Source: Chloranthus sessilifolius (Eukaryota; Streptophyta; Magnoliopsida; Chloranthales; Chloranthaceae). From it: DNA of 64,000 nt. The position numbers and the translations under genes were made by a program. The notes beneath the pieces were generated by a model, which saw only the letters and a program-made list of their open reading frames with translations, did no database searches and had not been told where the DNA came from. The stretch is taken from NCBI GenBank assembly GCA_021018995.1, contig CM037597.1:35590936-35654935 (forward strand), read 5' to 3'. Of the stretch, positions 1 through 64,000 are shown piece after piece. The number at the start of each line of letters is the position of its first letter. The stretch's first letter is position 1.

Positions 1-3000
1 CAAGGAGTGACAATAGATCATCTAAGTCCTTCAGGATCACCTCAGCTCTTTCGCTTGGTCCTAGAACCCGATGCAAAGCCTACCAAGGAGAAACTCTGAA
101 GAATATACCCACAAACAGCGCTACAAGTCAAGGAGAAAGTCGACAAACTACACAAAGCCAAGTTCATACGAGTCATCCTCTACCCCAAGTGGGTTGCAAG
201 CATAGTACCTGTCGCCATAAAAGACGACAGAGTAAGGGTATGTATAGACTTTTGGAACCTCAACTGGGCATGCCCAAAAGATGACTTCCCTTTACCCCAC
301 ATCGACAATTTGGCCGACAATACCATCGAGCATGAGATGTTATCCTTTATGGATGGCTTCTCTGGATACCACCAGATCAAATTAGTGGAGTCTGACCAAG
401 AGAAGACGTCCTTCACTACGCCATGGGGAACCTACTACTACATCGTCATGCCTTTCAAGCTAAAGAACGCAGGAGCCCCGTATCAACATGCCATGATGGC
501 CATCTTTCATGACATGATACACAAGTGCGTGAAAGTCTATGTCGATGACATACTAGTGAAATCTCAAATGAGAGCAGGACATGTCGAAGCACTACGACTG
601 TACTAAAAAGATTCAAGAAATATCAGCTAAAGATGAATCTAAAGAAATTCGTGTTTGGAGTGACCTCCAAAAAATTCTTAAGATTCATAGTTAGTAAGAG
701 AGGAATCGAGGTCGGCCCGGTAAAGGTTAAAGCCATTCTTGAGATGCCACCTCCCAACGATATCAAAGAATTACGAGGCTTGATAGGAAGACTGCAGTTC
801 ATCAGGAGATTCATCTCCCAACACTCAGACATATGTGACCCTTTCTACAGATTACTTAAAGGAGGAGACGAGTACATATGGGACGACCAGTGTCAACAAG
901 CCTTCGACAATATCAAGAAGTACCTCCTCAACCCATTAATATTATCGCCACTAGTTCTCGAAAGACCCCTGATCCTCTATGTGTCAGTAAACGATAAGGC
1001 TATGGGGGTAATACTCGAACAATATGATGAAGATGACAAGAGAGAGAAGGCCATTTACTACCTCAGCAAAATAATGGTCGAGTATGAACAAAAATACATG
1101 ACAATGGAAAAGACATGCCCCACACTAGTGTGAGCCTCGATGAAACTACGACATTACTTCAGAGCGTAAAAGATACTAGTGCTAGAACATATGGATCCTC
1201 TGAAGTATATATTTGAGAAGCCCGCTACATCCGAAAAGATCACCTATTGGCATATGCTCCTATAAGAGTTCGACATCACTTATGTAATGCAGAAGTCCAT
1301 AAAAGGACAGGCGATGGCCGATTACCTCGCTAACCTTCCCCTTCAAGGCAGCGAGCCCATACATGCAGACTTTCTTAACGAAGAGCCCGACAAGACTGCA
1401 TGGACCCACTACTTCGATGATGCTCTTAATCACAAAGGAAAAGTCATCAGGATAGTCTTACTGAGTCGAGAAGGAGTTTTCATACCAAAGGCCTTTCAAC
1501 TTGACTTCCCAATCACCAATAATATTATAGAATATGAAGCCTTCATTGCTGGACTACGAGCAGTGCTATAGTTGGGTGTCAGGCAGTTGAAGACAATTAG
1601 CAACTCCAAACGTGTAATATACAAATCATCGGGGAATGGAAGATTAAAGAAAGAAGACTGATGGCATACTTAGAAATAACTCAATTTATGATAAAGAAAT
1701 TTGAGAGAATCTCTTTCACGCACATCCTGAGGCTAGAGAATTAGCTTGCAGATTCTCTCGCTACACTAGCCTCAGTCATACAAATACTAGTCAGACAAAG
1801 AACCAAATCCTTCTTCATTGAGAAGCGGACAATGTCAGCACACAAAGTCACATGGAAAGTGAAACTGGAACTGCCAACTGGACCAAAAGCTATCACGAGC
1901 AAAGGGGAGCCTACCCCTAAAAATCCTACAAAGAAAGAAGCCGATATCGCGACCTTCAGCTTTGAGAAATCACCAACTGATGACGGACAGCCATGGTACT
2001 TTGATATATGGAATTTCCTAAATCATCACCACGTCCCCCTTACGCTACGAAAATCGAATGAAAGACAAGTAGGAATCGATGTGCAAGATTCTACATCCTG
2101 GGTGAGTCACTATACAAAGAAGCCTTCCCCAAAGGAGTACGGCTGTGGTGTGTCACGACAGTCGAAGGATAATATATATTCAAGAAGCATACACTAGTGC
2201 CTGTGACGCTCATGCTGGCAGACAGAGACTCGCAAATCAGATCATACGACAAGGCTACTACTGGCCGACAATGACAAGGGATTGCCACCTCTACGTCCAA
2301 TGTTGCAAACAATGCCAAGATCATGTCATGCTCGTCAAAGCCCCATCAGTTGCATTGAATCCTATAACCTCACCATGGCCGTTTTAGATGTGGGCCTTTG
2401 ATATCATCAGACCCTTCACGGACACAGTCGGGAATACTCATAAGAATGCGTTCATACTCACCATGACCGAATATTACACCAAATGGGCAGAAGCTGAGTC
2501 ATATGTCAGAATCACTGCATTGACGCTTGTGAAGTTTATTATTCGAAACATCATCACCCAGTTTGGAGTATTCAGGATGTTCGTCATCAATAATGGGTCA
2601 CAAATCATCATAGAAAAGATAAAGAGATTATGGAAGAAATTCGGTATCGACCTACATCACTCATCACCATTCTATCCCCAAGGAAATGGACAAGTAGAGG
2701 CTACGAATAAAATGTTAACCCGGATTCTAAAACTAACAATGGAGATAAGGAATGGAGCCGACTGGGCTGAATGATTACCAGAAGCACTCTGGGCCTATAG
2801 AACTTCTATTCGTACGGTCACTGGTCAAACTCCTTACCTCCTCACATATGGAATGGAGGCAGTCCTACCCTACAAAATATAAGTGCCATCCCTACGTACC
2901 AACTCGATGATGAGCTATCTCTAGATGAAAGGAGGATTGCTCTGCTCGCTAAGCTAGAATAACTCGATGAGACAAGTCTAAAGGCAATTGATCACGCTCA

Positions 3001-3243
3001 AGTATACTAGAGGAGGATGGCCAGAGCCTACGATAAGAAAGTCCTTGAGCGAACTTTTGAAATTGGAGAGTTAGTCTTAAAAAAAATTATGTCCATCCAA
3101 AAGGAAAACTAAAACTGAACTAGGAGGGCCCATATGTCATAGCAGCCGCATACCCAGGGAACGCATACAAACTGGTGAACCAGAATGGGGAAGAGCTCCC
3201 TAACCCTTGGAACGCCATGTACCTCAGGAAATACTACCCTTAG
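1..3243 (+). pseudogene. pol: Tat1 pol remnant (RT, RNase H, aRNH, integrase)
   Basis: Decayed Ty3/gypsy pol that enters the window from the left. Reverse transcriptase covers roughly 1-900, with FMDGFSGYHQIKL near 350 and an intact YVDD catalytic box near 535-555. The retroviral-type RNase H follows to about 1290. A second RNase H-like domain (about 1395-1575, start WTHYFDDALN) is the extra archaeal-type RNase H that marks the Tat lineage. Integrase runs from about 2145 to 3243: a zinc-finger region with a CCKQC end, then a core whose second catalytic Asp is replaced by Asn (VINNGSQI near 2583). It ends in the usual LRKYYP just before the stop at 3241. Frameshifts and in-frame stops (for example at 1130, 1570 and 2385) show it is dead. 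Gag and the 5' LTR lie outside the window. Confidence 0.9.
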
Positions 3244-4785
3244 CATCATGATCACCGTATCCCATAGTGAGATACTTATATCTACCACCCCCATAGTCAT
3301 CGTGACTCATTCATTGGTCATACACCTTCATTTCCCAGGATATCCTTGAAGGCTTCTGACTCATTGCCCACCTTCTCATTCGGGCGATTTGATCAAAAGG
3401 ACTAGCGGAATACCTGACCTCTTCCAAAAGTATAAGTAACATCTGATTCTCTCCTTTTTCCTCCCACAATTGGAGGAGATGTTAGAGCACAGAAAAAATG
3501 AAGATGTTAAGCTCAATCAAAGCTCACCGTTCTTGAGTCAGCAGGTTGCTTTCAAAAATATATATACACATATGTAACTGAGAAAGAGCAATACGATGGG
3601 TGAACAAGTCAATGAGCCCAGGGAAGCATAAGCAGGCCATGAGGACATTCCTGATAACCTTACTTGGAAAGTATAAGTAAGCTGCGAGGGCATCCCTGAT
3701 GTTTCGATACTACTAGATATTGTCGTAAGGTGGCGGGAGGAGGACAAACTCTTGCTAACCATAGAATGTGAGATTTTGATGGTGCCAAAGCATGATGAAG
3801 AGCTCAATCATGGCACTGCATACCACCTGAGAAAAATATTGTTACCTATCCCTTTCAGAAATCGTCAGATAGAAACTATTCCCTCAGATCAATAAACCTT
3901 ACCCCTTTCTTTCACCCTTAGTTCTATTTTTTCGGGCAATGAATCAGAACCCTCCTAAGATATCCTAGAAATGAAACCAAAAACCTATATATTATGATTG
4001 ATGTAATCACTTACTATCTATCATGCACACCCCCTAATAATGACTACGAGATAGGATAATTACTTCTGAAGGACCCCAGTATACGACTGATATGACTAAA
4101 CGACCTCCCCTAGTTTGGTGACAGCATCAAGGAAATTTTATCGTCATTAACTAATTAAACATACATAGCTCTTCATAGGCCCAAGCACTTACGAAATAAA
4201 AAATCTCTATTTGCACCTTGACGCTGGGGCATTTTTATTTTGGAGAAGGAGTCGCATTGAATCCCCTGCTCGTTCACGGACATGTGCAAAATAATGAAGT
4301 CATCACCTCAAGAAGACCGCTGAAGATATCGCACTACCTATTCCATCATGCTCTTACATTGGGGCCTTTTTTTAGTTTTAGTATTTTATTTCAATTATTT
4401 GCTTTCCCTATAAAAAAAATAAAAATAAAAAATGATTCATCCTTTATCACTAGACCCCGATATGAGACACCTCCCCCCTTGATAATCAGCAAGGGGGAAA
4501 ATAAAATTACTAATAACTTTATCTTCATGTACAGGTATGGAGCAACCTTCAACTATTACTAGGCCAACTCAAAGAGCATCCAAGTCACAATACTAGGCGA
4601 CGACGTCAAAGGCAAGCAGCTAAAGCAAGAAAGCTAACATAGAAGAAAGAGAAATCAGGTACATCTGAACTAAAAAGATCTTTTATATATCAAAAACTTT
4701 CTTTACATCTGTCACTGGGGGCATACCCCCTGTATAAACTATGAATGAAAGAAGAAAAATAATAATAAATAAAACCCTACTCCCT
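3244..4785. other. Tat1 3' noncoding region
   Basis: No credible gene. The stretch separates Tat1 pol from the antisense PMD gene. It holds A/T-rich sequence and short G-runs of the form CTGGGGGCAT (near 4213 and 4708) that look like the polypurine tracts of Tat elements. No LTR start could be fixed here. The short open frame at 4218-4562 has no recognisable domain. Confidence 0.5.
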
Positions 4786-5130
4786 CTACTGCCTCTGAGA
4801 GGGACGCTCCTCATCCTCTCCAATATCATCAACCGGAAGACCAGGAACCTGGTCTACTGAGGCCTCAACTAAAGCCGGGGGCATGGATGAAGCCTCCTAG
4901 AGGAGGAAGGTCTAGTAAAAAAACCTCCCTCGCTCGCCTGGCTCGAGGCTCATCGAGATCGTGACCGCAGAGGGTCCAAGGCAAATAGAGGCCCAAGGGC
5001 CGAATCTGCCTGGGCATAAGCCATCATACGCTCTCGAGTCCCTTGATGGATCTCAGCCAGCAAGCCAGTAGCCCTCGATCCTAAAGTTCAATCGTCGCCT
5101 ACATCTTAGCACAAGCTATAGCTCGAGCAC
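4786..5130 (-). pseudogene. PMD gene, C-terminal exon
   Basis: Continuation of the minus-strand PMD gene on the far side of element A. One frame reads TGLLAEIHQGTRERMMAYAQ, then a stop. A second frame further on runs through an acidic tail (GEDEERPSQRQ) to a stop at 4786, so at least one frameshift or lost splice site lies near 4920. The link to the upstream exons rests on the element A insertion, whose ends meet exactly at 5130 and 15252. The tail itself has no family I recognise. Confidence 0.55.
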
Positions 5131-6585
5131 GGATTCGTTGGTTATATGTATCTAATTAAGTCTTAACCTATTGCAAGCACACAATGGAAATTGTAGAGCC
5201 TAGGATCGTTCCCACGACGATATGTTTTATATTGCATATATATATATATATTAATTTTCTGAAAACTTATATTTATCTTTTAAGATCCTAAACAACTTGA
5301 GAAATATGAATAAAGAATGGTTTCTTAAACTAAATTGCAAAAAATAAACCCTAGTTCCTCCTTCAGATTGTGGTCATCAATCACAATCTTCAACTATCGG
5401 ATGTTTACAAATTTAAAATACCGTTACACTATATTACAGTCTTGTAGCATTGGTCGTCAATAAAAAACTAGCATCATTCAATATAGATTTATATTAATCT
5501 TTAATCTACCAAAAATTTGGGCGTCAATCAAATTTCAGAAAATCAAAGATGGAAAATAAAAACCATTACACTAATCTACAAACTTCAACCTGAGTTGTCA
5601 ATTCAAATTAAAATATGAAGATATTTATAAATTAGTAAATTGTAATAAAATAAATCTAAACTAGAAAGCAATAAAAATATATCTTTCACCCCTCAACCGC
5701 AGTCGTCAATTGCTTCCCAGAAACTACAGATATCTACTATAATCTTCCAACTCTCAATCCCAGTCGTCAATTGTGATCGAGGAACCTTGAATATCTAAAC
5801 TAAACTACTCTAATGATCGAAAGAAAACACAACCTCAGCTGTCAATTAATGCTGGGAATTTCTTTAATGGCTAATTCATATACCAAACCCTCTTATTTAT
5901 AGATCATAAGGGGTCGGATTACAAAACTTCTAATTCTAATAAAAGAAACTGCTAAAACAAAAACTGTCCTAATATAACTCTACTTCTACTTCTATCTTTC
6001 CTTTCTTTAATGGTTGATGTATTTCTAGATTTTCTCCTTTATTTTAGCAGCAGAGTCCTACTAAGAGTTTATCTTCATCAATCTTCTCAGATCCATGATT
6101 CACCAGACTTCTTCTTTATGAGATCTTCTAATTATATGTATGGTAGTATAAGTTCTCACGTGATTAGCAGCAGCAATAGGCTTTCCTTCTGAAAAATCAT
6201 AAATCACAATTTCCTATCTTTTAACACAGCTTCCTATTGAATGATTCTTTATCTTACTTAACGATCAATCACTTTCTATTATACTTCACTTTAGCTTTGA
6301 ATGGCTTTCTTCTAAAGAATCGTAAATTACGATTTTCTACTTCTTCCTTTCAATTTTTGCAAAATTGTAAAGTATGATTTTTGATCTTTCAGTAGGTGAT
6401 GATTTGTCTTTTTCTTTCACTCATCTTTTTATTGCTTTTTGAGTTCATTTTGACGAATATTAATATTTTGGGTTCTCTTTTACTATTTTACTTAATATCT
6501 ACACACCAGTAACTTATTAGTAATAAACTAAGTCCCAGCATTACTAAGTTAAGGGTGGTAAAATGGTATATTCTGTGACTAATCA
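5131..6585 (-). repeat. Element A 3' LTR
   Basis: Matches 13865-15251 almost throughout (for example GGTTATATGTATCTAATTAA at 5140 and 13871). On the minus strand it starts TGATTAGTCAC. The outer end has GG where the other copy has TG. A TATA box (CTATAAATAAGA, minus) lies at 5892-5903. Confidence 0.93.
6191..6383 (-). promoter_or_regulatory. Element A LTR motif cluster
   Basis: Three related inverted-repeat sites upstream of the LTR TATA box: 6191-6212, 6316-6337 and 6359-6383. Their half-sites are AATCGTA and TACGATT; the best copy is AATCGTAAATTACGATT at 6319. Counterparts in the 5' LTR lie at 14915-14936 and 15041-15060. A similar site occurs upstream of the extra ORF at 11943-11966. Regulatory role is inferred. 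Confidence 0.5.
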
Positions 6586-6621
6586 CACCCCCAAACTTAC
6601 GCTTTGCTAGTCCCTAGCAAA
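6586..6621 (-). other. Element A polypurine tract and adjacent hairpin
   Basis: On the minus strand GTTTGGGGGTG directly precedes the 3' LTR and is the polypurine tract for plus-strand priming. Beside it, 6603-6621 forms a perfect inverted repeat TTTGCTAG-TCC-CTAGCAAA. The same arrangement recurs in elements B and C. Confidence 0.75.
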
Positions 6622-6654
6622 CAAAGAAATATGAAATATTCTAAACTAAAAATT

Positions 6655-6782
6655 TAAATGTCACTTTCGTAGGGAGCACAATTGCATTTAGCAGATACAA
6701 TAAGCTTTTAAAACCCCTAGGTGATCCCTAGTGGAGGAGTTGTAGTCCCCTGAGGCTTTCAGTGAAGTTTCCTACAAACTTC
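6655..6782 (-). repeat. Conserved subterminal block, element A copy
   Basis: Noncoding block shared with 37757-37886 (B) and 51431-51560 (C). Common stretches include CACTTTCGTAGGGAGCAC and CCCCTAGGTGATCCCTAGTG, followed by GGAGGAGT. The LTRs of the three elements are unrelated outside their ends, so this conservation stands out. Confidence 0.8.
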
Positions 6783-8818
6783 AAATATGTTTAGATTTTT
6801 TTCAAAAAATTTTAAAATAAAAAGAAAACAAAAGGTTAAAAATCTAAACTAATTTTGTAAACTAATTAGACTAATCATCACATGGTTGTTATAAATTTTT
6901 AAATGACATGATTCTGTCAACCATCACTTTCCATCCTAACAGTCATCCTTGATCAGAACTCAACAATTTCGATTCTGTAAAGCGTGGAGTGTGTGTGTAC
7001 CAACGAACAATTTATTCTTCATAAATTTTTCTAAACAGCAGATTTAGAAAATATTTTCATTCAAAATCTCTCACTATTGATTTACTCTAAAAAAAAAAAT
7101 TAAAATTTTGGGTTCTCACAATAATATTTTAGAAGAATTCAGTCAAAGGATAATTGCAAAAATTTATAACTCATGTAAAAGATAAATTATTCTATTCAAA
7201 TGATTCCCTGTATAATCCCTAATATCTATTATTCATATCTCTACTAGGCTTATACTTTTATAAATTGTAAACTAAAAAGGTCTTTCCTTCGGCTTGTGAT
7301 AGGGCTTTGGGTTTCAGAAGGTGTCAAAGAAAGGTAGAAAAGGGTTCAAAATATTTCTAAAAATTTAGTTCTTCTTTCTCCTATCTTTTTCTTCTTCTCT
7401 ACTTTAGTGAGTATCTGTAAGTATCCACTAATTTGGATAACTTCTTTCCATTTACTAATTCTTGTTTTTGTAAAATCCCATTTTACATCCCTTGATCTAG
7501 AATCGTCTTTTTATGATTTTTCAGTCTTTTCGAAAGCTTTTTGCTTTAGAATCATTCTTTTCTTTCAGAAATCGTCTTTTTGCGATTTTTCATTCTTTTC
7601 CCATATTTTTTTCGTGTTTTTTTCAATTGTAACATTTTTCAGTATTCCCCTTATCTGTTTCTTTTACTCCTTCTACTCCCTCTTCTTCCCTTCTTTTGTA
7701 TTCTAAACTCTCAAAAAATATAAGGGTTAAAGGTGGAAAGCTTTAGGTAGTACATATGGTTAAGGGCTTGTAAAATTTGGTACAAAGAAATTCGGTTTAG
7801 GCTTCTAATATGGGTTCAAAGGATAAATTTTTATGAGATTTTAGCTTTTTGGCTCTGGTTAATAAAAGTTGGCCTTTGATCATTTTCACGATTTACTAGC
7901 ATAGATGCCTTATTGTTTTGATATTTCTAATAGATAGTTTTAGACAAAAAAAATTCAGGTTATCATAATCATAGAATATTTTGATTTTAAGTTCAGCAAT
8001 ATGAGATTTTTCATAGATCAGTAGAGAAGTTCAAAGAATTTAAATTGAATAGATAACAGTTTCTCTCTCAAGAAAAGGAAAAATTAGTCTCTAAAGCTCA
8101 CTGGTTATAGAATTTTGAAACTATAGTCTAAATATTACAGTTTAAATCAACTTATTGTTTCAAACATTCAATCTAATACAGTGTTCAAAGAGCTAAACAA
8201 TGAATTGTAATTGTTCTATTTCTGATTGTTAAACTTCTACTACAATGGATCGTTAGGTTTCTGATATCATATATATTTTTTTTCTATCTTAACTCACATG
8301 TGATGGTTAAATCAGAAAAAATTCTAAACTAACTACTAAAAATTGAAACAGAAAAAAATTTCTCTACAAAAATTCTATAAATTCTAAAAGTTATACAAAA
8401 ATAAAAGTGTTATTTACAAAAATTTAAACTAATATATACACTTGATGTATATCCCCCTAAACTTAAACTTGATAATGCCCTTCTCATTGGCACAAAAAAA
8501 ACAGGGGATAAATTTTTTTTACCACAAATTACCGATTGTGTTGTGAAATGTACCGGGAAAAATTTGTCACCGGATATATATGTTCCCCCCAAACTTGAGA
8601 GAAAATACCCTCGGCTTATTCTCAGAGTATCAATAATAAAAAATATGAAAGAAATATTTGAACCATTAACTACATTAGAAAGTTAGTCAAAAAGAAAATT
8701 TCATATATTATCTAAATATTTACAATGAACATGAAAAGGAATCTAGAATACTAAACTAATTACACAAAAATATAAACCTAGGAAAAATCTAGAGTGTTTA
8801 ATTTATTTACCTTAAAAA
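6783..8818 (-). other. Element A 3' noncoding region
   Basis: A/T-rich region between the extra ORF and the conserved block; no gene seen. The open frame at 7407-7706 is T-rich low complexity. Polypurine-like sequence (minus strand) occurs at about 8450-8465 and 8583-8595 (CAAGTTTGGGGGGAA), in the position of the second polypurine-like tract of B and C. AATCGTCTTT/GATTTTT repeats occur at 7500-7600. Confidence 0.6.
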
Positions 8819-11480
8819 TCATACCTGTGAGGCTTGTGATGTTCTGTATTTTTCAGTCACTTGGGGATGAAGGGTATGGTACAAAAATGAAAGTAGTAGG
8901 GTCTTCTTCTGAGTCAGACACCACATCTGTAGAGTAATATGATTCTTTTGAAAGTGGTTCGCTTTGTGTTGTGTTGCAGGCTCAACCTCATCCGTACTTT
9001 CCTTCTCATCTATCATTCTGCAGGAGCTTCCTTCCATACTCTATTTCTCCTTTTCAACTTTTTCTTTATTTTTCAGATCCACAGTCAACTTGTTAATCAC
9101 CACAGATTTTAGTTGTATCTCTATTCTTAGCTTTTCTTCTTTGGCTTTTCCTTTTGTAACTGCGGCCCAGCACTTCTTGGTGAGAGACTCAATAATCTGC
9201 TTTTGTTCAGCATTGGTTAAATTGAGGGAATTGTTATCTTCTTGTAGTCTCAAAATTTTCCCTTCAGCTACGGTCAATAGATGATTCTTCTCATCCAGCT
9301 ATTTATGGAGTTCTTGCTGGTAATCTTTAAGACTTTTTCCCTCGCAATTTCTGTGTTGACTGGAATTTCCATTAATCCTCCAAATTGTTCAATCAGAGTT
9401 GCGATTTTTTCTTCATACGCCTTCTTCTCTTCTTCCAATGCTTGCTACTTTTCACTCATCAATCTATTTTCTCTTTGCATCTGGGTGACTTGTGCTTGAA
9501 GGGTTGAAGTGGCTTCTTGGATTCATTGTATCATTTCTGTCGTCCAGTGCGCATAGTGATCTTTTGTAGCTTTCCGTCGCAAGCCTTTTACTATCTCTGT
9601 GCTCTCTTTTGTAGTGAGTGTAGTTTCAAGAACTCTGTTCTTCAGTCTGTGGAACTCATCCATCCACTTTCTTACCACACTTGGTAGTGGCATCAAATTT
9701 GAGGCATTTGTAGAGTTCCATTGTTCTAGTTCTCTCACCCTTCTTTCTACGTCTGATAATGGCATTAGATTTGGTTCATTTATATGCTGCCATTGTTCCA
9801 CTGCCTTCAATATCCTTTCTAGTTTGGGGATTGATGTGGTGGTGACTGGAGGATCAACGAGAGGTACTCCTCTATTTAATAATTCTGTGAAACCCCCTCT
9901 TGATAATTCAGAGCTTGGTCCTGCTTCTTCTACTTGAATTATGAGAGTCTGCTCTGTAGTGGTTGAAATTATAGGTAGAATAACAGGCTCTATTGGTGCA
10001 GGAACATGAATTGTTGAGAGTCTACTCTACATTTCTTCTGTTACTCTGATGTCTGGGCTCAAAGGCTCTGCTTCTTCTGTAACAAATGGCAGTGCGTCTG
10101 CCTCAGTTGAAGGGGCATAGCATGCCCTATTGGTGAGTCTAGAGCAGGGTCATACAGACTAGCTTGGTCTGCAATTGCAGCTGGTTCTAACTCAACAACT
10201 CTCTCAGGTATTAGAGAGGCAATCTCTACTCTCTCTTGAGGTTGAGGAAAAGTACTCACTTCCTCTTCTATAGTTGTTGCTTCTGGTACTATCATTTTTG
10301 TGAACCGCTCTATGGCAAATTCTTTCTAGGTCTTAGGAATCTGTGGGACTCTTAGTGTAAAGGAGGTACTCTTGGTGCGAGAAGTGAGAGAGATTTTGTT
10401 TTTATTTTCAGCACCTAAAGTTCTCCTATAGGCTGTTACTGTTAAACTTTCCTCTGCTCTCGACAGAGCCTTTTCTTGGGGATCTATGCTATACCCCACA
10501 TTCACCAGTAAGTTTGTAATAAGACCTCCAAAGGGAAAAGTCAACTTCTTTGTCTGATAGTTTTCTTGACTCAGTTTCTCCCTCACGGTGGTGATTACTT
10601 CAAAAAGGTAAGATGACACATCGAACCAATAGCAATTTGCCATTAAGTACAATGATCTGGTGAAAAGTGCCCTTCTCTACATTTCGTGACCTGTGGGGTG
10701 AATAGTCTTATGAATTAAAATATCCAATAACTAAAGTGATAAACTCCTTGCTTCCAAATCTTTTTGAAGGAAAAAGGACCTGTCCTGAGGAGGTTTTCCT
10801 AATAGTTTTGTTGCCATTTGGATAAAATCAGGAAGGGTATTGGATGGCATCCTCAAAATGTTGGCCTCTAGGTTGTCCTGGGATACTTGTGGTATTTCCA
10901 AGGGTGCTTGCATTACCCATGTGACCATTTCTTTTGTAATTTGGATAGGTAGTTCATCGATACTAGTGGAGAGAATTGGGGATGGTTCCTAGCTACTTTT
11001 AGTCATATTTTTGTAAAATAACCTCACCAATCTGGGGTAAACTGGTGCGACTCCTGGTTCTAAGAAATATTGCAGCCTGGCATCCTTAAAATATTTAATG
11101 GCTTCCCCACTCATTTCAAATTTTTCCAAAGACTCAACGTCTACTGCGATTTCGGCTCCCACAATATGGTGTTTCATTAAGGTAGGGAGCCGATCTAATA
11201 ACGTGGCAGAAGACGTTGGCTTTTTGCCTTTATCTAACTTCATGCCCTTTTAGGGGCAGATACAGAGTCAGTCTCATGTGTTTCGTTAGGTAGTTCTCTA
11301 ATAACTACCCCAAAAAATTTGGATTTCTTCTTGGGTGGGTCTGCTTCTTTTAATTTAGCTTTGAAGGGCAGCAGGCCGTGTGAGACTATTAATAATTGGG
11401 GAGTTATCAGAACTATTACCTCCCCCTTCTTCTTCCTCCCTCTGCCGCTTGCCCGTTTCTCCCGGCAGACTATAATTTCT
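8819..11480 (-). pseudogene. Element A extra ORF ('putative plant transposon protein' type)
   Basis: Broken ORF of about 880 codons placed where pol would normally be. The N-terminal stretch (about 11480-11250) is charged and NLS-like (GKRQREEEE, PPKKKSKFF), but no start ATG survives there; the first in-frame ATG is at 11243. The conserved domain spans about 11243-10400, with YPRLVRLFY near 11020 and FPFGGLITNLLVNVGY near 10530-10490, matching the extra ORFs of B, C and the chromovirus. A T/P/E-rich linker follows. Two coiled-coil-prone segments (9810-9523 and 9277-9041) then lead to a stop at 8819. At least four frame breaks make it non-functional. I know the domain only as a plant-transposon-associated family of unknown biochemistry; a DNA-binding role is conjecture. 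Confidence 0.75.
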
Positions 11481-11784
11481 TTGTCTATAAGATGTAGCGA
11501 ATATTATTCAGTTAATCACAACTTGCATATAAGCTTTCATAAACATTTGCAGAGATTCATCCATTTAAGAATGGAGATTGTTACCTTGATCTTGAGTAAT
11601 TAATAAACCTTAGTTTTAAGATATTTATTAGAACTTGAATAGGGTTTTCGCAATCAAACAAGAGATACAAGGAAAATTTTAGAAAAAAAAATGGTTGAGT
11701 CCTAGTCGATGACATTTTGAAAAATAGAGGGAAAACGATAGCAAAAATTGAGCGTTTGATAATGGGGCCGACGTATCCTCTCTT

Positions 11785-11966
11785 GAATATATAGGCCCTA
11801 TCTTAGTGATGACCTGCTGAATCGGTCGTCACTCATGTGTTAACCTAGAGTTGGCAGTCGACTCTAGCTCTCAACAATAGTAAGTACGAACCCTCGTATA
11901 AGGTAATCGCTACGGTTTCACTAATAGATATGACCATACAATCAATTGTAAATCCTTACGATTATT
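11785..11966 (-). promoter_or_regulatory. Putative internal promoter of element A extra ORF
   Basis: A TATA-like box (CCTATATATTC, minus) at 11785-11795 lies about 300 bp before the probable start of the extra ORF. Upstream at 11943-11966 is AATCGTAAGGATTTACAATT, close to the inverted-repeat motif of this element's LTR. The weakest of the four cases: only one clear motif copy is visible. Confidence 0.4.
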
Positions 11967-12009
11967 CGCTATAATATACACTAGGAGTTATATTATGATC
12001 TATCATTTT

Positions 12010-13594
12010 TCAATGATTTGGCTTGTAGGGTAATACCTAAACGAAAAATAAATAATTCTACATATTTTACAATGGGTGCTTCGGATGTGTCGGTAGCTCG
12101 ACGATCCATGAGATTTTTATATTTTATTTTGGGGAGCCGATGTATCTCCCAAGAATACTTGTCCTTTACGATTGCTGAGTGGCTGTGTGGGCAATTGGCC
12201 ACTCTCACTTTTCTCCACTTGGGAAGCTAGCTGACCTATTTGGCTCAACAGCATCGTAGTGGACTGAGTGTGTGAATTGAGCACTTAAGAGAATTGAGCA
12301 AGCTGATGTAGATCTTTTGAATGCTTATGCAACTGTTGCTGCAAATCCTGAAGGATTTGAACAACTATGGCATCAGGTGCATTGCTCTGTGGTCCAAATT
12401 GGGGTTACGCAGCAAGAATTTGAGGTCTTTGGTGGAAAACTTGGGTCGGGGGAAATCGGGGTTGCGCAACTAATGGTGCTAGTTGTGCTCCTCCTGTGGA
12501 ACCATAGTTAAATCTAGGATGATTCTTCCATGTTGGATTATACATGTTTCCATAATCTCCCCTTTGAAAAACCATTACTTGCTCATTTTACACTAACTCC
12601 TGGTATGATGGCGCAACTAGGTTTTCATAATAAGCCAGAGTCTGGCAATTAGAATAGTTTGCCAAAGGTCTGTCCAGAGTGCTCGATTTGGCAGCTAATA
12701 GAGTTGTGATCTTTTATTTAAGAGACAAAACCTTCACACTCATATCATCCTCTTTCTTTACTTTATCTTTAATGATATCGTAAAGTCCACCCCTCGCGAG
12801 CGAGGTGTAATGAGTGATATCGGGATCAGATCTAAGAAGGGCATGTTTCTGCTTTAAGTTATCGACCAGTTTCTCGAATAAGTTCTAGGACTGTTGGCCA
12901 TTTTGAGTCATAAAGGCTCCTCCGCTTACGACATCAACTGTAGATTGGTTAGTCTTAGTTAATCATGGATATAAACTCTATGCTATCGACCAGTTCGACG
13001 CATCATCATGAGGGCACTTCCTCAGTAAGTCCTTCATGCGCTGTCAGCTCTCATGAAACAATTCTCCAGGCTGTTGCCTGAAATCTTGAATTGCTTGCTG
13101 AATCTGGTTAGTTCTACCAATTGGGAAGTATTCATTTAAGAATTTGGATTGCAGTTCTTCCCAAGCGGTTATACTCTTGGCAAGCAGTGAAGTTAGCCAT
13201 GCTTTCGCTCTATCCTTGAGAGAGAAAGGGAACAACCTTAACTTAACTGATTCCTCAGTAGATGCTGACAATTGTAACATTTACAGAGTTCTATAAAATC
13301 CCTTAAATGTTGATAGGGATCCTCTTTATCAAGCCCATGAAAAGTAGGTGCAGGTTGAAGTGTATTGAGCTTGATTTCAAAATTTTGTCCGACTCCAACC
13401 TTTGGTAAAACTATACAGGAGGGTGCAGTCAGACCAACAGGGCTGAAATGTGCTTGGATTAAAAGATCGTCAGCCATCGTTAAGGATTCTCTTATGGGAA
13501 TTCGGTTCGCTGTTAAATTACACAGGAGAGTCCTTTCAACTTCTGGATCACACTCGAAAAATCTAGACTTCGAGATCGAGTGTGATGCATACAA
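12010..13594 (-). pseudogene. gag: Element A gag
   Basis: Athila-like capsid/nucleocapsid precursor, minus strand, start at 13594. The retrotransposon gag core reads through PTFHGLDKEDPYQHLRDF (about 13345) into LRLFPFSLKDRAKAWL (about 13235-13190) and FLNEYFPIGRTNQIQQAI (about 13135-13080). Frameshifts lie near 13260 and 13040, with further stops beyond 12900. The distal part is Q/P-rich and fades out near 12010. No zinc knuckle or protease could be read after it, unlike element B. The protein would package element RNA in cytoplasmic particles. Confidence 0.85.
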
Positions 13595-13839
13595 AAAGAA
13601 AAACTATGTTTTTGTGTTTTTAATTTTATTTAATTTTTATTCTAGAAAGCAAGGAGAGAAACAAATATGAGCCTCTAGCTTCTCTGATCAGGGGAAGTTG
13701 AAACCTTGAGTCGTTACTCCGAATAAACCTGCAAAAGATTAAGAAGTTATCATAGAAAATTAAAAATATAAAGACATATAAAAAGATAAGGATAAATACT
13801 TATTTTCTTAAACTCATATAAACATAAAATAAAACGCTA
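13595..13839 (-). other. Element A 5' leader
   Basis: Untranslated region between PBS and gag start. A/T-rich; no feature recognised. Confidence 0.6.
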
Positions 13840-13857
13840 TCCCTGGCAACGGTGCCA
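13840..13857 (-). other. Element A primer-binding site
   Basis: Minus strand TGGCACCGTTGCCAGGGA, close to the tRNA-Asp-type PBS common in Athila-like elements, 7 bases inside the 5' LTR. Confidence 0.85.
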
Positions 13858-13864
13858 AAAAACA

Positions 13865-15251
13865 TGATTCGCTGGTTATATGTATCTAATTAAGGCTTAA
13901 CCTATTGCAAGCGCACAGTGGAAATTGTAGAGCATGTATAGGATCGTTCCCAAGACGATATGTTTTATATTGCATATATATATTAATTTTCGGAAAGCTT
14001 ATACTTATCTTTTAAGATCCTAAACTACTTGAGAAATATGAATAAAGAATGGTTTCTTAAACTAAATTGCAAAAAATAAACCCTAAATCCTCCATCAGAT
14101 TGTGGTCATTAATCACAATCTTTAACTATCGGATGTTTACAAATTTAAAATACCGTTATACTATATTGTAGTTTTCTAGCATTGGTCGTTAATAAAAAAC
14201 TAGCATCATTCAATATAGATTTATACTAATCTTTAATCTACCAGAAATTTGGGCATCAATCAAATTCCAAAAAATTAAAGATGGAAAATAAAATCCATTA
14301 CACTAATCTGCAAACTTCAACCTGAGTCGTCAATTCAAATTAAAATCTGAAGATGTTTACAAAGCAATAAATTGCAATAAAATAAATTTAAATTAGAAAG
14401 CAATAAAAATATATCTTTCACCCCTCAGCTGCAGTCGTCAATTGCTTCTCAAAAACTACAGATATCTACTCTAATCTTCCAGCTTTCAATCCCAGTCATC
14501 AATTGTGATCGAGGAACCTTGGATATCTAAACTAAACTACTCTAATGATCAGAAGAAAACACAACCTCAATTGTCAATTGATGTTGAGAATTTCTTCGAT
14601 GGCTAATTCCTATACCAAGCCCTCTTATTTATAGATCATAAGGGGTCGGAAAACCCCTAATTCTAATAAAAGAAACTGCTAAAACAAAAACGGTCATTAT
14701 ATAACTCTACTTCTAATTTTATATTTCCTTGCTTTAATGGTTGATGTATTTATGGATTTTCTCATTTATTTCAGCAGCAGAGTCCTTCTAAGAGTTTATC
14801 TTCATCAATTTTCTCAAATCCATGATTCACCAGACTTCTTTAAGAGATCTTCTAATTATATGCATGGCGGTGTAAGTTCTCATGTGATCAGTAGCAACAA
14901 TAGGCTTTCCTTCTGAAAAATCATAAATCACGATTTCTTATCTTTTAACATAGCTTCCTATTGAACGATTCTTTATTTTACTTAACGATCAATCGCTTTC
15001 TGTTATACTTCACTTTAGCTTTGAATGGCTTTCTTCTGAAGAATTGTAAATTATGATTTTCTACGATGATTCGTCTTTTTCTTTCAATCATCTTTTTAGT
15101 GCTTTTTGAGTTCATTTTGACAAATATTAACATTTTGGGTTCTCTTTTGCTGTTTTCCTTAATATCTGCATATCATAACTTATTAGTTACAAACTAAGTC
15201 CTAGCATCACTAAGTTAAGGGTGGTAAAATGGTATATTTTGTGACTGATTT
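13865..15251 (-). repeat. Element A 5' LTR
   Basis: Partner of 5131-6585. TATA box (TATAAATAAG, minus) at 14624-14633. Motif copies at 14915-14936 and 15041-15060. About 70 bp shorter than the other copy, mainly from a small deletion near 15063. Confidence 0.93.
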
Positions 15252-17358
15252 GGCACTCTCCAACTCAATTGTCTGAGTCCTCGCTCGACTAGCAAGTCCA
15301 CAGTCACCTCCTGAAGATGATGATCAGCAAGATCGGATGGAATCTCCTGGATCTCCTGACGAGCTAGGGCGCGCTTTGTCTCCAAACGCGACTGCTCCAA
15401 CTCGTACACCTACATACAAGCACGAAACTAAGATAAAAAAAGCGCATATATGACGAAGTGAAGATCAAGAGTAATGAAGATATACCAGCTCAGCACGCTC
15501 CTGAAGAAGGCGCTTGACCATCACAGCAGTCATCGGATTAGTAGGTGGCGCTGGAGGATCCTCGGACATAGACGGCTACACCAGAAATAAACAAGCACAT
15601 CAGATGATACTACGACTAAAAAATCAAAAATAAAATGTAACTATGCCAACTTAACATACCTGAGTAGGAACATGAGTAGACTCCAGAGGAGGATCTTCGG
15701 GAGCAGAGTCAGGAACCGCATGCACAATCAAAACAAACGAACACAAAACATGTTAAATAAAACCAGCTAATGAAACAAAATAAACCAACAAACTAAAACA
15801 CATTATACCTAACTCTCCAAGTGCAAGGAGGCAGCTGTAGCCTTCCTCATCTGGAGATCCTCAGCAACCTGACGCTAAAAATATATGACATAACATTAGT
15901 AAACCACTAAGCAAAACAAAGCATAACTAATAAAACAACAGAAACTCACCCAGTGCTCTAGCACAGCCTGAAGCTAGGCTATCAACGAATCCTCCCGACT
16001 AGACGAGGCAACCGAAGACGAATCAGATGTTGGAGCAGACGCACCAGCAGCAGATAACTCTTCCCTCTGCAAGTATGACACATAATCAACACGTCAGAGA
16101 AAAAACATAGAACCATAACACTAGGATCAAACCCAAAACACTTACTAGTCGATCAATCTTTAAACATAGGTTGGCCTCTACCTCCCGGCCAGCCTGCTGC
16201 TGACCTCAAAGCAGCTCAATCATACCCTCCTAACTAGAGACCTCACCCTCCCTCTCGGTCTAACAAACGAAAGGGGAACGAAATAGAACAATCATGTTAG
16301 ATTGACTAAAAAATGAAATGAATAAGTCTAAAACAAACAGACCAACTCACCGGAGATCGCCGAGTCTCAGCCAACTGGGCCCTCAACTCATCCTCCTCTA
16401 CCCTAGATTGGAAGACAGAGTCTATCAAGGAGCGCAACATCTCCTCATCGGGCCTAAGAGTACAGCCCATCTGGGCATTCATCACTCAGTGGAAGCCAGA
16501 ACCAAGAGGGCCCTGCTCCAAAGTGGCCAGGCTCTCCCTCAACGCCGAGGCAGACTCAGGACTACCGACCGTGAAATAGCCACTCCCATGAAAAGGGTGT
16601 GTGAAGAGCCGACCACTGCCAAGCTCTTGGAACCACCTCGTAAACTCCTGGGCGTCCACCTCATAGCATGCCCTCATCACCCTAGTCCCCCAGGCTTTAA
16701 AATCATTAATCTGAGCCCTCATCCTCGACGCAAAATCTTGACCAGCGGGACCAGTAATCTTCTTCACCACTCGGTGGTGAATCTCCGATGGGACTCCCTG
16801 AGGGAGCCTCAGCTACCTGGCTGCCCGAGATTGGTGGATGCACTCCACCCTCTTGAAGCAATGGGCCCAGATGTCCACATCGAAGAAGGGTCAGCTAGAC
16901 TGAATCACTGGCTGCTCGGCATCCTCCCTGACCGTAAAGGGCCTCCGGATGACTTGTAATCGAAAATAAATAAAACAACCCGTCAATGATAGCCTAAAAC
17001 CTAAAACCTAAACACTTTAACAATATAAACAACACGTACCTGCCTCGCGTGCATGTCCTCAAAGAGACCTCGCACAGTTTGTAAATTCGAAGACTGATGG
17101 CGGCGCCTCAATGCCCTCCGCCATACATGCATCAGCGGGAATATGAAAGTGATCTCTGCTGGGACCTGCATGCATAAGAAGGCGAAGTGATCATAGGCCT
17201 AAAACTAAACACACACACGTCAAAATAATTACTACGATAAAAGACTAGACGACTAAAACACTATAACGAATAACAATTGACCAAAACTCACCTGAAGGAA
17301 GGGAAGGAACCCTCCGATCATCTTACACCCCTCCTTCTACTATACAACTGCTCATAAA
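15252..17358 (-). pseudogene. PMD gene, middle exons with introns
   Basis: Split gene of cellular type on the minus strand. Exons judged from GT..AG junctions and coding frame: 17358-17292, 17165-17040, 16952-16351, 16259-16146, 16076-15950, 15874-15809, about 15715-15660, 15575-15486 and 15409-15252, separated by introns of roughly 70-126 bp. The first two continue the plant mobile domain (EQLYSRRRG, then TFIFPLMHVWRRALRRRHQ). The large exon holds FDVDIWAHCFKR and PAGQDFASRMRAQINDFKAW, as in the C-terminal half of PMD proteins. Later exons are acidic, S/A-rich or coiled-coil-like. In-frame stops (near 16895 and 16805) and one lost acceptor (near 15716) show decay. PMD proteins occur as nuclear silencing factors (MAIN/MAIL) and inside transposons, including extra ORFs of Tat elements. 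Its antisense position after Tat1 pol fits the latter. Confidence 0.7.
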
Positions 17359-19755
17359 TGTGACAACCCAAATTTTGGCACCCCGAAACCTGTGCCATCA
17401 GCATAACCCTCGAAGCCATGCCCCATATATTTGCTCGGAACATTTGGTATATCCACACAACTAGAAAGCAAAAGCATACACATGAGAACAAATTCTGAAT
17501 TTAATCTCCAATTCTATACAATAAAGCTAAAACCTGTAGCCCAAAAGAAAGTTCTAATCTCATGCCACTGCATGAGCAAAAGAACCAACCCGAACCATCG
17601 GTGACAAAACAAGAGTCACCCAGATGGTTTGCCAAAAGAATGCCTTACAAAAATTACATTTGTCTCAAAATAAGGCTGGACATAGCAAGCCGTACAACCA
17701 CTCTCACAAAACAATCAAAGTACACAGAGGGTCTTCTAAAAGAACTCCTCAGGAGGGGGCTCCGACTCTTCCCCGGGCATGTAATCAAAGTCCTTCGGGT
17801 CTACTTCTCCCGAAGTAGCAGCAGCAGCTAACACTGGACCTATGACGTATAGTCAAAAGAGTGAGATACATCATAGCTCAATAGGGAATTAACTGAATGA
17901 ACATATAAGTCTATCTTACTCACATATATTCCATGACATAGCAAAACATGATTTATCAATAAAAGATAGCTGGAAAACAGTTTATGTTAATGAAAGCATG
18001 AATTGAATGCACATCTGTTACACTACACATTTTTGCTTGTTTACTGAAAGCATGAAATAAATGATTGGTCTCAAAAAAACTTAAATCAAATAACTTAAAT
18101 AATCCCCGAGCAATATAGCATCGAGCCCCGATTGAATAACCACCTTCGTCGTCCTATCAGACTATTTTTCTTCATGTAATACGACCCAAGTCCCTTTCTC
18201 ATAGGCGACGGGGCACAAAAACTCACGTACATCCCTCGGATGTTATACTGGCATACGGATATCCTGCCGTACCGGTCATGGATATCTTGCCAAGTCAGTC
18301 GCGGGTATACCGCCGCGTCGGTGGGGTATTCTACGAACCTTAAATCAATTGTGCAAAAGTACTTATAGTTTTCACCGTGTAATCGTGCTAAATATAGTAT
18401 TTAAGGTTTGTTTAAATTTCACTCAAATAACTTCACATCACTCGGATGGTCACATTTCCCATACACCCCTAGGATGTAACCTGCTCATATGCATCACCCA
18501 AATGCCCGCATCACATTCACACCTCTCGGGATGTCACATACTCATAAGCATACTTGTTTCCTTACTTAGTGTTCCCACACACACACACACTTCAATTCCA
18601 CATGAAAAACTACTTGTCAAAAAAACACAAGTACATCTCTATGCTCTCAACACATGCCTACACATTTTCATATCACTACATACATGCTATCATAATCAAA
18701 GTACATGTTCAAAGTATTCCCTACCTCCCATGCTTCAACCCAAAACATCAAGGTCCAAGGTAGCTCCCCATGCTCATATCTGAGTGTTCATACCTAAAGT
18801 ACACAATGTCATTCACAAAGCATATAAAATGATGCAAAAAGGAAAGGTACAAGGCCCTCCCAAAGCTCCATGGTCCAAAACATAACCCACAAGAAACTGT
18901 CAAAATCGATTAATCAATCCCAATGTCGATTAATCGAAATTTCAAAATCGATTAATCGATTTGGAATCGATTAATCGGTTTTTCCAAACTCCTCATTTTC
19001 CAGTCACTGGAAGTACCCAGTCGATTAATCGATTCCAAATTGATTAATCAAAAATTAAAAATCGATTAATCGAATTAAATTTGATTAATTAGTTTTGTGC
19101 TACAGTTTCCAGATTTGCCTTCTGATCAAAATCGATTAATCGATTTTGACAGAAAAATAGCCCTCTTTGGTTGTACATCTTACTTTCACCCATTTTTCTC
19201 AATCTTTCTTCTCTTCCCTCTTTTAATCTAACATTTATACATTAAATTAAAGCTCAAACTTTACACACATCATAAATTACTAAAGCCTTACCTTGAATTG
19301 GATCGTATGCATGATTCAATGGCTTAGATCGAAAGCTAGGGTTATTAGCTTTGATTTCACGAATTCACACACACTGCCTTCGAGATTAACATCCCACGTA
19401 TGGCTTCAATCCGAAATTTCACACAAAATCCTTAGCATTTACTCCCTCCTTCGTCCTCACTCTCTCTCTCTCTCTTCATAAATCCCTAACCACCAACCAA
19501 AAATCAAAGAGAAATAACTTCTCTTAGCCCTTAGACTATTTAACCCAATTCATTCCTTGGTGTAAAACACTTACACCCATAATAGGTGTATATAACCTTA
19601 TCAAAATATCTAACACCACACACTCACGTGTACTCTCACCTTGAGCCTAATCCAACCTAAGTCATCAAGTTGACTTTCACTTGATCGCACAAGTGACCAA
19701 ATGGGCATGCATCCCGAGGACACTATTCTAAGCCCAAGATTTCAGGGATGTTACA
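17359..19755 (-). repeat. Chromovirus 3' LTR
   Basis: 2.4-kb LTR, minus strand TGTAACATCCC ... TTGTCACA, near-identical along most of its length to 59665-62047. A TATA-like ATTTTATATG lies at 18821-18830. An AT/CG-rich motif array lies upstream of it (18904-19146). Confidence 0.93.
18904..19146 (-). promoter_or_regulatory. TCGATTAATCGA motif array in chromovirus 3' LTR
   Basis: At least nine copies or near-copies of the palindrome TCGATTAATCGA (starts near 18906, 18926, 18949, 18967, 19021, 19040, 19062, 19081 and 19132). The array lies in U3, about 75 bp upstream of a TATA-like box. The paired array in the 5' LTR is at 61208-61432. A third array precedes the extra ORF (21901-22127). Confidence 0.8.
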
Positions 19756-19770
19756 TTCTCCCCACCTTGG
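19756..19770 (-). other. Chromovirus polypurine tract
   Basis: Minus strand CCAAGGTGGGGAGAA immediately before the 3' LTR start TGTAACATC. Confidence 0.85.
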
Positions 19771-19839
19771 AAATTTTCATCTTCGAAAATGCACCCAAGG
19801 GCTTCCCCTCCATGGAAGACCCACACACATTAATAACCC

Positions 19840-20073
19840 ATCCTGCATAAAACTCAAACCACTTGCATATTTCTACACAATCACTACACATCTTCCACAA
19901 AAACACAATTCATGTGCATATTTCCAAGCAATCGCAACACGTCCTGCATAAAAATGCAAACCATTTGCATATTTCTAATCAATCACAACAGATCCTGCAT
20001 AAAAACTCAAGCTATTTGTACAGTTCTAAGTAATCACAACCCATCCTGCATAAAATGAAACTCAAACCATTTT
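19840..20073. repeat. 51-bp tandem repeat in chromovirus 3' UTR
   Basis: Four units of 50-51 bp (starts 19840, 19890, 19941, 19992) and a partial fifth (20043). Each begins like ATCCTGCATAAAA and contains TTTGCATATTTCTAA and CAATCACAAC. Noncoding; lies between the extra ORF and the polypurine tract. Confidence 0.85.
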
Positions 20074-20430
20074 AGTTGTAGATAACATGATAAAGCAACG
20101 TCAATTGCTATCCCATTTGATCAAAAGAAATAAATGGCAACCATGTCATATAGTTCAGTACATCAGATTTCCAATTATTGTTTTAACACCACATTTACAT
20201 TCCCCAAAATGAAACACATTCACAGTTCCATAACTGTTTTACATGTGCCCAAAATGTCTCCAAAATGCACAAAATGACTAAAAACAAAATAAATGTAATA
20301 AGCAAAATCAGGCAGTCCTATCCCCTAGCTGATCCTCCGCGTCATGCCCCTATGTACCCGAACCAGATGCGTCAAGAGTTCACATCCGCTCCGCTGCTAT
20401 GCGCTGGTGGTGATCATTGGGATACCTATA

Positions 20431-21610
20431 TTACATAGTCTGATGTAGCAGAAAATCAACCTGGTGGTTCATCTGTTGGTTGTTTACCTCCATCATGGCC
20501 AGAACATCGTCGATGGTAGCTGTGGTCCGAGGTGCACGCCGACAGTGAGGTGGCACAAGAGTAGTAGGAACAGACTGCATAGGAGCAGGAGTTGTTACAA
20601 GAGGTTGCTCTGCAGGCTGTATAGGGGCAAGAGGTTGCTCTGCTGCTGGGTGGTCCTGATGTGGTGGAACATCAAAAATAGGGGCAGGTGTTAGTCCCTC
20701 TGGTGGTACTACTTCAAAAGATTATAGGTTCGCTTCCAGGAAGCGATGGAGTAAAGTTTGGCATGTTCAGTAGCCCTTGGCTCAATAACGTACTCTACTG
20801 TAGTGGAGTAGCACTCTATCATGCTAGAAATGAGACGAGCATATGGCATACGCTCCTTAGGTCTTAACGGTCCTTTCATCATCTTACCCTGGATGTAAAT
20901 CATGCCCTCTAACACCAGCTTAGTAGTGTCGAACCAACGGCCTCTATATGCCACGTACAACGCTTGTTGCACCCCCTCCACCCTCTCAGTGTCATGGCAC
21001 ATGGGGTACAGGTTGCACTTAATGATGGTGTCGAGCATCCACAAATGAGGAGGTAAGTCAACCCTCTAAATGGACTTTCCGGACCCTTTAATTCCCCTAG
21101 TCATCTCGCCTTTAATTTCTTCAAAATCTATGGGCTGAGCAAATGGGGGTAAAAGGTTGGTTTCAGGTTCGTACACCAATAACACTCCAAGGATCCATGA
21201 ATGTGGCGTAGGGTAAAAAGATATTTATGACCATCAATTTCGGTCACAACGGTGTCGGTCTCCTTCCCCTTTTTCAGATTTTGGTAAAATAATCTAACCA
21301 ACCTAGGGTAATAATAGTCATGTAAAGGCTTCAAGAGGTTACCGAGGCCCGCATCAATGAGGTATTTTCGGGCCCATTTTGTCTTGCCCGGAACCTCCGG
21401 ATCGTCAAAAAGAGCTTCATCTGTGGTGTATTCATCTTCAAAATCCTTCGCAGCCCATCATTCATTTGGTTGTGCTAAATGGCCTGGTTGAGGTGGTGGT
21501 GACGATTGGCGTGACAACGCCTCCGTCAAATACGATGACGAAGATGAAAGTGAAGGTGATGGCGGTACTTGCGCTGTGCTCGCACGCCATACGGGAAATT
21601 TAGAAGCCAT
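20431..21610 (-). pseudogene. Chromovirus extra ORF ('putative plant transposon protein' type)
   Basis: ORF of about 390 codons in the sense direction of the chromovirus, between chromodomain and 3' LTR. Start ATG at 21610 (MASKFPVW), then a S/P-rich N-terminus. The conserved domain runs about 21400-20720, with YYPRLVRLFYQNL (near 21310) and MPYARLISSMIE (near 20850-20815), colinear with the extra ORFs of A, B and C. A P-rich linker (20700-20530) and a short end (TIDDVLAMMEVNNQQMNHQV) lead to TAA at 20431. It is much shorter than its homologues because the long C-terminal coiled-coil part is missing. An early stop (21458) and frameshifts near 21190, 21060 and 20709 make it inactive. A GT..AG pair could form a leader intron (about 21724 to 21617). 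Function unknown. Confidence 0.78.
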
Positions 21611-21885
21611 GAGCTTCAAAGTTTTTCGGGTTTTAGGCAGCATTCTAGGGTTTTATACTATAAATTTAAACCTAGGGCTTTAAAATACTCAAAATGCAAT
21701 GAAAATTGCTAGATTTAGGGCTTACCGTGCACAATCGATCCGAATGTATAGGGTTTTGGTTCGATCTTGATCCCCAAAGCCTTCAAACACTCACTATTGT
21801 CACCAGCCAAGGGGAGAAGAAAGGCGCCCAAAATATAAAAAAATAGATGCAAATTTGAATGGGGGTAATTTCGCCAAAACTGCTA

Positions 21886-22127
21886 CTTATAAGGGAAAAA
21901 TCGATTAATCGATTAATCGGTTTTTACTATTCAAACCCAGCTGCCCGAAATCGATTAATCGGTTTCAAAAATTGATTAGTCAATTTTCAAAATCGATTAA
22001 TCAAATTTAATTCGATTAATCGAATTTGACTTCTAAAATTTTTTCCAGGTCCCTCAGCTCACTGATGTGAGCCAGTCGTTCAATCAAAAAAATTTCGTTT
22101 AATCAAAAATAAAAATTGATTAATCAG
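21886..22127 (-). promoter_or_regulatory. Putative internal promoter of the chromovirus extra ORF
   Basis: A cluster of TCGATTAATCGA copies (21901, 21909, 21951, 21992, 22012) plus degenerate ones (21972, 22115) matches the LTR array, including a shared flanking GGTTTTT and TTTTGACAGAAA. Directly downstream in sense direction is TTATAAGTAG (21886-21893), and the extra ORF starts about 275 bp further. Nothing in pol or gag contains this motif. Confidence 0.65.
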
Positions 22128-22467
22128 TTTTGACAGAAATTCTAAACTTTTTTTTTTTTTTTTTTTCTTCATTATTTTCCTCCTTTTTGTCAAGTTCCCT
22201 ATGGCTTTTAAGCTAGTCACTTACTGACTTTCCTTTTTGATTGACACAGCCTATTGTTACACCTATAAATCTATAATCAAGACTTGGCATCCATTAATTT
22301 CATGATATATACACATTTGGGGTAAACATGCTAGATTTCACAAAAGACCAATTTAGAAGCAAAGATTTTCTTTTCATTTCCTTAATGATGTTGGCATATA
22401 CCTGCGGCCTTTCGCTTACATACACATGTTAATTTTACAAAATAAATGCAATACTACAAGCATGTTC
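22128..22467 (-). other. Spacer between chromovirus pol and internal motif array
   Basis: No gene. Contains an oligo-T run of 19 on the + strand (22148-22166), i.e. oligo-A in element sense, next to the motif array. Confidence 0.6.
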
Positions 22468-23013
22468 TCAGCTCTCTTCCAATAAGTTCGGATATTGTTC
22501 CCTCACATCTACCTCAAGTAGCTTCTTCGACCAGATGATTCCCCCACTTGACAAGCACTAAAGGGATAACCTTCGTGTGTAAAACTTGTTCCTTTTTATC
22601 CAAAATTTGGGTCGCCTCTTCTATCATGGTCATGTCTTCATGTATCTCGATCGACTGATCTCCTAAGATATGTGTAGGGTCATTTATATACTTTCGGAGC
22701 ATGGATACATGAAACAAGTTATATACTTGATCAAACAACAGAGGTAATCCAATGCGATAAGCGACCTCACCAACTCGACCCAAAACCTCAAAAGGCCCAA
22801 GGTAAAGGGGACTTAGCTTTTTCCTCTTCCCAAATCTCATAACGCCTTTCATGGCCGATACCTTTATGAACACATGATCGCCAACGAGAAAGTCCACGCT
22901 CGTTCTTCTGATATCAGCGCAACTCTTCTGCCTACTCTTAGCCGATTTAAGTCTCTCTTATCATACGAACAATGATGGCATTATCTTCAAGTAACTTCGG
23001 CCCCAATACAAAT
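22468..23013 (-). pseudogene. pol: Chromovirus integrase C-terminus and chromodomain
   Basis: Minus-strand pol tail. The GPY/F-like region reads KLSPLYLGPFEVLGRVG (near 22830-22780) and NLFHVSMLRKY. The chromodomain-like end has PLVLVKWGNHLVEEAT (22560-22515). A one-base loss at the next Trp codon gives a premature stop; the restored frame would end at 22468. The chromodomain would direct integration to heterochromatin. The upstream integrase core lies beyond Tat2, and the reading continues at 34132. Confidence 0.88.
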
Positions 23014-24149
23014 TGTAGACACCCAAATTTGGACCAAGGCCTGATCAACACATACTTCGAGAGAGGTGTACCCCCGAGCTTCCGAAAGTATTTTCAAAAC
23101 CCTTAGGAATCATCTTGAACTCTTAGGAATCAACCATAGCCTTCCCAGACCTATTAGAACCCTTCCGGGGCATGATTCGAACCCCCCTGAACAACGGTTA
23201 GAAAGAGGAGTGCCAAAATTTTTATATATAGTTTCCCAACCTAAGGAATATATCATTGGAAAGTAAAGCTTCTCATCTTTCCAATAAACTAAGAACTGCT
23301 TAATTTGGAGTTGTACATCAAAAGTTATGGCGAAATGAAGATCGCTGATTTATGTAGGAAATTACAAAATCGGGCGGGGCCCCTGCGGGTGTTCAACTTC
23401 CAACAGTTTGGGCCTGGTTTTCCTTCAACAAATAGCCAAAATTGACATTAGGGGTTTGATTTGTGGACCATCCCAAAGACTGGGGTATATTTCTTTAGGA
23501 CTCTAGTGACCCTATTAGCTTAGGTTATCTCCCTTTTGCCATTCAAGTCACCACCCTATTATTTACCATTAAACCCAAATCCCTCTTTTCCAAGCTCTAA
23601 AAAATCCCAAAAACCTTAGATTGCCCATTACCTAATTGCTAACCCTAATTAGATTTTAAGTACCCCCTAGCCCTCTCTTTTTCTATAAATAGAGCGGCAC
23701 CCCCCCTTGCAAAGGGCTTGAAAAAATTTTAAAAGAGAGGAAAGGCTTTAGCTATTCCTCTCCTCCCATTTTAGCATGTCTATTAAAATTCCAGCACCCT
23801 AGTTCATCCTTTATACCTCATTTTCCACTATCAATCCTTGAGATCTAGCTAGTACTATCCCTTAGCCTTCTTCTCTTACCTCTTAGCTACCAAGCCTTAG
23901 AGATTCAAACCCCTCCTTCAGCCCATTTGCTATCGAAAGCTCATCCAAGACACATCAACGCGAAGGTCTACATCGGTGCTACAAGGGATCAGGAGCTCCG
24001 GATCTCCCCTCTATTCCTCTACCTTCTTTGCTTTTCGTCTATCCAAGAATTGAGCCATTACACTATCCAAATTTTGGCAAGCGGGAAGGGCTCAATAAGA
24101 TCGGTGTGCCTTCAGGCAAGGGGAAGTGCCGCCCATTTTTCTTTTTATT

Positions 24150-24202
<53 letters not shown>

Positions 24203-24466
24203 AGCCCCACATAGAGCCGGCCATAGTAGAGACCGCTTACGAGCGGGTTGATCGGGTGTCTAACATCTTCTCGATTCATAACCGAAGCCCCTACCCAAGA
24301 GCCTTTGACATAGACCGGATTCAGAGTCATATTTTTGGCACTTTGGTACTTATAAAAATGATCTAGGTTTTTCGGGACACCAAAAGCTCCGGGTGGAGAC
24401 TCTAAATATTTTATTTAGCGAGCGCATTGTCGCGACGAGATCGCCAAAAAATTCCATGATTGCACA
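23014..24466 (+). repeat. Tat2 5' LTR
   Basis: Starts TGTAGACACCCAAATTTGG and ends GATTGCACA; pairs with 32688-34131. Contains TCTATAAATAGAG (about 23680-23695), a good TATA box, and a (TA)n run at 24155-24198. Confidence 0.94.
24155..24198. repeat. (TA)n microsatellite
   Basis: About 22 TA units inside the Tat2 5' LTR. The matching place in the 3' LTR (33815-33860) is shorter and interrupted. Confidence 0.95.
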
Positions 24467-24486
24467 GATGACGACTCTGCTGGAGA
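24467..24486 (+). other. Tat2 primer-binding site
   Basis: TGACGACTCTGCTGGAGA begins two bases after the LTR end. It resembles the TGGCGACTCTGCTGGGGA type seen in Tat/Ogre elements. I do not assign the tRNA. Confidence 0.65.
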
Positions 24487-27400
24487 TTTTCTAGTAGAGC
24501 TTCTCCTTAAACTTGACCTCTTTATTTTTTATTTTACTAACATTTTATTGCTATTTTTTATTTTATTTTTACTCATCCCTCCGATTATGTCATTTTACTT
24601 ACCCCTACTTTTATGTCATTTATGAGCCTTAGCCGATCGGCGGGCCTACTTACGCATAGTCTTTAATTTTCTTTACTTTTTCGTTATTTTAAGTGTCTTA
24701 GCCGATTGGCGGGCCTACTTGAGCTTTACATTTAAATTCCTTTACTTTTACGTCATTTAAAGTGCCTTAGCCGATTGGCAGGCCTACTTGTGCAATCATA
24801 TCCTAACAGTGGACGCAGGCCCGTAGTGGCGGCATGGGATTATCACCCCCGATTTTTGGACTTAAGAAAACTTCAATAAAATTTAAAAAAAAAAAAATTA
24901 AAATTGAACCAAGAAAGGGGACTTAATCGATTTATTTTTTTACGGGGTAGATTTTTAAAGGGTTGGATTATTAGGCATACATACAACTACCCGAGTCTTA
25001 GTATGGCGGCAACCCCTAGTGATGATGATCCAGAAAAGTCCCAGCCCACCTAGTATCTAAGAAGGCACTTGCACCGGAGGTATATCGGGTGGGTCACCTA
25101 TTCCTACAAGCTTAAATTCCTTTGGGGAGCGCACTAGCGAGTTATACCGGACTCATCCCTTAGGTTCGGTGAGGAGAGAATCGATCCACTAAAAATAGTT
25201 AGTCCCCGAAAGCCTAGCGTCCAAAAAAAAAACCAATTTAGAGACTCATTTCGGGCTAAAGTGGCTGCTGTCAAGAATTCTGGAAACCCAGTTTTGCCTG
25301 GCGCAAGTATTAGTTGCGCCAATGCAAAAATCCCCAAAAGTATACTGACGCAACTAATAGTTGCGCCAGCCTTATTCAGGGAATTTTTGCTCTGCCACAT
25401 GTATTAGTTGTACCAGGTTGGTTTCAAGCAACAACAATCCGAATCTGAAGCTTTTCTCACTTCCTGAGCCCCCCGATTAGTGCCTTTAGTGCTTCTGTTT
25501 AGGCCCCGCCATCTCCAACACCTAATACACCCTCGTCGATCAAAAGAAGGTGACTTCTTTTTTACTCGTTTCAGGGGATCGGGTTATTTATATCGATTTT
25601 CGTGCCTTTAATAGATCAAAGGTCTTCCTTTGATTCTTTCTAAGTACTTCGAAATTGTTGTTGCGGGTCCTATTTAGGGCATGAAAGCCACCCGAGAACG
25701 GAACATGAAAGGCTTCGGAACCATTGTTTTCACTCATAAAAAACAAATCCAAAAAAAACCTAAAATCAAAAATTAAAAATAGAATCTTGATTGGTGTCAA
25801 CACAACGGTATCATTGTCCCTCCGTCATCCCGTAGGGGAAGAAGGAGGAAGCTTTACAGGCCCCATCCTAAGCACCCGTATCCAACCTGATACCGAGACA
25901 TGTCGTGGGCTGTGGACCCAGCTTATGTCGATCCCGACTCATCCCCGCCACATTCTCCAACCCATTCCCACACCAAAGAGGCCTTTAATTCCACCCCCCT
26001 CACCCATTCAAACCTCACCATAATCAGCCCGTTCGGTGCCCCTATTTTCCCTTCCACCATTTCCCAAAATATCTAAAATCCGACTCCCCATTCCCCATTA
26101 TTTTTCCAAGGCATACCCCCATCCATGGCCCTCTCCAACCCATCTCACCTCCCTTCCACACCCATTCAAAACCCATCCAACATACCCTATTTCTCATCCA
26201 TCCAACTTCCCGCATCCACATCCATGCCCCATTTTCCATCTTTCCCATATAGGCCTGATCTGCCTTCATTCACATATGTCACCTCCACCCTATCCAACCC
26301 CCCACAAATCCCTCCATCTACCCGGGTCATGCTCGTTTTTATCGGGGCCATGCCCGATTTTTCCCAAACATTCACACCTTACCCTTCATCATCCTCATAT
26401 ATTCCCAACCCATCCCCTTTTCCAATGCCCCACCTCATTCCTCCAATCCACCCCATATCCCATCTCCTACGCGGGTCATGCCCAATTTTATCGAGATCAT
26501 GCCCAATTTACCCTCCACATCCACCCAATCCATGCCCCTCCAAACCTCAAATAACTCGTCTCCATCCGATCTCCCTTCCATGGCCATGATGGAAGAAATG
26601 GTCAAAGCCTACAATAGGTGGAAGGCCTCCCAACACATCCCCTCTCATCCATACCACACACCCATGGATCCATCTCATACACTATCAAGCCTCCATGCCT
26701 CACTCCCCTATGACTCCCATCAACCCCCCATCATCCACACCATTCAATCTCCCATTACCCACATGCCTCAAGGCCTAATGGCCCAAACCCAATTCCCTAC
26801 ATGTCCCAAGACCCCATAGCCCAAGGCCCAATGGGCCAGATCCAACAGGCCCATGGCACAGACTCATCAAGGATCAATGGTCTAGACCCAATAAGGGCCC
26901 ATGGCCCAGACCCATCAAGGCCCAATGGGCCAGACCTACCAAGGCCTAAAGGCCAGACTCAACAAGGGCCCATGGCCCAGACCCACCAAGGTCCAACGGG
27001 CCAGACCCAATAAGGGCCCATGGCCCAAACCTACCATGACCAAGGAATTGTAGCCCAACCCTCCCAGGCTTCATATCCCAAACCCAAGCCCAACAAAACC
27101 TTAGAACCTCACACCCATACTCTTCGCAATTCCTCCAAAATTCTATCCATTCACAAACCTCATACCCAGCTCAAAATCATGCCTTACATCAGCCCCAATT
27201 CACCCATATCCCAATATCCCAATGTCAGTTTCAAACCTTTTCACAAGCCCAATGGCCTCACCATACCCCACTCCAAAATCTAACTCATCCCATCATCCAG
27301 CAAACCTTCCCTCATCTCCAATGGACTCACCCAACCCATGCCATTCCCATCCAGTCCATGCAACACCAGCAAGAGAATCCTGCCCTCACTGAATCTTATA

Positions 27401-27540
27401 TAGACCAGCAGTATGAAGAGAACGAGATTAGAAACAATGGAGCCTATGCTGGGGCATTGACCAGCCTTAACCCCCCTCCTATAATTGCCCACCCCCTGGT
27501 AGCCCAGAGTGAAGTCCAACCAGCTGAGAAGCATGCATGC
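24487..27540 (+). pseudogene. Tat2 leader and decayed gag region
   Basis: Three kilobases between PBS and protease. Leader to about 25700: repeated GCCGATTGGCGGGCCTACTT-type units (three, near 24630, 24700 and 24770) and a paired TTAGTTGCGCCA motif (about 25308 and 25350). From about 25790 several overlapping frames are open and very rich in P, H and S (26036-26554, 26125-26589, 26478-26819) through C-rich low complexity, so frame choice is uncertain. A readable helix-like piece (MAMMEEMVKAYNRWKASQ, 26580-26640) resembles the P-rich gag tails of Tat elements. No capsid core or zinc knuckle was recognised. Confidence 0.5.
26815..27040 (+). repeat. GGCCCA-rich minisatellite encoding QGPMAQT-like peptide
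   Basis: Around ten degenerate units built on CAAGGGCCCATGGCCCAGAC, alternating with CAATGGGCCAGAC. Translates in one frame to repeated QGP-M/T-A/G-QT. Within the decayed gag region of Tat2. Confidence 0.8.
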
Positions 27541-28480
27541 CCATATTACTGTATGAAATTTGTTGATGACGTCCCTACTCTATTTCCAAGCATTAATGGG
27601 GGCGTTAAAGAACGCACATGTGCCACTTCAGGTTAGCCCGGATGAAGTCGGGCAAATAATTGGTCAAGTGATGGCCTCAAATGCCATTTCTTTTTTAGAT
27701 GTCAATCTACCAGAGGAAGAAGTCACTCAAATCCTTAAATATAACTGTTGAGTATAGAAATATGATTATCCCCTTAGTTCTAATCGATAACGAGTCTGCA
27801 TTGAATATATGCCCACTGAGAACCACCACCAAGATTGGGATAAATCCTTGCATGCTAATACCCATGAGGACTAGCACCAGAGGTTTCGATAACACACGAA
27901 GAGAGATAATGGGAGAAGTTGACCTTGACCTATTGATTGGGCCAATGACCTTTTCCATATTCTTTCAAGTGATGGACATCAAATCCTCGTTTAATCTGCT
28001 ATTAGGGCACCCGTGACTACATGAAGTCGGAGCCATACCCTCCACATTGCACCAGAAACTCAAATGTGCATCTGGACATAAAATCATCACAATCATCGGT
28101 GAGGGGCATAGTGAGAAAGAAAATTCCACCAACAATGTTGAGAAGCCGAATATACTAGATGTACCACACACCATTGAGGATGTCGACCTCCATAATTTCG
28201 AATATGAGGTGTCGACGATACTCCCAGAGCCTAGCCAAGAACTGAAGGTGGAATGGTAGCAGCGGTGGCCATGCTCCATAGGTGGGGCTACCAAAAAGGA
28301 AGGGGACTTAGCCCCAGACTCCAAGGCAGAAAGGAGCCCGTCACAGTCAAAGGGGGGCAGAAAGTCAGATTCGGGCTTGGTTATAAGCCCACAAAAGAAG
28401 AAGTGTGAGAGGCTAAGGAGAAAGTCCGTGCGACAATAGCTGCAAAAGCCAGGGGGATCCACATAGAGGAAAAACCCCAT
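27541..28480 (+). pseudogene. Tat2 protease with G-patch
   Basis: Retropepsin-like region: VLIDNESALNICPL (about 27778) holds the active-site Asp but has N-E in place of the usual S/T-G, so catalysis is doubtful. NLLLGHPW follows near 27995. At 28245-28415 comes a G-patch: MLHRWGYQKGRGLSPRLQG, then GQKVRFGLGYKPT. G-patch domains bind nucleic acid and occur after the protease in several retroelement lineages. Frames change near 27650, 28015 and 28260. Confidence 0.75.
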
Positions 28481-29159
28481 CCTAGGCCTCACATCAGGAG
28501 CTCATTCATAACTATCGGGGTTGTAAAGATCGATCGGAATGGGGAAACCCGATTAACCCCACACAAGCCTACAACACCGGTTGACCCCACCAATCCTTAC
28601 ATTACCCTTCCCAGCCTGGAGATAGATTTGGCCGCATTATCCCTCGTTGAGGAACGATGGCCAGTACCTAAATAAACTCCCCCTATGGTAAATCACCACA
28701 ATATAGTTTTAATGTTTGAGGACATCATCTTAGACGAAATGGGGATCAACATGATGGAGGCTGACTCTAAAGAGTTGTATCAGTTAGCGTCCTCCATCTA
28801 AATAGGTAAAAGAGCGACCCCTCAGGTATACAACTGGGTATCTTTACCCCAAACCCTGGAAGCGGGGAGTGGCCTAATATTTAGCACCCGTTTCCTAAAA
28901 AAAATAACCTATAAAAAGTGAGATAAGCCCTTGGTAGGCAATACCTTGTATATACACAGACTCGTGCTGTCAAGGGTCTGTCTCCAAAGAAAACATAAAT
29001 CTCAAAAACATTGAAAAAATACAAAATCCCAAAAACATTAAAAAAATAAAAAGTCCAAAAAAATTGCTATTTAAAATTCCAAATAAAATCCCATAAAAAG
29101 ATGCCTTAATTAAAATACCCGTCCCACGTAAAATCGAGCCCTTCCCTATAGAAATACAA
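28481..29159 (+). other. Tat2 spacer between G-patch and RT
   Basis: Degenerate coding-like sequence with many stops; no domain recognised. Contains an A-rich tract of repeated AAAAAATNAAAA type near 28980-29060. Confidence 0.5.
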
Positions 29160-30720
29160 GGAGAGGTAGGTGTTATGAGTCTGGACGAGGATAACTCTTT
29201 GGAGGAGCTCCCCAATGAGCTCCTTGACCGGTTTGCTGAGTTTGAGCATGGCCCTACCCCTATTATCGAGGAAATTGGGGACGTTAATCTAAGAACTGAG
29301 GAGATTCCCCGAAATCACCAAAATTGGAACATTGCTGTCTCTCAAAGAAAGAAAAAGCATGATCAATTTTCTTCGGTCATATCAAGACATTTTTGCCTGG
29401 TCATATGAGGACATGTCTGATCTGGACACCGATTTGGTCGAGCATGAGTTACCTCTCTACCCTGATATGAAGCCGGTTAAATAAAAGTTGATACGTCTCT
29501 GCCCGAGTGGATGCTGAAAGTCAAGGATGAGTTCATCAAGCAGTATGACGCGGGGTTTCTCATGGTATCTAAATATCCGCAGTGGCTAGCCAAAATTATG
29601 CTTGTGCTAGAGAAAGATGGAAAGGTCTACATGTCCATCGACTTCCGAAATTTGAACAAAGCAAGCTCGAAGGAAGATTTCCCATTACCACACATCGACA
29701 TCTTGGTCGATAATACCACTAAGCACGGGATGCTTTCTTTTATGGATGGATTCTCTGAATACAATCAAATAAAGATGGTAGAGACAAATCAAGAGAAGAC
29801 TACGTTTATCACCCCTGGGGAACCTTTTGCTATCGAGTCATGTCATTTAGGCTAAAGAACGCTGGTGCAATGTATCAGAGAGCTGTGACTGCACTGTTTC
29901 ACGACATGATGCACCAAGAGTTTGAAGTGTATGTCAATGATATGATAACCAAGTCATCGGAGCTAAGCGATCACTTGGTAAACCTCCAGAAATTATTTGA
30001 GAGGCTAAAAAAGTACAGGTTATGTCTGAATCCATAGAAGTGTGCTTTTGGCTCTATGTCCGGAAAATTATTAGGATTCATCGTCAGCAGGAGAGGGATA
30101 GAGGTTGACCCAGTCAAAGTCAAAGCAATCACAGAAATGCCACCGCCGTCTACTGAGAAAGAGGTTAGAGGGTTCTTAGGCAGAATACAATATATCAGTC
30201 GATTCATTGTGCAACTAACTCCAATCTGCACGCCGATCTTCAACCTACTTTGGAAGAACTTGCCCATTGAATGGAATGATGATTGTTAGGCAGCATTCGA
30301 TAAAATCAAAAGTTGCCTCCTTAACCCACCTGTCTTGGTACCACCCGAGCTGGGGAGACCACTCTTGATGTATCTCTCCACGACGGAAGTTTCGATGGGA
30401 TGCGTCTTAGGGCAGCATGACGAGACAGGAAGAAGAGAGCAGGCCATCTACTATATGAGCAAGAAGTTTACTAATTATGAAATGCGTTATTCTCATTTGG
30501 AGAAAGCATCCTTGGCTCTTATATGGGCTACTTAGAGGCTCCGTCATTACTTGCTATCTCAAGTCGTTCTACTTTGGCTCGAGTGGACCTGTTGAAATAC
30601 TTATTCGAAAAGTCAGCTCTCATTGGGCAGACTGCACGATGGCAACTTTTGTTATCTGAGTTTAATATCACCTATGTCACTCAAAAGTCGATCAAGGGAT
30701 AGGCACTCACCGATCATCTT
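29160..30720 (+). pseudogene. pol: Tat2 reverse transcriptase and RNase H
   Basis: RT runs from about 29500, with MSIDFRNLNKASSKEDFP (29632) and FMDGFSEYNQIKM (29740). The catalytic box reads YVND (about 29930) instead of YVDD, which removes one of the paired metal-binding Asp residues. RT thumb/connection and RNase H follow (GCVLGQHDETGRREQAIYYM near 30397, NYEMRYSHLEKASLALIW near 30472). Frame changes near 29840 and 30290 and stops at 30037 and 30535 confirm decay. Confidence 0.9.
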
Positions 30721-30732
30721 GCCGACAATCCT

Positions 30733-31035
30733 TTGCCAGATTATGAACCTTTGAGAACTGAGTTCCCTGATGAGGACATGCAGTTCATGACAGAAGACAA
30801 TACTGAGGAAGTAAGGGAATCATGGGTAATGCACTTTGACGCGACAGCTAATGCTGAGGGACAGGGAGTTGGCACCATTTTGATTTCACCAAAAGGATCT
30901 CATGTACCAATCTCTATCAAGCTCAACTTCCCTTGCACTAACGACATGGCTGAGTACGAAGCTTGTGTTGCCAATTTGCAGGTAGCTCTCGATCAGAATA
31001 TAACTCACCTTTGAGTATTCGATGACTCGAAGTTG
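30733..31035 (+). pseudogene. Tat2 archaeal-type RNase H (aRNH)
   Basis: Second RNase H domain that defines the Tat lineage: WVMHFDATANAEGQGVGTIL (about 30822) and DMAEYEACVANLQVAL (about 30943). It lies between the first RNase H and integrase. A TGA at 31014 breaks the frame before the next conserved DSKLI-like segment. Confidence 0.88.
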
Positions 31036-32560
31036 ATCATATGTCAGACGAATGGTGACTGGAAGATGAAAGATGAGAAACTGATCCCTTACCATGAGCA
31101 CCTTGACGATCTGATAGCTTGCTTCAAAGACGTGACATTCTCATATGTCCCTCGGATAAGAAATCACTTCGCCGACGCACTAGAGACGTTGGCATCAATG
31201 ATAGAAAACCCGTTTGGTGCTAAGATGAAGCCAATCATGATCAAGCAAATAAATGAGCCAGCTTTCTGCCTCCATATTGAGGAACCTATAAAGCTTGATG
31301 AAGAGCCACCTTGGTTCTCAGACATCAATAATTTCCTTGAGACACTAACTTTCCCTGAGGGTACGTCCAAGACGGATCGACGAACCATTCAATGTTTAGC
31401 AGTAGGCTACGTCATTTATGGGGAATGCCTTTACAAGCGATCCTACAATAACATCTTGGTCAGGTGCCTTATTGAAAGTGAAGCGACCAATATTATGAAG
31501 GAGATCCACGAGGGAGTATGCGGAGCCCACGTCAGCGGTCACATGCTTGCTAAGAAAATTCTACAATAAGGATACTTATGGACCACTATTGAATCAGATT
31601 ACTGTAAACATGTTCAGAAATGCTGTAAGTATTAGGAATACTCCAGTCTAATACACACTCTTGCCATCGATCTTCACTGCATGACCACTCCCTAGCCATT
31701 TGCTACCTAGGGCCTTGACGTCGTCGAAATGATTTATCCAAAAGCATCAAACGGACATTGGTTCATCCTTGTCGCCATTAAATACTTTACCAAGTGGGTA
31801 GAAGCGGCATCATATGCCAACATCATGGCCAGTCACGTCGAGAAGTTTCTCAAGAGTAATATTGTGTGCCGATTTGGAGTTCCCAAGGATATCATCACGG
31901 ACAATGGCATAAACTTTACGAATAAATGAATTCAGGCTTTCTACGAACAATACAAGATAAAGTACTATCGCTCGCCACCTTATCGACCTCAAACAAATGG
32001 AGTAGTGGAAGCTGCGAACAAGACGGTCGTCTGCATCCTATAGAAGATAGTCATCACTTACCAAGAGTGGAGCGAAATGTTACCATTTGCTTTATGGGCC
32101 TACAGAATGTCGATCTATACCACTACAGGGGCTACACCATTCTCCCTGGTATATGGAATCAAGGCTGTCCTAATGGTAGAGGTTGAAGTACCCTCGCTCT
32201 GAATCCTCATGGAATCAAGCTTACCCGAAGCAGAGAGAGAGATCCTGCTTTGAAAAATTGAACTTATTGGATGAGAAGAGACTCCTAGCCTTGTGTCATA
32301 CTCAAGTTTACCAAGGGCAAATCGCATGCGCTTATAATAAGCGTGTCCGCGGTTGAGATCTGAAGATAGGAGAGACTGTTGAAGAAGATCTTCTCATCCC
32401 TCCATGCCGATCCGAGAGGAAAGTTCAAGCCAAAATGGGAAGGATCTTATGTCATCTGAGAAGTGCTGTCGGGATACGCCATCCACCTCGCCACCATGGA
32501 CGAAGACCATCTTCCTGAGCCCATCAATGCTGGATACATCCGACAGTTCTACTCTTAGTC
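31036..32560 (+). pseudogene. pol: Tat2 integrase
   Basis: Connection region, then zinc-binding N-domain (EIHEGVCGAHVSGHMLAKKI, 31502-31560). The core keeps the first Asp (GLDVVEM near 31712), the second (TDNGINF near 31900) and the Glu (VVEAANK near 32007). The tail has GPY-like remnants and ends near 32555. Stops at 31568, 31926 and 32041 and frameshifts at 32200-32400 inactivate it. Confidence 0.88.
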
Positions 32561-32674
32561 TATCACAAAAAGGTAAGTATTGGTGAAATAGATATATGAT
32601 TGCTTAAGAATCACACAAAAGATTCCATCATTTCAAGCAGAGTAGCCAAAAAGCATCCCTAAAATGATGATACC

Positions 32675-32687
32675 AAAGAGGGGCATC
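32675..32687 (+). other. Tat2 polypurine tract
   Basis: AAAGAGGGGCATC directly before the 3' LTR start TGTAGATACCC. Confidence 0.85.
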
Positions 32688-34131
32688 TGTAGATACCCAA
32701 ATTTGGTCCAAGGCTCGATCGACATATACTTTGAAAAGGCGTACCCCCGAGCTTCTAAAAGCATTTTTCAAATCCTTAGGAATCATCCCAAAACCCTTAG
32801 GAATCATTCTAAACTCTTAGGAATCAATCATAGCCTTCCCAGACCTATTAGAACCCTTCCCGGGTACGATTCAAACCCTCATGAATAGCGGTTAGAAAGA
32901 GGAGTGATAAAGTTTTTTTAGATAGTTTCTAAATCTAAGGTATATACCATTAGAAATTTGAGCTTCTCATCTTTCCAACGAACTAAGAATCACTTAATTT
33001 GGAGTTGTACATCAAAAGTTATGGTGAAATGAAGATCGCAGATTTATGCATGAAATTACAAAATCGGGCTGGGCCCCTGCGGGTCTTCAACTTCCAATAG
33101 TTTGGGCTTAGTTTTCCTTCAAAAAATGGCCAAAATTGACATTGGGGGTTTGTTTCTTTAGGACTCTAGTGGCCCAATTAGCTTAGGTTATCTACCTTTT
33201 GCCATTCAAGTCACCGCCCTATCATCTACCATTAAACCCAAATCCCTCTTCTCCAAGCTCTAGAAAACCCCAAAAACATTAGATTGCCTATTACCTAATT
33301 GCTAACCCTAAGCTTTTAAGTACCCCCTAATCCTCTCTTTTTCTATAAATAGAGAGGCACCCCCCCTTGCAAATGGCTTGAGAAAATTTTAAAAGAGAGA
33401 AAAGGCTTTAGCTATTCCTCTCCTCCCATATTAGCATTTGTCCATTAAAATTCCAGCACCCTAGTTCATCCTTTAGACCTTATTTTCCACCATCAATCCT
33501 TGAGATCTAGCTAGAACTAGCCCCTAGCCTTTTTCTCTTGCCTCTTAGCTACCAAGCCTTAGAGATTCAAACCCCTCCTTCAACCCATTTGCTATTGGAA
33601 GCTCATCCAAGACACATAAACGCGAAGGTCTACATTGGTGCTACAAAGGCCCGAGAGCTTCGGCTCTCCCCTCTATTCCTCTACCTTCTTCGCTTTTCCT
33701 CTATCCTAGAGTTGAGCCGTTACGCTGTCCAAATTTTGACAAGCGGGAAGGGCTCAATAGGGTTGGTGTGCCTTCGAGCAAGGGGAAGTGCCGCTCATTT
33801 TGCTTTTTATTTTATATATATATTTATAATTATATAGATATATATATATATATATATTATATAAACCAGCCCCACATAGACCCGGCCATAGTAGAGACCG
33901 CTTACGAGCGGGTTGATCGGGTGCCTAACAGCTTCCCGATCGATAACCGAAGCCCCTACCCAAGTGCCTTTGGCATAGATCGGATTCAGAGTCATATTTG
34001 TGGCACTTTGGTGCTTATAAAAATGATATAGGTTTCCCGAGACACCAAAAGCTCCGGGTGGCGACTCTAAATATTTTATTTAGCGAGCACAACATCGCGA
34101 CAGGATCATCAAAAAATCTCACGGTTGCACA
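32688..34131 (+). repeat. Tat2 3' LTR
   Basis: Partner of 23014-24466; ends GGTTGCACA. Lacks a short segment present near 23470 in the 5' copy. (TA)n-rich at 33815-33860. Confidence 0.94.
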
Positions 34132-35561
34132 CAATCTTTTCGCCGATCTCTTCCCAATTGATAGGTGATCTACACTATCTTCCATAGAGAAGCTTCATAA
34201 GGCACCATTGCAATACTCGCTTGAAAGCTATTGTTGTATGCAAATTCGATCAACGATAGATGTTGATCCCATGATCCTTGTAATTCAAGCATACACACTC
34301 TTAGCATATCTTCTATTACCTGATTTACCCGCTCTATTTGCCCATCGGTCTGCAGATGGAACGTCGAACTAAAGTTCAATAGAGTACCCATGCCTTCTTA
34401 AAACTTCCACTAAAATTTAAAATTATACAACAAGTCACGACCAGAAACGATGCTACTGGGAATTTTGTACAATCGTACACTCTTCTTCATATACAACTCT
34501 GCGAGTCTTCCTGCCATGTACATTGTGTTGTAGGATAAGAAGTGAGCTGACTTGGTTAGTTGATCAATGACCACCCAAATGGCATTGTAGCTCTTTGCTG
34601 TACGCGCTAACCCCACAATAAAATCCATAGAGATCGATTCCCATTTGCACTCCGGGATAGGTAGAGGTTGCAACAATCCAGCAGGGTGTCTATGGTCTAC
34701 TTTCACCTGTTGACATGTCAAACACCTTGACATGTACTCAGCTACATCTTACTTCAGACCTCTCCACTAGTAACTCTTCCTCATGTCTTGATACATTTTG
34801 GTGCTGCCGGGGTGAATTGTATATCTAGATTTGTGACCCTCATCTAAAATAGTTTGTCATAGATCGGCATCAATCGGAATGCAAAGGCATCCCCTGAATA
34901 GCAAAGACCCATCTTCCTTCACCGAGAACTTCGATTTGGTGCCCTCAATCACATCTTAGCAAATCTTGATTAATTTTGAGTTTTTCATATGTAGCTTGCA
35001 CCTCAATATTTGCATCATATAATGAAAGATCTTAAAACAACTTTCATCTATGCATCCCCATGATAAGATTAGCTAACTGAGCTGAACCCTTACGACTCAA
35101 GGCATCTGCCATAATGTTTGCCTTGCCTGAGTGGTATTGTATTGAGCAATCATAGTCCTTGAGAAACTTCATCCATCTGCGCTACCTCATATTTAATTCT
35201 TTCTGTATAAATAGGTACCTGGGGCTCTTATGGTCGGTGAATATCTCAAAGGTCTCACCATATAAATAATGTCTCCAAAATTTTAATAAAAATATGACCA
35301 CTGCTAGTTCCAGGTCATATGTTGGGTAGTTCTTCTCGTGATCTTTCAGCTGCCTTGACCCATAAGCAATCACTTTCTTATTCTGATTGAGCATGCAGCC
35401 TAAACCACTATGTGAAGCATCACTGTATACTGTAAACCCTCCATTGCCTAAAGGAATCGCTAGCACTGGAGCTGAAGTGAGTCTCTTCTTGAGTTCTTGA
35501 AAACTCTTTTCACACGCTTCAGTCCACTCAAATCTCACTCCTTCCTTGTGAGTCTCGTAAA
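34132..35561 (-). pseudogene. pol: Chromovirus RNase H and integrase core
   Basis: Minus-strand pol segment between element B and Tat2. It starts with RT thumb/RNase [19 protein letters not shown] (near 35535), [14 protein letters not shown] (near 35420) and [20 protein letters not shown]. Integrase follows: CLTCQQVKVDHRHPAGLLQP (34730-34670), the core with SMDFIVGLARTAKSYNAIWV (near 34630), and HLQTDGQIERVNQVIEDM (near 34350). It breaks at 34132 within the segment after LYGR, and the reading resumes at 23013. Stops between 35180 and 34735 and elsewhere inactivate it. Confidence 0.9.
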
Positions 35562-37702
35562 TGTTGGAGTGTTTGCCTTCCCTCAAATGAGGGTCTAAAA
35601 TCACCAATAAACTAGGCAGAACACACTCACACAGATCTGCAAGTAATCAAGGTCTGTTGTAGCAAGTTTTACAAAAAATGGTGAATAAGGGAATGTCCAC
35701 AGGGAGGTTAGTTTTAAAATATGATAAATCTCCATATCTGTATTAGATCTGGCACCCTAACTAATGCTACGTTAGCTAAAATATAGGGGATAGGTTTAAA
35801 ATGGATTGTCACTTAAGCTAAACTAAAATTAAACATAGACTAACTGTGATCAAGTTTAGGATCTTAGATCTTGCAGGGGAAATAGGTAAAAAGCAGAAAA
35901 TAGAGAAGAGCAGCTTGGAGATTGGTTTTCACTGAAATCAGACTCAATTAATTATGCTACAGAGGTTCAAAGCATACAATTCCCTCAACTGGCTATAAGC
36001 ACAACTGTAGGGTATAAATTCCACTTCAATTTACTGGATCCACCTGGTCTTAAGGCTATGATTTGTCCACTTTAATGGTCACAAACCATCCTATAAACTT
36101 TATCGAATTCATGGATTACAGCAGACAAATCCAATTGGAGCCTAAGCTTGGATTCATCTTAAGGTTATGATCTGTCCACTTTAATGGTCACAGACCATCC
36201 TAGGGATCTTCAAAGCTAGAGCATCAACTAGAACAATTAAAACCATGATAGATGCTGCAATTCTCAGATCACAAACTCAAGGAATCACAGGAGTATCAGA
36301 TCCAAGGAGATCGGGTAGTATTCAAGAGGCCTCCCAGTTAAGTGGGTGAGCTAATCTACAGACTCCTCTACACAAATCTGATCGATCACCAAATGGAACC
36401 AAAGGAATTTTAGATCTAATTAAAGCCTTAAAAACAGTATTAACATTACAATCAACGTCACTCTTACAATGGAAATACTCTCAGATTTGTAGTCTGTGCA
36501 GCTAGGAACCTACAATAGCACTCTTAACCTTACCCAATTACAGATCTAACTTCTCTCCTCCCTACTCCAACGGAATTAGCCAATCATGGTCGGGCTAAAG
36601 AAGGAAAATAGAAATTCTCTGCAAGCTCTAATCTCTAGAATTTGGCTCAGATCTCGATCTCCCCCAATTGCAATTGGGGGTCTATATATAGCTTTCTCCT
36701 CTATTTTTCCTACCAAAAATCCCTTCTAGAAGGTCCTCAGAGTTTGTTAGAGTTTTGTTAAAGCACGTGGGTCAGTTAGGGTTTCTTAGGGCATCTTCTA
36801 GAACCATCGTATCAATCACCAAGTACCTCGAGTTGCGTGCAACAGGTCACCAAGTCACAACATGTGCACAGCTGAATCTCTGAGAAGTTTTGCACATGAT
36901 TTCGACAGGTTCAGGGAGCTTTCGACAGGTTCAAATAGAGAATTTTGGTCCTTTCGTTAGGTTCTGAGATCTGTTCGATAGGTACTGATAGGATGAGCCT
37001 TCGCTTAGAGTTTCAGCATTCTCAGCCCTTGGCCTGGAGTATTCAACAAGTTGGAGGGGCTCTTCGACAAGTTGGAGAACAATTTCGACAGGTTCCACTC
37101 TGCATGCTATCCTTTTGATAGGGTTGCTCTCACTCCTATCGAAAGGCTCAAGTACCCTTCGATAGGTTTTGTTCCAACGTCTTCATCTCGATAGGTTCAG
37201 GAAACCAATCAATAGGTTCCCTTGATGCCTCATGCAAGCTTTCGATATGATGGTTTCTTTCTTCCTTTCAACTGTTCGATAGGTTCTTGGATCCTATCGA
37301 ACTTCTCTATCCACACGAATCCATCCTTCTTCTGCCTTCAGATCCTATCGAAACCTCTTCAACTGCACGAATTCTCCCTTTCTTTACTTTCAGCTCCTAT
37401 CGAAGTCTTTAGGTGACCAATCGATAGGATGTTTTTAGCCTATTTTCACTTCCTTCACGTTGCGCTACTATAGCCACGCACTCCAAGGGTCCAGTGATGT
37501 GCTACCCTCTGGTGTGTTGCTGCTGGATTTGTCCTGTGCTGAGAGATAGCCCCTTTTTGGGCATTCTTGAGTGGTTTTCTGCATTAATGTCCTCTTTTAT
37601 TATTGTCTAAAAAATGCACTTGACAGAGACTTATTAGTGTGCTCACAGGTCTTTCAATGGTCAGGTTAAAGCGTGAAAAGTGGCATTTTTCACCACTTAA
37701 CA
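35562..37702 (-). repeat. Element B 3' LTR
   Basis: 2.14 kb, minus strand TGTTAAGTGG ... CACTCCAACA, highly similar to 45886-48008. TATA box at 36691-36700 (CTATATATAG). Confidence 0.95.
36900..37432 (-). promoter_or_regulatory. TCGATAGGTT motif array in element B 3' LTR
   Basis: About fifteen copies of TCGATAGGTT or close variants (TTCGACAGGTTC, CCTATCGAA), in both orientations, upstream of the LTR TATA box. The paired 5' LTR array is 47228-47742. The same motif clusters before the extra ORF at 42493-42750. Confidence 0.85.
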
Positions 37703-37739
37703 CACCCCAAACCTAAGCTTTGCTAGTCCATGAGCAAAG
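37703..37739 (-). other. Element B polypurine tract and hairpin
   Basis: Minus strand TAGGTTTGGGGTG abuts the 3' LTR. 37718-37739 pairs CTTTGCT with AGCAAAG around an 8-nt loop, in the same place as the hairpins of A and C. Confidence 0.78.
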
Positions 37740-37756
37740 GAGAATTAAAAGAAAAT

Positions 37757-37886
37757 AAAAATGCCACTTTCGTAGGGAGCACAGATGCATTTAGCATATG
37801 CACCAAGCCTTTTAGACCCCTAGGTGATCCCTAGTGGAGGAGTGAAGTCTCCTGAGGGTTTTTAGTGAAGGCACCCACAAACTTCT
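37757..37886 (-). repeat. Conserved subterminal block, element B copy
   Basis: Shares CCACTTTCGTAGGGAGCAC, GCATTTAGCATATG and CCCTAGGTGATCCCTAGTGG with element C, and most of it with A. Contains CTAGG-TGATC-CCTAG, a potential hairpin. Confidence 0.85.
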
Positions 37887-39465
37887 CCAATAAGGTTAGT
37901 TAATAGTAGTACATCCTGCTAAACAGAGTTTCAGTGAACTAGAATAAATTCTCATCATGCCTTTTCAGTTCTAGAGGATTTTCAGCAGAAAAATCACCAA
38001 CTTCAAACATAAAGTTTTGCAGTAATTCCTTCATCATCAATCGGTTCATGTCAAGGCATTGTGTCAAAAGATTGATACATGGCTCACCTTTCACTTGAGA
38101 ATTCTATTTTGATACTACCCCCATCAAATTGGATTTCAGGCCCAAGTCTCACCAGGGCTGTTAACTCACAACAACAATGAAGGGTGTAGAATTTCACACA
38201 GCTCAAGAGCAGTTACAGTCCTCAAATAGGGCTATAAGCATGAGCGTAGGCATTGCTCTAAGTTCTGAAATTTTCTAACTCTTTTCACCATAGATTAGAC
38301 AGATCCTTATCTCCACAAGATAGCTCAATCCATTTCAGATTAGTAAAGTCTTTTCATTGGGTTGTAATGTGGCTTATGGATGAGGTTTGTAAAAGAGAAA
38401 AAGGGTAAAAGGGGTTCAATATTGAGAAATCAGTAAAAGTAAGGAGGTGGTCTAGACAACACCTTCTTCATTTCAGCTCCTTTTTACTTTCTTTTTGAAT
38501 TTTCAGACTTGAAGTGATCAGCTTCTTATCTTCTTGTAGATTTTCAAATGAGGTGACTTCTCTTTCTCATCCTTTTTACTCTGTTTTTTTTTTTTTTTTT
38601 TTTTTAAAAGCTGGAATACCACAACACCACAAAATGTGTTTTCCTATCTTTCAACCAGATTTAACACCTTACTCCTCTAATCTCAATTCTCCTTCCTCTT
38701 CCTGATTTCTCAGATTGGGGGTGAACTGGAATAGGTTAAAAGGTTTTGGGTTTAACATTTCTGGTTTTCATGAAAGAAAGTTGGGACTTTTAAGGCTCAA
38801 GTGGTGTGCATCAAGGGCAGTTCAAAAGTGGGACATTTTAAGCTCAAACTGACCAAGGGATGGCCTTACTTCATATCCTCAATGTCATGAATGTTGTCAA
38901 GTTGTTTCAACTTGGAATTGCCTAACTTCTAGTGATTAGAATTAGATCCCATCAGTTCTTAAAACAGAAAAATTGCCAAAACACTCTTCAAAGAAACTTT
39001 TTCAGGCCCAAATCTCACCGGGTATGACCTTCCATCAAAATTTTCAAGGGTGTATCTTCACAATCTTCTCTTATTTCAGGTTTACTGCACATCAAAATTA
39101 TTTTTCACAACTTGTTGATATTTGCCTCATGATGTCTGTTGGATTACGGCTTATTTCAGTTTCAAATAGTTGTTTCCTTAATTTCCTCTTTTTATAAAAA
39201 TTTCAGTGAGAATTTACTCTAATTAATTCCAAACACTTTTTTTTAGCCTAGTTGTTCTAAAAGTAACAAATTTATTGGCATACATGCCATACCCCCAAAC
39301 CTAAACTAAACAGTGTCCTCACTAGTTACAGCATGAAATTAGGGGAGAGGCATGGTGGGAAAAAAAGAGAGATACAGAAAAACTACATGAAGACAAAGTG
39401 TATTAAAATGCCAAATATATACATGAGATAAGTGAAGAAGAAACTAAAACAAAAAGCTGTCATAG
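37887..39465 (-). other. Element B 3' noncoding region with second polypurine-like tract
   Basis: No gene. 39287-39301 reads on the minus strand AGGTTTGGGGGTATGG, close to the true polypurine tract but 1.6 kb away, soon after the extra ORF stop. Oligo-T run at 38587-38605. Similar in order and sequence to 51561-53246 of C. Confidence 0.7.
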
Positions 39466-42186
39466 CTATTTATAGGCCTCATCTGGCCAATCATAGAGGT
39501 CAGCCAGGTTTTTCAGCTCATCCTTAGATAAGGGAGCTTTTCCTTTAGATTTAGCCTTTGGTTGCGGCTTCTTTACTGCCTCCTCAGACTGGGCAGCGAG
39601 TTGTTTTCCTTTCTTAACAGAAACAGTTGAAGGAGCAGATCTTTTTGTAGTAACTTTCTTCTTGGGGGGAGCCCTTTTTGGTTTTGGAGGGGTAGGTTGA
39701 GTAGGGGGAGGCTCCTGGGCTGGAGGAGGGTGCACATCCACAGGGGGGGTGGGGGGAGGTTGAGTTGTAGGGGGGGGACAGGATTGAGTGGCAGGAGGTG
39801 CAGGAGGAGGTGCGGTGGCAAGAGGGGTAGGTTGGAATGGCTGAGAGGTAAGGGAAGTAACCTTTTTCTCTAAAATGTCAATCTGTTGGGCAGCATAGAG
39901 CAGGTTGGCATTAGAGAGTTCTTTGGTGGCCTTGAGTATCTCCTGAGCATTGGCTAATTTTTTCTTGAGAAGCTCAGAATTCTTCTTCTCATATTTGGCA
40001 ATGAGACTCTCAACAGCTGCCACTTGTTTTGCTGACTCATAACGAGTCAGGATTTCAGACCACCCTTGAGAGATATCACGGAGTTGAATTCGGGTTCCAA
40101 TTCAATGTTGGCAATCCTCTCCTCATAAGGGGCCTCTATGGAAGCTCGAAGTGCAGCCATACCTCTCAGGACATCCTTGTGGATGTAAGGGTTGTCCCTC
40201 ATGGCATACAACAGGGTGAGATAAGGAGGTATGTATATGGATTGTCTAAGGACAATGGGCAAGGACAAGGGTGTAGTGGATGAAGAGGAGGGGGTGGAAA
40301 GAACCAGAGCATCCCAGGGATCAGTTTGGGTAGAGGCATCCTGGAAAACAGGTGGGGGTGGTGAAGGGTAGAGGGGATTCAGCTACTGCAAAAGCTTGTA
40401 AATCTAGGGCAGAGGGTAAAGTGACCTGTGGTGATGAAAGTATGGGGAGAGCTGGTGTGGCTATTTCCTCAGGCTGGGCAGCAGCATGGTGTGGGGTAAG
40501 TAGAGGTGAAGTAGGAGGGGATATGTGAGGGGGTTGAGGAGCAGAAAAGGATGGGGTAAGGGTGGATTCAATTGATTGGAGACATGAGCTCATGAGGGTC
40601 TGGTTGTCGATGTTGATGGTTAATTGGGACTGAATGGTTTGGAGGAGGGATAGAATTTGAGTGAGGGTGTCAGGCATGGTGGGGGTAGAAGGGGCCGGTG
40701 GTTGGACATGATGGAAGGGGGAAGAGGGTGCATGGTTAAAATGATGAGTGGGGCATGGGGAGTCAGGAAGTGGAGTGTACTCATTACAAACATCCTCCAT
40801 AATTGAGGTCATGAGGGTCGTGAACCCAGTCGTGGTGAACAGGTCCACGCCCTGTGGATGCAGAGGGGTTGGGGATGGGGGAAAATTAGAAATGGGTTGG
40901 GTAATGTGGGGAGAAGAAGTGGTAGGGGTAGGCTCGGAGAATGTGGGAGGTTCCAGTATGTCAGGTTGGAAAACCTGAGAGGTGGTTGAAGTGAAGACAG
41001 GTTCTGAAGTGGGTGGAGAGAGGTCTGTTTGAAGAGGGATTAATACAAACGGAAAAGGCAAAGTAGGTGGAGGGGTAGGTAATGGGACAGGGATGGTAGG
41101 TGGAGGGGTGGATAAGGGTATCTCTGCAGGAGTCTCTGCTGCCACGGTAGTGGGTGCCTTCTCAGCCGCCTCCCTTCCAACTGGCTGACTCTTCTTAATC
41201 AAGGTGAGGCTAGTTGACCATTCCCGCTTTCCATACAATTTAAAAGTCAGCTTCTCCATTGGTTCATTTTGCTTGATCACATATTTTCAAGTCTTGAGCA
41301 GACATGTGATGAGTCTGCAAAAAGGCAGACCTCCACCTTTAGCAAAAGCTTGCCTCTTCAGCACCTTGTCATTAATGTCCACCATTGTTTCAAAAATCAG
41401 CTTAGGTGCCTTCACAAATTGCCCCTTTGAACAGAAGTGTAGTGCATCCACTAAAGGGGCCCTTCTCTCTTGCAAATGGCCAGAGACAGACATTTTTCCT
41501 CAGAATGGTATCAATGAGTCTAAGGGTAGAATGGAGGTCTCTTCTCATCAAGGATTCACCGAAGCCCACGATTCCATTAGTAAATTGTTTAGCCATTTCT
41601 CGAAATGTAGCCCCTGTAGGTTCTCCCTCAGCTTTGGTGGAGTCAAATTGATATGGGACTCCCAAAGCCATCCCAATATCTCTGCAGTCGACAGTCAGCT
41701 GCCAGTCATCAATCGAGATTTCTAGTATATCCTTAGCCCCAAGAACCACTTTCTATGTCAGGTTTTGGTACCACAATTTGACCAACCTGGGGTAGACATT
41801 TTCCTTTAAGGGTGAAAGCAAGGGTAGTAGACCTTCTTTCTTCAAATATTTTAACGTCCCCTGGCACTCCCCAATGTTAGCAAAATATGCCAGATCAAAA
41901 TCCATCTCAGGAACAAGACTTAATTTTCCACAAACTCATTAGGGGTAGTTAACCCTGCTGGTAGCTCTACTGGAGGAGCAGCTCTCGCTAAGGTTTCTTC
42001 CACTATAGGCTCCTGAATCACAACAACTTTGGCTTTCTTAGCTTTAGGAGCCTTTTTGGGTGACATCTGAGTGAGTTTCCTCTTGACAGGTGGTTTGCCA
42101 GCTGGCTTCGACCTCGCTGAGGATTTGGGGGTGGAAGCAGTTGCTCTCTGGCGTATGTTTGCTAGAGTTTCCTCCGGCTCATTCAT
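39466..42186 (-). pseudogene. Element B extra ORF ('putative plant transposon protein' type)
   Basis: Roughly 900-codon ORF with few breaks. ATG at 42186; a basic N-terminus with NLS-like KKAPKAKKAKVV. The conserved domain (about 41880-41290) includes LRLIDTILRKNVC and LPFCRLITCLL. A long P/T/S-rich region (41280-40330) follows. A second conserved segment has LLYAMRDNPYIHKDVLRG (40200-40150), shared with element C. A coiled-coil-prone helix (40020-39880) and a P/K-rich end (KPKRAPPKKKV) finish at DWPDEAYK, stop 39466. Frameshifts near 41750, 41450, 41285, 40320 and 40040. It takes the place of pol downstream of the protease. Probably nuclear from its basic stretches; activity unknown. Confidence 0.8.
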
Positions 42187-42492
42187 TTTATTCTCGGAGA
42201 TTAGTCACTCATCAACGTGGAGTGATCTTGAAGGTTAAAATTAGAGAAATGACAGATTGATGGTGGGAAGGCAATTGACCTCGAAATGCCTAGGGTTTAA
42301 TAGGAATCGCAATACACAGCTTCAATTTTCCCAAAGTCGGGGGCAAAATGTTCCTCTGTGTAAGCTGAATGTACTGACAAAATGGCAGATTGAACAGTTG
42401 AAGGTTCGGCAAGGATTTAGTGGAGAAAGAGGGAGGCAAAAGAGAGAGGAAAGGAGCTAGAGTTTTGCAGAAGGTATGGAATGAGGCACCAA

Positions 42493-42750
42493 TGACCTAT
42501 CGACAGGTATATAAGGGGTGAAATACGATTCCGATAGGATGAACTAGAAAGCGTTGATAGGTTCATGTGTCCCGTCGAAAGTATGGCAGACAAAACCTTA
42601 AAAGGGGATGATTCAATAGGATCCCAATAGGTGGAACTATCCTTTCGATCAGTTTAACTGGCAGCTGAATCTTCATTTCGATAGGTCCCCGATTGGTATC
42701 TAGAACCTATCGAAATCTCTATTTTGCTCTTTTTAACCGATCGAAAAGTT
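42493..42750 (-). promoter_or_regulatory. Putative internal promoter of element B extra ORF
   Basis: TATA box (CCTTATATACC, minus) at 42507-42516, about 320 bp before the ATG. Around and upstream of it are about ten copies of the LTR motif: CCTATCGACAGG (42496), CGATAGGA (42532), TTGATAGGTTC (42554), TCGAAAG, CAATAGG (twice), TTTCGATC, TTTCGATAGGT (42676), ACCTATCGAAA (42705) and GATCGAAAAG (42739). No such cluster occurs in gag-pro. Confidence 0.75.
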
Positions 42751-42992
42751 AGCTTCACCAGGCACTCGCAGTCTCAATTCTCAGCAGGCTCTGTTGATGT
42801 GGTGCCCCATGATTGGATGCTCTTGTGAATAGCTCCCATTACCTCAAGACAACTGGGAATGACAGTCTAGTATTGAGCATGGCAGTTTTTATTGTTTTCT
42901 TTTTATTATTGCAAGGAAATAAAAAGAATCAAGTAACAACTAAGTAAACACCTAAAAACAATGGTACATATGATACATATTGGCTTCAGGGG
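42751..42992 (-). other. Spacer after element B protease
   Basis: No gene. This is where RT would begin in an autonomous Athila element; none is detectable. Confidence 0.7.
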
Positions 42993-45566
42993 CTAATCTG
43001 GAGGGTCTGGAAGGTCCATAATCTCCTCAGGCTCATCAAACATGGCACTTTTCATAGATCTTTTCCTCAGCCAGTGTCCATTCCCTGGGTGCAGTTTTTC
43101 ATCTGTGAACCAAGCATTTTCCTGTGCCAGCCAATGAGGATTATCATGCATTAGTTTCTTTTGGGCATTAATGGAAAAGCAAGCCTCTTCAGGAGAGGGT
43201 TGATAGCCAATGTTATACACATTCAGCTTAACCTTTATGTTTCCAAATGACACTTCCATGATCCCATACCTGCATTGTATGTGAGCATTGGCAGTAGCCA
43301 AAAAGGACCTGCCTAGAATCACAGGTATGGAAGAAGCACATTTGCTTGGTTCCATGTCCAATACCAAAAAGTCAGCAGGATAGAAGAATTTGTCAACTCC
43401 AACCAAAACATCCTCAATTATTCCCATAGGTTTCCTTTCAAATTTGTCAGCCAGCTGGATGACCACATGTGTGGGCTTTAATTTGCCTAAGCCCAGCTTC
43501 TCATATACTGAATATGGAAGCAAATTTACACTGGCTCCCAGATCTAATAAGGCTTTGTCAATGATGTGATCCCCAATGATGCAGGGGATTGTGAGGGTTC
43601 CAGGGTCTTGGAATTTGGTTAGGGTTGCAATCGACAAAATTTGTTTCACTTTCTCTGCTGAAAAGACTTTCTTGGATAGGTGTATCTTGGATTGTCTTTT
43701 ATGGGTGCATAGTTCTTTTAAAAACTTAGCATAGGCTGGGACTTGTTTAAGGGCATCAAGTAAAAGCAAATTAATCTTTACTTGCTTGAAAGTCTCCATC
43801 ATTTTCTCAATTTTTCCTTGCCCTTTATCAAAAGGGGAAGGTGCTTGTAGTGCCTTAGGAAATGGCAAATGTGGGATTGCTCCCTCACTTGCAGCCTTAG
43901 CCAATGGGGCCTTTTTCTTTTTTATTTTTTTCTTTTCTTGAGGATCCTCATTATACTCTTTATTCACAGTTGATTGTTCCTTCAAGTCCACCACTGGTGG
44001 TATTTGTTGTGTGGTAGTAGAAATCACTTCATTTTCTTCCTCCAAGTTCCTCACAGGCTCACAGGCCACTTGGTTGTCCACTAGCTTACCACTTCTCAAC
44101 GTTGTAACAGATTTGGCTTCCTCATAGGTGGACGAAACTTCACCCACTACAAACTACCTTCGTGGATTGTCCTGTGGTTGGCTAGGAAAACTTTCCTCCC
44201 TCTCTCCTAGTCTGAGCATCAGACAGCTGACCAAGTTGGTCCTCTATCTTTTTGATGCTCTGATTGTGAGAGTGCACAGTTTGGGTTAAGGTGTTCAAGT
44301 TCTGTAGTGAAGATAGAACTTGTTCCTCAAAAGATGGTGTTCTCACAGTTGGAGGAGGTGCATCTTACTGCATAGGAGGAGCTACAGGTTGGGCTATGGG
44401 TTGCTGATACTGAGGCCTTGGGGCATAACCTTCTCGATAGGGCTGAGCATTTCTGTAGAGCATGGGCTACTGGGGCTGCTGCTGCTAGCTAGGGTATGAA
44501 TCTTGTCTCCACCTCAGATTGGGGTGGTTTCTCCATTGATACCCAGCAGCAGACTGCTGGCCATGAGACTGAGTTGCAGCCACATGCTCTATTATAAAAT
44601 TAGGAAACTGGTCAGCAGATGGGCATTCTTTCAAGGGATGGGCAGGGGACTGGCATATGGCACATGCCTCCTCCACCCTAGCAGCCACAGGTGACTGCAT
44701 TGCTCCCATCAGCCTATCAAATTTCAAGGCTAGGCTGTCCACTAATAATATATCTTCCCTCTTGAGGTGTTCTCCTTCACCAACTTAGGAGGCTCTAGAT
44801 CTCTTGCTAGGGTTTCCCTTTGCATAGAGTTCTCACTAATAATATCAAAGAGCTCCCATGCCTCCTTAGCAGTTTTATGGAGATAGGTGCCACCACAGGA
44901 AGCATCTATCATATCTCTGCTTTTCACATCAATTCCCTGATAAAAGCTTTGAATCAATTGCCATTCAGGGATTTGATGGTGGGGGCATTTCTTCATGAGT
45001 TCCTTAAATCTCTCCCAGAATTGATGAAAATCTTCAGTTGGATCTTGGGTAAAAGAGACAATACCCTTCCTCAACTGGCCGGTTTTTTACATAAGGAAGA
45101 ACTTGGCCAGAAATTAACATTGGAGATCACTCCAGGACTGAATGATGTTGGGTGGAAGCAAAGACAACCAGGTCCTGGCTCCATCCTTCAATGAAAATGG
45201 AAAGAGTCTCATCCTAGTGGCCTCTTCCCCCAAACCTGTGATATTAAATGTAGTGCACAGTCCTAAGAACTCATCAATGTGCTTGTAGGGGTCTTCTTTG
45301 GTCAGGCCATGAAATGAGGGCAGCATTTGAATGATGGATGATTTTATCTCATAGTTTCCCTGGGCAGCTGGGAATTGAATGCAGAAGGGGGAATTATAGA
45401 CCCCTGGTGCATTAAACTCCTTTAGGGTTCTTGGCTGCTGTTGCTCACCCATTTCTACAAAATCAAATGCAACAGATGTGGGTGTAGTTGGTCTGGATCT
45501 GAGAAGTCTTTCAACCTTTGAATTTAGTGGAATAATCTGAGGTTGGAGGGTTCTCCTACCAAACAT
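42993..45566 (-). pseudogene. gag-pro: Element B gag-protease
   Basis: Start ATG 45566 (MFGRRTLQPQ). Gag core: SFHGLTKEDPYKHIDEFLGL (near 45315), MRLFPFSLKDGARTWLSLLP (near 45205), FWERFKELMKKCPHHQIPEW (about 45020). An intact zinc knuckle CX2CX4HX4C (CAICQSPAHPLKEC) lies near 44665-44625. After a Q/P-rich stretch with stops (44480-44150) a 384-codon open frame contains the protease: active site LLDLGASVNLLPYSVYEKLG (about 43555), the DLG type usual for Athila, and VILGRSFLATANAH (near 43310). It ends at 42993 without RT. Breaks at about 45110, 44742 and 44480-44150. It would supply particle proteins but not reverse transcription. Confidence 0.9.
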
Positions 45567-45861
45567 ACAACACTCAAAATCTCAATGTAGAACAGATCAT
45601 CAACACAACAAGCAGAATCAACCAAATTTTCTAACTACTCTAACAAAAATTATCAACATATCTGAAAAATAATAGGGAAGTAGATTATGGAAACTACAGA
45701 ACAGTCTCCAGCACGATTTTCCTCTCACTGGTAGCCTTAGATCTGATGAAATGCACACAAAATACTGAAAAACAACAAAATTTACAAAAGCAGTTAGTAA
45801 AATTAAACAAAAACTATAGATCTATGATCAAAATTTAGATCTATCAATTTCTAAACATGCC
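45567..45861 (-). other. Element B 5' leader
   Basis: Untranslated region between PBS and gag; A-rich, no other feature seen. Confidence 0.6.
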
Positions 45862-45879
45862 TCCCCGGCAGCGGTGCCA
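45862..45879 (-). other. Element B primer-binding site
   Basis: Minus strand TGGCACCGCTGCCGGGGA, tRNA-Asp type, 6 bases inside the 5' LTR. Confidence 0.88.
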
Positions 45880-45885
45880 AAAACT

Positions 45886-48008
45886 TGTTGGAGTGTTTGC
45901 CTTCCCTCAAATGAGGGTCTAAAATCATCAATAAACTAGGCAGAACACACTCACACAGACTTGCAACTAATCAGGGTCTGTTGTAGCAAGTTTTACAAAA
46001 AATGGTGAATAAGGGAATGTCCACAGGGAGGTTAGTTTTAAAATATGATAAATCTCCAGATCAGTATTAGATCTGGCACCCTAACTAATGCTGCGTTAGC
46101 TAAAAGACAGTGGAGAGGTTTAAAATGGATTGTCACTTAAGCTAAGCTAAAATTAAACATAGACTAACTGTGATTGAGTTTAGGATCTTAGATCTTGCAG
46201 GGGAAGGAGGTAAAAAGCAGAAAATGGAGAAGAGTAGCTTGGAGATTGGTTTTCACTGAAATCAGATTCAATTAATTATGCTACAGAGGTTCAAAGCACA
46301 CAATTCCCTCAACTGGCTATAAGCACAGGTGCAGGGTATAAATTCCACTTCAATTTGCAGGATCCACCTAGTCTTAAGGCTATGATCTATCCACTTTAAT
46401 GGTCATAAACCATCCTATAGACTTTATCGAATCCATGGATTGCAGCTGACGAATCCAATTGGAGCCTGAGCTTGGATTCATCTTAAGGTTATGATCTGTC
46501 CACTTTAATGGTCACAGACCATCCTAGGGATCTCCTTCAAAGCTAGAGCATCAATTAGAACAATTAAAATTTCGACAGATGCTGCAACTCCCAGGTCATA
46601 GACTCAAGGAATCACAGGAGTATCAGATCCAGGGAGATAGGGTGGTATCCAAGAGGCCTACCAATTAAGTGGGTGAGCTAATCTACAGACTCCTCTACAC
46701 AAATCCGATCGATCACCACATGGAACCAAAGGAAATTTAGATCTAATTAAAGTATTAAAAATAGTATTAACATTTCAATCAACATCACTCTTACAATGGA
46801 AATACTCTCAGATCTGTAGTCTGTGCAGCTAGGAACCTACAATAGCACTCTTAACCTTACCCAATTACAGATCTAACTTCTCTCCTCGCTACTCCAAGGG
46901 AATTAGTCAACCATGGTTGGGCTAAAGAAGGAAAATAGAAATTCTCTGCAAGCTCTAATCTCTAGAATTTACCTCAGATATCGATCTCCCCCAATTGCAA
47001 TTGCGGGTCTCTATATATAGTTTTCTCCTCTATTTTTCTCGCCAAAAATCCCTTCTAGAAGGTCCTCAGAGTTTGTTAGAGTTATGTTAGAGCACGTGGG
47101 TCGGTTAGGGTTTCTTAGGGCATCTTCTGAAATCGTCATGCCGATCACCAAGTGCCTCAGGTTGCGTGCAGCAGGTCACCAACTCACAACGTGTGCACAG
47201 CTGAATCTTTGAGAAGTTCTGCACACAATTTTGACAGGTTTAGGAAGCTTTCGAAAAGTTCAAATAGAGCATTTTGGTCCTTTGTTAGGTTCTGAGATCT
47301 GTTCGATAGGTTCCAATAGGATGAGCCTTCGCTTAGAGTTTCAGCATTCTCAGCCCTTGGCCTGGAGTATTCGACAAGTTGGAGGGGCTCTTCGACAGGT
47401 TGGAAAACCATTTCGACAAGTTCCGCTCTGCATGCTATCCTTTCGATAGGGTTGCTCTCACTCCTATCGAAAAGCTCAAGTACCCTTTGATAGGTTCTCT
47501 TCTAGTGTCTTCATATCGATAGGTTCCCTTAACGCCTCAGGCAGGCTTTCGATAGGATGGTTTCTTTCTCTCTTTCAGCTGCTCGATAGGTTCTTGGATC
47601 CTATCGAACTTCTCTATCCACACGAATCCATCCTTCTTCTGCCTTCAGATCCTATTGAAACCTCTTCAACTACACGAATTCTCCCTTTCTTTACTTTCAG
47701 CCCCTATCGAAGTCTTTAGGTGACCAATCGATAGGATGTTTTCAACCTGTTTTCACTTCCTTCGCCTTGCCCTACTGTAGCCACGCACTCCAAGGGTCTA
47801 GTGATGTGCTACCCTCTGGTGTGCTGTTGCTGGGTTTGTCCTGTGCTGAAAGATAGCCCCTTTTGGGCATTCTTGAGTAGTTTTCTGCATTAATGTCCTC
47901 TTTTATTATTGTCTACAAAATGCACTTGACAGAGACTTATTAGTGTGCTCACAGGTCTATCAATGGTCAGGTTAAAGGGTGAAAAGTGACATTTTTCACC
48001 ATTTAATA
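45886..48008 (-). repeat. Element B 5' LTR
   Basis: Partner of 35562-37702. TATA box at 47011-47020; TCGATAGGTT array at 47228-47742. Terminal dinucleotide on the minus strand is TA instead of TG (G to A at 48007), consistent with deamination. Confidence 0.95.
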
Positions 48009-48910
48009 GTAAGCGGTCCTGATATCTTCAAAAATCCTTGCACAAAATGTCTATAATACCTAGCTAGACCAAGGAAACTATGAATATCTATTACTATCTT
48101 TGGTTGCTCCCATTGTATCACTGCTTCGATCTTGGTTAGATCTATTGTGACACCGTCCTTTGAGACGACATGTCCTAAAATGCTGACCTTCTCCAATGAA
48201 AATTCACACTTACTTAGCTTGACATAAAGTTGGTGTTCACGTAGAGTTTGTAAAATGATTCTCAAATATTCTTCATGCTCCTTCTTTGACTTTGAATATA
48301 TCAGAATGTCGTCGACGAAAACCATGAAGCAAGTGTCCAGGTGTGGTTTAAACACCCGATTCATCAAATCCATAAACCACGTAGGTGCATTCGTCAAACC
48401 AAATGGCATCACTAAAAACTTGTAGTGTCCATACCACGTCCTGAATGCCGTCTTCTGGATGTTCTCTGCCTTGACTCTCAGCTGATGGTATCCAGATCTT
48501 AGATCGATCTTGGAAAAATATCTCGCTCCCTACAGCTGATCAAATAAATTTTCTATCCGAGGCAAGGGATATCGATTCTTGATGGTCAGTTTGTTTAGCT
48601 GACAGTAGTCGATGCATAGTCGCATCGACCCATGTTTCTTCTTTACAAACAAGACTGGTGCTCCCAAGGAGATACACTAGGTCTCACAAACCCCTTATCC
48701 AAGAGCCCTTACAGCTGCTCTTTCAACTCTTTCAACTCAGCAGGAGCCATTCGGTATGGTGCTTTGGAAACAGGCTCCATTCCAGGTGCAAAGTCGATAG
48801 CGAACTCCACCTCTCTATAAGAAGGTAACCTTGGCAATTCCTTCGAAAAGACATCCTCAAACTCACGTGCAACTGTTTTCAATCTCGAGTGTGCTTTGCT
48901 TATTGGTTGG
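48009..48910 (-). pseudogene. pol: Chromovirus reverse transcriptase segment
   Basis: Minus-strand RT between elements C and B. Begins [16 protein letters not shown] (near 48870) and [19 protein letters not shown] (48765-48709). Later [20 protein letters not shown] (48412) and the catalytic FVDD (near 48315), intact. [15 protein letters not shown] and a [12 protein letters not shown] segment follow (48060-48010), where element B cuts the frame; RNase H continues at 35561. Stops lie between 48700 and 48420. Confidence 0.92.
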
Positions 48911-51367
48911 TGTTGAAAATTAATTAAAAACCAAAAATAGAATAGAACAGGGGATGAATCAGCACCACTCGGAAATCCTAGACCTGCAAGATACAGGGTC
49001 CTTTGTAGCAAGTTTTGATAAATAAGAGTTTGTCCCACAGGGAAAGGTGATCTAAGGCTCCAAGGGAGCCGTCTCTAGTAGTCCCTCCAGATCTGTCTAC
49101 AGATCTGGCAATCCTAAAAGGAGGGGAGTTTGAGGTCACTTATTCTAAGTATTCTAATAACTAAATTACAGAAAGGATTGAGAGGATGGATGGAGTGTGG
49201 AAAATAATTATAAAAAGGTGAGAAATATGTTTTTGAGCCAAGATCAGAGGAATTCTTGTAACTCAGATTTAGATCTGGTGTTATAGAAATCCTGTCCAGA
49301 GGCTACATTATCACCTCTGAGGAGAAAGGATCCAACCCATCTCTACTGCCATGACTCCACCCTTAAGGCTATAACCTGTCCACTTACATGGTCACAGACT
49401 ATCCCATAGGGGAGCCACTATCCAGGGATGGGTCAGAACATAACTATTAAATCATTGCAGGCACTATTTCAACTAGGCTACCAGCTTAAGAATCCATAGG
49501 GAACCTTAACCTGTAAAGTTCCATGTGTGGGGCTAAAGCTGGAAAACCATGATAGCCCAAACACATAGAACCAGCAAGCGGTTGAGTACAACCTTCGATC
49601 CAGCTGTCCATTGCTTGAGAGAGGCTACAATGGTCCAGTCACCAGCCTACAATCTCTATAACCAGATCAGATCCAGCATCTGATGGCAGATCTATACAAA
49701 TATGGGGGAGTCTGCTTCTATACAATCCCTCACCAGGCTTCTACATGCTCAGGTGAAAAGAAGAAGGATCCACCTTGGATCGGTGGATCAGAATCACCCT
49801 AAGGCTATAATCTGTCCACTTAAATGGTCACAGACTATCCCAGAGTTTATCCTCCTCACGGAGCCCAAGACAAAATAAGATTATCGCTGCTACCACCATG
49901 TTCACCAGGCTACCAGCTCAAGCTCCCATGGGGATTTCAGATCTAGTAGGTCCTGTGGTGGGGCTAAGGCAGGAAGACCATGATAGCCCAGACACACAGG
50001 TTACTTGGATATGAGTGGCCCTTAAAATCAGTCCTCCATTGCCTAGGCAATGGCGGATCACAAGGCAGCAGCCTTGCACAGAGCATCTCACAAATTAACA
50101 GCAATCCCACAAAGTATAAATCCTATTACAAAACTTCCATTAATCTAACTCAAATACATATACAAAGTCATAGCCAGCAATTGCTGGACTATGGAGAGAA
50201 GAAAGGAGAAAGAAAAAGAAAAAAAACTACTTACTGCTAAAAAGAAAAGAGAAAAGAAAAGCGATCTGAGGTAGGTTCCTAGATACCTAAACCTAAGCTA
50301 GGCCTGGGTATATATAGCAGTGGGGTGGCGGCGCATTAGGGTTAGGAAATCCTAATTTTAATGATGCCACATGGCCTTCTATTGATCCTTGGATGCCTCG
50401 AGGCATGTGCACAGAGATTTGAGCGTGGGAATGCGTGCCCTAATCATTGGAAGTTTTCAGAATGCCCTCTGCTACAGAGATGGAAGTTTGGGTTCAGAGC
50501 CTCGCTAGGTAGCTTTAGTTTCCTAGACATCTCACGTGGTAGCTCAGTGCTCTTCGCTAGGATGATTTGACACTGAAGCTTTAGCCGTCGAGAGGTTGCC
50601 TTGGTTTACTCTTCAGGCAATCACGCGGTAGAGAGTTGAGCTCTCGCTGAGTTGGAATTTGTGAGGTTGAGTAGAAAACGTAGTCTCAAACGTCGCGAGG
50701 TTGCAATTCAAGCAGTCGCGCGGTAGATTAGTCTTCGCTGGGCAGCAGCGCGAGAACTGCGCGTGCTCTTTTCTTTACTTGGACTTCATGAGTTACCTCG
50801 CGAGGTTCTTTTGAGTTCTTACTGCGCGAGGTTCTTTGTCTCACTCAATCTTCGCGAGATGGGCTTTGCCTTCGCCAGGATTCTTTCTTTCTTGAATGGC
50901 GCACAAAATGTGCGAGGCGTTCTTCTTCTGAGAATTGTACCCCGCGGTGATTGCGCGACAGCTGTGCGAGAAATCTTTTGAAGCTCTCTCTCCTCAGCTA
51001 TCTTAAGCGAACTTCACGAGATTGAGAGAAGTCTGCCTTGAACTGTGCGACATTGAGCGCTGTGTTCTACCCTTGATCTTCACGAGAGTTGTGTGGAGTT
51101 GAGTTTCTGAAGCTCCCCAGTTATTCATCTGCGCGAGAGGTTGCTTGTAAAGCCTTGGGAAGCTCAGCTGGTCTGCGCGAGGCTTCAAGGTGCATTCTTG
51201 CTGAGGGGCATCTGGTGCCAAAGCAGGCTCCATAACAGGATTCTTGGCCTTATTTCACTCCTGATTATTTCCTGAACAAAACACTTAAGACGAGTTTATT
51301 AAGTGGCTAAGGGTCTAATCAAAGGTTAAGTTAAGGGGTAAAAAGTGGTACTTTTCAGGTCTTAACA
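48911..51367 (-). repeat. Element C 3' LTR
   Basis: 2.46 kb, minus strand TGTTAAGACCTG ... AATTTTCAACA. Its 49777-51367 part is an inverted match to element D (62309-64000). TATA box TATATATA at 50309-50316. Internal short duplication: the CCACTTAMATGGTCACAGAC-type unit near 49380 and 49815. Confidence 0.92.
50588..51190 (-). promoter_or_regulatory. CGCGAG motif array in element C LTR
   Basis: At least fifteen copies of CGCGAG or one-base variants (for example TCGCGAGGTT at 50693, CTCGCGAGGTTCTT at 50798, TGCGCGAGGTT at 50823, TTCGCGAGAT at 50851, TGCGCGAGAGGTT at 51130). Upstream of the LTR TATA box. The LTR of element D has the same (62555-63195), and a smaller array precedes the extra ORF (57230-57425). 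Confidence 0.85.
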
Positions 51368-51405
51368 CACCCCCAAACCTAATCTTTGTTAGTCCCTTAG
51401 CAAAG
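51368..51405 (-). other. Element C polypurine tract and hairpin
   Basis: Minus strand AGGTTTGGGGGTG abuts the 3' LTR. 51384-51405 is an inverted repeat (CTTTGTTA / TTAGCAAAG) with one mismatch in element sense, in the position of the A and B hairpins. Confidence 0.75.
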
Positions 51406-51430
51406 CTACATTAAATCTACTCTAAAAATT

Positions 51431-51560
51431 AAATGCCACTTTCGTAGGGAGCACGGATACATTTAGCATATGTACCAAGCCTTTTAAACCCCTAGGTGAT
51501 CCCTAGTGGAGGAGTGAAGTCTCCTGAGGGTTTTCAGTGAAGACACCCACAAACATTTCC
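51431..51560 (-). repeat. Conserved subterminal block, element C copy
   Basis: Matches 37757-37886 nearly base for base, and 6655-6782 well, including GGAGTGAAGTCTCCTGAGGG shared with B. Confidence 0.85.
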
Positions 51561-53246
51561 AATGAAATAGTTAACTAAAGTGCAGTGTCTTCCAATGAGC
51601 AGTTAAGGAATCAGATTTAGTCTACTCATGAATCAGCATAAAAGAAGTTTAATTCATTGGTTGCACAGGGACTTAGACAGCATAATTCGCATGTTAGCAC
51701 AACATTTCCAAATAATTTGTGATCACAGAAAACTACACAAATGCATGTCAGCACTGAGCCTATCCTTATGTCGGAAAATTAGGTTAAGGTCATACAGAAT
51801 ATATTCAATTTCAGACCCAAAAGAAAGCTTTTCAGGGCATACTCTCATCAAGGTTTGTTGAGGGGTTCAGTTTCTCACAGGCTCAAGAGCAGTTACATCC
51901 CCCAACTGGGTTTGTAAGCATGAGCATAGGCAGAGTTCTTAAGTGCTGGCATCATTGTCAGTTTCTCACCATAGATTGGATAATTCCTTATCTTCACATG
52001 ACAGCTCACTCAATCTTTGGATCACAAGGGCTTTTAACTGGGTTAAAATGTGGCTTATGGAGTATGGTTGAAAAGAATAGAAGGTTTGAAAAGGGGTTCA
52101 AAAATTGAGAACTCAGTGGGTGCAGGAGGTGGTTCATGACTTGACCTTCTTGAATTCAACTCCCTTCATCTTCTTTGAGATTTTTAGATTTGAAGTGATC
52201 AGTTTCTCTTCTTGATTTTGATTTTCCAATGAAGGTTCCTCTTGACTTCTCTCTTATTCCTCTTCATTATTATTTCTTTTATTTCTTTTTGCTGGAGTTT
52301 TCTTCCTTTTTTTTTTTTTTATTTTGTTTTTGCTTCTCAGAAATGCCACCATGTCCTCAGTTACCATTATGCCAGAATAGATGCTTCTTCTCCATTCACC
52401 TAATGCTGACCATAACTAGTCCATCTTCAACTCTTTCTCCTTTACCTTCTGAATTCTCAGAGTGAGAGTAGGTTGAATCATAGGATCAGGTTCAAGTACT
52501 CAGGTGTATTTTGAAGAAATTTAGGATTTAAAGCTCAAAGGGGTATGGACAAGGGCAGTTTCTTTAGGATTGATCTTTTTAGGCTCAAACTGTCCAAGAG
52601 AAGGCCTTGCTCCTTTCCTAGGTCTCATGAGTACTGTCAGTTGTTTCAACTTGGAGTTACCTAACTTCTAGTGAGCACAGAGACTCAGCCAGTCCTTAGA
52701 ACTAGAAGAAGTGCCTTAGTTACTCCTCAAAAAATAAATAAATTTGTAGGCCCAATTCTCACTGGTTATGGTCATCCTTTGAACTTTTTAAGTATGTCCT
52801 CACCTTTTTCTCTCTCTACTGATTCACTAAGTGCAGATACACATGTGTTTCCTTGGTGAAATTATTATGAAAATGTGGAATATTAGAAGTCTATAGTGTT
52901 CAATGTTTGCATAAATTTTAAACTTCTTAATTTTATGACTCTTAAGTGGACAGAGGTTCATTTCCATATTGCTCAGATGGGTCTGCTGCACTTATGTTAA
53001 CTATTCCATTGGCAGGGTCTGCCTGCCATACCCCCAAACCTATGAGGAGCAGTGTCCTCACTGGTTCAAGGTCAATGTGGAGCAGAGTTATGGCAACATA
53101 ACAGAAAAGGAAAACAAAACACACAGACAAAGCAAGACAGGACAGATAGTGAAAAGTCTATGAAATATTAAAACTGTACAAAATACAAGAGATCAGCTGT
53201 AAAAGAAATAGAGGAAATCCTAAGTGCAATCTAATCAGAATTTGAA
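51561..53246 (-). other. Element C 3' noncoding region with second polypurine-like tract
   Basis: No gene. 53028-53042 reads on the minus strand TAGGTTTGGGGGTATGGC, followed as in B by a shared segment around CAGTGTCCTCACT (53050). Oligo-T at 52308-52321. Related along its length to 37887-39465. Confidence 0.7.
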
Positions 53247-56200
53247 TTAAAATTTATCCCAGCCCATCTTCCTTGCATGTTCTTGAAGGATAGCCTCTTC
53301 TTCTTTCTTCTTTCTTTCCCTCTCGGCCTTCCTCTGCTCTGGAGTTTTGGGTATGGTAGGAGCCCGGACTCTCATTTTTCTCTTCTTTGGCTCAGGAGGG
53401 ATTTTCGAAGATTGTACAGTGGGTGGCTCAGGGGGTTTGGTGGGGGATTTCCCTTTGAGGCCCGTACCTTTGGAGGCTTGCCCAGGCTGAGGCTGAGGTG
53501 GAATAGGAGATGATTGGGTTGGTGGAGGCGCAGGAGGGGGAACGGGAGATTTGGCGGGAGCTGGCATTTGAGACAGGAGAGGACCTTTCCCTTTTTCCGC
53601 TGGAGGCACAGCAGGGCGCTTTCCTTGCGCAGACTTGCTTGGTGATGGTGCCTCCTCAGACTGGGCAGATGGTTCTTTGCCAATTTTCAAAGAGCGAGAT
53701 GGGGGAGTGGTCTTCTTAGCAGTAACTTTTCATCTCTGAGGATAGGATTGGGCGGCAGGGGCATCTGAAGGGGTAGCCATAGAAGGTCGAGCACTAGGAT
53801 CCGTAGGTGGTGCCTCCTTAGACTCAGAATCAGACGGAAAGAGCTCAGTAGGGTCCAAACCTAGGGCAGCAGCAGCCTGTCTGCGTTCTTCTTTGGAGAG
53901 GAGGAGCCCATGGGGATCATCCTGAGTGGAAGCTCGGGTGACCTTTGGAGGTGGGGATGGAGGGGCTGGCCATTTGCCTTTTTGGGCTGCAGTGGCTCTC
54001 TTAGAAGTGGGCTTTTTCTGTGAAGGGGTGCATTTCCTTTTTATAGCAAGAGAGGAAATAGGGGGGGCACTGATGTAGGAGCAAGAGCTACCGTAGGGGT
54101 CACAGCAGGAGCAACAGGTGTTGTGGGTACTGCAGAAGGAACGGCAGCAGGCATTGGAGGAGGAACAGGAGGAGCTGCCAGAGCGGGGGCTGGGGGAGTG
54201 GGGGGAACAGACTGTGTAGGGGTTGGTATAGGGGTTGTGGAAGAAGATGGGCCTTGAGGTGTGGAAGAAGATGGGGCCTCAGGGGGAGCGGTGGCGATGG
54301 GGGTGGCTTGGATAGGTTGGGACAGCAGGAAAGCAACTCTCTGCTCCAAGATTTCTATTTTCTTATTGGCCCACAAGAGATTGGTATCCGCAAGCTCCTT
54401 ACTGAGACGGGTGATCCCCTGAGCATTGTTCAATTTCTTCTCCAATAACCGGTTATTCTTCTTCACCCTCTCAGCATTGGCCTTTTCCATGTCAGCAGTT
54501 ACTTTGTAGTAGGTTGCTGCAACCTTGTTCGCATTTGATGTCTCCAGAATGGCCTCCCATCCTTTTGAAATATCGCACAACTGCTCGTTGTGAGCAAGCT
54601 TCTGCAGTAAGGGGTATTCAATGGCTTGGCGGAGTTGGGCCATGCCATTGAGAACATCCTTCTTGATATAAGGATTGTCCCTCATGGCATGGAGGAGGGT
54701 GAAGTAGGGAGGGGGGTAGTAGGAGTGTTTGGGCAACATAGGGAGCAATGAAGTGGAAGGAGGAGAGGTTGCTGGAGCCTGGGGGGGGGAAGTGGGGGTT
54801 GGAGGAATGGGTTGGGTGGTCTAGGTGGAATGGTCAATGAATTAAGGAAGGGGGGGGAGAAGAGGGGGAATGGAAGGTAGGGGTGGGTAATGAAATGAAG
54901 GGAGGGCAGCTGATGGGGGTGGTTCAGGGGACGAGAAGAAGGGTATGGTTAAGGGTTGAAATGGAAGGGAGGGGTGCAAATAGGGGGTGGAGTGAGATAG
55001 GTGGATGGGAATGGAATGGGGTCTTTCTGGGTAGCAGTGTTGGTGAAGTGAGGGGGAGGAAGTATTAGAGGAGGGAGGATAGGGAGAGAGGGAAAAGAGG
55101 GGGCAGGTATGGTATCAGGGAGGGGGAAGGATGGAGGTGAGTCAATGGGGGTAGGGGCCGTGGGACCAGGGGAGGCAGAGGTGGAAGGGGGTTGTGTTGG
55201 GATTGGTGGGTTTGTCAATGTGTGTAGGGTGGATTGGAGGGTGTTTATGTCAGTTTACATTTTGGCTTGGGTCTCTGTGGTGTTGGATAGTTGGATTTAG
55301 AGGTCATGGATAAGGGAAAAGATATGAGTAAGGGAATCAGAGGTTGGATGAGGGGGGGTAGGAGGGTAAGAAGGACTAGGTTGCAAAGGGGAAGTGGGGG
55401 CATGATGGAAAGTGGTAGGGGGGAATGGGGGGGGGGGTCGGGTGAATGATGTGGTGAAGGGAGAGGAGACTCAGGGAGAGGGATGTCGTGGGTGGGCAAG
55501 GTATCAAGCAAACTGGTCATGAAGGCTTGATACCCAGAGGTGGTGGCTAGGTTGAAGTCCAGGTCAGGGAGAGGTGGGCCTAAGGTTGGGTCACTAAGGG
55601 GTGTGGTTGTGGGAAGGGCAGGGGTAGTGTGAGAGGTTTTCTTTTTGAGGTAGGATATCAAGGGAGGGCTGTCAGGGTGAGGAGCAGGGGTTATGGGAGA
55701 GATTAGGGATGTTGATTCTGGTGGGGTGGGTGAAGGTGGAGTGGTGCCTTGGGGTCCAGCACTTTCTACCCAGGTTCGGATAATGGTTGGAGGGGGAAGG
55801 GAGAAAGGAGAGGAAAAAGGAGAAGTGAAAGATGGAATGGGTGAAGAGGGGAGGGGAGAGGCCAGAGTAGTTGGTGGAGGAATTGTTGCAGAAGCAGAGG
55901 TGACAGAAGCTCGCACCACCTTCTTTGGGGCAAGGGTTGTTGCCTTCTTTTTGGGAGCAGGGGTGGCCATTGCCACAGCAGCTTCCTCTCTCTGCTCGGG
56001 GACCTCTTGAGCTTCAGTCGTCTTCTTCTTCTTCTGGGGATCCATTAAGTTTCTACTGATCCCCCATTGTCTTTTAGCAAATGTGGTGGGAGTGTGGTCA
56101 GCAGATAACTCCCCCACAGGTATTTTGTATCCTCCCCTCAGGAGTAGTCTGGTGATGAGTCTTCCATAGGGGAGAGTGTGGCTCTTCTTTTGCAGCCCTA

Positions 56201-56930
56201 ACTTCACCATTGTATCTTTCATGGCCTCGAAGATCAGCCAGGCAGCATTGAATCCATGGCCCAGAGAGAAGGAATACTGAGCGTCAGCAATTGGTGTCCT
56301 CCTTTCTTGCTGATGGCTAGAGCAATAGATGTTCTTCCTCAAAACTTTATCAATGAATAGTAGTTTGGGCTCCAAATCTCTTCTTCGGATGGAGTCCCCT
56401 GTGGCCTTCAAGCCTCTGGTAATGGCATGGGCAATTGTGTCAATGGGGGCACTCACAGGGGCACCATAACCGCACTTGGGATCAAATCTGGTAGGGATGC
56501 CCAAGACTTCAGCGATCAGCTCCGGGTTAAACAGCATCTCAAAATTGTCAACTAATGCAAGGAGGCTTGGCTGCCCTTTTGTGTCAGGTTTGAGCCTAAG
56601 GTGCTGGTAGAAGAGTTGCACTAACCTAGGGTTGGCTAGGGCAGGAATCATTTGCAGCAAGGGGAGCAGACCAGCCTTGCGCAAGAACTCTATTGCAGGT
56701 GCTGACAATGGCTCAGATTCAAAGAAGGAGATATCAAAAATGGCTTCAGGCTCTAAGGGAATGGAAAGGAGGAGCTCAGAAGGTGTAGAGTAATCAGATG
56801 TTAGTGCAGCCCACTCTGGTACCACCTCCTTCCCTTTTTGCAGAGCCGTAGAGGACTTGGCTTTCTTAGGTGAAGGCTCCACAGTGGCCTTGTCCCTGGC
56901 TCTCTTCACAGGTGCGCTTTTAGGAGCCAT
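53247..56930 (-). pseudogene. Element C extra ORF ('putative plant transposon protein' type)
   Basis: Best-preserved extra ORF, about 1,200 codons. ATG at 56930; the first 561 codons are open. N-terminus is basic (KRARDKATVEPSPKKAK, NLS-like). Conserved domain at about residues 70-300: NPRLVQLFYQHL, AEVLGIPTRFDP, LLFIDKVLRKNIYC, QERRTPIADAQYSF, LPYGRLITRLLLRGGYKIP. A P/T/S-rich linker follows. After a frameshift near 55245 there is more P-rich sequence and then, at 54748, LLHAMRDNPYIKKDVLNG and a coiled-coil-like helix (KANAERVKKNNRLLEKKL). A second P-rich stretch and a basic end (PPEPKKRKMRVRAPTIPK) reach the stop at 53247. Breaks at about 55245, 54750, 54041 and 53690. Resembles a modular nuclear protein; activity unknown. 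Alternative: a structural or packaging helper for the gag-only elements. Confidence 0.82.
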
Positions 56931-57217
56931 CCCAATTTCCTTGGTGAGTGTGAAGTTACAGATTTGAAAGGAAAAACCAGGAGCTGAGTCTAACCCTAAA
57001 AGTTAGGGTTCTATTTAATGGAACGCGCAAAGGATCTTCAGAGCTCTAAACAGGGGGCAACTAATAAGGGGAGCTTGAAGAACAAAAATCTTGAAGTTTG
57101 AACTGAACAGTGATCTGGGGATAGGGTGTGAAGGGAGAGAGGTGGAGAGGAGTGGCAGCTAGGGTTTTGCTGGTAAGAGAGGGAAGAGAAAGCAGTAAGG
57201 AAAAAGTAGTGCGGGGT

Positions 57218-57425
57218 GGGATTTAAATATCGCGAAGCTCGACGCGCTTTAGAAATGGCCGTTCGCTGGTTGGGAATGAATGGGTCGCGAGATTAAATGG
57301 TCCTTGAAACTGCGCGATGCAGCCCACCCAGTTCTTTGAAACTTGCGACAGCACAACAAAGTAATTCCTTATGAACTGCGCGAGATGGGACCAAACTCAT
57401 TGTGCATAACCTCGCGATGGCTTAA
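57218..57425 (-). promoter_or_regulatory. Putative internal promoter of element C extra ORF
   Basis: TATA-like ATATTTAAAT (minus) at 57221-57230, 290 bp before the ATG. Immediately upstream are CGCGA copies at 57231, 57286, 57313, 57343 (GCGA), 57379 (GCGCGAGATG) and 57412. The same motif fills this element's LTR array. Confidence 0.7.
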
Positions 57426-57433
57426 TCGAGGCA

Positions 57434-57497
57434 GAATTCACTCACCCCCCAGTCTGCTATTTAACCCTTACAAAAGGGGTGAATTCACTCACCCCCC
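57434..57497. repeat. 17-bp direct repeat at the truncated 5' end of element C
   Basis: GAATTCACTCACCCCCC occurs at 57434-57450 and 57481-57497, 47 bp apart. The second copy adjoins resumed chromovirus sequence. It may mark a deletion or repair junction; it is too long for a target duplication. Confidence 0.6.
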
Positions 57498-58007
57498 ATC
57501 TTTGAAATAATGTTCCTCCCTTCCTTGTCTTCCTTTAAGAATGCCAATTAACCACTGTATCCTTTCCTGATCAAACGCTCAGCTCTTACTGCTGAAATAA
57601 GGGGTATGAACTTCGATCTCATTCCCCAAAATTGGAAAGACCTCCTCATATTCGATATAAAGATAACTTTATTCTTACAATCAACCACTGCACAATGAGC
57701 TAACAACCAGTCCATGCCAAGGATCACATCGAATCCTTGCATATTCAACAGAACTATGTTCGCTGCCAGTTCATAGGCGTCCCCATCTCTGATGGACACT
57801 ACTACTGACTTACAAACCAAATCCATATCGATCGATTCTCCAGTCAAAATAGATACAGCCAAGACAAAGTCCAATGTCTCTGGAACAATCTTTACTTTCT
57901 TTGCGAACCGCGGAGTGATAAATGAATGGGTAGACCCTGGGTCTATTAACACTCTAGCTTCATAGGTTACGTCACTTTCCTTTGCATACAATTGTAAGGT
58001 ACCTATA

Positions 58008-58049
<42 letters not shown>

Positions 58050-59560
58050 GCCCCATACTTACATATCAAAGATCAATATACAAGGATGAGTCTAAACTAT
58101 TTCCTACATGGATGCACCTTCTCTATCTAAAACTTTGAATAATTGAAATTCTTAAATTAAAAGAAAATCTCACCTTGGATAATGTCATTGACGTTCTGTG
58201 CTTATTGGGCAATAATCGCATAGGCTCTTCCTGCACGACCGGCTTCCTTGCTTGTATCGGTCTCAGCATGGGAGTAGGAGTTGTTCTCACCTTATTCATC
58301 TCAGGGCAATATCGGATCATGTCGCCTATCTTCCCACACTTGTAACAACCCTGAGTGCTCCGTCCACAATTTTCCATTTTATGAGACTTGCAACATTTGG
58401 CATAAGTTTCATTTGGTGTAGAAGAAGCTGCTCGTGAGAAACCCTAAGTAACTGATACTCCGATGGTGGTAGCAGGGTTCTCATATCTAATCGGTCTCCC
58501 ATACGCAAGCACAGGTAATCTTGGATAATTTGTCTGCTGCATCGGTTTGATATAACCGGTTTGAAACTGTTGTCTCTGCATGGGTCCTACGAATCACAGC
58601 TTTTTATTCACTGACTCGTAGTTAACCACTTTACTGTGATCCATCCTTCCTCTTCCCTGTTGGTCTCTCCTTCGGTATCGATCTCCGTTATCTTCTTCTA
58701 TTACTAGAGCCTTGCTCATAACCTCTCCGTACGTCTTCAATTCAATGGCTGCCACCTTTCCCTTGATGTCCGGCCTTATGCCGCATTGAAGTCACTTGGC
58801 CTTCATCAAGTTTGTAACCACAAAATCAGGAGAAAAGCGAGCGAGCCTCATGAACTCCACTCCATATTCTCTTACTTACATCCTTCCCTGCTCAAGTTGA
58901 AGAAACTTTACTTCCATCTGGTTATGCACGACATCAGGGAAATATTGTTTGTTGAATTCGACCACAAATTCATCCCAGGTCCATGGAAAATTATGGGGTT
59001 TCTTGAGCTCTAGTCCTCGACATGGTCTTCCACCATGGGCTTGCCTCCCCATCTAACATATACGCTGCCCAACAAACACCTTCATCTTCGATGCACGTAA
59101 GCACACTGAACACCTTCTCCATCTCACTTAACTAATTCTCTGCATCCATTGGCTCTGCTTGACCTGAAAAGTTTGGAGGGTGCATCCTTCGAAACTCTGT
59201 AAAAGCTGAGGGTAACAGTTGAGTAGTACCCACTGGAGGAGTGGGTGGGGGCTGTTGCTGGTCATTGGCATTATGTGCTGCCAAGGACATCGCTTGCTGA
59301 GCCATGGCGTTTGCCATGGTTTCTATGGTGTGCATCATCCTCTCGCGCTCTTATCTTTCTTCATTTCTTTCTCTAACCCTTTCTTGTTCTCTCTAATCTC
59401 TATCTTGATTTCCCCCTTGGTTTCTATTCCCCTGACTACTGTTCCCTGGGGCATAGTTATTCCCCAACGGCACTCTATTTGAAGCCAAGACGAAACCGTC
59501 TCTGCTTCGTAAGTTTCTATCATGGCCGCCTCTTGACCGACCCCTCTCTCTAGAAGACAT
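57498..59560 (-). pseudogene. gag-pro: Chromovirus gag-protease
   Basis: Gag start ATG 59560 (MSSRERGRSRGG), R/Q/N-rich leader, then TEFRRMHPPNFSGQAEP (near 59180), typical of Del/Tekay gag. The capsid region to about 58600 is stop-ridden. The zinc knuckle near 58345 reads CYKCGKIGDMIRYC: the His of CX2CX4HX4C is Asp, so zinc binding is lost. Protease: ARVLIDPGSTHSFITPRFAK (near 57960) with DPG at the active site, and GFDVILGMDWLLAHCAVVDC (near 57740-57680). A (TA)n run at 58012-58048 has expanded between gag and protease. Pol continues at 48910 beyond element C; only a short linker is missing. Confidence 0.88.
58012..58048. repeat. (TA)n microsatellite
   Basis: About 18 TA units between the zinc knuckle and protease of the chromovirus. 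Confidence 0.95.
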
Positions 59561-59649
59561 AATGCTCTGCACATAAAACTACAGTCCCATTAACAGAAGG
59601 TCCTATGCTCTGACAAAAATCATGACTTGTCAGAAATTCTAAAAGAAAG

Positions 59650-59662
59650 GGCTCTGATACCA
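59650..59662 (-). other. Chromovirus primer-binding site
   Basis: Minus strand TGGTATCAGAGCC, complementary to the initiator tRNA-Met 3' end, two bases inside the 5' LTR. Confidence 0.93.
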
Positions 59663-59664
59663 AC

Positions 59665-62047
59665 TGTCATAGCCCGGATTTTGACACCCCAAAACTCATG
59701 CCATTGGCACAACCCTTGAGGCCGTGCCTCATATATCTGCTCAAAACATTTGGTATATCCACACAACTAGAAAGCAAAAGCATGCACATGAGAACAAATT
59801 TTGAATTTAATCTCCATTTATATACAATAATGCTAAAACCTGTAGCCCAAAAGATAGTTCTAATCTCATGCCACTGCATGAGCAAAAGAACCAACCCGAG
59901 CCATCGGTGATGAAACAACAGTCACCGAGATGGTTCACTAAAAGAATGTCTTACAAAAATTACATTTGTCTCAAAATAAGGCTGGACATTCCAAGTCGTA
60001 CAACCACTCTCACAAAACAATCAAAGTACGTAGAGGGTCTTCTAAAAAAACTCTTTAGGAGGGGGCTCCGACTCTTCCCCAGGCACGTAATCAGAGTCCT
60101 CCAGGTCTACTTCTCCAGAAGCACCAATAGCAGCTAACACTGGACCTATGACGTATAGTCAAAAGAGTGAGCTACATCATAGCTCAATAGGGAATTAACT
60201 GAATGAACATATAAGTCTATCTTACATATATTCCATGACATAATGAAATATGATTTATCAATAAAAGACTGCTAGAAAATAGTTTAAGTTCATGAAAGCA
60301 TGAACTAAATGCACATCTGTTACACTACAAGTTTTCTCTTGTTTACTGAAAGCATGAACTAAATGATTGGTCTCAAAAAAACGTAAATCAAATAGCTTAA
60401 ATAATCCCCAAGCAATATAGCATCGAGCCCCGATGGAATACCCACCATCGTTGTCCAATCAGACTATTTTTCTTCATGTAATACGACCCAAGTCCCTTTC
60501 TCATAGGTGACGGGGCACAAAAACTTACGTGCATCCGTGGGATGTCATACTAGAGTACGGATATTCCGCCGTACCGATCACAGATATCCTGTCGAGTCAG
60601 TCGCGGGTATACCATCGCGTTGGTGGGGTATTCTATGAACCTTATATCAATTGTGCAAAAGTACTTATAGTTTTCACCATGTAATCATGCTAAATATAGT
60701 ATTTAAGGTTTGTTTAAATTTCACTCAAATAACTTCACATCACTCGGATGGTCACATTTCCCATACACCCCTAGGATGTAACCTGCTCATATGCATCACC
60801 CAAATGCCCGCATCACATTCACACCTCTCGGGATGTCACATACTCATAAGCATACTTGTTTCCTTACTTAGTGTTCCCACACACACACACACTTCAATTC
60901 CACATGAAAAACTACTTGTCAAAAAAACACAAGTACATCTCTATGCTCTCAACACATGCCTACACATTTTCATATCACTACATACATGCTATCATAATCA
61001 AAGTACATGTTCAAAGTATTCCCTACCTCCCATGCTTCAACCCCATGCATCAAGGTCTAAGGTAGCACCCCATGCTCATATCCGAGTGTTCATACCTAAA
61101 GTACACAATGTCATTCACAAAGCATAAAAGATGATGCAAAAAGGAAGGGTACAAGGCCCTCCCAGAACTCTATGGTGCAAAAACAGAACCCACAAGAAAC
61201 TGCCAAAATCGATTAAATTTCAAAATCGATTAATCAATTTGGAGTCGATTAATCAGTTTTTCCAAACTCCTCATTTTCCAGTCACTAAAAGAACCCAGTC
61301 GATTAATCGACTCCAAATCGATTAATCGAAAATCAAAAATTAATTAATCAAATTAAATTTGATTAATCAGTTTCGTGCTACAGTTTCTTGATTTGCTTTA
61401 TGATCAAAATCGATTAATCGATTAATCAATTTTGAGAGAAAAATAACCCTTTTTGGCTGTACATCTTGCTTTCACCCTTTTTTCTCAATCTATCTTCTCT
61501 TCCCTCTTTTAATCCAACATTTATACATTAAATTAAAGCTCAAAGTTCACACACATTATAAATTAGTAAAGCCTTACCTTGAATCAGATCGTATGCTTGA
61601 TTCAATGGCTTGGATCGAAAGCTAGGGTTATTAGCTTCGATTTCATGAATTCACACACATTGCCTTCGAGATTAATAGCCCACGTATAGCTCCAATCTGA
61701 AATTTCACACAAAATCCTTAGCATTTACTCCCTCCTTCCTTCTCTCTCTCTCTCCCTCTCTCTCTCTTCATAAATCCCTAACCACCAACCAAAAATCAAA
61801 GAGAAATAACTTCAATTAGCCCTTAGACTATTTAACCCAATTCATTCCTTGGTGTAAAACACATACACCCATAATAGATGTAGATGACCTTATCAAAAGA
61901 TCTAACACCACACACTCACGTGTACTCTCACCTCGAACCTAATCCAACCTAAGTCATCAAGTTGACTTTCACTTAATCGCACAAGTGACCAGACGGGCAC
62001 GCATCCTGAGGACACTATTCTAAGCCCAAGATTTTAGGGATGTTGCA
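59665..62047 (-). repeat. Chromovirus 5' LTR
   Basis: Partner of 17359-19755; minus strand TGCAACATCCC ... GCTATGACA. The TCGATTAATCGA array lies at 61208-61432. (CT)n run at 61741-61766. The TATA-like site of the 3' copy is weaker here (61129-61138). Confidence 0.93.
61208..61432 (-). promoter_or_regulatory. TCGATTAATCGA motif array in chromovirus 5' LTR
   Basis: Copies near 61208, 61225, 61245, 61298, 61318 and 61410-61426, plus degenerate TTAATTAATCA forms. Several CG dinucleotides seen in the 3' LTR copy have become CA or TG. Confidence 0.75.
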
Positions 62048-62308
62048 GTAAAGATGTGCCATCGCCGTTGCACCCCAGGCATAGGTGGGCACCCGGTCCA
62101 AGTCCCTGAGGAGTGTTAGGAACAGACCCGTCACACAGCCTCGGATCGAAGATGAAAATAATACTGCACCAAGGAAGTGCATCAGGAATGCTAGGAGCAC
62201 TCAATCTGCCACTACTCCTGGTTCCATCACAGGCTCTCGAAGCGCCATCGCCGCACAACGTGCTTGAAACACCGTCTTTTCTCCGAGTGACATCTCGAAG
62301 GAACTAAC
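62048..62308 (-). pseudogene. PMD gene, plant mobile domain exon
   Basis: Minus-strand exon fragment with a PMD core: LLAFLMHFLGAVLFSSSIRG, then LFLTLLRDLDRVPTYAWG and ATAMAHLY, the pattern of the domain's central helices (RDLD..YAWG.A.LAHLY). It breaks at the chromovirus target site (62048) and resumes at 17358 with EQLYSRRRG. Upstream exons are cut off by element D at 62309, so the start is not in the window. An in-frame TGA sits near 62200. Confidence 0.72.
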
Positions 62309-64000
62309 TGTTAAGACCTGAAAAGTACCACTTTTCACCCCTTAACTTAACCTTTGATTAGACCCTTAGCCATCTAATAAGTTCTTGTTAAGTGTTTTAT
62401 GTAGGTAATAATCAGCAGTGAAATAAGGCCAGGAATCCTGCTAAGGAGCCTGTTTTAGCACCAGAAGTCCCTCAAAAGGATGGATCCTGAATCCAGACCT
62501 AAAATGAGCCACACGCAGCTGACCCAAGCTTTAGAGGATTCAGGAGAAATATGCCTCGCGCAGTCCAAATAAGCTTCCCAAGACTGTGCAACAACCTCTC
62601 GTGCAGTTGAGTGACTGAAGAGCTTCAGAAGCACAAACTCGTGAAGCTCTCGTGAAGCTCAAGAGTAGAACACATCGCGCAGTCTCGTGCAGTTCAAAAC
62701 AAACCTCTCTCAACCTCGCGCAGGTCGCTTCGAACTGCTAAGGAGAGAGAGCTTCAGAAGACTCTTCGCGCAACTGTCGCGCAGTGGTCGCGGGATGCAA
62801 TTATCAGAAGAGAACTCCTCACGCAATTCTCGCGCTATTCAAGAAGAAAGCATATTCGCAAAGACAGAGCCATCCTCGCGAAGACCACAAAACCTTGCGC
62901 AATTTAGAACTCATTAAAGCCTCACAAGGAAACTCACGAAGTCCATTGAAGAAAAGTGATTCGCGCAGTTCTCGCGCTATTCAAATCCATCCTCAGGAAG
63001 ATCAACCCAGCGAATGCACAACTACCTCGCGACTACTTGAACTCCAACCCCGCGACATCTAAGGCTTTGATGTCTACTCAACCTCGCGAAGCCCAATCCA
63101 GTGAGAGCGCAATTCTCTATCGTGCGACTGCCTGAAGAGCAAACTAAGGCAACCTCACGACGGTTGAAGCTTCAATGTCAAACCATCCTCGCGAAGAGCA
63201 AGAGCTACCATGTGACAAGTCTGGGAAATAATTGCTACCTAGCGAAGCTCTGAACTTCAACTTCCATCGCTTCAATAGAGGTCTTTCTGGGAATTTCCAG
63301 CGATTAGGGTACGCACTCCCACGCTTAAATCTCCGTGCACGTGCCCCGAGGCATCCAAGGATCACTATTAGCCACGTGGCATAGTTAAAATTAGGGTTTC
63401 CTAACCCTAATGCGCCGCCACACCACTGCTATAAAAACCCATACTTAGCTTAGGTTTAGACATCTTGGAATATCTCGGAACAGAGCTGGGAACACATCTC
63501 ATCTCTTGGAGATTTGCTTTGAGATCATTTTTTCTTTTCTTTTGTAGCTGTAAGTAGTTTTTCTTTTTCTTTCCTTCTCTCCAGAGTCCAGCACTTGCTG
63601 GCTAGGTCTTTGCATGCATTTTGAACTAGTTTAATGGAAGTTTGTAATAGGATTTTTACATTATGAGATTTGTGTTTGATTGTGAGATGCTCTATGCAAG
63701 GCTGCTGCCTTGTGATCCACCATTGCTTTGGCTGTATTTCAAAGCAATGGAGGACTGATTCTAAGGGCCACTAAGATCCAAGTGACCAATGTGTCTGGGC
63801 TATTATGGTCCTATACAGCCTTAGCCCCACCACAGGACCCACTAGATCTGAAATCCCCATGGGAGCTTGAGCTGGTAGCTTTGTGACCATGGTGGTGGCA
63901 GCGATATTCTTGTTTTGTCTTGGGCTCCATGAGGAGAATAACCTATGGGATAGTCAGTGGACAGGTTATAGCCTTAGGGTGATTCTAATCCACCGATCCA
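62309..64000 (+). repeat. Element D LTR (partial, same family as C)
   Basis: Starts TGTTAAGACCTGAAAAGTAC and follows, in inverted orientation, element C LTR from 51367 down to about 49777; the remaining 0.8 kb or so lies beyond the window. TATA box TATAAAAA at 63430-63437 with a CTCGCGCAG-type motif array upstream (62555-63195). Left flank CTAAC (62304-62308). Whether a full element or a solo LTR follows cannot be seen. Confidence 0.9.

Follow-up and report, generated by a model that had tools for sequence, protein, structure and literature searches.

The extra open reading frame (ORF) of several LTR retrotransposons in the window (the whole 64 kb stretch of DNA analysed) is probably, with a probability of roughly 0.6, the gene of a self-encoded and probably dimeric element regulator that has its own internal promoter, in the manner of foamy-virus Tas and of VANC. 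In three elements this ORF follows a TATA-like box of its own, and in the chromovirus and B it lies on the 3' LTR side of the coding sequence. The DNA in front of it and the LTR both contain clusters of one family-specific near-palindromic motif, which are not a duplicated segment, and these arrays retain the CpG that the rest of elements B and C has lost. A DNA-binding protein with sequence specificity, probably a dimer, would be in keeping with the palindromes, the helical spacing of the sites in two families, the retained CpG and the predicted long helix. From these sequence features, we infer that the extra protein may bind DNA and counteract silencing.

Elements, extra ORFs and their TATA-like boxes

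Four elements (C, B, the chromovirus and A), all on the minus strand, carry homologous extra ORFs (Table 1). The homology asserted by a first-pass annotation of this DNA was recovered by tblastn with the C extra ORF as query, in B (E 2e-26), the chromovirus (E 3e-16) and A (E 4e-5). In the chromovirus and B, the extra ORF shares its strand with the pieces of gag, protease and pol and lies between them and the 3' LTR. C is truncated and lacks gag and pol here, the coding part of A was not identified, and the internal part of D is outside the window. The chromovirus integrase matches SH3_Tf2-1 (E 5e-22); a chromodomain-like stretch with a stop inside was read by eye from the DNA, and Pfam gave no chromodomain match in this element. 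A scripted search for target-site duplications found none.

The TATA-like boxes reported 275-325 bp before the extra ORF are present in the chromovirus, B and C, at a range of 249-327 bp. The distance between box and ATG is 327 bp in B (42513 to 42186), 299 bp in C (57229 to 56930) and 249 or 282 bp in the chromovirus (21892 to 21643 or 21610), whose ATGs were read by eye and not found by the script. The placement of the LTR motif cluster upstream of a TATA box is correct for B (TATATAT, 36690) and C (TATATAT, 50316). In the chromovirus it is unsettled, because the sole strict TATA-pattern match (TATAAAT, 19239) precedes the array and only a weak TATATG, read by eye, follows it.

Table 1. Positions of the elements' LTRs, motif arrays, TATA-like boxes and extra ORFs in the window
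Feature	Positions	Strand	Basis or remark
Chromovirus 5' LTR; array ~61209-61430	59662..62047	-	LTR pair, exact and PWM sites
Chromovirus 3' LTR; TCGATTAATCGA array ~18906-19143	17356..19755	-	LTR pair, exact and PWM sites
Chromovirus pre-ORF array, 8 palindromic sites	21898..22127	-	6-mer enrichment, PWM sites
Chromovirus extra-ORF TATA-like box TTATAAG	21886..21892	-	other TATA-like matches at 22311, 21657
Chromovirus extra ORF, in pieces; weak PF20167 match	20434..21643	-	tblastn from C, Pfam; start read by eye
B 5' LTR; array ~47245-47735	45886..48006	-	LTR pair, PWM sites
B 3' LTR; array ~36896-37428, AACCTATCGAA-type sites (PWM CCTWTCGAWAGG)	35562..37700	-	LTR pair, PWM sites
B pre-ORF array, 6 sites, both orientations	42494..42748	-	PWM sites
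B extra-ORF TATA-like box TATATA, adjoining site centred at 42501	42508..42513	-	
B extra ORF, stops and frame changes; C-terminal helix region 39844-40382	39469..42186	-	similarity to C
C LTR; CTCGCG-type array ~50498-51184	49776..51367	-	LTR search, exact and PWM sites
C pre-ORF array, 4 sites	57226..57421	-	PWM sites
C extra-ORF TATA-like box TATTTAAA, adjoining site centred at 57232	57222..57229	-	
C extra ORF, ATG to first stop; PF20167 E 2e-10, under curated cut-off	55248..56930	-	Pfam
Conserved C-terminal region of C extra protein, other frame; AF2 model a single 113-residue helix	54320..54739	-	
A extra ORF, broken	9526..11249	-	tblastn from C
D LTR, related to C LTR, inverted; CTCGCG-type array ~62552-63248	62309..64000	+	blind 6-mers, PWM sites
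Homologous extra-ORF regions	C 55248-57002; B 41899-41122; chromovirus 21373-20901; A 11141-10530	-	tblastn from C

A family-specific motif shared by LTR and pre-ORF region

The 6-mers enriched in the LTRs, obtained blind, are AATCGA/CGATTA in the chromovirus, TATCGA/CGATAG in B and CGCGAG/GCGCGA in C and, independently, in D. The top five LTR 6-mers of each family occur in its own pre-ORF region 38 times against 3.2 in shuffled sequence for the chromovirus, 22 against 2.0 for B and 9 against 0.6 for C (p=0.001 each, the lowest value that 1000 shuffles can give). When motif and pre-ORF region come from different families, counts remain at background, with two exceptions in C: the chromovirus set (4 vs 0.9, p=0.031) and the D set (9 vs 1.0 shuffled), D and C having an identical motif. 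The motif is family-specific, as had been claimed.

Outside the LTRs, the densest 400-bp window is the pre-ORF window in all three families (chromovirus, B and C). PWMs trained on the LTRs alone (score of at least 9) match 8 times in 300 bp before the chromovirus ORF and 3 times in 58,914 bp elsewhere, 6 times versus 13 in 59,440 bp for B, and 4 times versus 6 in 60,416 bp for C/D, the 300-bp stretches having been chosen after the clusters had been seen. The statement that gag and pol lack the clusters agrees with the coding controls, with one match in 5,271 bp of chromovirus gag/pol pieces, one in 2,586 bp of B gag-protease and none for the C/D PWM in 5,635 bp of C ORF and 3' region. Enrichment over shuffled and gag/pol controls, a check of the kind put forward in the first-pass annotation, upholds a cluster common to both sites in the chromovirus, B and C and fails for A.

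In A, a weak motif (AATCGTA/TACGATT) had been assigned to both sites and had to be given up. The A 6-mers are found 3 times in the pre-ORF region versus 2.0 in shuffled sequence (p=0.34), motifs trained on the A LTRs with three seeds, very degenerate ones, gave 0 pre-ORF matches in 3/3 cases, and motif discovery from the pre-ORF region did not lead back to the LTRs. This region contains a CpG-rich stretch and TCGTA half-sites, of which it has four (8/1269 windows have as many or more); both features are suggestive only.

Once the motifs are masked, LTR and pre-ORF region have no significant similarity (best E 0.29 in the three window families; nothing left in copy H), so the arrays did not arise by copying of a segment. 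An origin of the pre-ORF array as a U3 duplication was rejected for the same reason, and in C almost no similarity exists even unmasked. The PWMs of the chromovirus, B and C/D motifs are near-palindromic. The sites are spaced at ~10.5 bp in the chromovirus (p 0.014 in the LTR, 0.0024 in the pre-ORF region) and in B (p 0.0014 and 0.05, respectively); helical phasing was tested for the C sites and none was found. The arrays have CpG observed/expected ratios of 0.72-2.24, as against 0.07 for B gag-protease and 0.14 for the C ORF. In a comparison of the C with the D LTR, conservation of the sites did not differ significantly from that of their array neighbours (163/192 vs 891/1113, p 0.14; 139/170 vs 658/845, p 0.31).

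Three further extra-ORF elements (H, F and G) were found. The chromovirus motif is present at both sites in copy H (116 vs 11.6 shuffled), and the diverged chromovirus F has its own motif, CTCGCGCGAG, at both sites (17 vs 0.9 shuffled). Copy G has the LTR arrays and no pre-ORF array (1 vs 3.2 shuffled). The clusters sought in other copies are thus confirmed in H and F and only half so in G, and the pairing of LTR and pre-ORF motif holds in 5/7 extra-ORF elements overall. Extra ORFs that are 58-84% identical have a common motif, and ORF F, 35-43% identical to these, has another one; CGCG-type motifs that resemble each other occur in F and C, whose ORFs are 37% identical. The proposed co-diversification of motif and protein fits only coarsely with this contrast: the inter-family motif similarity is not significant, descent of whole elements predicts the same pattern, and A does not fit. 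A single ancestral motif for all families was rejected (PWM similarity p 0.14, 0.28 and 0.90).

The extra protein and comparable systems

A sub-threshold PF20167 match suggests a place for the extra ORF in the Athila-type Transposase_32 family. For C, the match has E 2.1e-10 and 41.2 bits with the whole ORF and E 5.9e-11 and 43.0 bits with the domain, the cut-off being 45; the chromovirus pieces gave E 0.0024 and 0.0073, and B and A, whose pieces did not match, were placed by similarity to C. The extra protein has NLS-like stretches and, in the C-terminal region of C, the long helix predicted by AF2. The heptad pattern in this helix is not significant (p 0.08 in C, 0.10 in B); in a simpler test of periodicity, p was 0.002 for A, 0.08 for B, 0.10 for C and 0.27 for the chromovirus. 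No recognisable DNA-binding fold or domain was found in the protein. The AF2 model of the Transposase_32 domain is poor (mean pLDDT 51.6) and, with this model, 0/112 Foldseek matches reached E 0.001 or better; the PDB searched by sequence gave one match only (E 0.65). Homologues were found neither in the protein database nor in viral contigs (protein search) or genome contigs. The VANC domain DUF1985 (Pfam, E up to 10) did not match the C domain or the chromovirus, B and A pieces, in a search whose HMMER filters drop most weak matches.

In the proposed mechanism, the extra protein would enter the nucleus via its NLS-like stretches, dimerise through the long C-terminal helix and bind the palindromes cooperatively (two families have helically phased sites). 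The bound protein would activate or un-silence the LTR and feed back on its own promoter. In B and C, it could also limit itself through the site beside the TATA box. Since the motifs differ between families, each element would mainly address itself.

In the cited passages, the VANC proteins of VANDAL (Mutator-like) elements are likewise element-encoded and associated with short family-specific motif clusters in non-coding DNA, and related proteins have differing motifs, such as YAGTATTAY for VANC21 and AGTTGTCC/AGTTGTAC for VANC6 (PMC5735166). Clusters of this kind are found in the own non-coding DNA of the chromovirus, B, C, H and F, not in A, and only in the LTRs of G. VANDAL elements are DNA transposons, whereas the present ones are LTR retrotransposons; VANC has DUF1985/DUF287, whereas the present ORF matches PF20167; and the present motifs are near-palindromic, contain CpG and connect the LTR with a putative internal promoter. 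For VANC, binding and demethylation have been demonstrated by experiment, while the present system is known from sequence. The gene of foamy-virus Tas, according to the cited excerpt, likewise precedes the 3' LTR and has an internal promoter; Tas binds both this promoter and the LTR (PMC4929722). It belongs to a vertebrate retrovirus, whereas here a clear repeated motif is present in both promoters and differs by family. The maize Spm TnpA and MuDR MURA are similar in that they are reported to lower the methylation of their own element; these are DNA transposons without LTR, and the passage mentions no second promoter (PMC10398659). In sunflower Athila, PF20167 is reported from a sense ORF at the 3' side whose product is predicted to be nuclear (PMC11728184), and TRP28, an antisense ORF of Retand, has predicted DNA binding and a suggested regulatory role (PMC11963269). 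The excerpts on these two report no motif shared by LTR and ORF promoter (PMC11728184, PMC11963269). Unlike TRP28, the present extra ORF is in element sense, and here the Athila-type ORF is at the 3' end of chromoviruses too.

Alternative explanations and wider reading

Both promoters might instead recruit the same host transcription factor, with the extra protein otherwise employed (an env-like or particle role), in which case the shared motif means co-regulation and not self-recognition. The protein is not tied to the motif by anything in the sequence, plant LTRs carry host factor sites, and an A/T-rich palindrome like TCGATTAATCGA could presumably suit a homeodomain-type host factor. ONSEN and heat shock factors are mentioned in this connection (PMC12859917). 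This explanation is nevertheless unlikely: at least four different motifs precede homologous ORFs (chromovirus/H, B, C and F), and the 12-mer TCGATTAATCGA occurs 241,617 times in the 2.17-Gb genome (vs 55 for its reversed form), copies that would titrate a host factor. The plus-strand element E, in which no extra ORF was found, has an LTR without comparable motif and with TATATA dominant, which also argues against host sites, as one control only.

The arrays could also be tandem-repeat expansions without function that recombination or gene conversion has transferred between the LTR and the internal part. They are repeat-like, the chromovirus motif having a dominant step of 19-21 bp, they are gained and lost among copies, as in G, and tandem-repeat arrays between pol and 3' LTR are described as common in plant elements (PMC11963269, PMC6317226), including about half of the TRP28/Retand elements (PMC11963269), in the passages cited. 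Such drift is improbable in view of the vanished similarity after masking, the B sites in both orientations with varied spacers, the recurrence of the arrays before the extra-ORF TATA box in 5/7 elements and two lineages, and the CpG retention confined to the arrays. It is highly improbable that host silencing, and not a self-encoded activator, targets the arrays. CpG-rich repeats are natural methylation targets, comparison of the two chromovirus LTRs shows CpG decay in the array similar to that outside it (7/14 kept vs 27/60, p 0.77), the 3' LTR sites of F read as CpG-decayed forms, and RdDM and VANC are reported, in the cited excerpt, to target the same non-coding regions (PMC10398659). The B array CpGs, on the other hand, are kept between LTRs more than others (13/22 vs 7/27, p 0.023), and the recurrence before the extra ORF and the family specificity would be left unexplained.

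The self-encoded regulator may be part of a wider pattern, for which the odds are somewhat less than even. In this tentative extension, one regulator module would occur in at least two plant LTR-retrotransposon lineages (chromovirus and Athila-like), consisting of a nuclear protein of Athila type that has a long helix and an internal promoter. This protein would read a family-specific CpG-palindrome array in the promoter and in the LTR, as a positive-feedback switch that opposes silencing of its own family by CG methylation. Protein and operator would diverge together, so that nested families would have nearly orthogonal codes. If true, self-addressed transactivation or anti-silencing extends beyond DNA transposons, plant retrotransposons have reached a foamy-virus-like two-promoter circuit, and natural sets of related DNA-binding proteins with differing specificities are on offer. 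The DNA target of such a protein could be proposed straight from the element, with the sharp prediction that each protein binds its own family's palindrome. A regulator could also explain the excess of the 12-mer over its reversed form. In viral contigs, the motif patterns were met at 1 and 5 loci, which were inspected for motif positions and GC.

Nested elements and the extra ORF

The self-comparison of the 64 kb resolves the window into nested plant LTR retrotransposons, in a genome of 2,168,743,587 bases and 32 contigs. The chromovirus, A, B and C are taken to lie on the minus strand. C seems to be truncated near 57.4-57.5 kb, on the 5' side of its extra ORF, judging from the chromovirus RVP at 57551; a GTGAATTCACTCACCCCCC-type direct repeat occupies the presumed junction of truncated C and chromovirus (57430-57500). 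Element E (23014-34131, plus strand) contains RT-like and RVT_3 (RNase H-like) pieces and possibly belongs to the Tat lineage; no PF20167-type ORF was found in the E pieces scanned.

Coordinates of the elements in the window and of three extra-ORF copies elsewhere in the genome
Feature	Position	Strand	Basis
Chromovirus LTR pair	17356-19755 / 59662-62047	minus	self-comparison
A LTR pair	5132-6583 / 13866-15249	minus	self-comparison
B LTR pair	35562-37700 / 45886-48006	minus	self-comparison
E LTR pair	23014-24466 / 32688-34131	plus	self-comparison
C lone LTR	49776-51367	minus	self-comparison
D lone LTR	62309-64000	inverted	self-comparison
RVP piece	57551-58072	minus	Pfam; assigned to chromovirus
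RT piece	47999-48529	minus	Pfam; assigned to chromovirus
RNase H piece	35185-35646	minus	Pfam; assigned to chromovirus
Integrase SH3 domain	22517-22957	minus	Pfam; assigned to chromovirus
B gag	44745-45086	minus	Pfam
B protease	42996-44153	minus	Pfam, weak match
H (contig C1) LTRs	54145-56218, 62893-64961
H pre-ORF array	60389-60865
F LTRs	232195-234330, 244508-246636
F pre-ORF array	242375-242493
G LTRs	18961 to at least 20999, 27583-29631

The homologous extra ORF that the first-pass annotation had proposed for the chromovirus, A, B and C is real in all four by homology search. The ORF of C matches Transposase_32 (PF20167) with 41.2 and 43.0 bits, just under the curated cut-off of 45; the chromovirus pieces match weakly, and the B and A pieces searched alone give no match to this family. 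PF20167 is reported in the 3' ORF of sunflower Athila, called there related to Athila ORF1 (PMC11728184). The stretch 20434-22957 belongs to an element of chromovirus type (integrase SH3 domain) whose 3' side bears such a PF20167-like, Athila-type ORF; the genome copies H, G and F bear one too, and the ORF was therefore probably exchanged between lineages.

Near the ORF start, NLS-like basic stretches are visible by eye in C and B. The C-terminal region common to B and C (53% and 45% identity) is modelled by AF2 as one 113-residue helix (mean pLDDT 86.1, at least 90 in 86 of 140 residues). Heptad tests on this helix were not significant, so that 'coiled coil' is a reading of a long lone helix. 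The AF2 model of the Transposase_32 domain is poor (mean pLDDT 51.6 from 8 rows) and no solved fold matches it.

Motif arrays in the LTR and before the extra ORF

Over-represented 6-mers were sought in the LTRs only. The top two are AATCGA and CGATTA in the chromovirus, TATCGA and CGATAG in B, and CGCGAG and GCGCGA in C and, separately, in D. The top five per family were counted in the region upstream of the extra ORF (pre-ORF region) against 1000 dinucleotide shuffles. The proposal that each element repeats its LTR motif there holds for the chromovirus (38 vs a shuffled mean of 3.2), B (22 vs 2.0) and C (9 vs 0.6; p=0.001 in each), and fails for A (3 vs 2.0, p 0.34). Foreign pairings stay at background with two exceptions in the C pre-ORF region: the chromovirus set (4 vs 0.9, p 0.031) and the D set, the D and C motifs being identical.

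For the chromovirus, B and C, the pre-ORF region is the best 400-bp window outside the LTRs across the 64 kb. Discovery begun in the pre-ORF region returns to the own LTRs in three of four elements (for C, also to D); begun in A, it does not return to A's LTRs. The LTR of the control E is dominated by TATATA, and its set has just one peak outside the LTRs, in an unrelated TA repeat near 58001. LTR-trained PWMs, seeded with the LTR-found motifs, give 8 (chromovirus), 6 (B) and 4 (C) matches in 300-bp pre-ORF stretches, placed once the clusters were already seen, vs 3, 13 and 6 in the other 59-60 kb outside the own LTRs.

A has repeats of its own. Its LTR holds a ATTGACGAC-type repeat at 5440-5840, downstream of TATAAAT at 5901, which includes A's strongest 6-mers CGTCAA and GACGAC. 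Its U3 (6200-6380) contains three AAATCGTAATTTACGATT-form inverted repeats, which are degenerate and, by eye, look CpG-decayed.

The chromovirus, B and C PWMs (TCGATTAATCGA, CCTWTCGAWAGG and CCTCGCGAGG) are dyad-symmetric or nearly so. Motif masking speaks against copying of the LTR into the pre-ORF region as the source of the arrays: masked blastn between the two in these three families found nothing better than an E-value of 0.29, and neither did the unmasked comparison in C. Neighbouring sites are spaced near multiples of 10.5 bp in the chromovirus (p 0.014 in the LTR, 0.0024 pre-ORF) and B (p 0.0014 and 0.05), with no signal in C (p 0.31, 0.58). The best period in a 6-16 scan is 10.25 for the chromovirus (10.5 almost equal) and 10.5 for B. 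Nine loci of the genome have sites enough for the scan; eight of them peak at 10.25-10.5 and one at 7.0. Pooling the 88 spacings of 8-120 bp between exact sites gives scores of 0.62 for a period of 10.5 and 0.57 for 7.0, since both periods divide 21. Repeat units about 20 bp long could also explain the chromovirus spacing; B, with its varied steps, is the cleaner case of phasing. One site adjoins the TATA box in each of B and C: the B site is centred at 42501 with its box from 42513, and the C site at 57232 with its box from 57229.

CpG observed/expected is 0.72-2.24 in six arrays; outside them, B gag-protease has 0.07, the C ORF 0.14 and the remaining LTR sequence of B and C 0.24-0.28. Within the chromovirus, the arrays reach 2.17-2.24 vs 0.51-0.94. 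The 16 top CpG windows listed include several arrays and the A pre-ORF stretch (11881-12180); further ones fall in E, in non-array parts of the chromovirus LTR and at other places. None of the 16 is a B array. Between the two B LTRs, CpG is retained more often in the array (13/22) than outside (7/27, p 0.023); the chromovirus LTRs show no difference (7/14 vs 27/60, p 0.77).

Copies elsewhere and the divergence of motif and protein

The 2.17-Gb genome contains the exact chromovirus 12-mer TCGATTAATCGA 241,617 times and its reversed pattern 55 times. Twelve 10-kb pieces from the head of this match list, on one contig, were examined, and the sample is therefore biased towards the chromovirus motif. 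Three of them (H, F and G) match the extra ORF. H carries arrays in both LTRs and again before the TATA box and ORF (LTR-derived 6-mers 116 vs 11.6 shuffled pre-ORF). F has its own motif, CTCGCGCGAG, clustered in the 5' LTR (17 vs 2.2, p 0.001) and ahead of the ORF's TATA box (17 vs 0.9); clustering is weaker in the 3' LTR, which has decayed (5 vs 0.9, p 0.011). Both pre-ORF p values equal 0.003, the lowest that 300 shuffles allow. The F integrase piece is 65% identical to that of the chromovirus. The motif of F played no part in its selection, and F thus confirms the module (array, TATA box and ORF) independently and more cleanly than any other copy. G has LTR arrays and integrase-like sequence directly upstream of the ORF, and no pre-ORF array was found (1 vs 3.2 shuffled), which is read as a deletion. 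Paired arrays thus stand in five of the seven extra-ORF elements examined (chromovirus, B, C, H and F) and not in A and G; within this one genome the module gains two further bearers and is not universal. Several further arrays (L024, L025, L026) have no extra ORF inside their 10-kb piece; they may belong to solo LTRs or to relatives that are non-autonomous.

The suggestion that motif and protein co-diversify agrees with the tblastx identities of the extra ORFs. Pairs with a shared motif give 204/244 (H-G), 117/201 (chromovirus-H) and 99/162 (chromovirus-G); pairs with F give 73/170 (chromovirus), 57/161 (H) and 43/122 (G), and pairs with C 87/248 (B), 54/145 (F) and 43/113 (chromovirus). Other pairs align over 34-60 residues only and are not comparable (chromovirus-B 20/38, chromovirus-A 19/35, G-B 20/39, G-C 19/37, G-A 16/34, F-B 18/44, F-A 24/60); H-B and H-A gave no tblastx alignment. 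Plain descent of whole elements would account for the same pattern too: the LTRs of the chromovirus, H and G still align. The F and C motifs are both CGCG-type; the F set cross-matches the pre-ORF region of C (7 vs 0.9, p 0.003) as well as the G upstream region (6 vs 1.3, p 0.010), and the H and G sets cross-match C weakly (4 vs 1.0, p 0.043).

A putative self-addressed regulator

As in foamy viruses, whose Tas binds the LTR and an internal promoter (PMC4929722), a candidate regulator gene with a putative promoter of its own precedes the 3' LTR, and one candidate operator is found both at that promoter and in the LTR. The motif clusters also resemble the targets of VANC proteins, which bind family-specific motif clusters in non-coding DNA (PMC5735166); unpublished work on the structure of VANC and on its target DNA is mentioned in a meeting report (PMC12859917). 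From this layout and these clusters, the extra ORF most likely encodes a self-addressed DNA-binding regulator. The putative protein would act by activating, un-silencing, or both, and the TATA-adjoining sites in B and C would permit its self-limitation.

Among the openly licensed papers listed, no report turned up of a motif that a plant LTR has in common with the promoter of the same element's extra ORF. In the literature consulted (also including PMC11963269, PMC7264820, PMC11728184, PMC6317226, PMC12844716 and PMC10398659), extra ORFs are described as heterogeneous and of unknown function. DNA binding is predicted for the TRP28 ORF (PMC11963269), which is antisense and different from the extra ORF here. 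AACCTATCGA is repeated in the IMG/VR viral contigs L003, L004 and L005, in 21-bp steps in the latter two; these repeats, retrieved by the search pattern itself, are probably unrelated.
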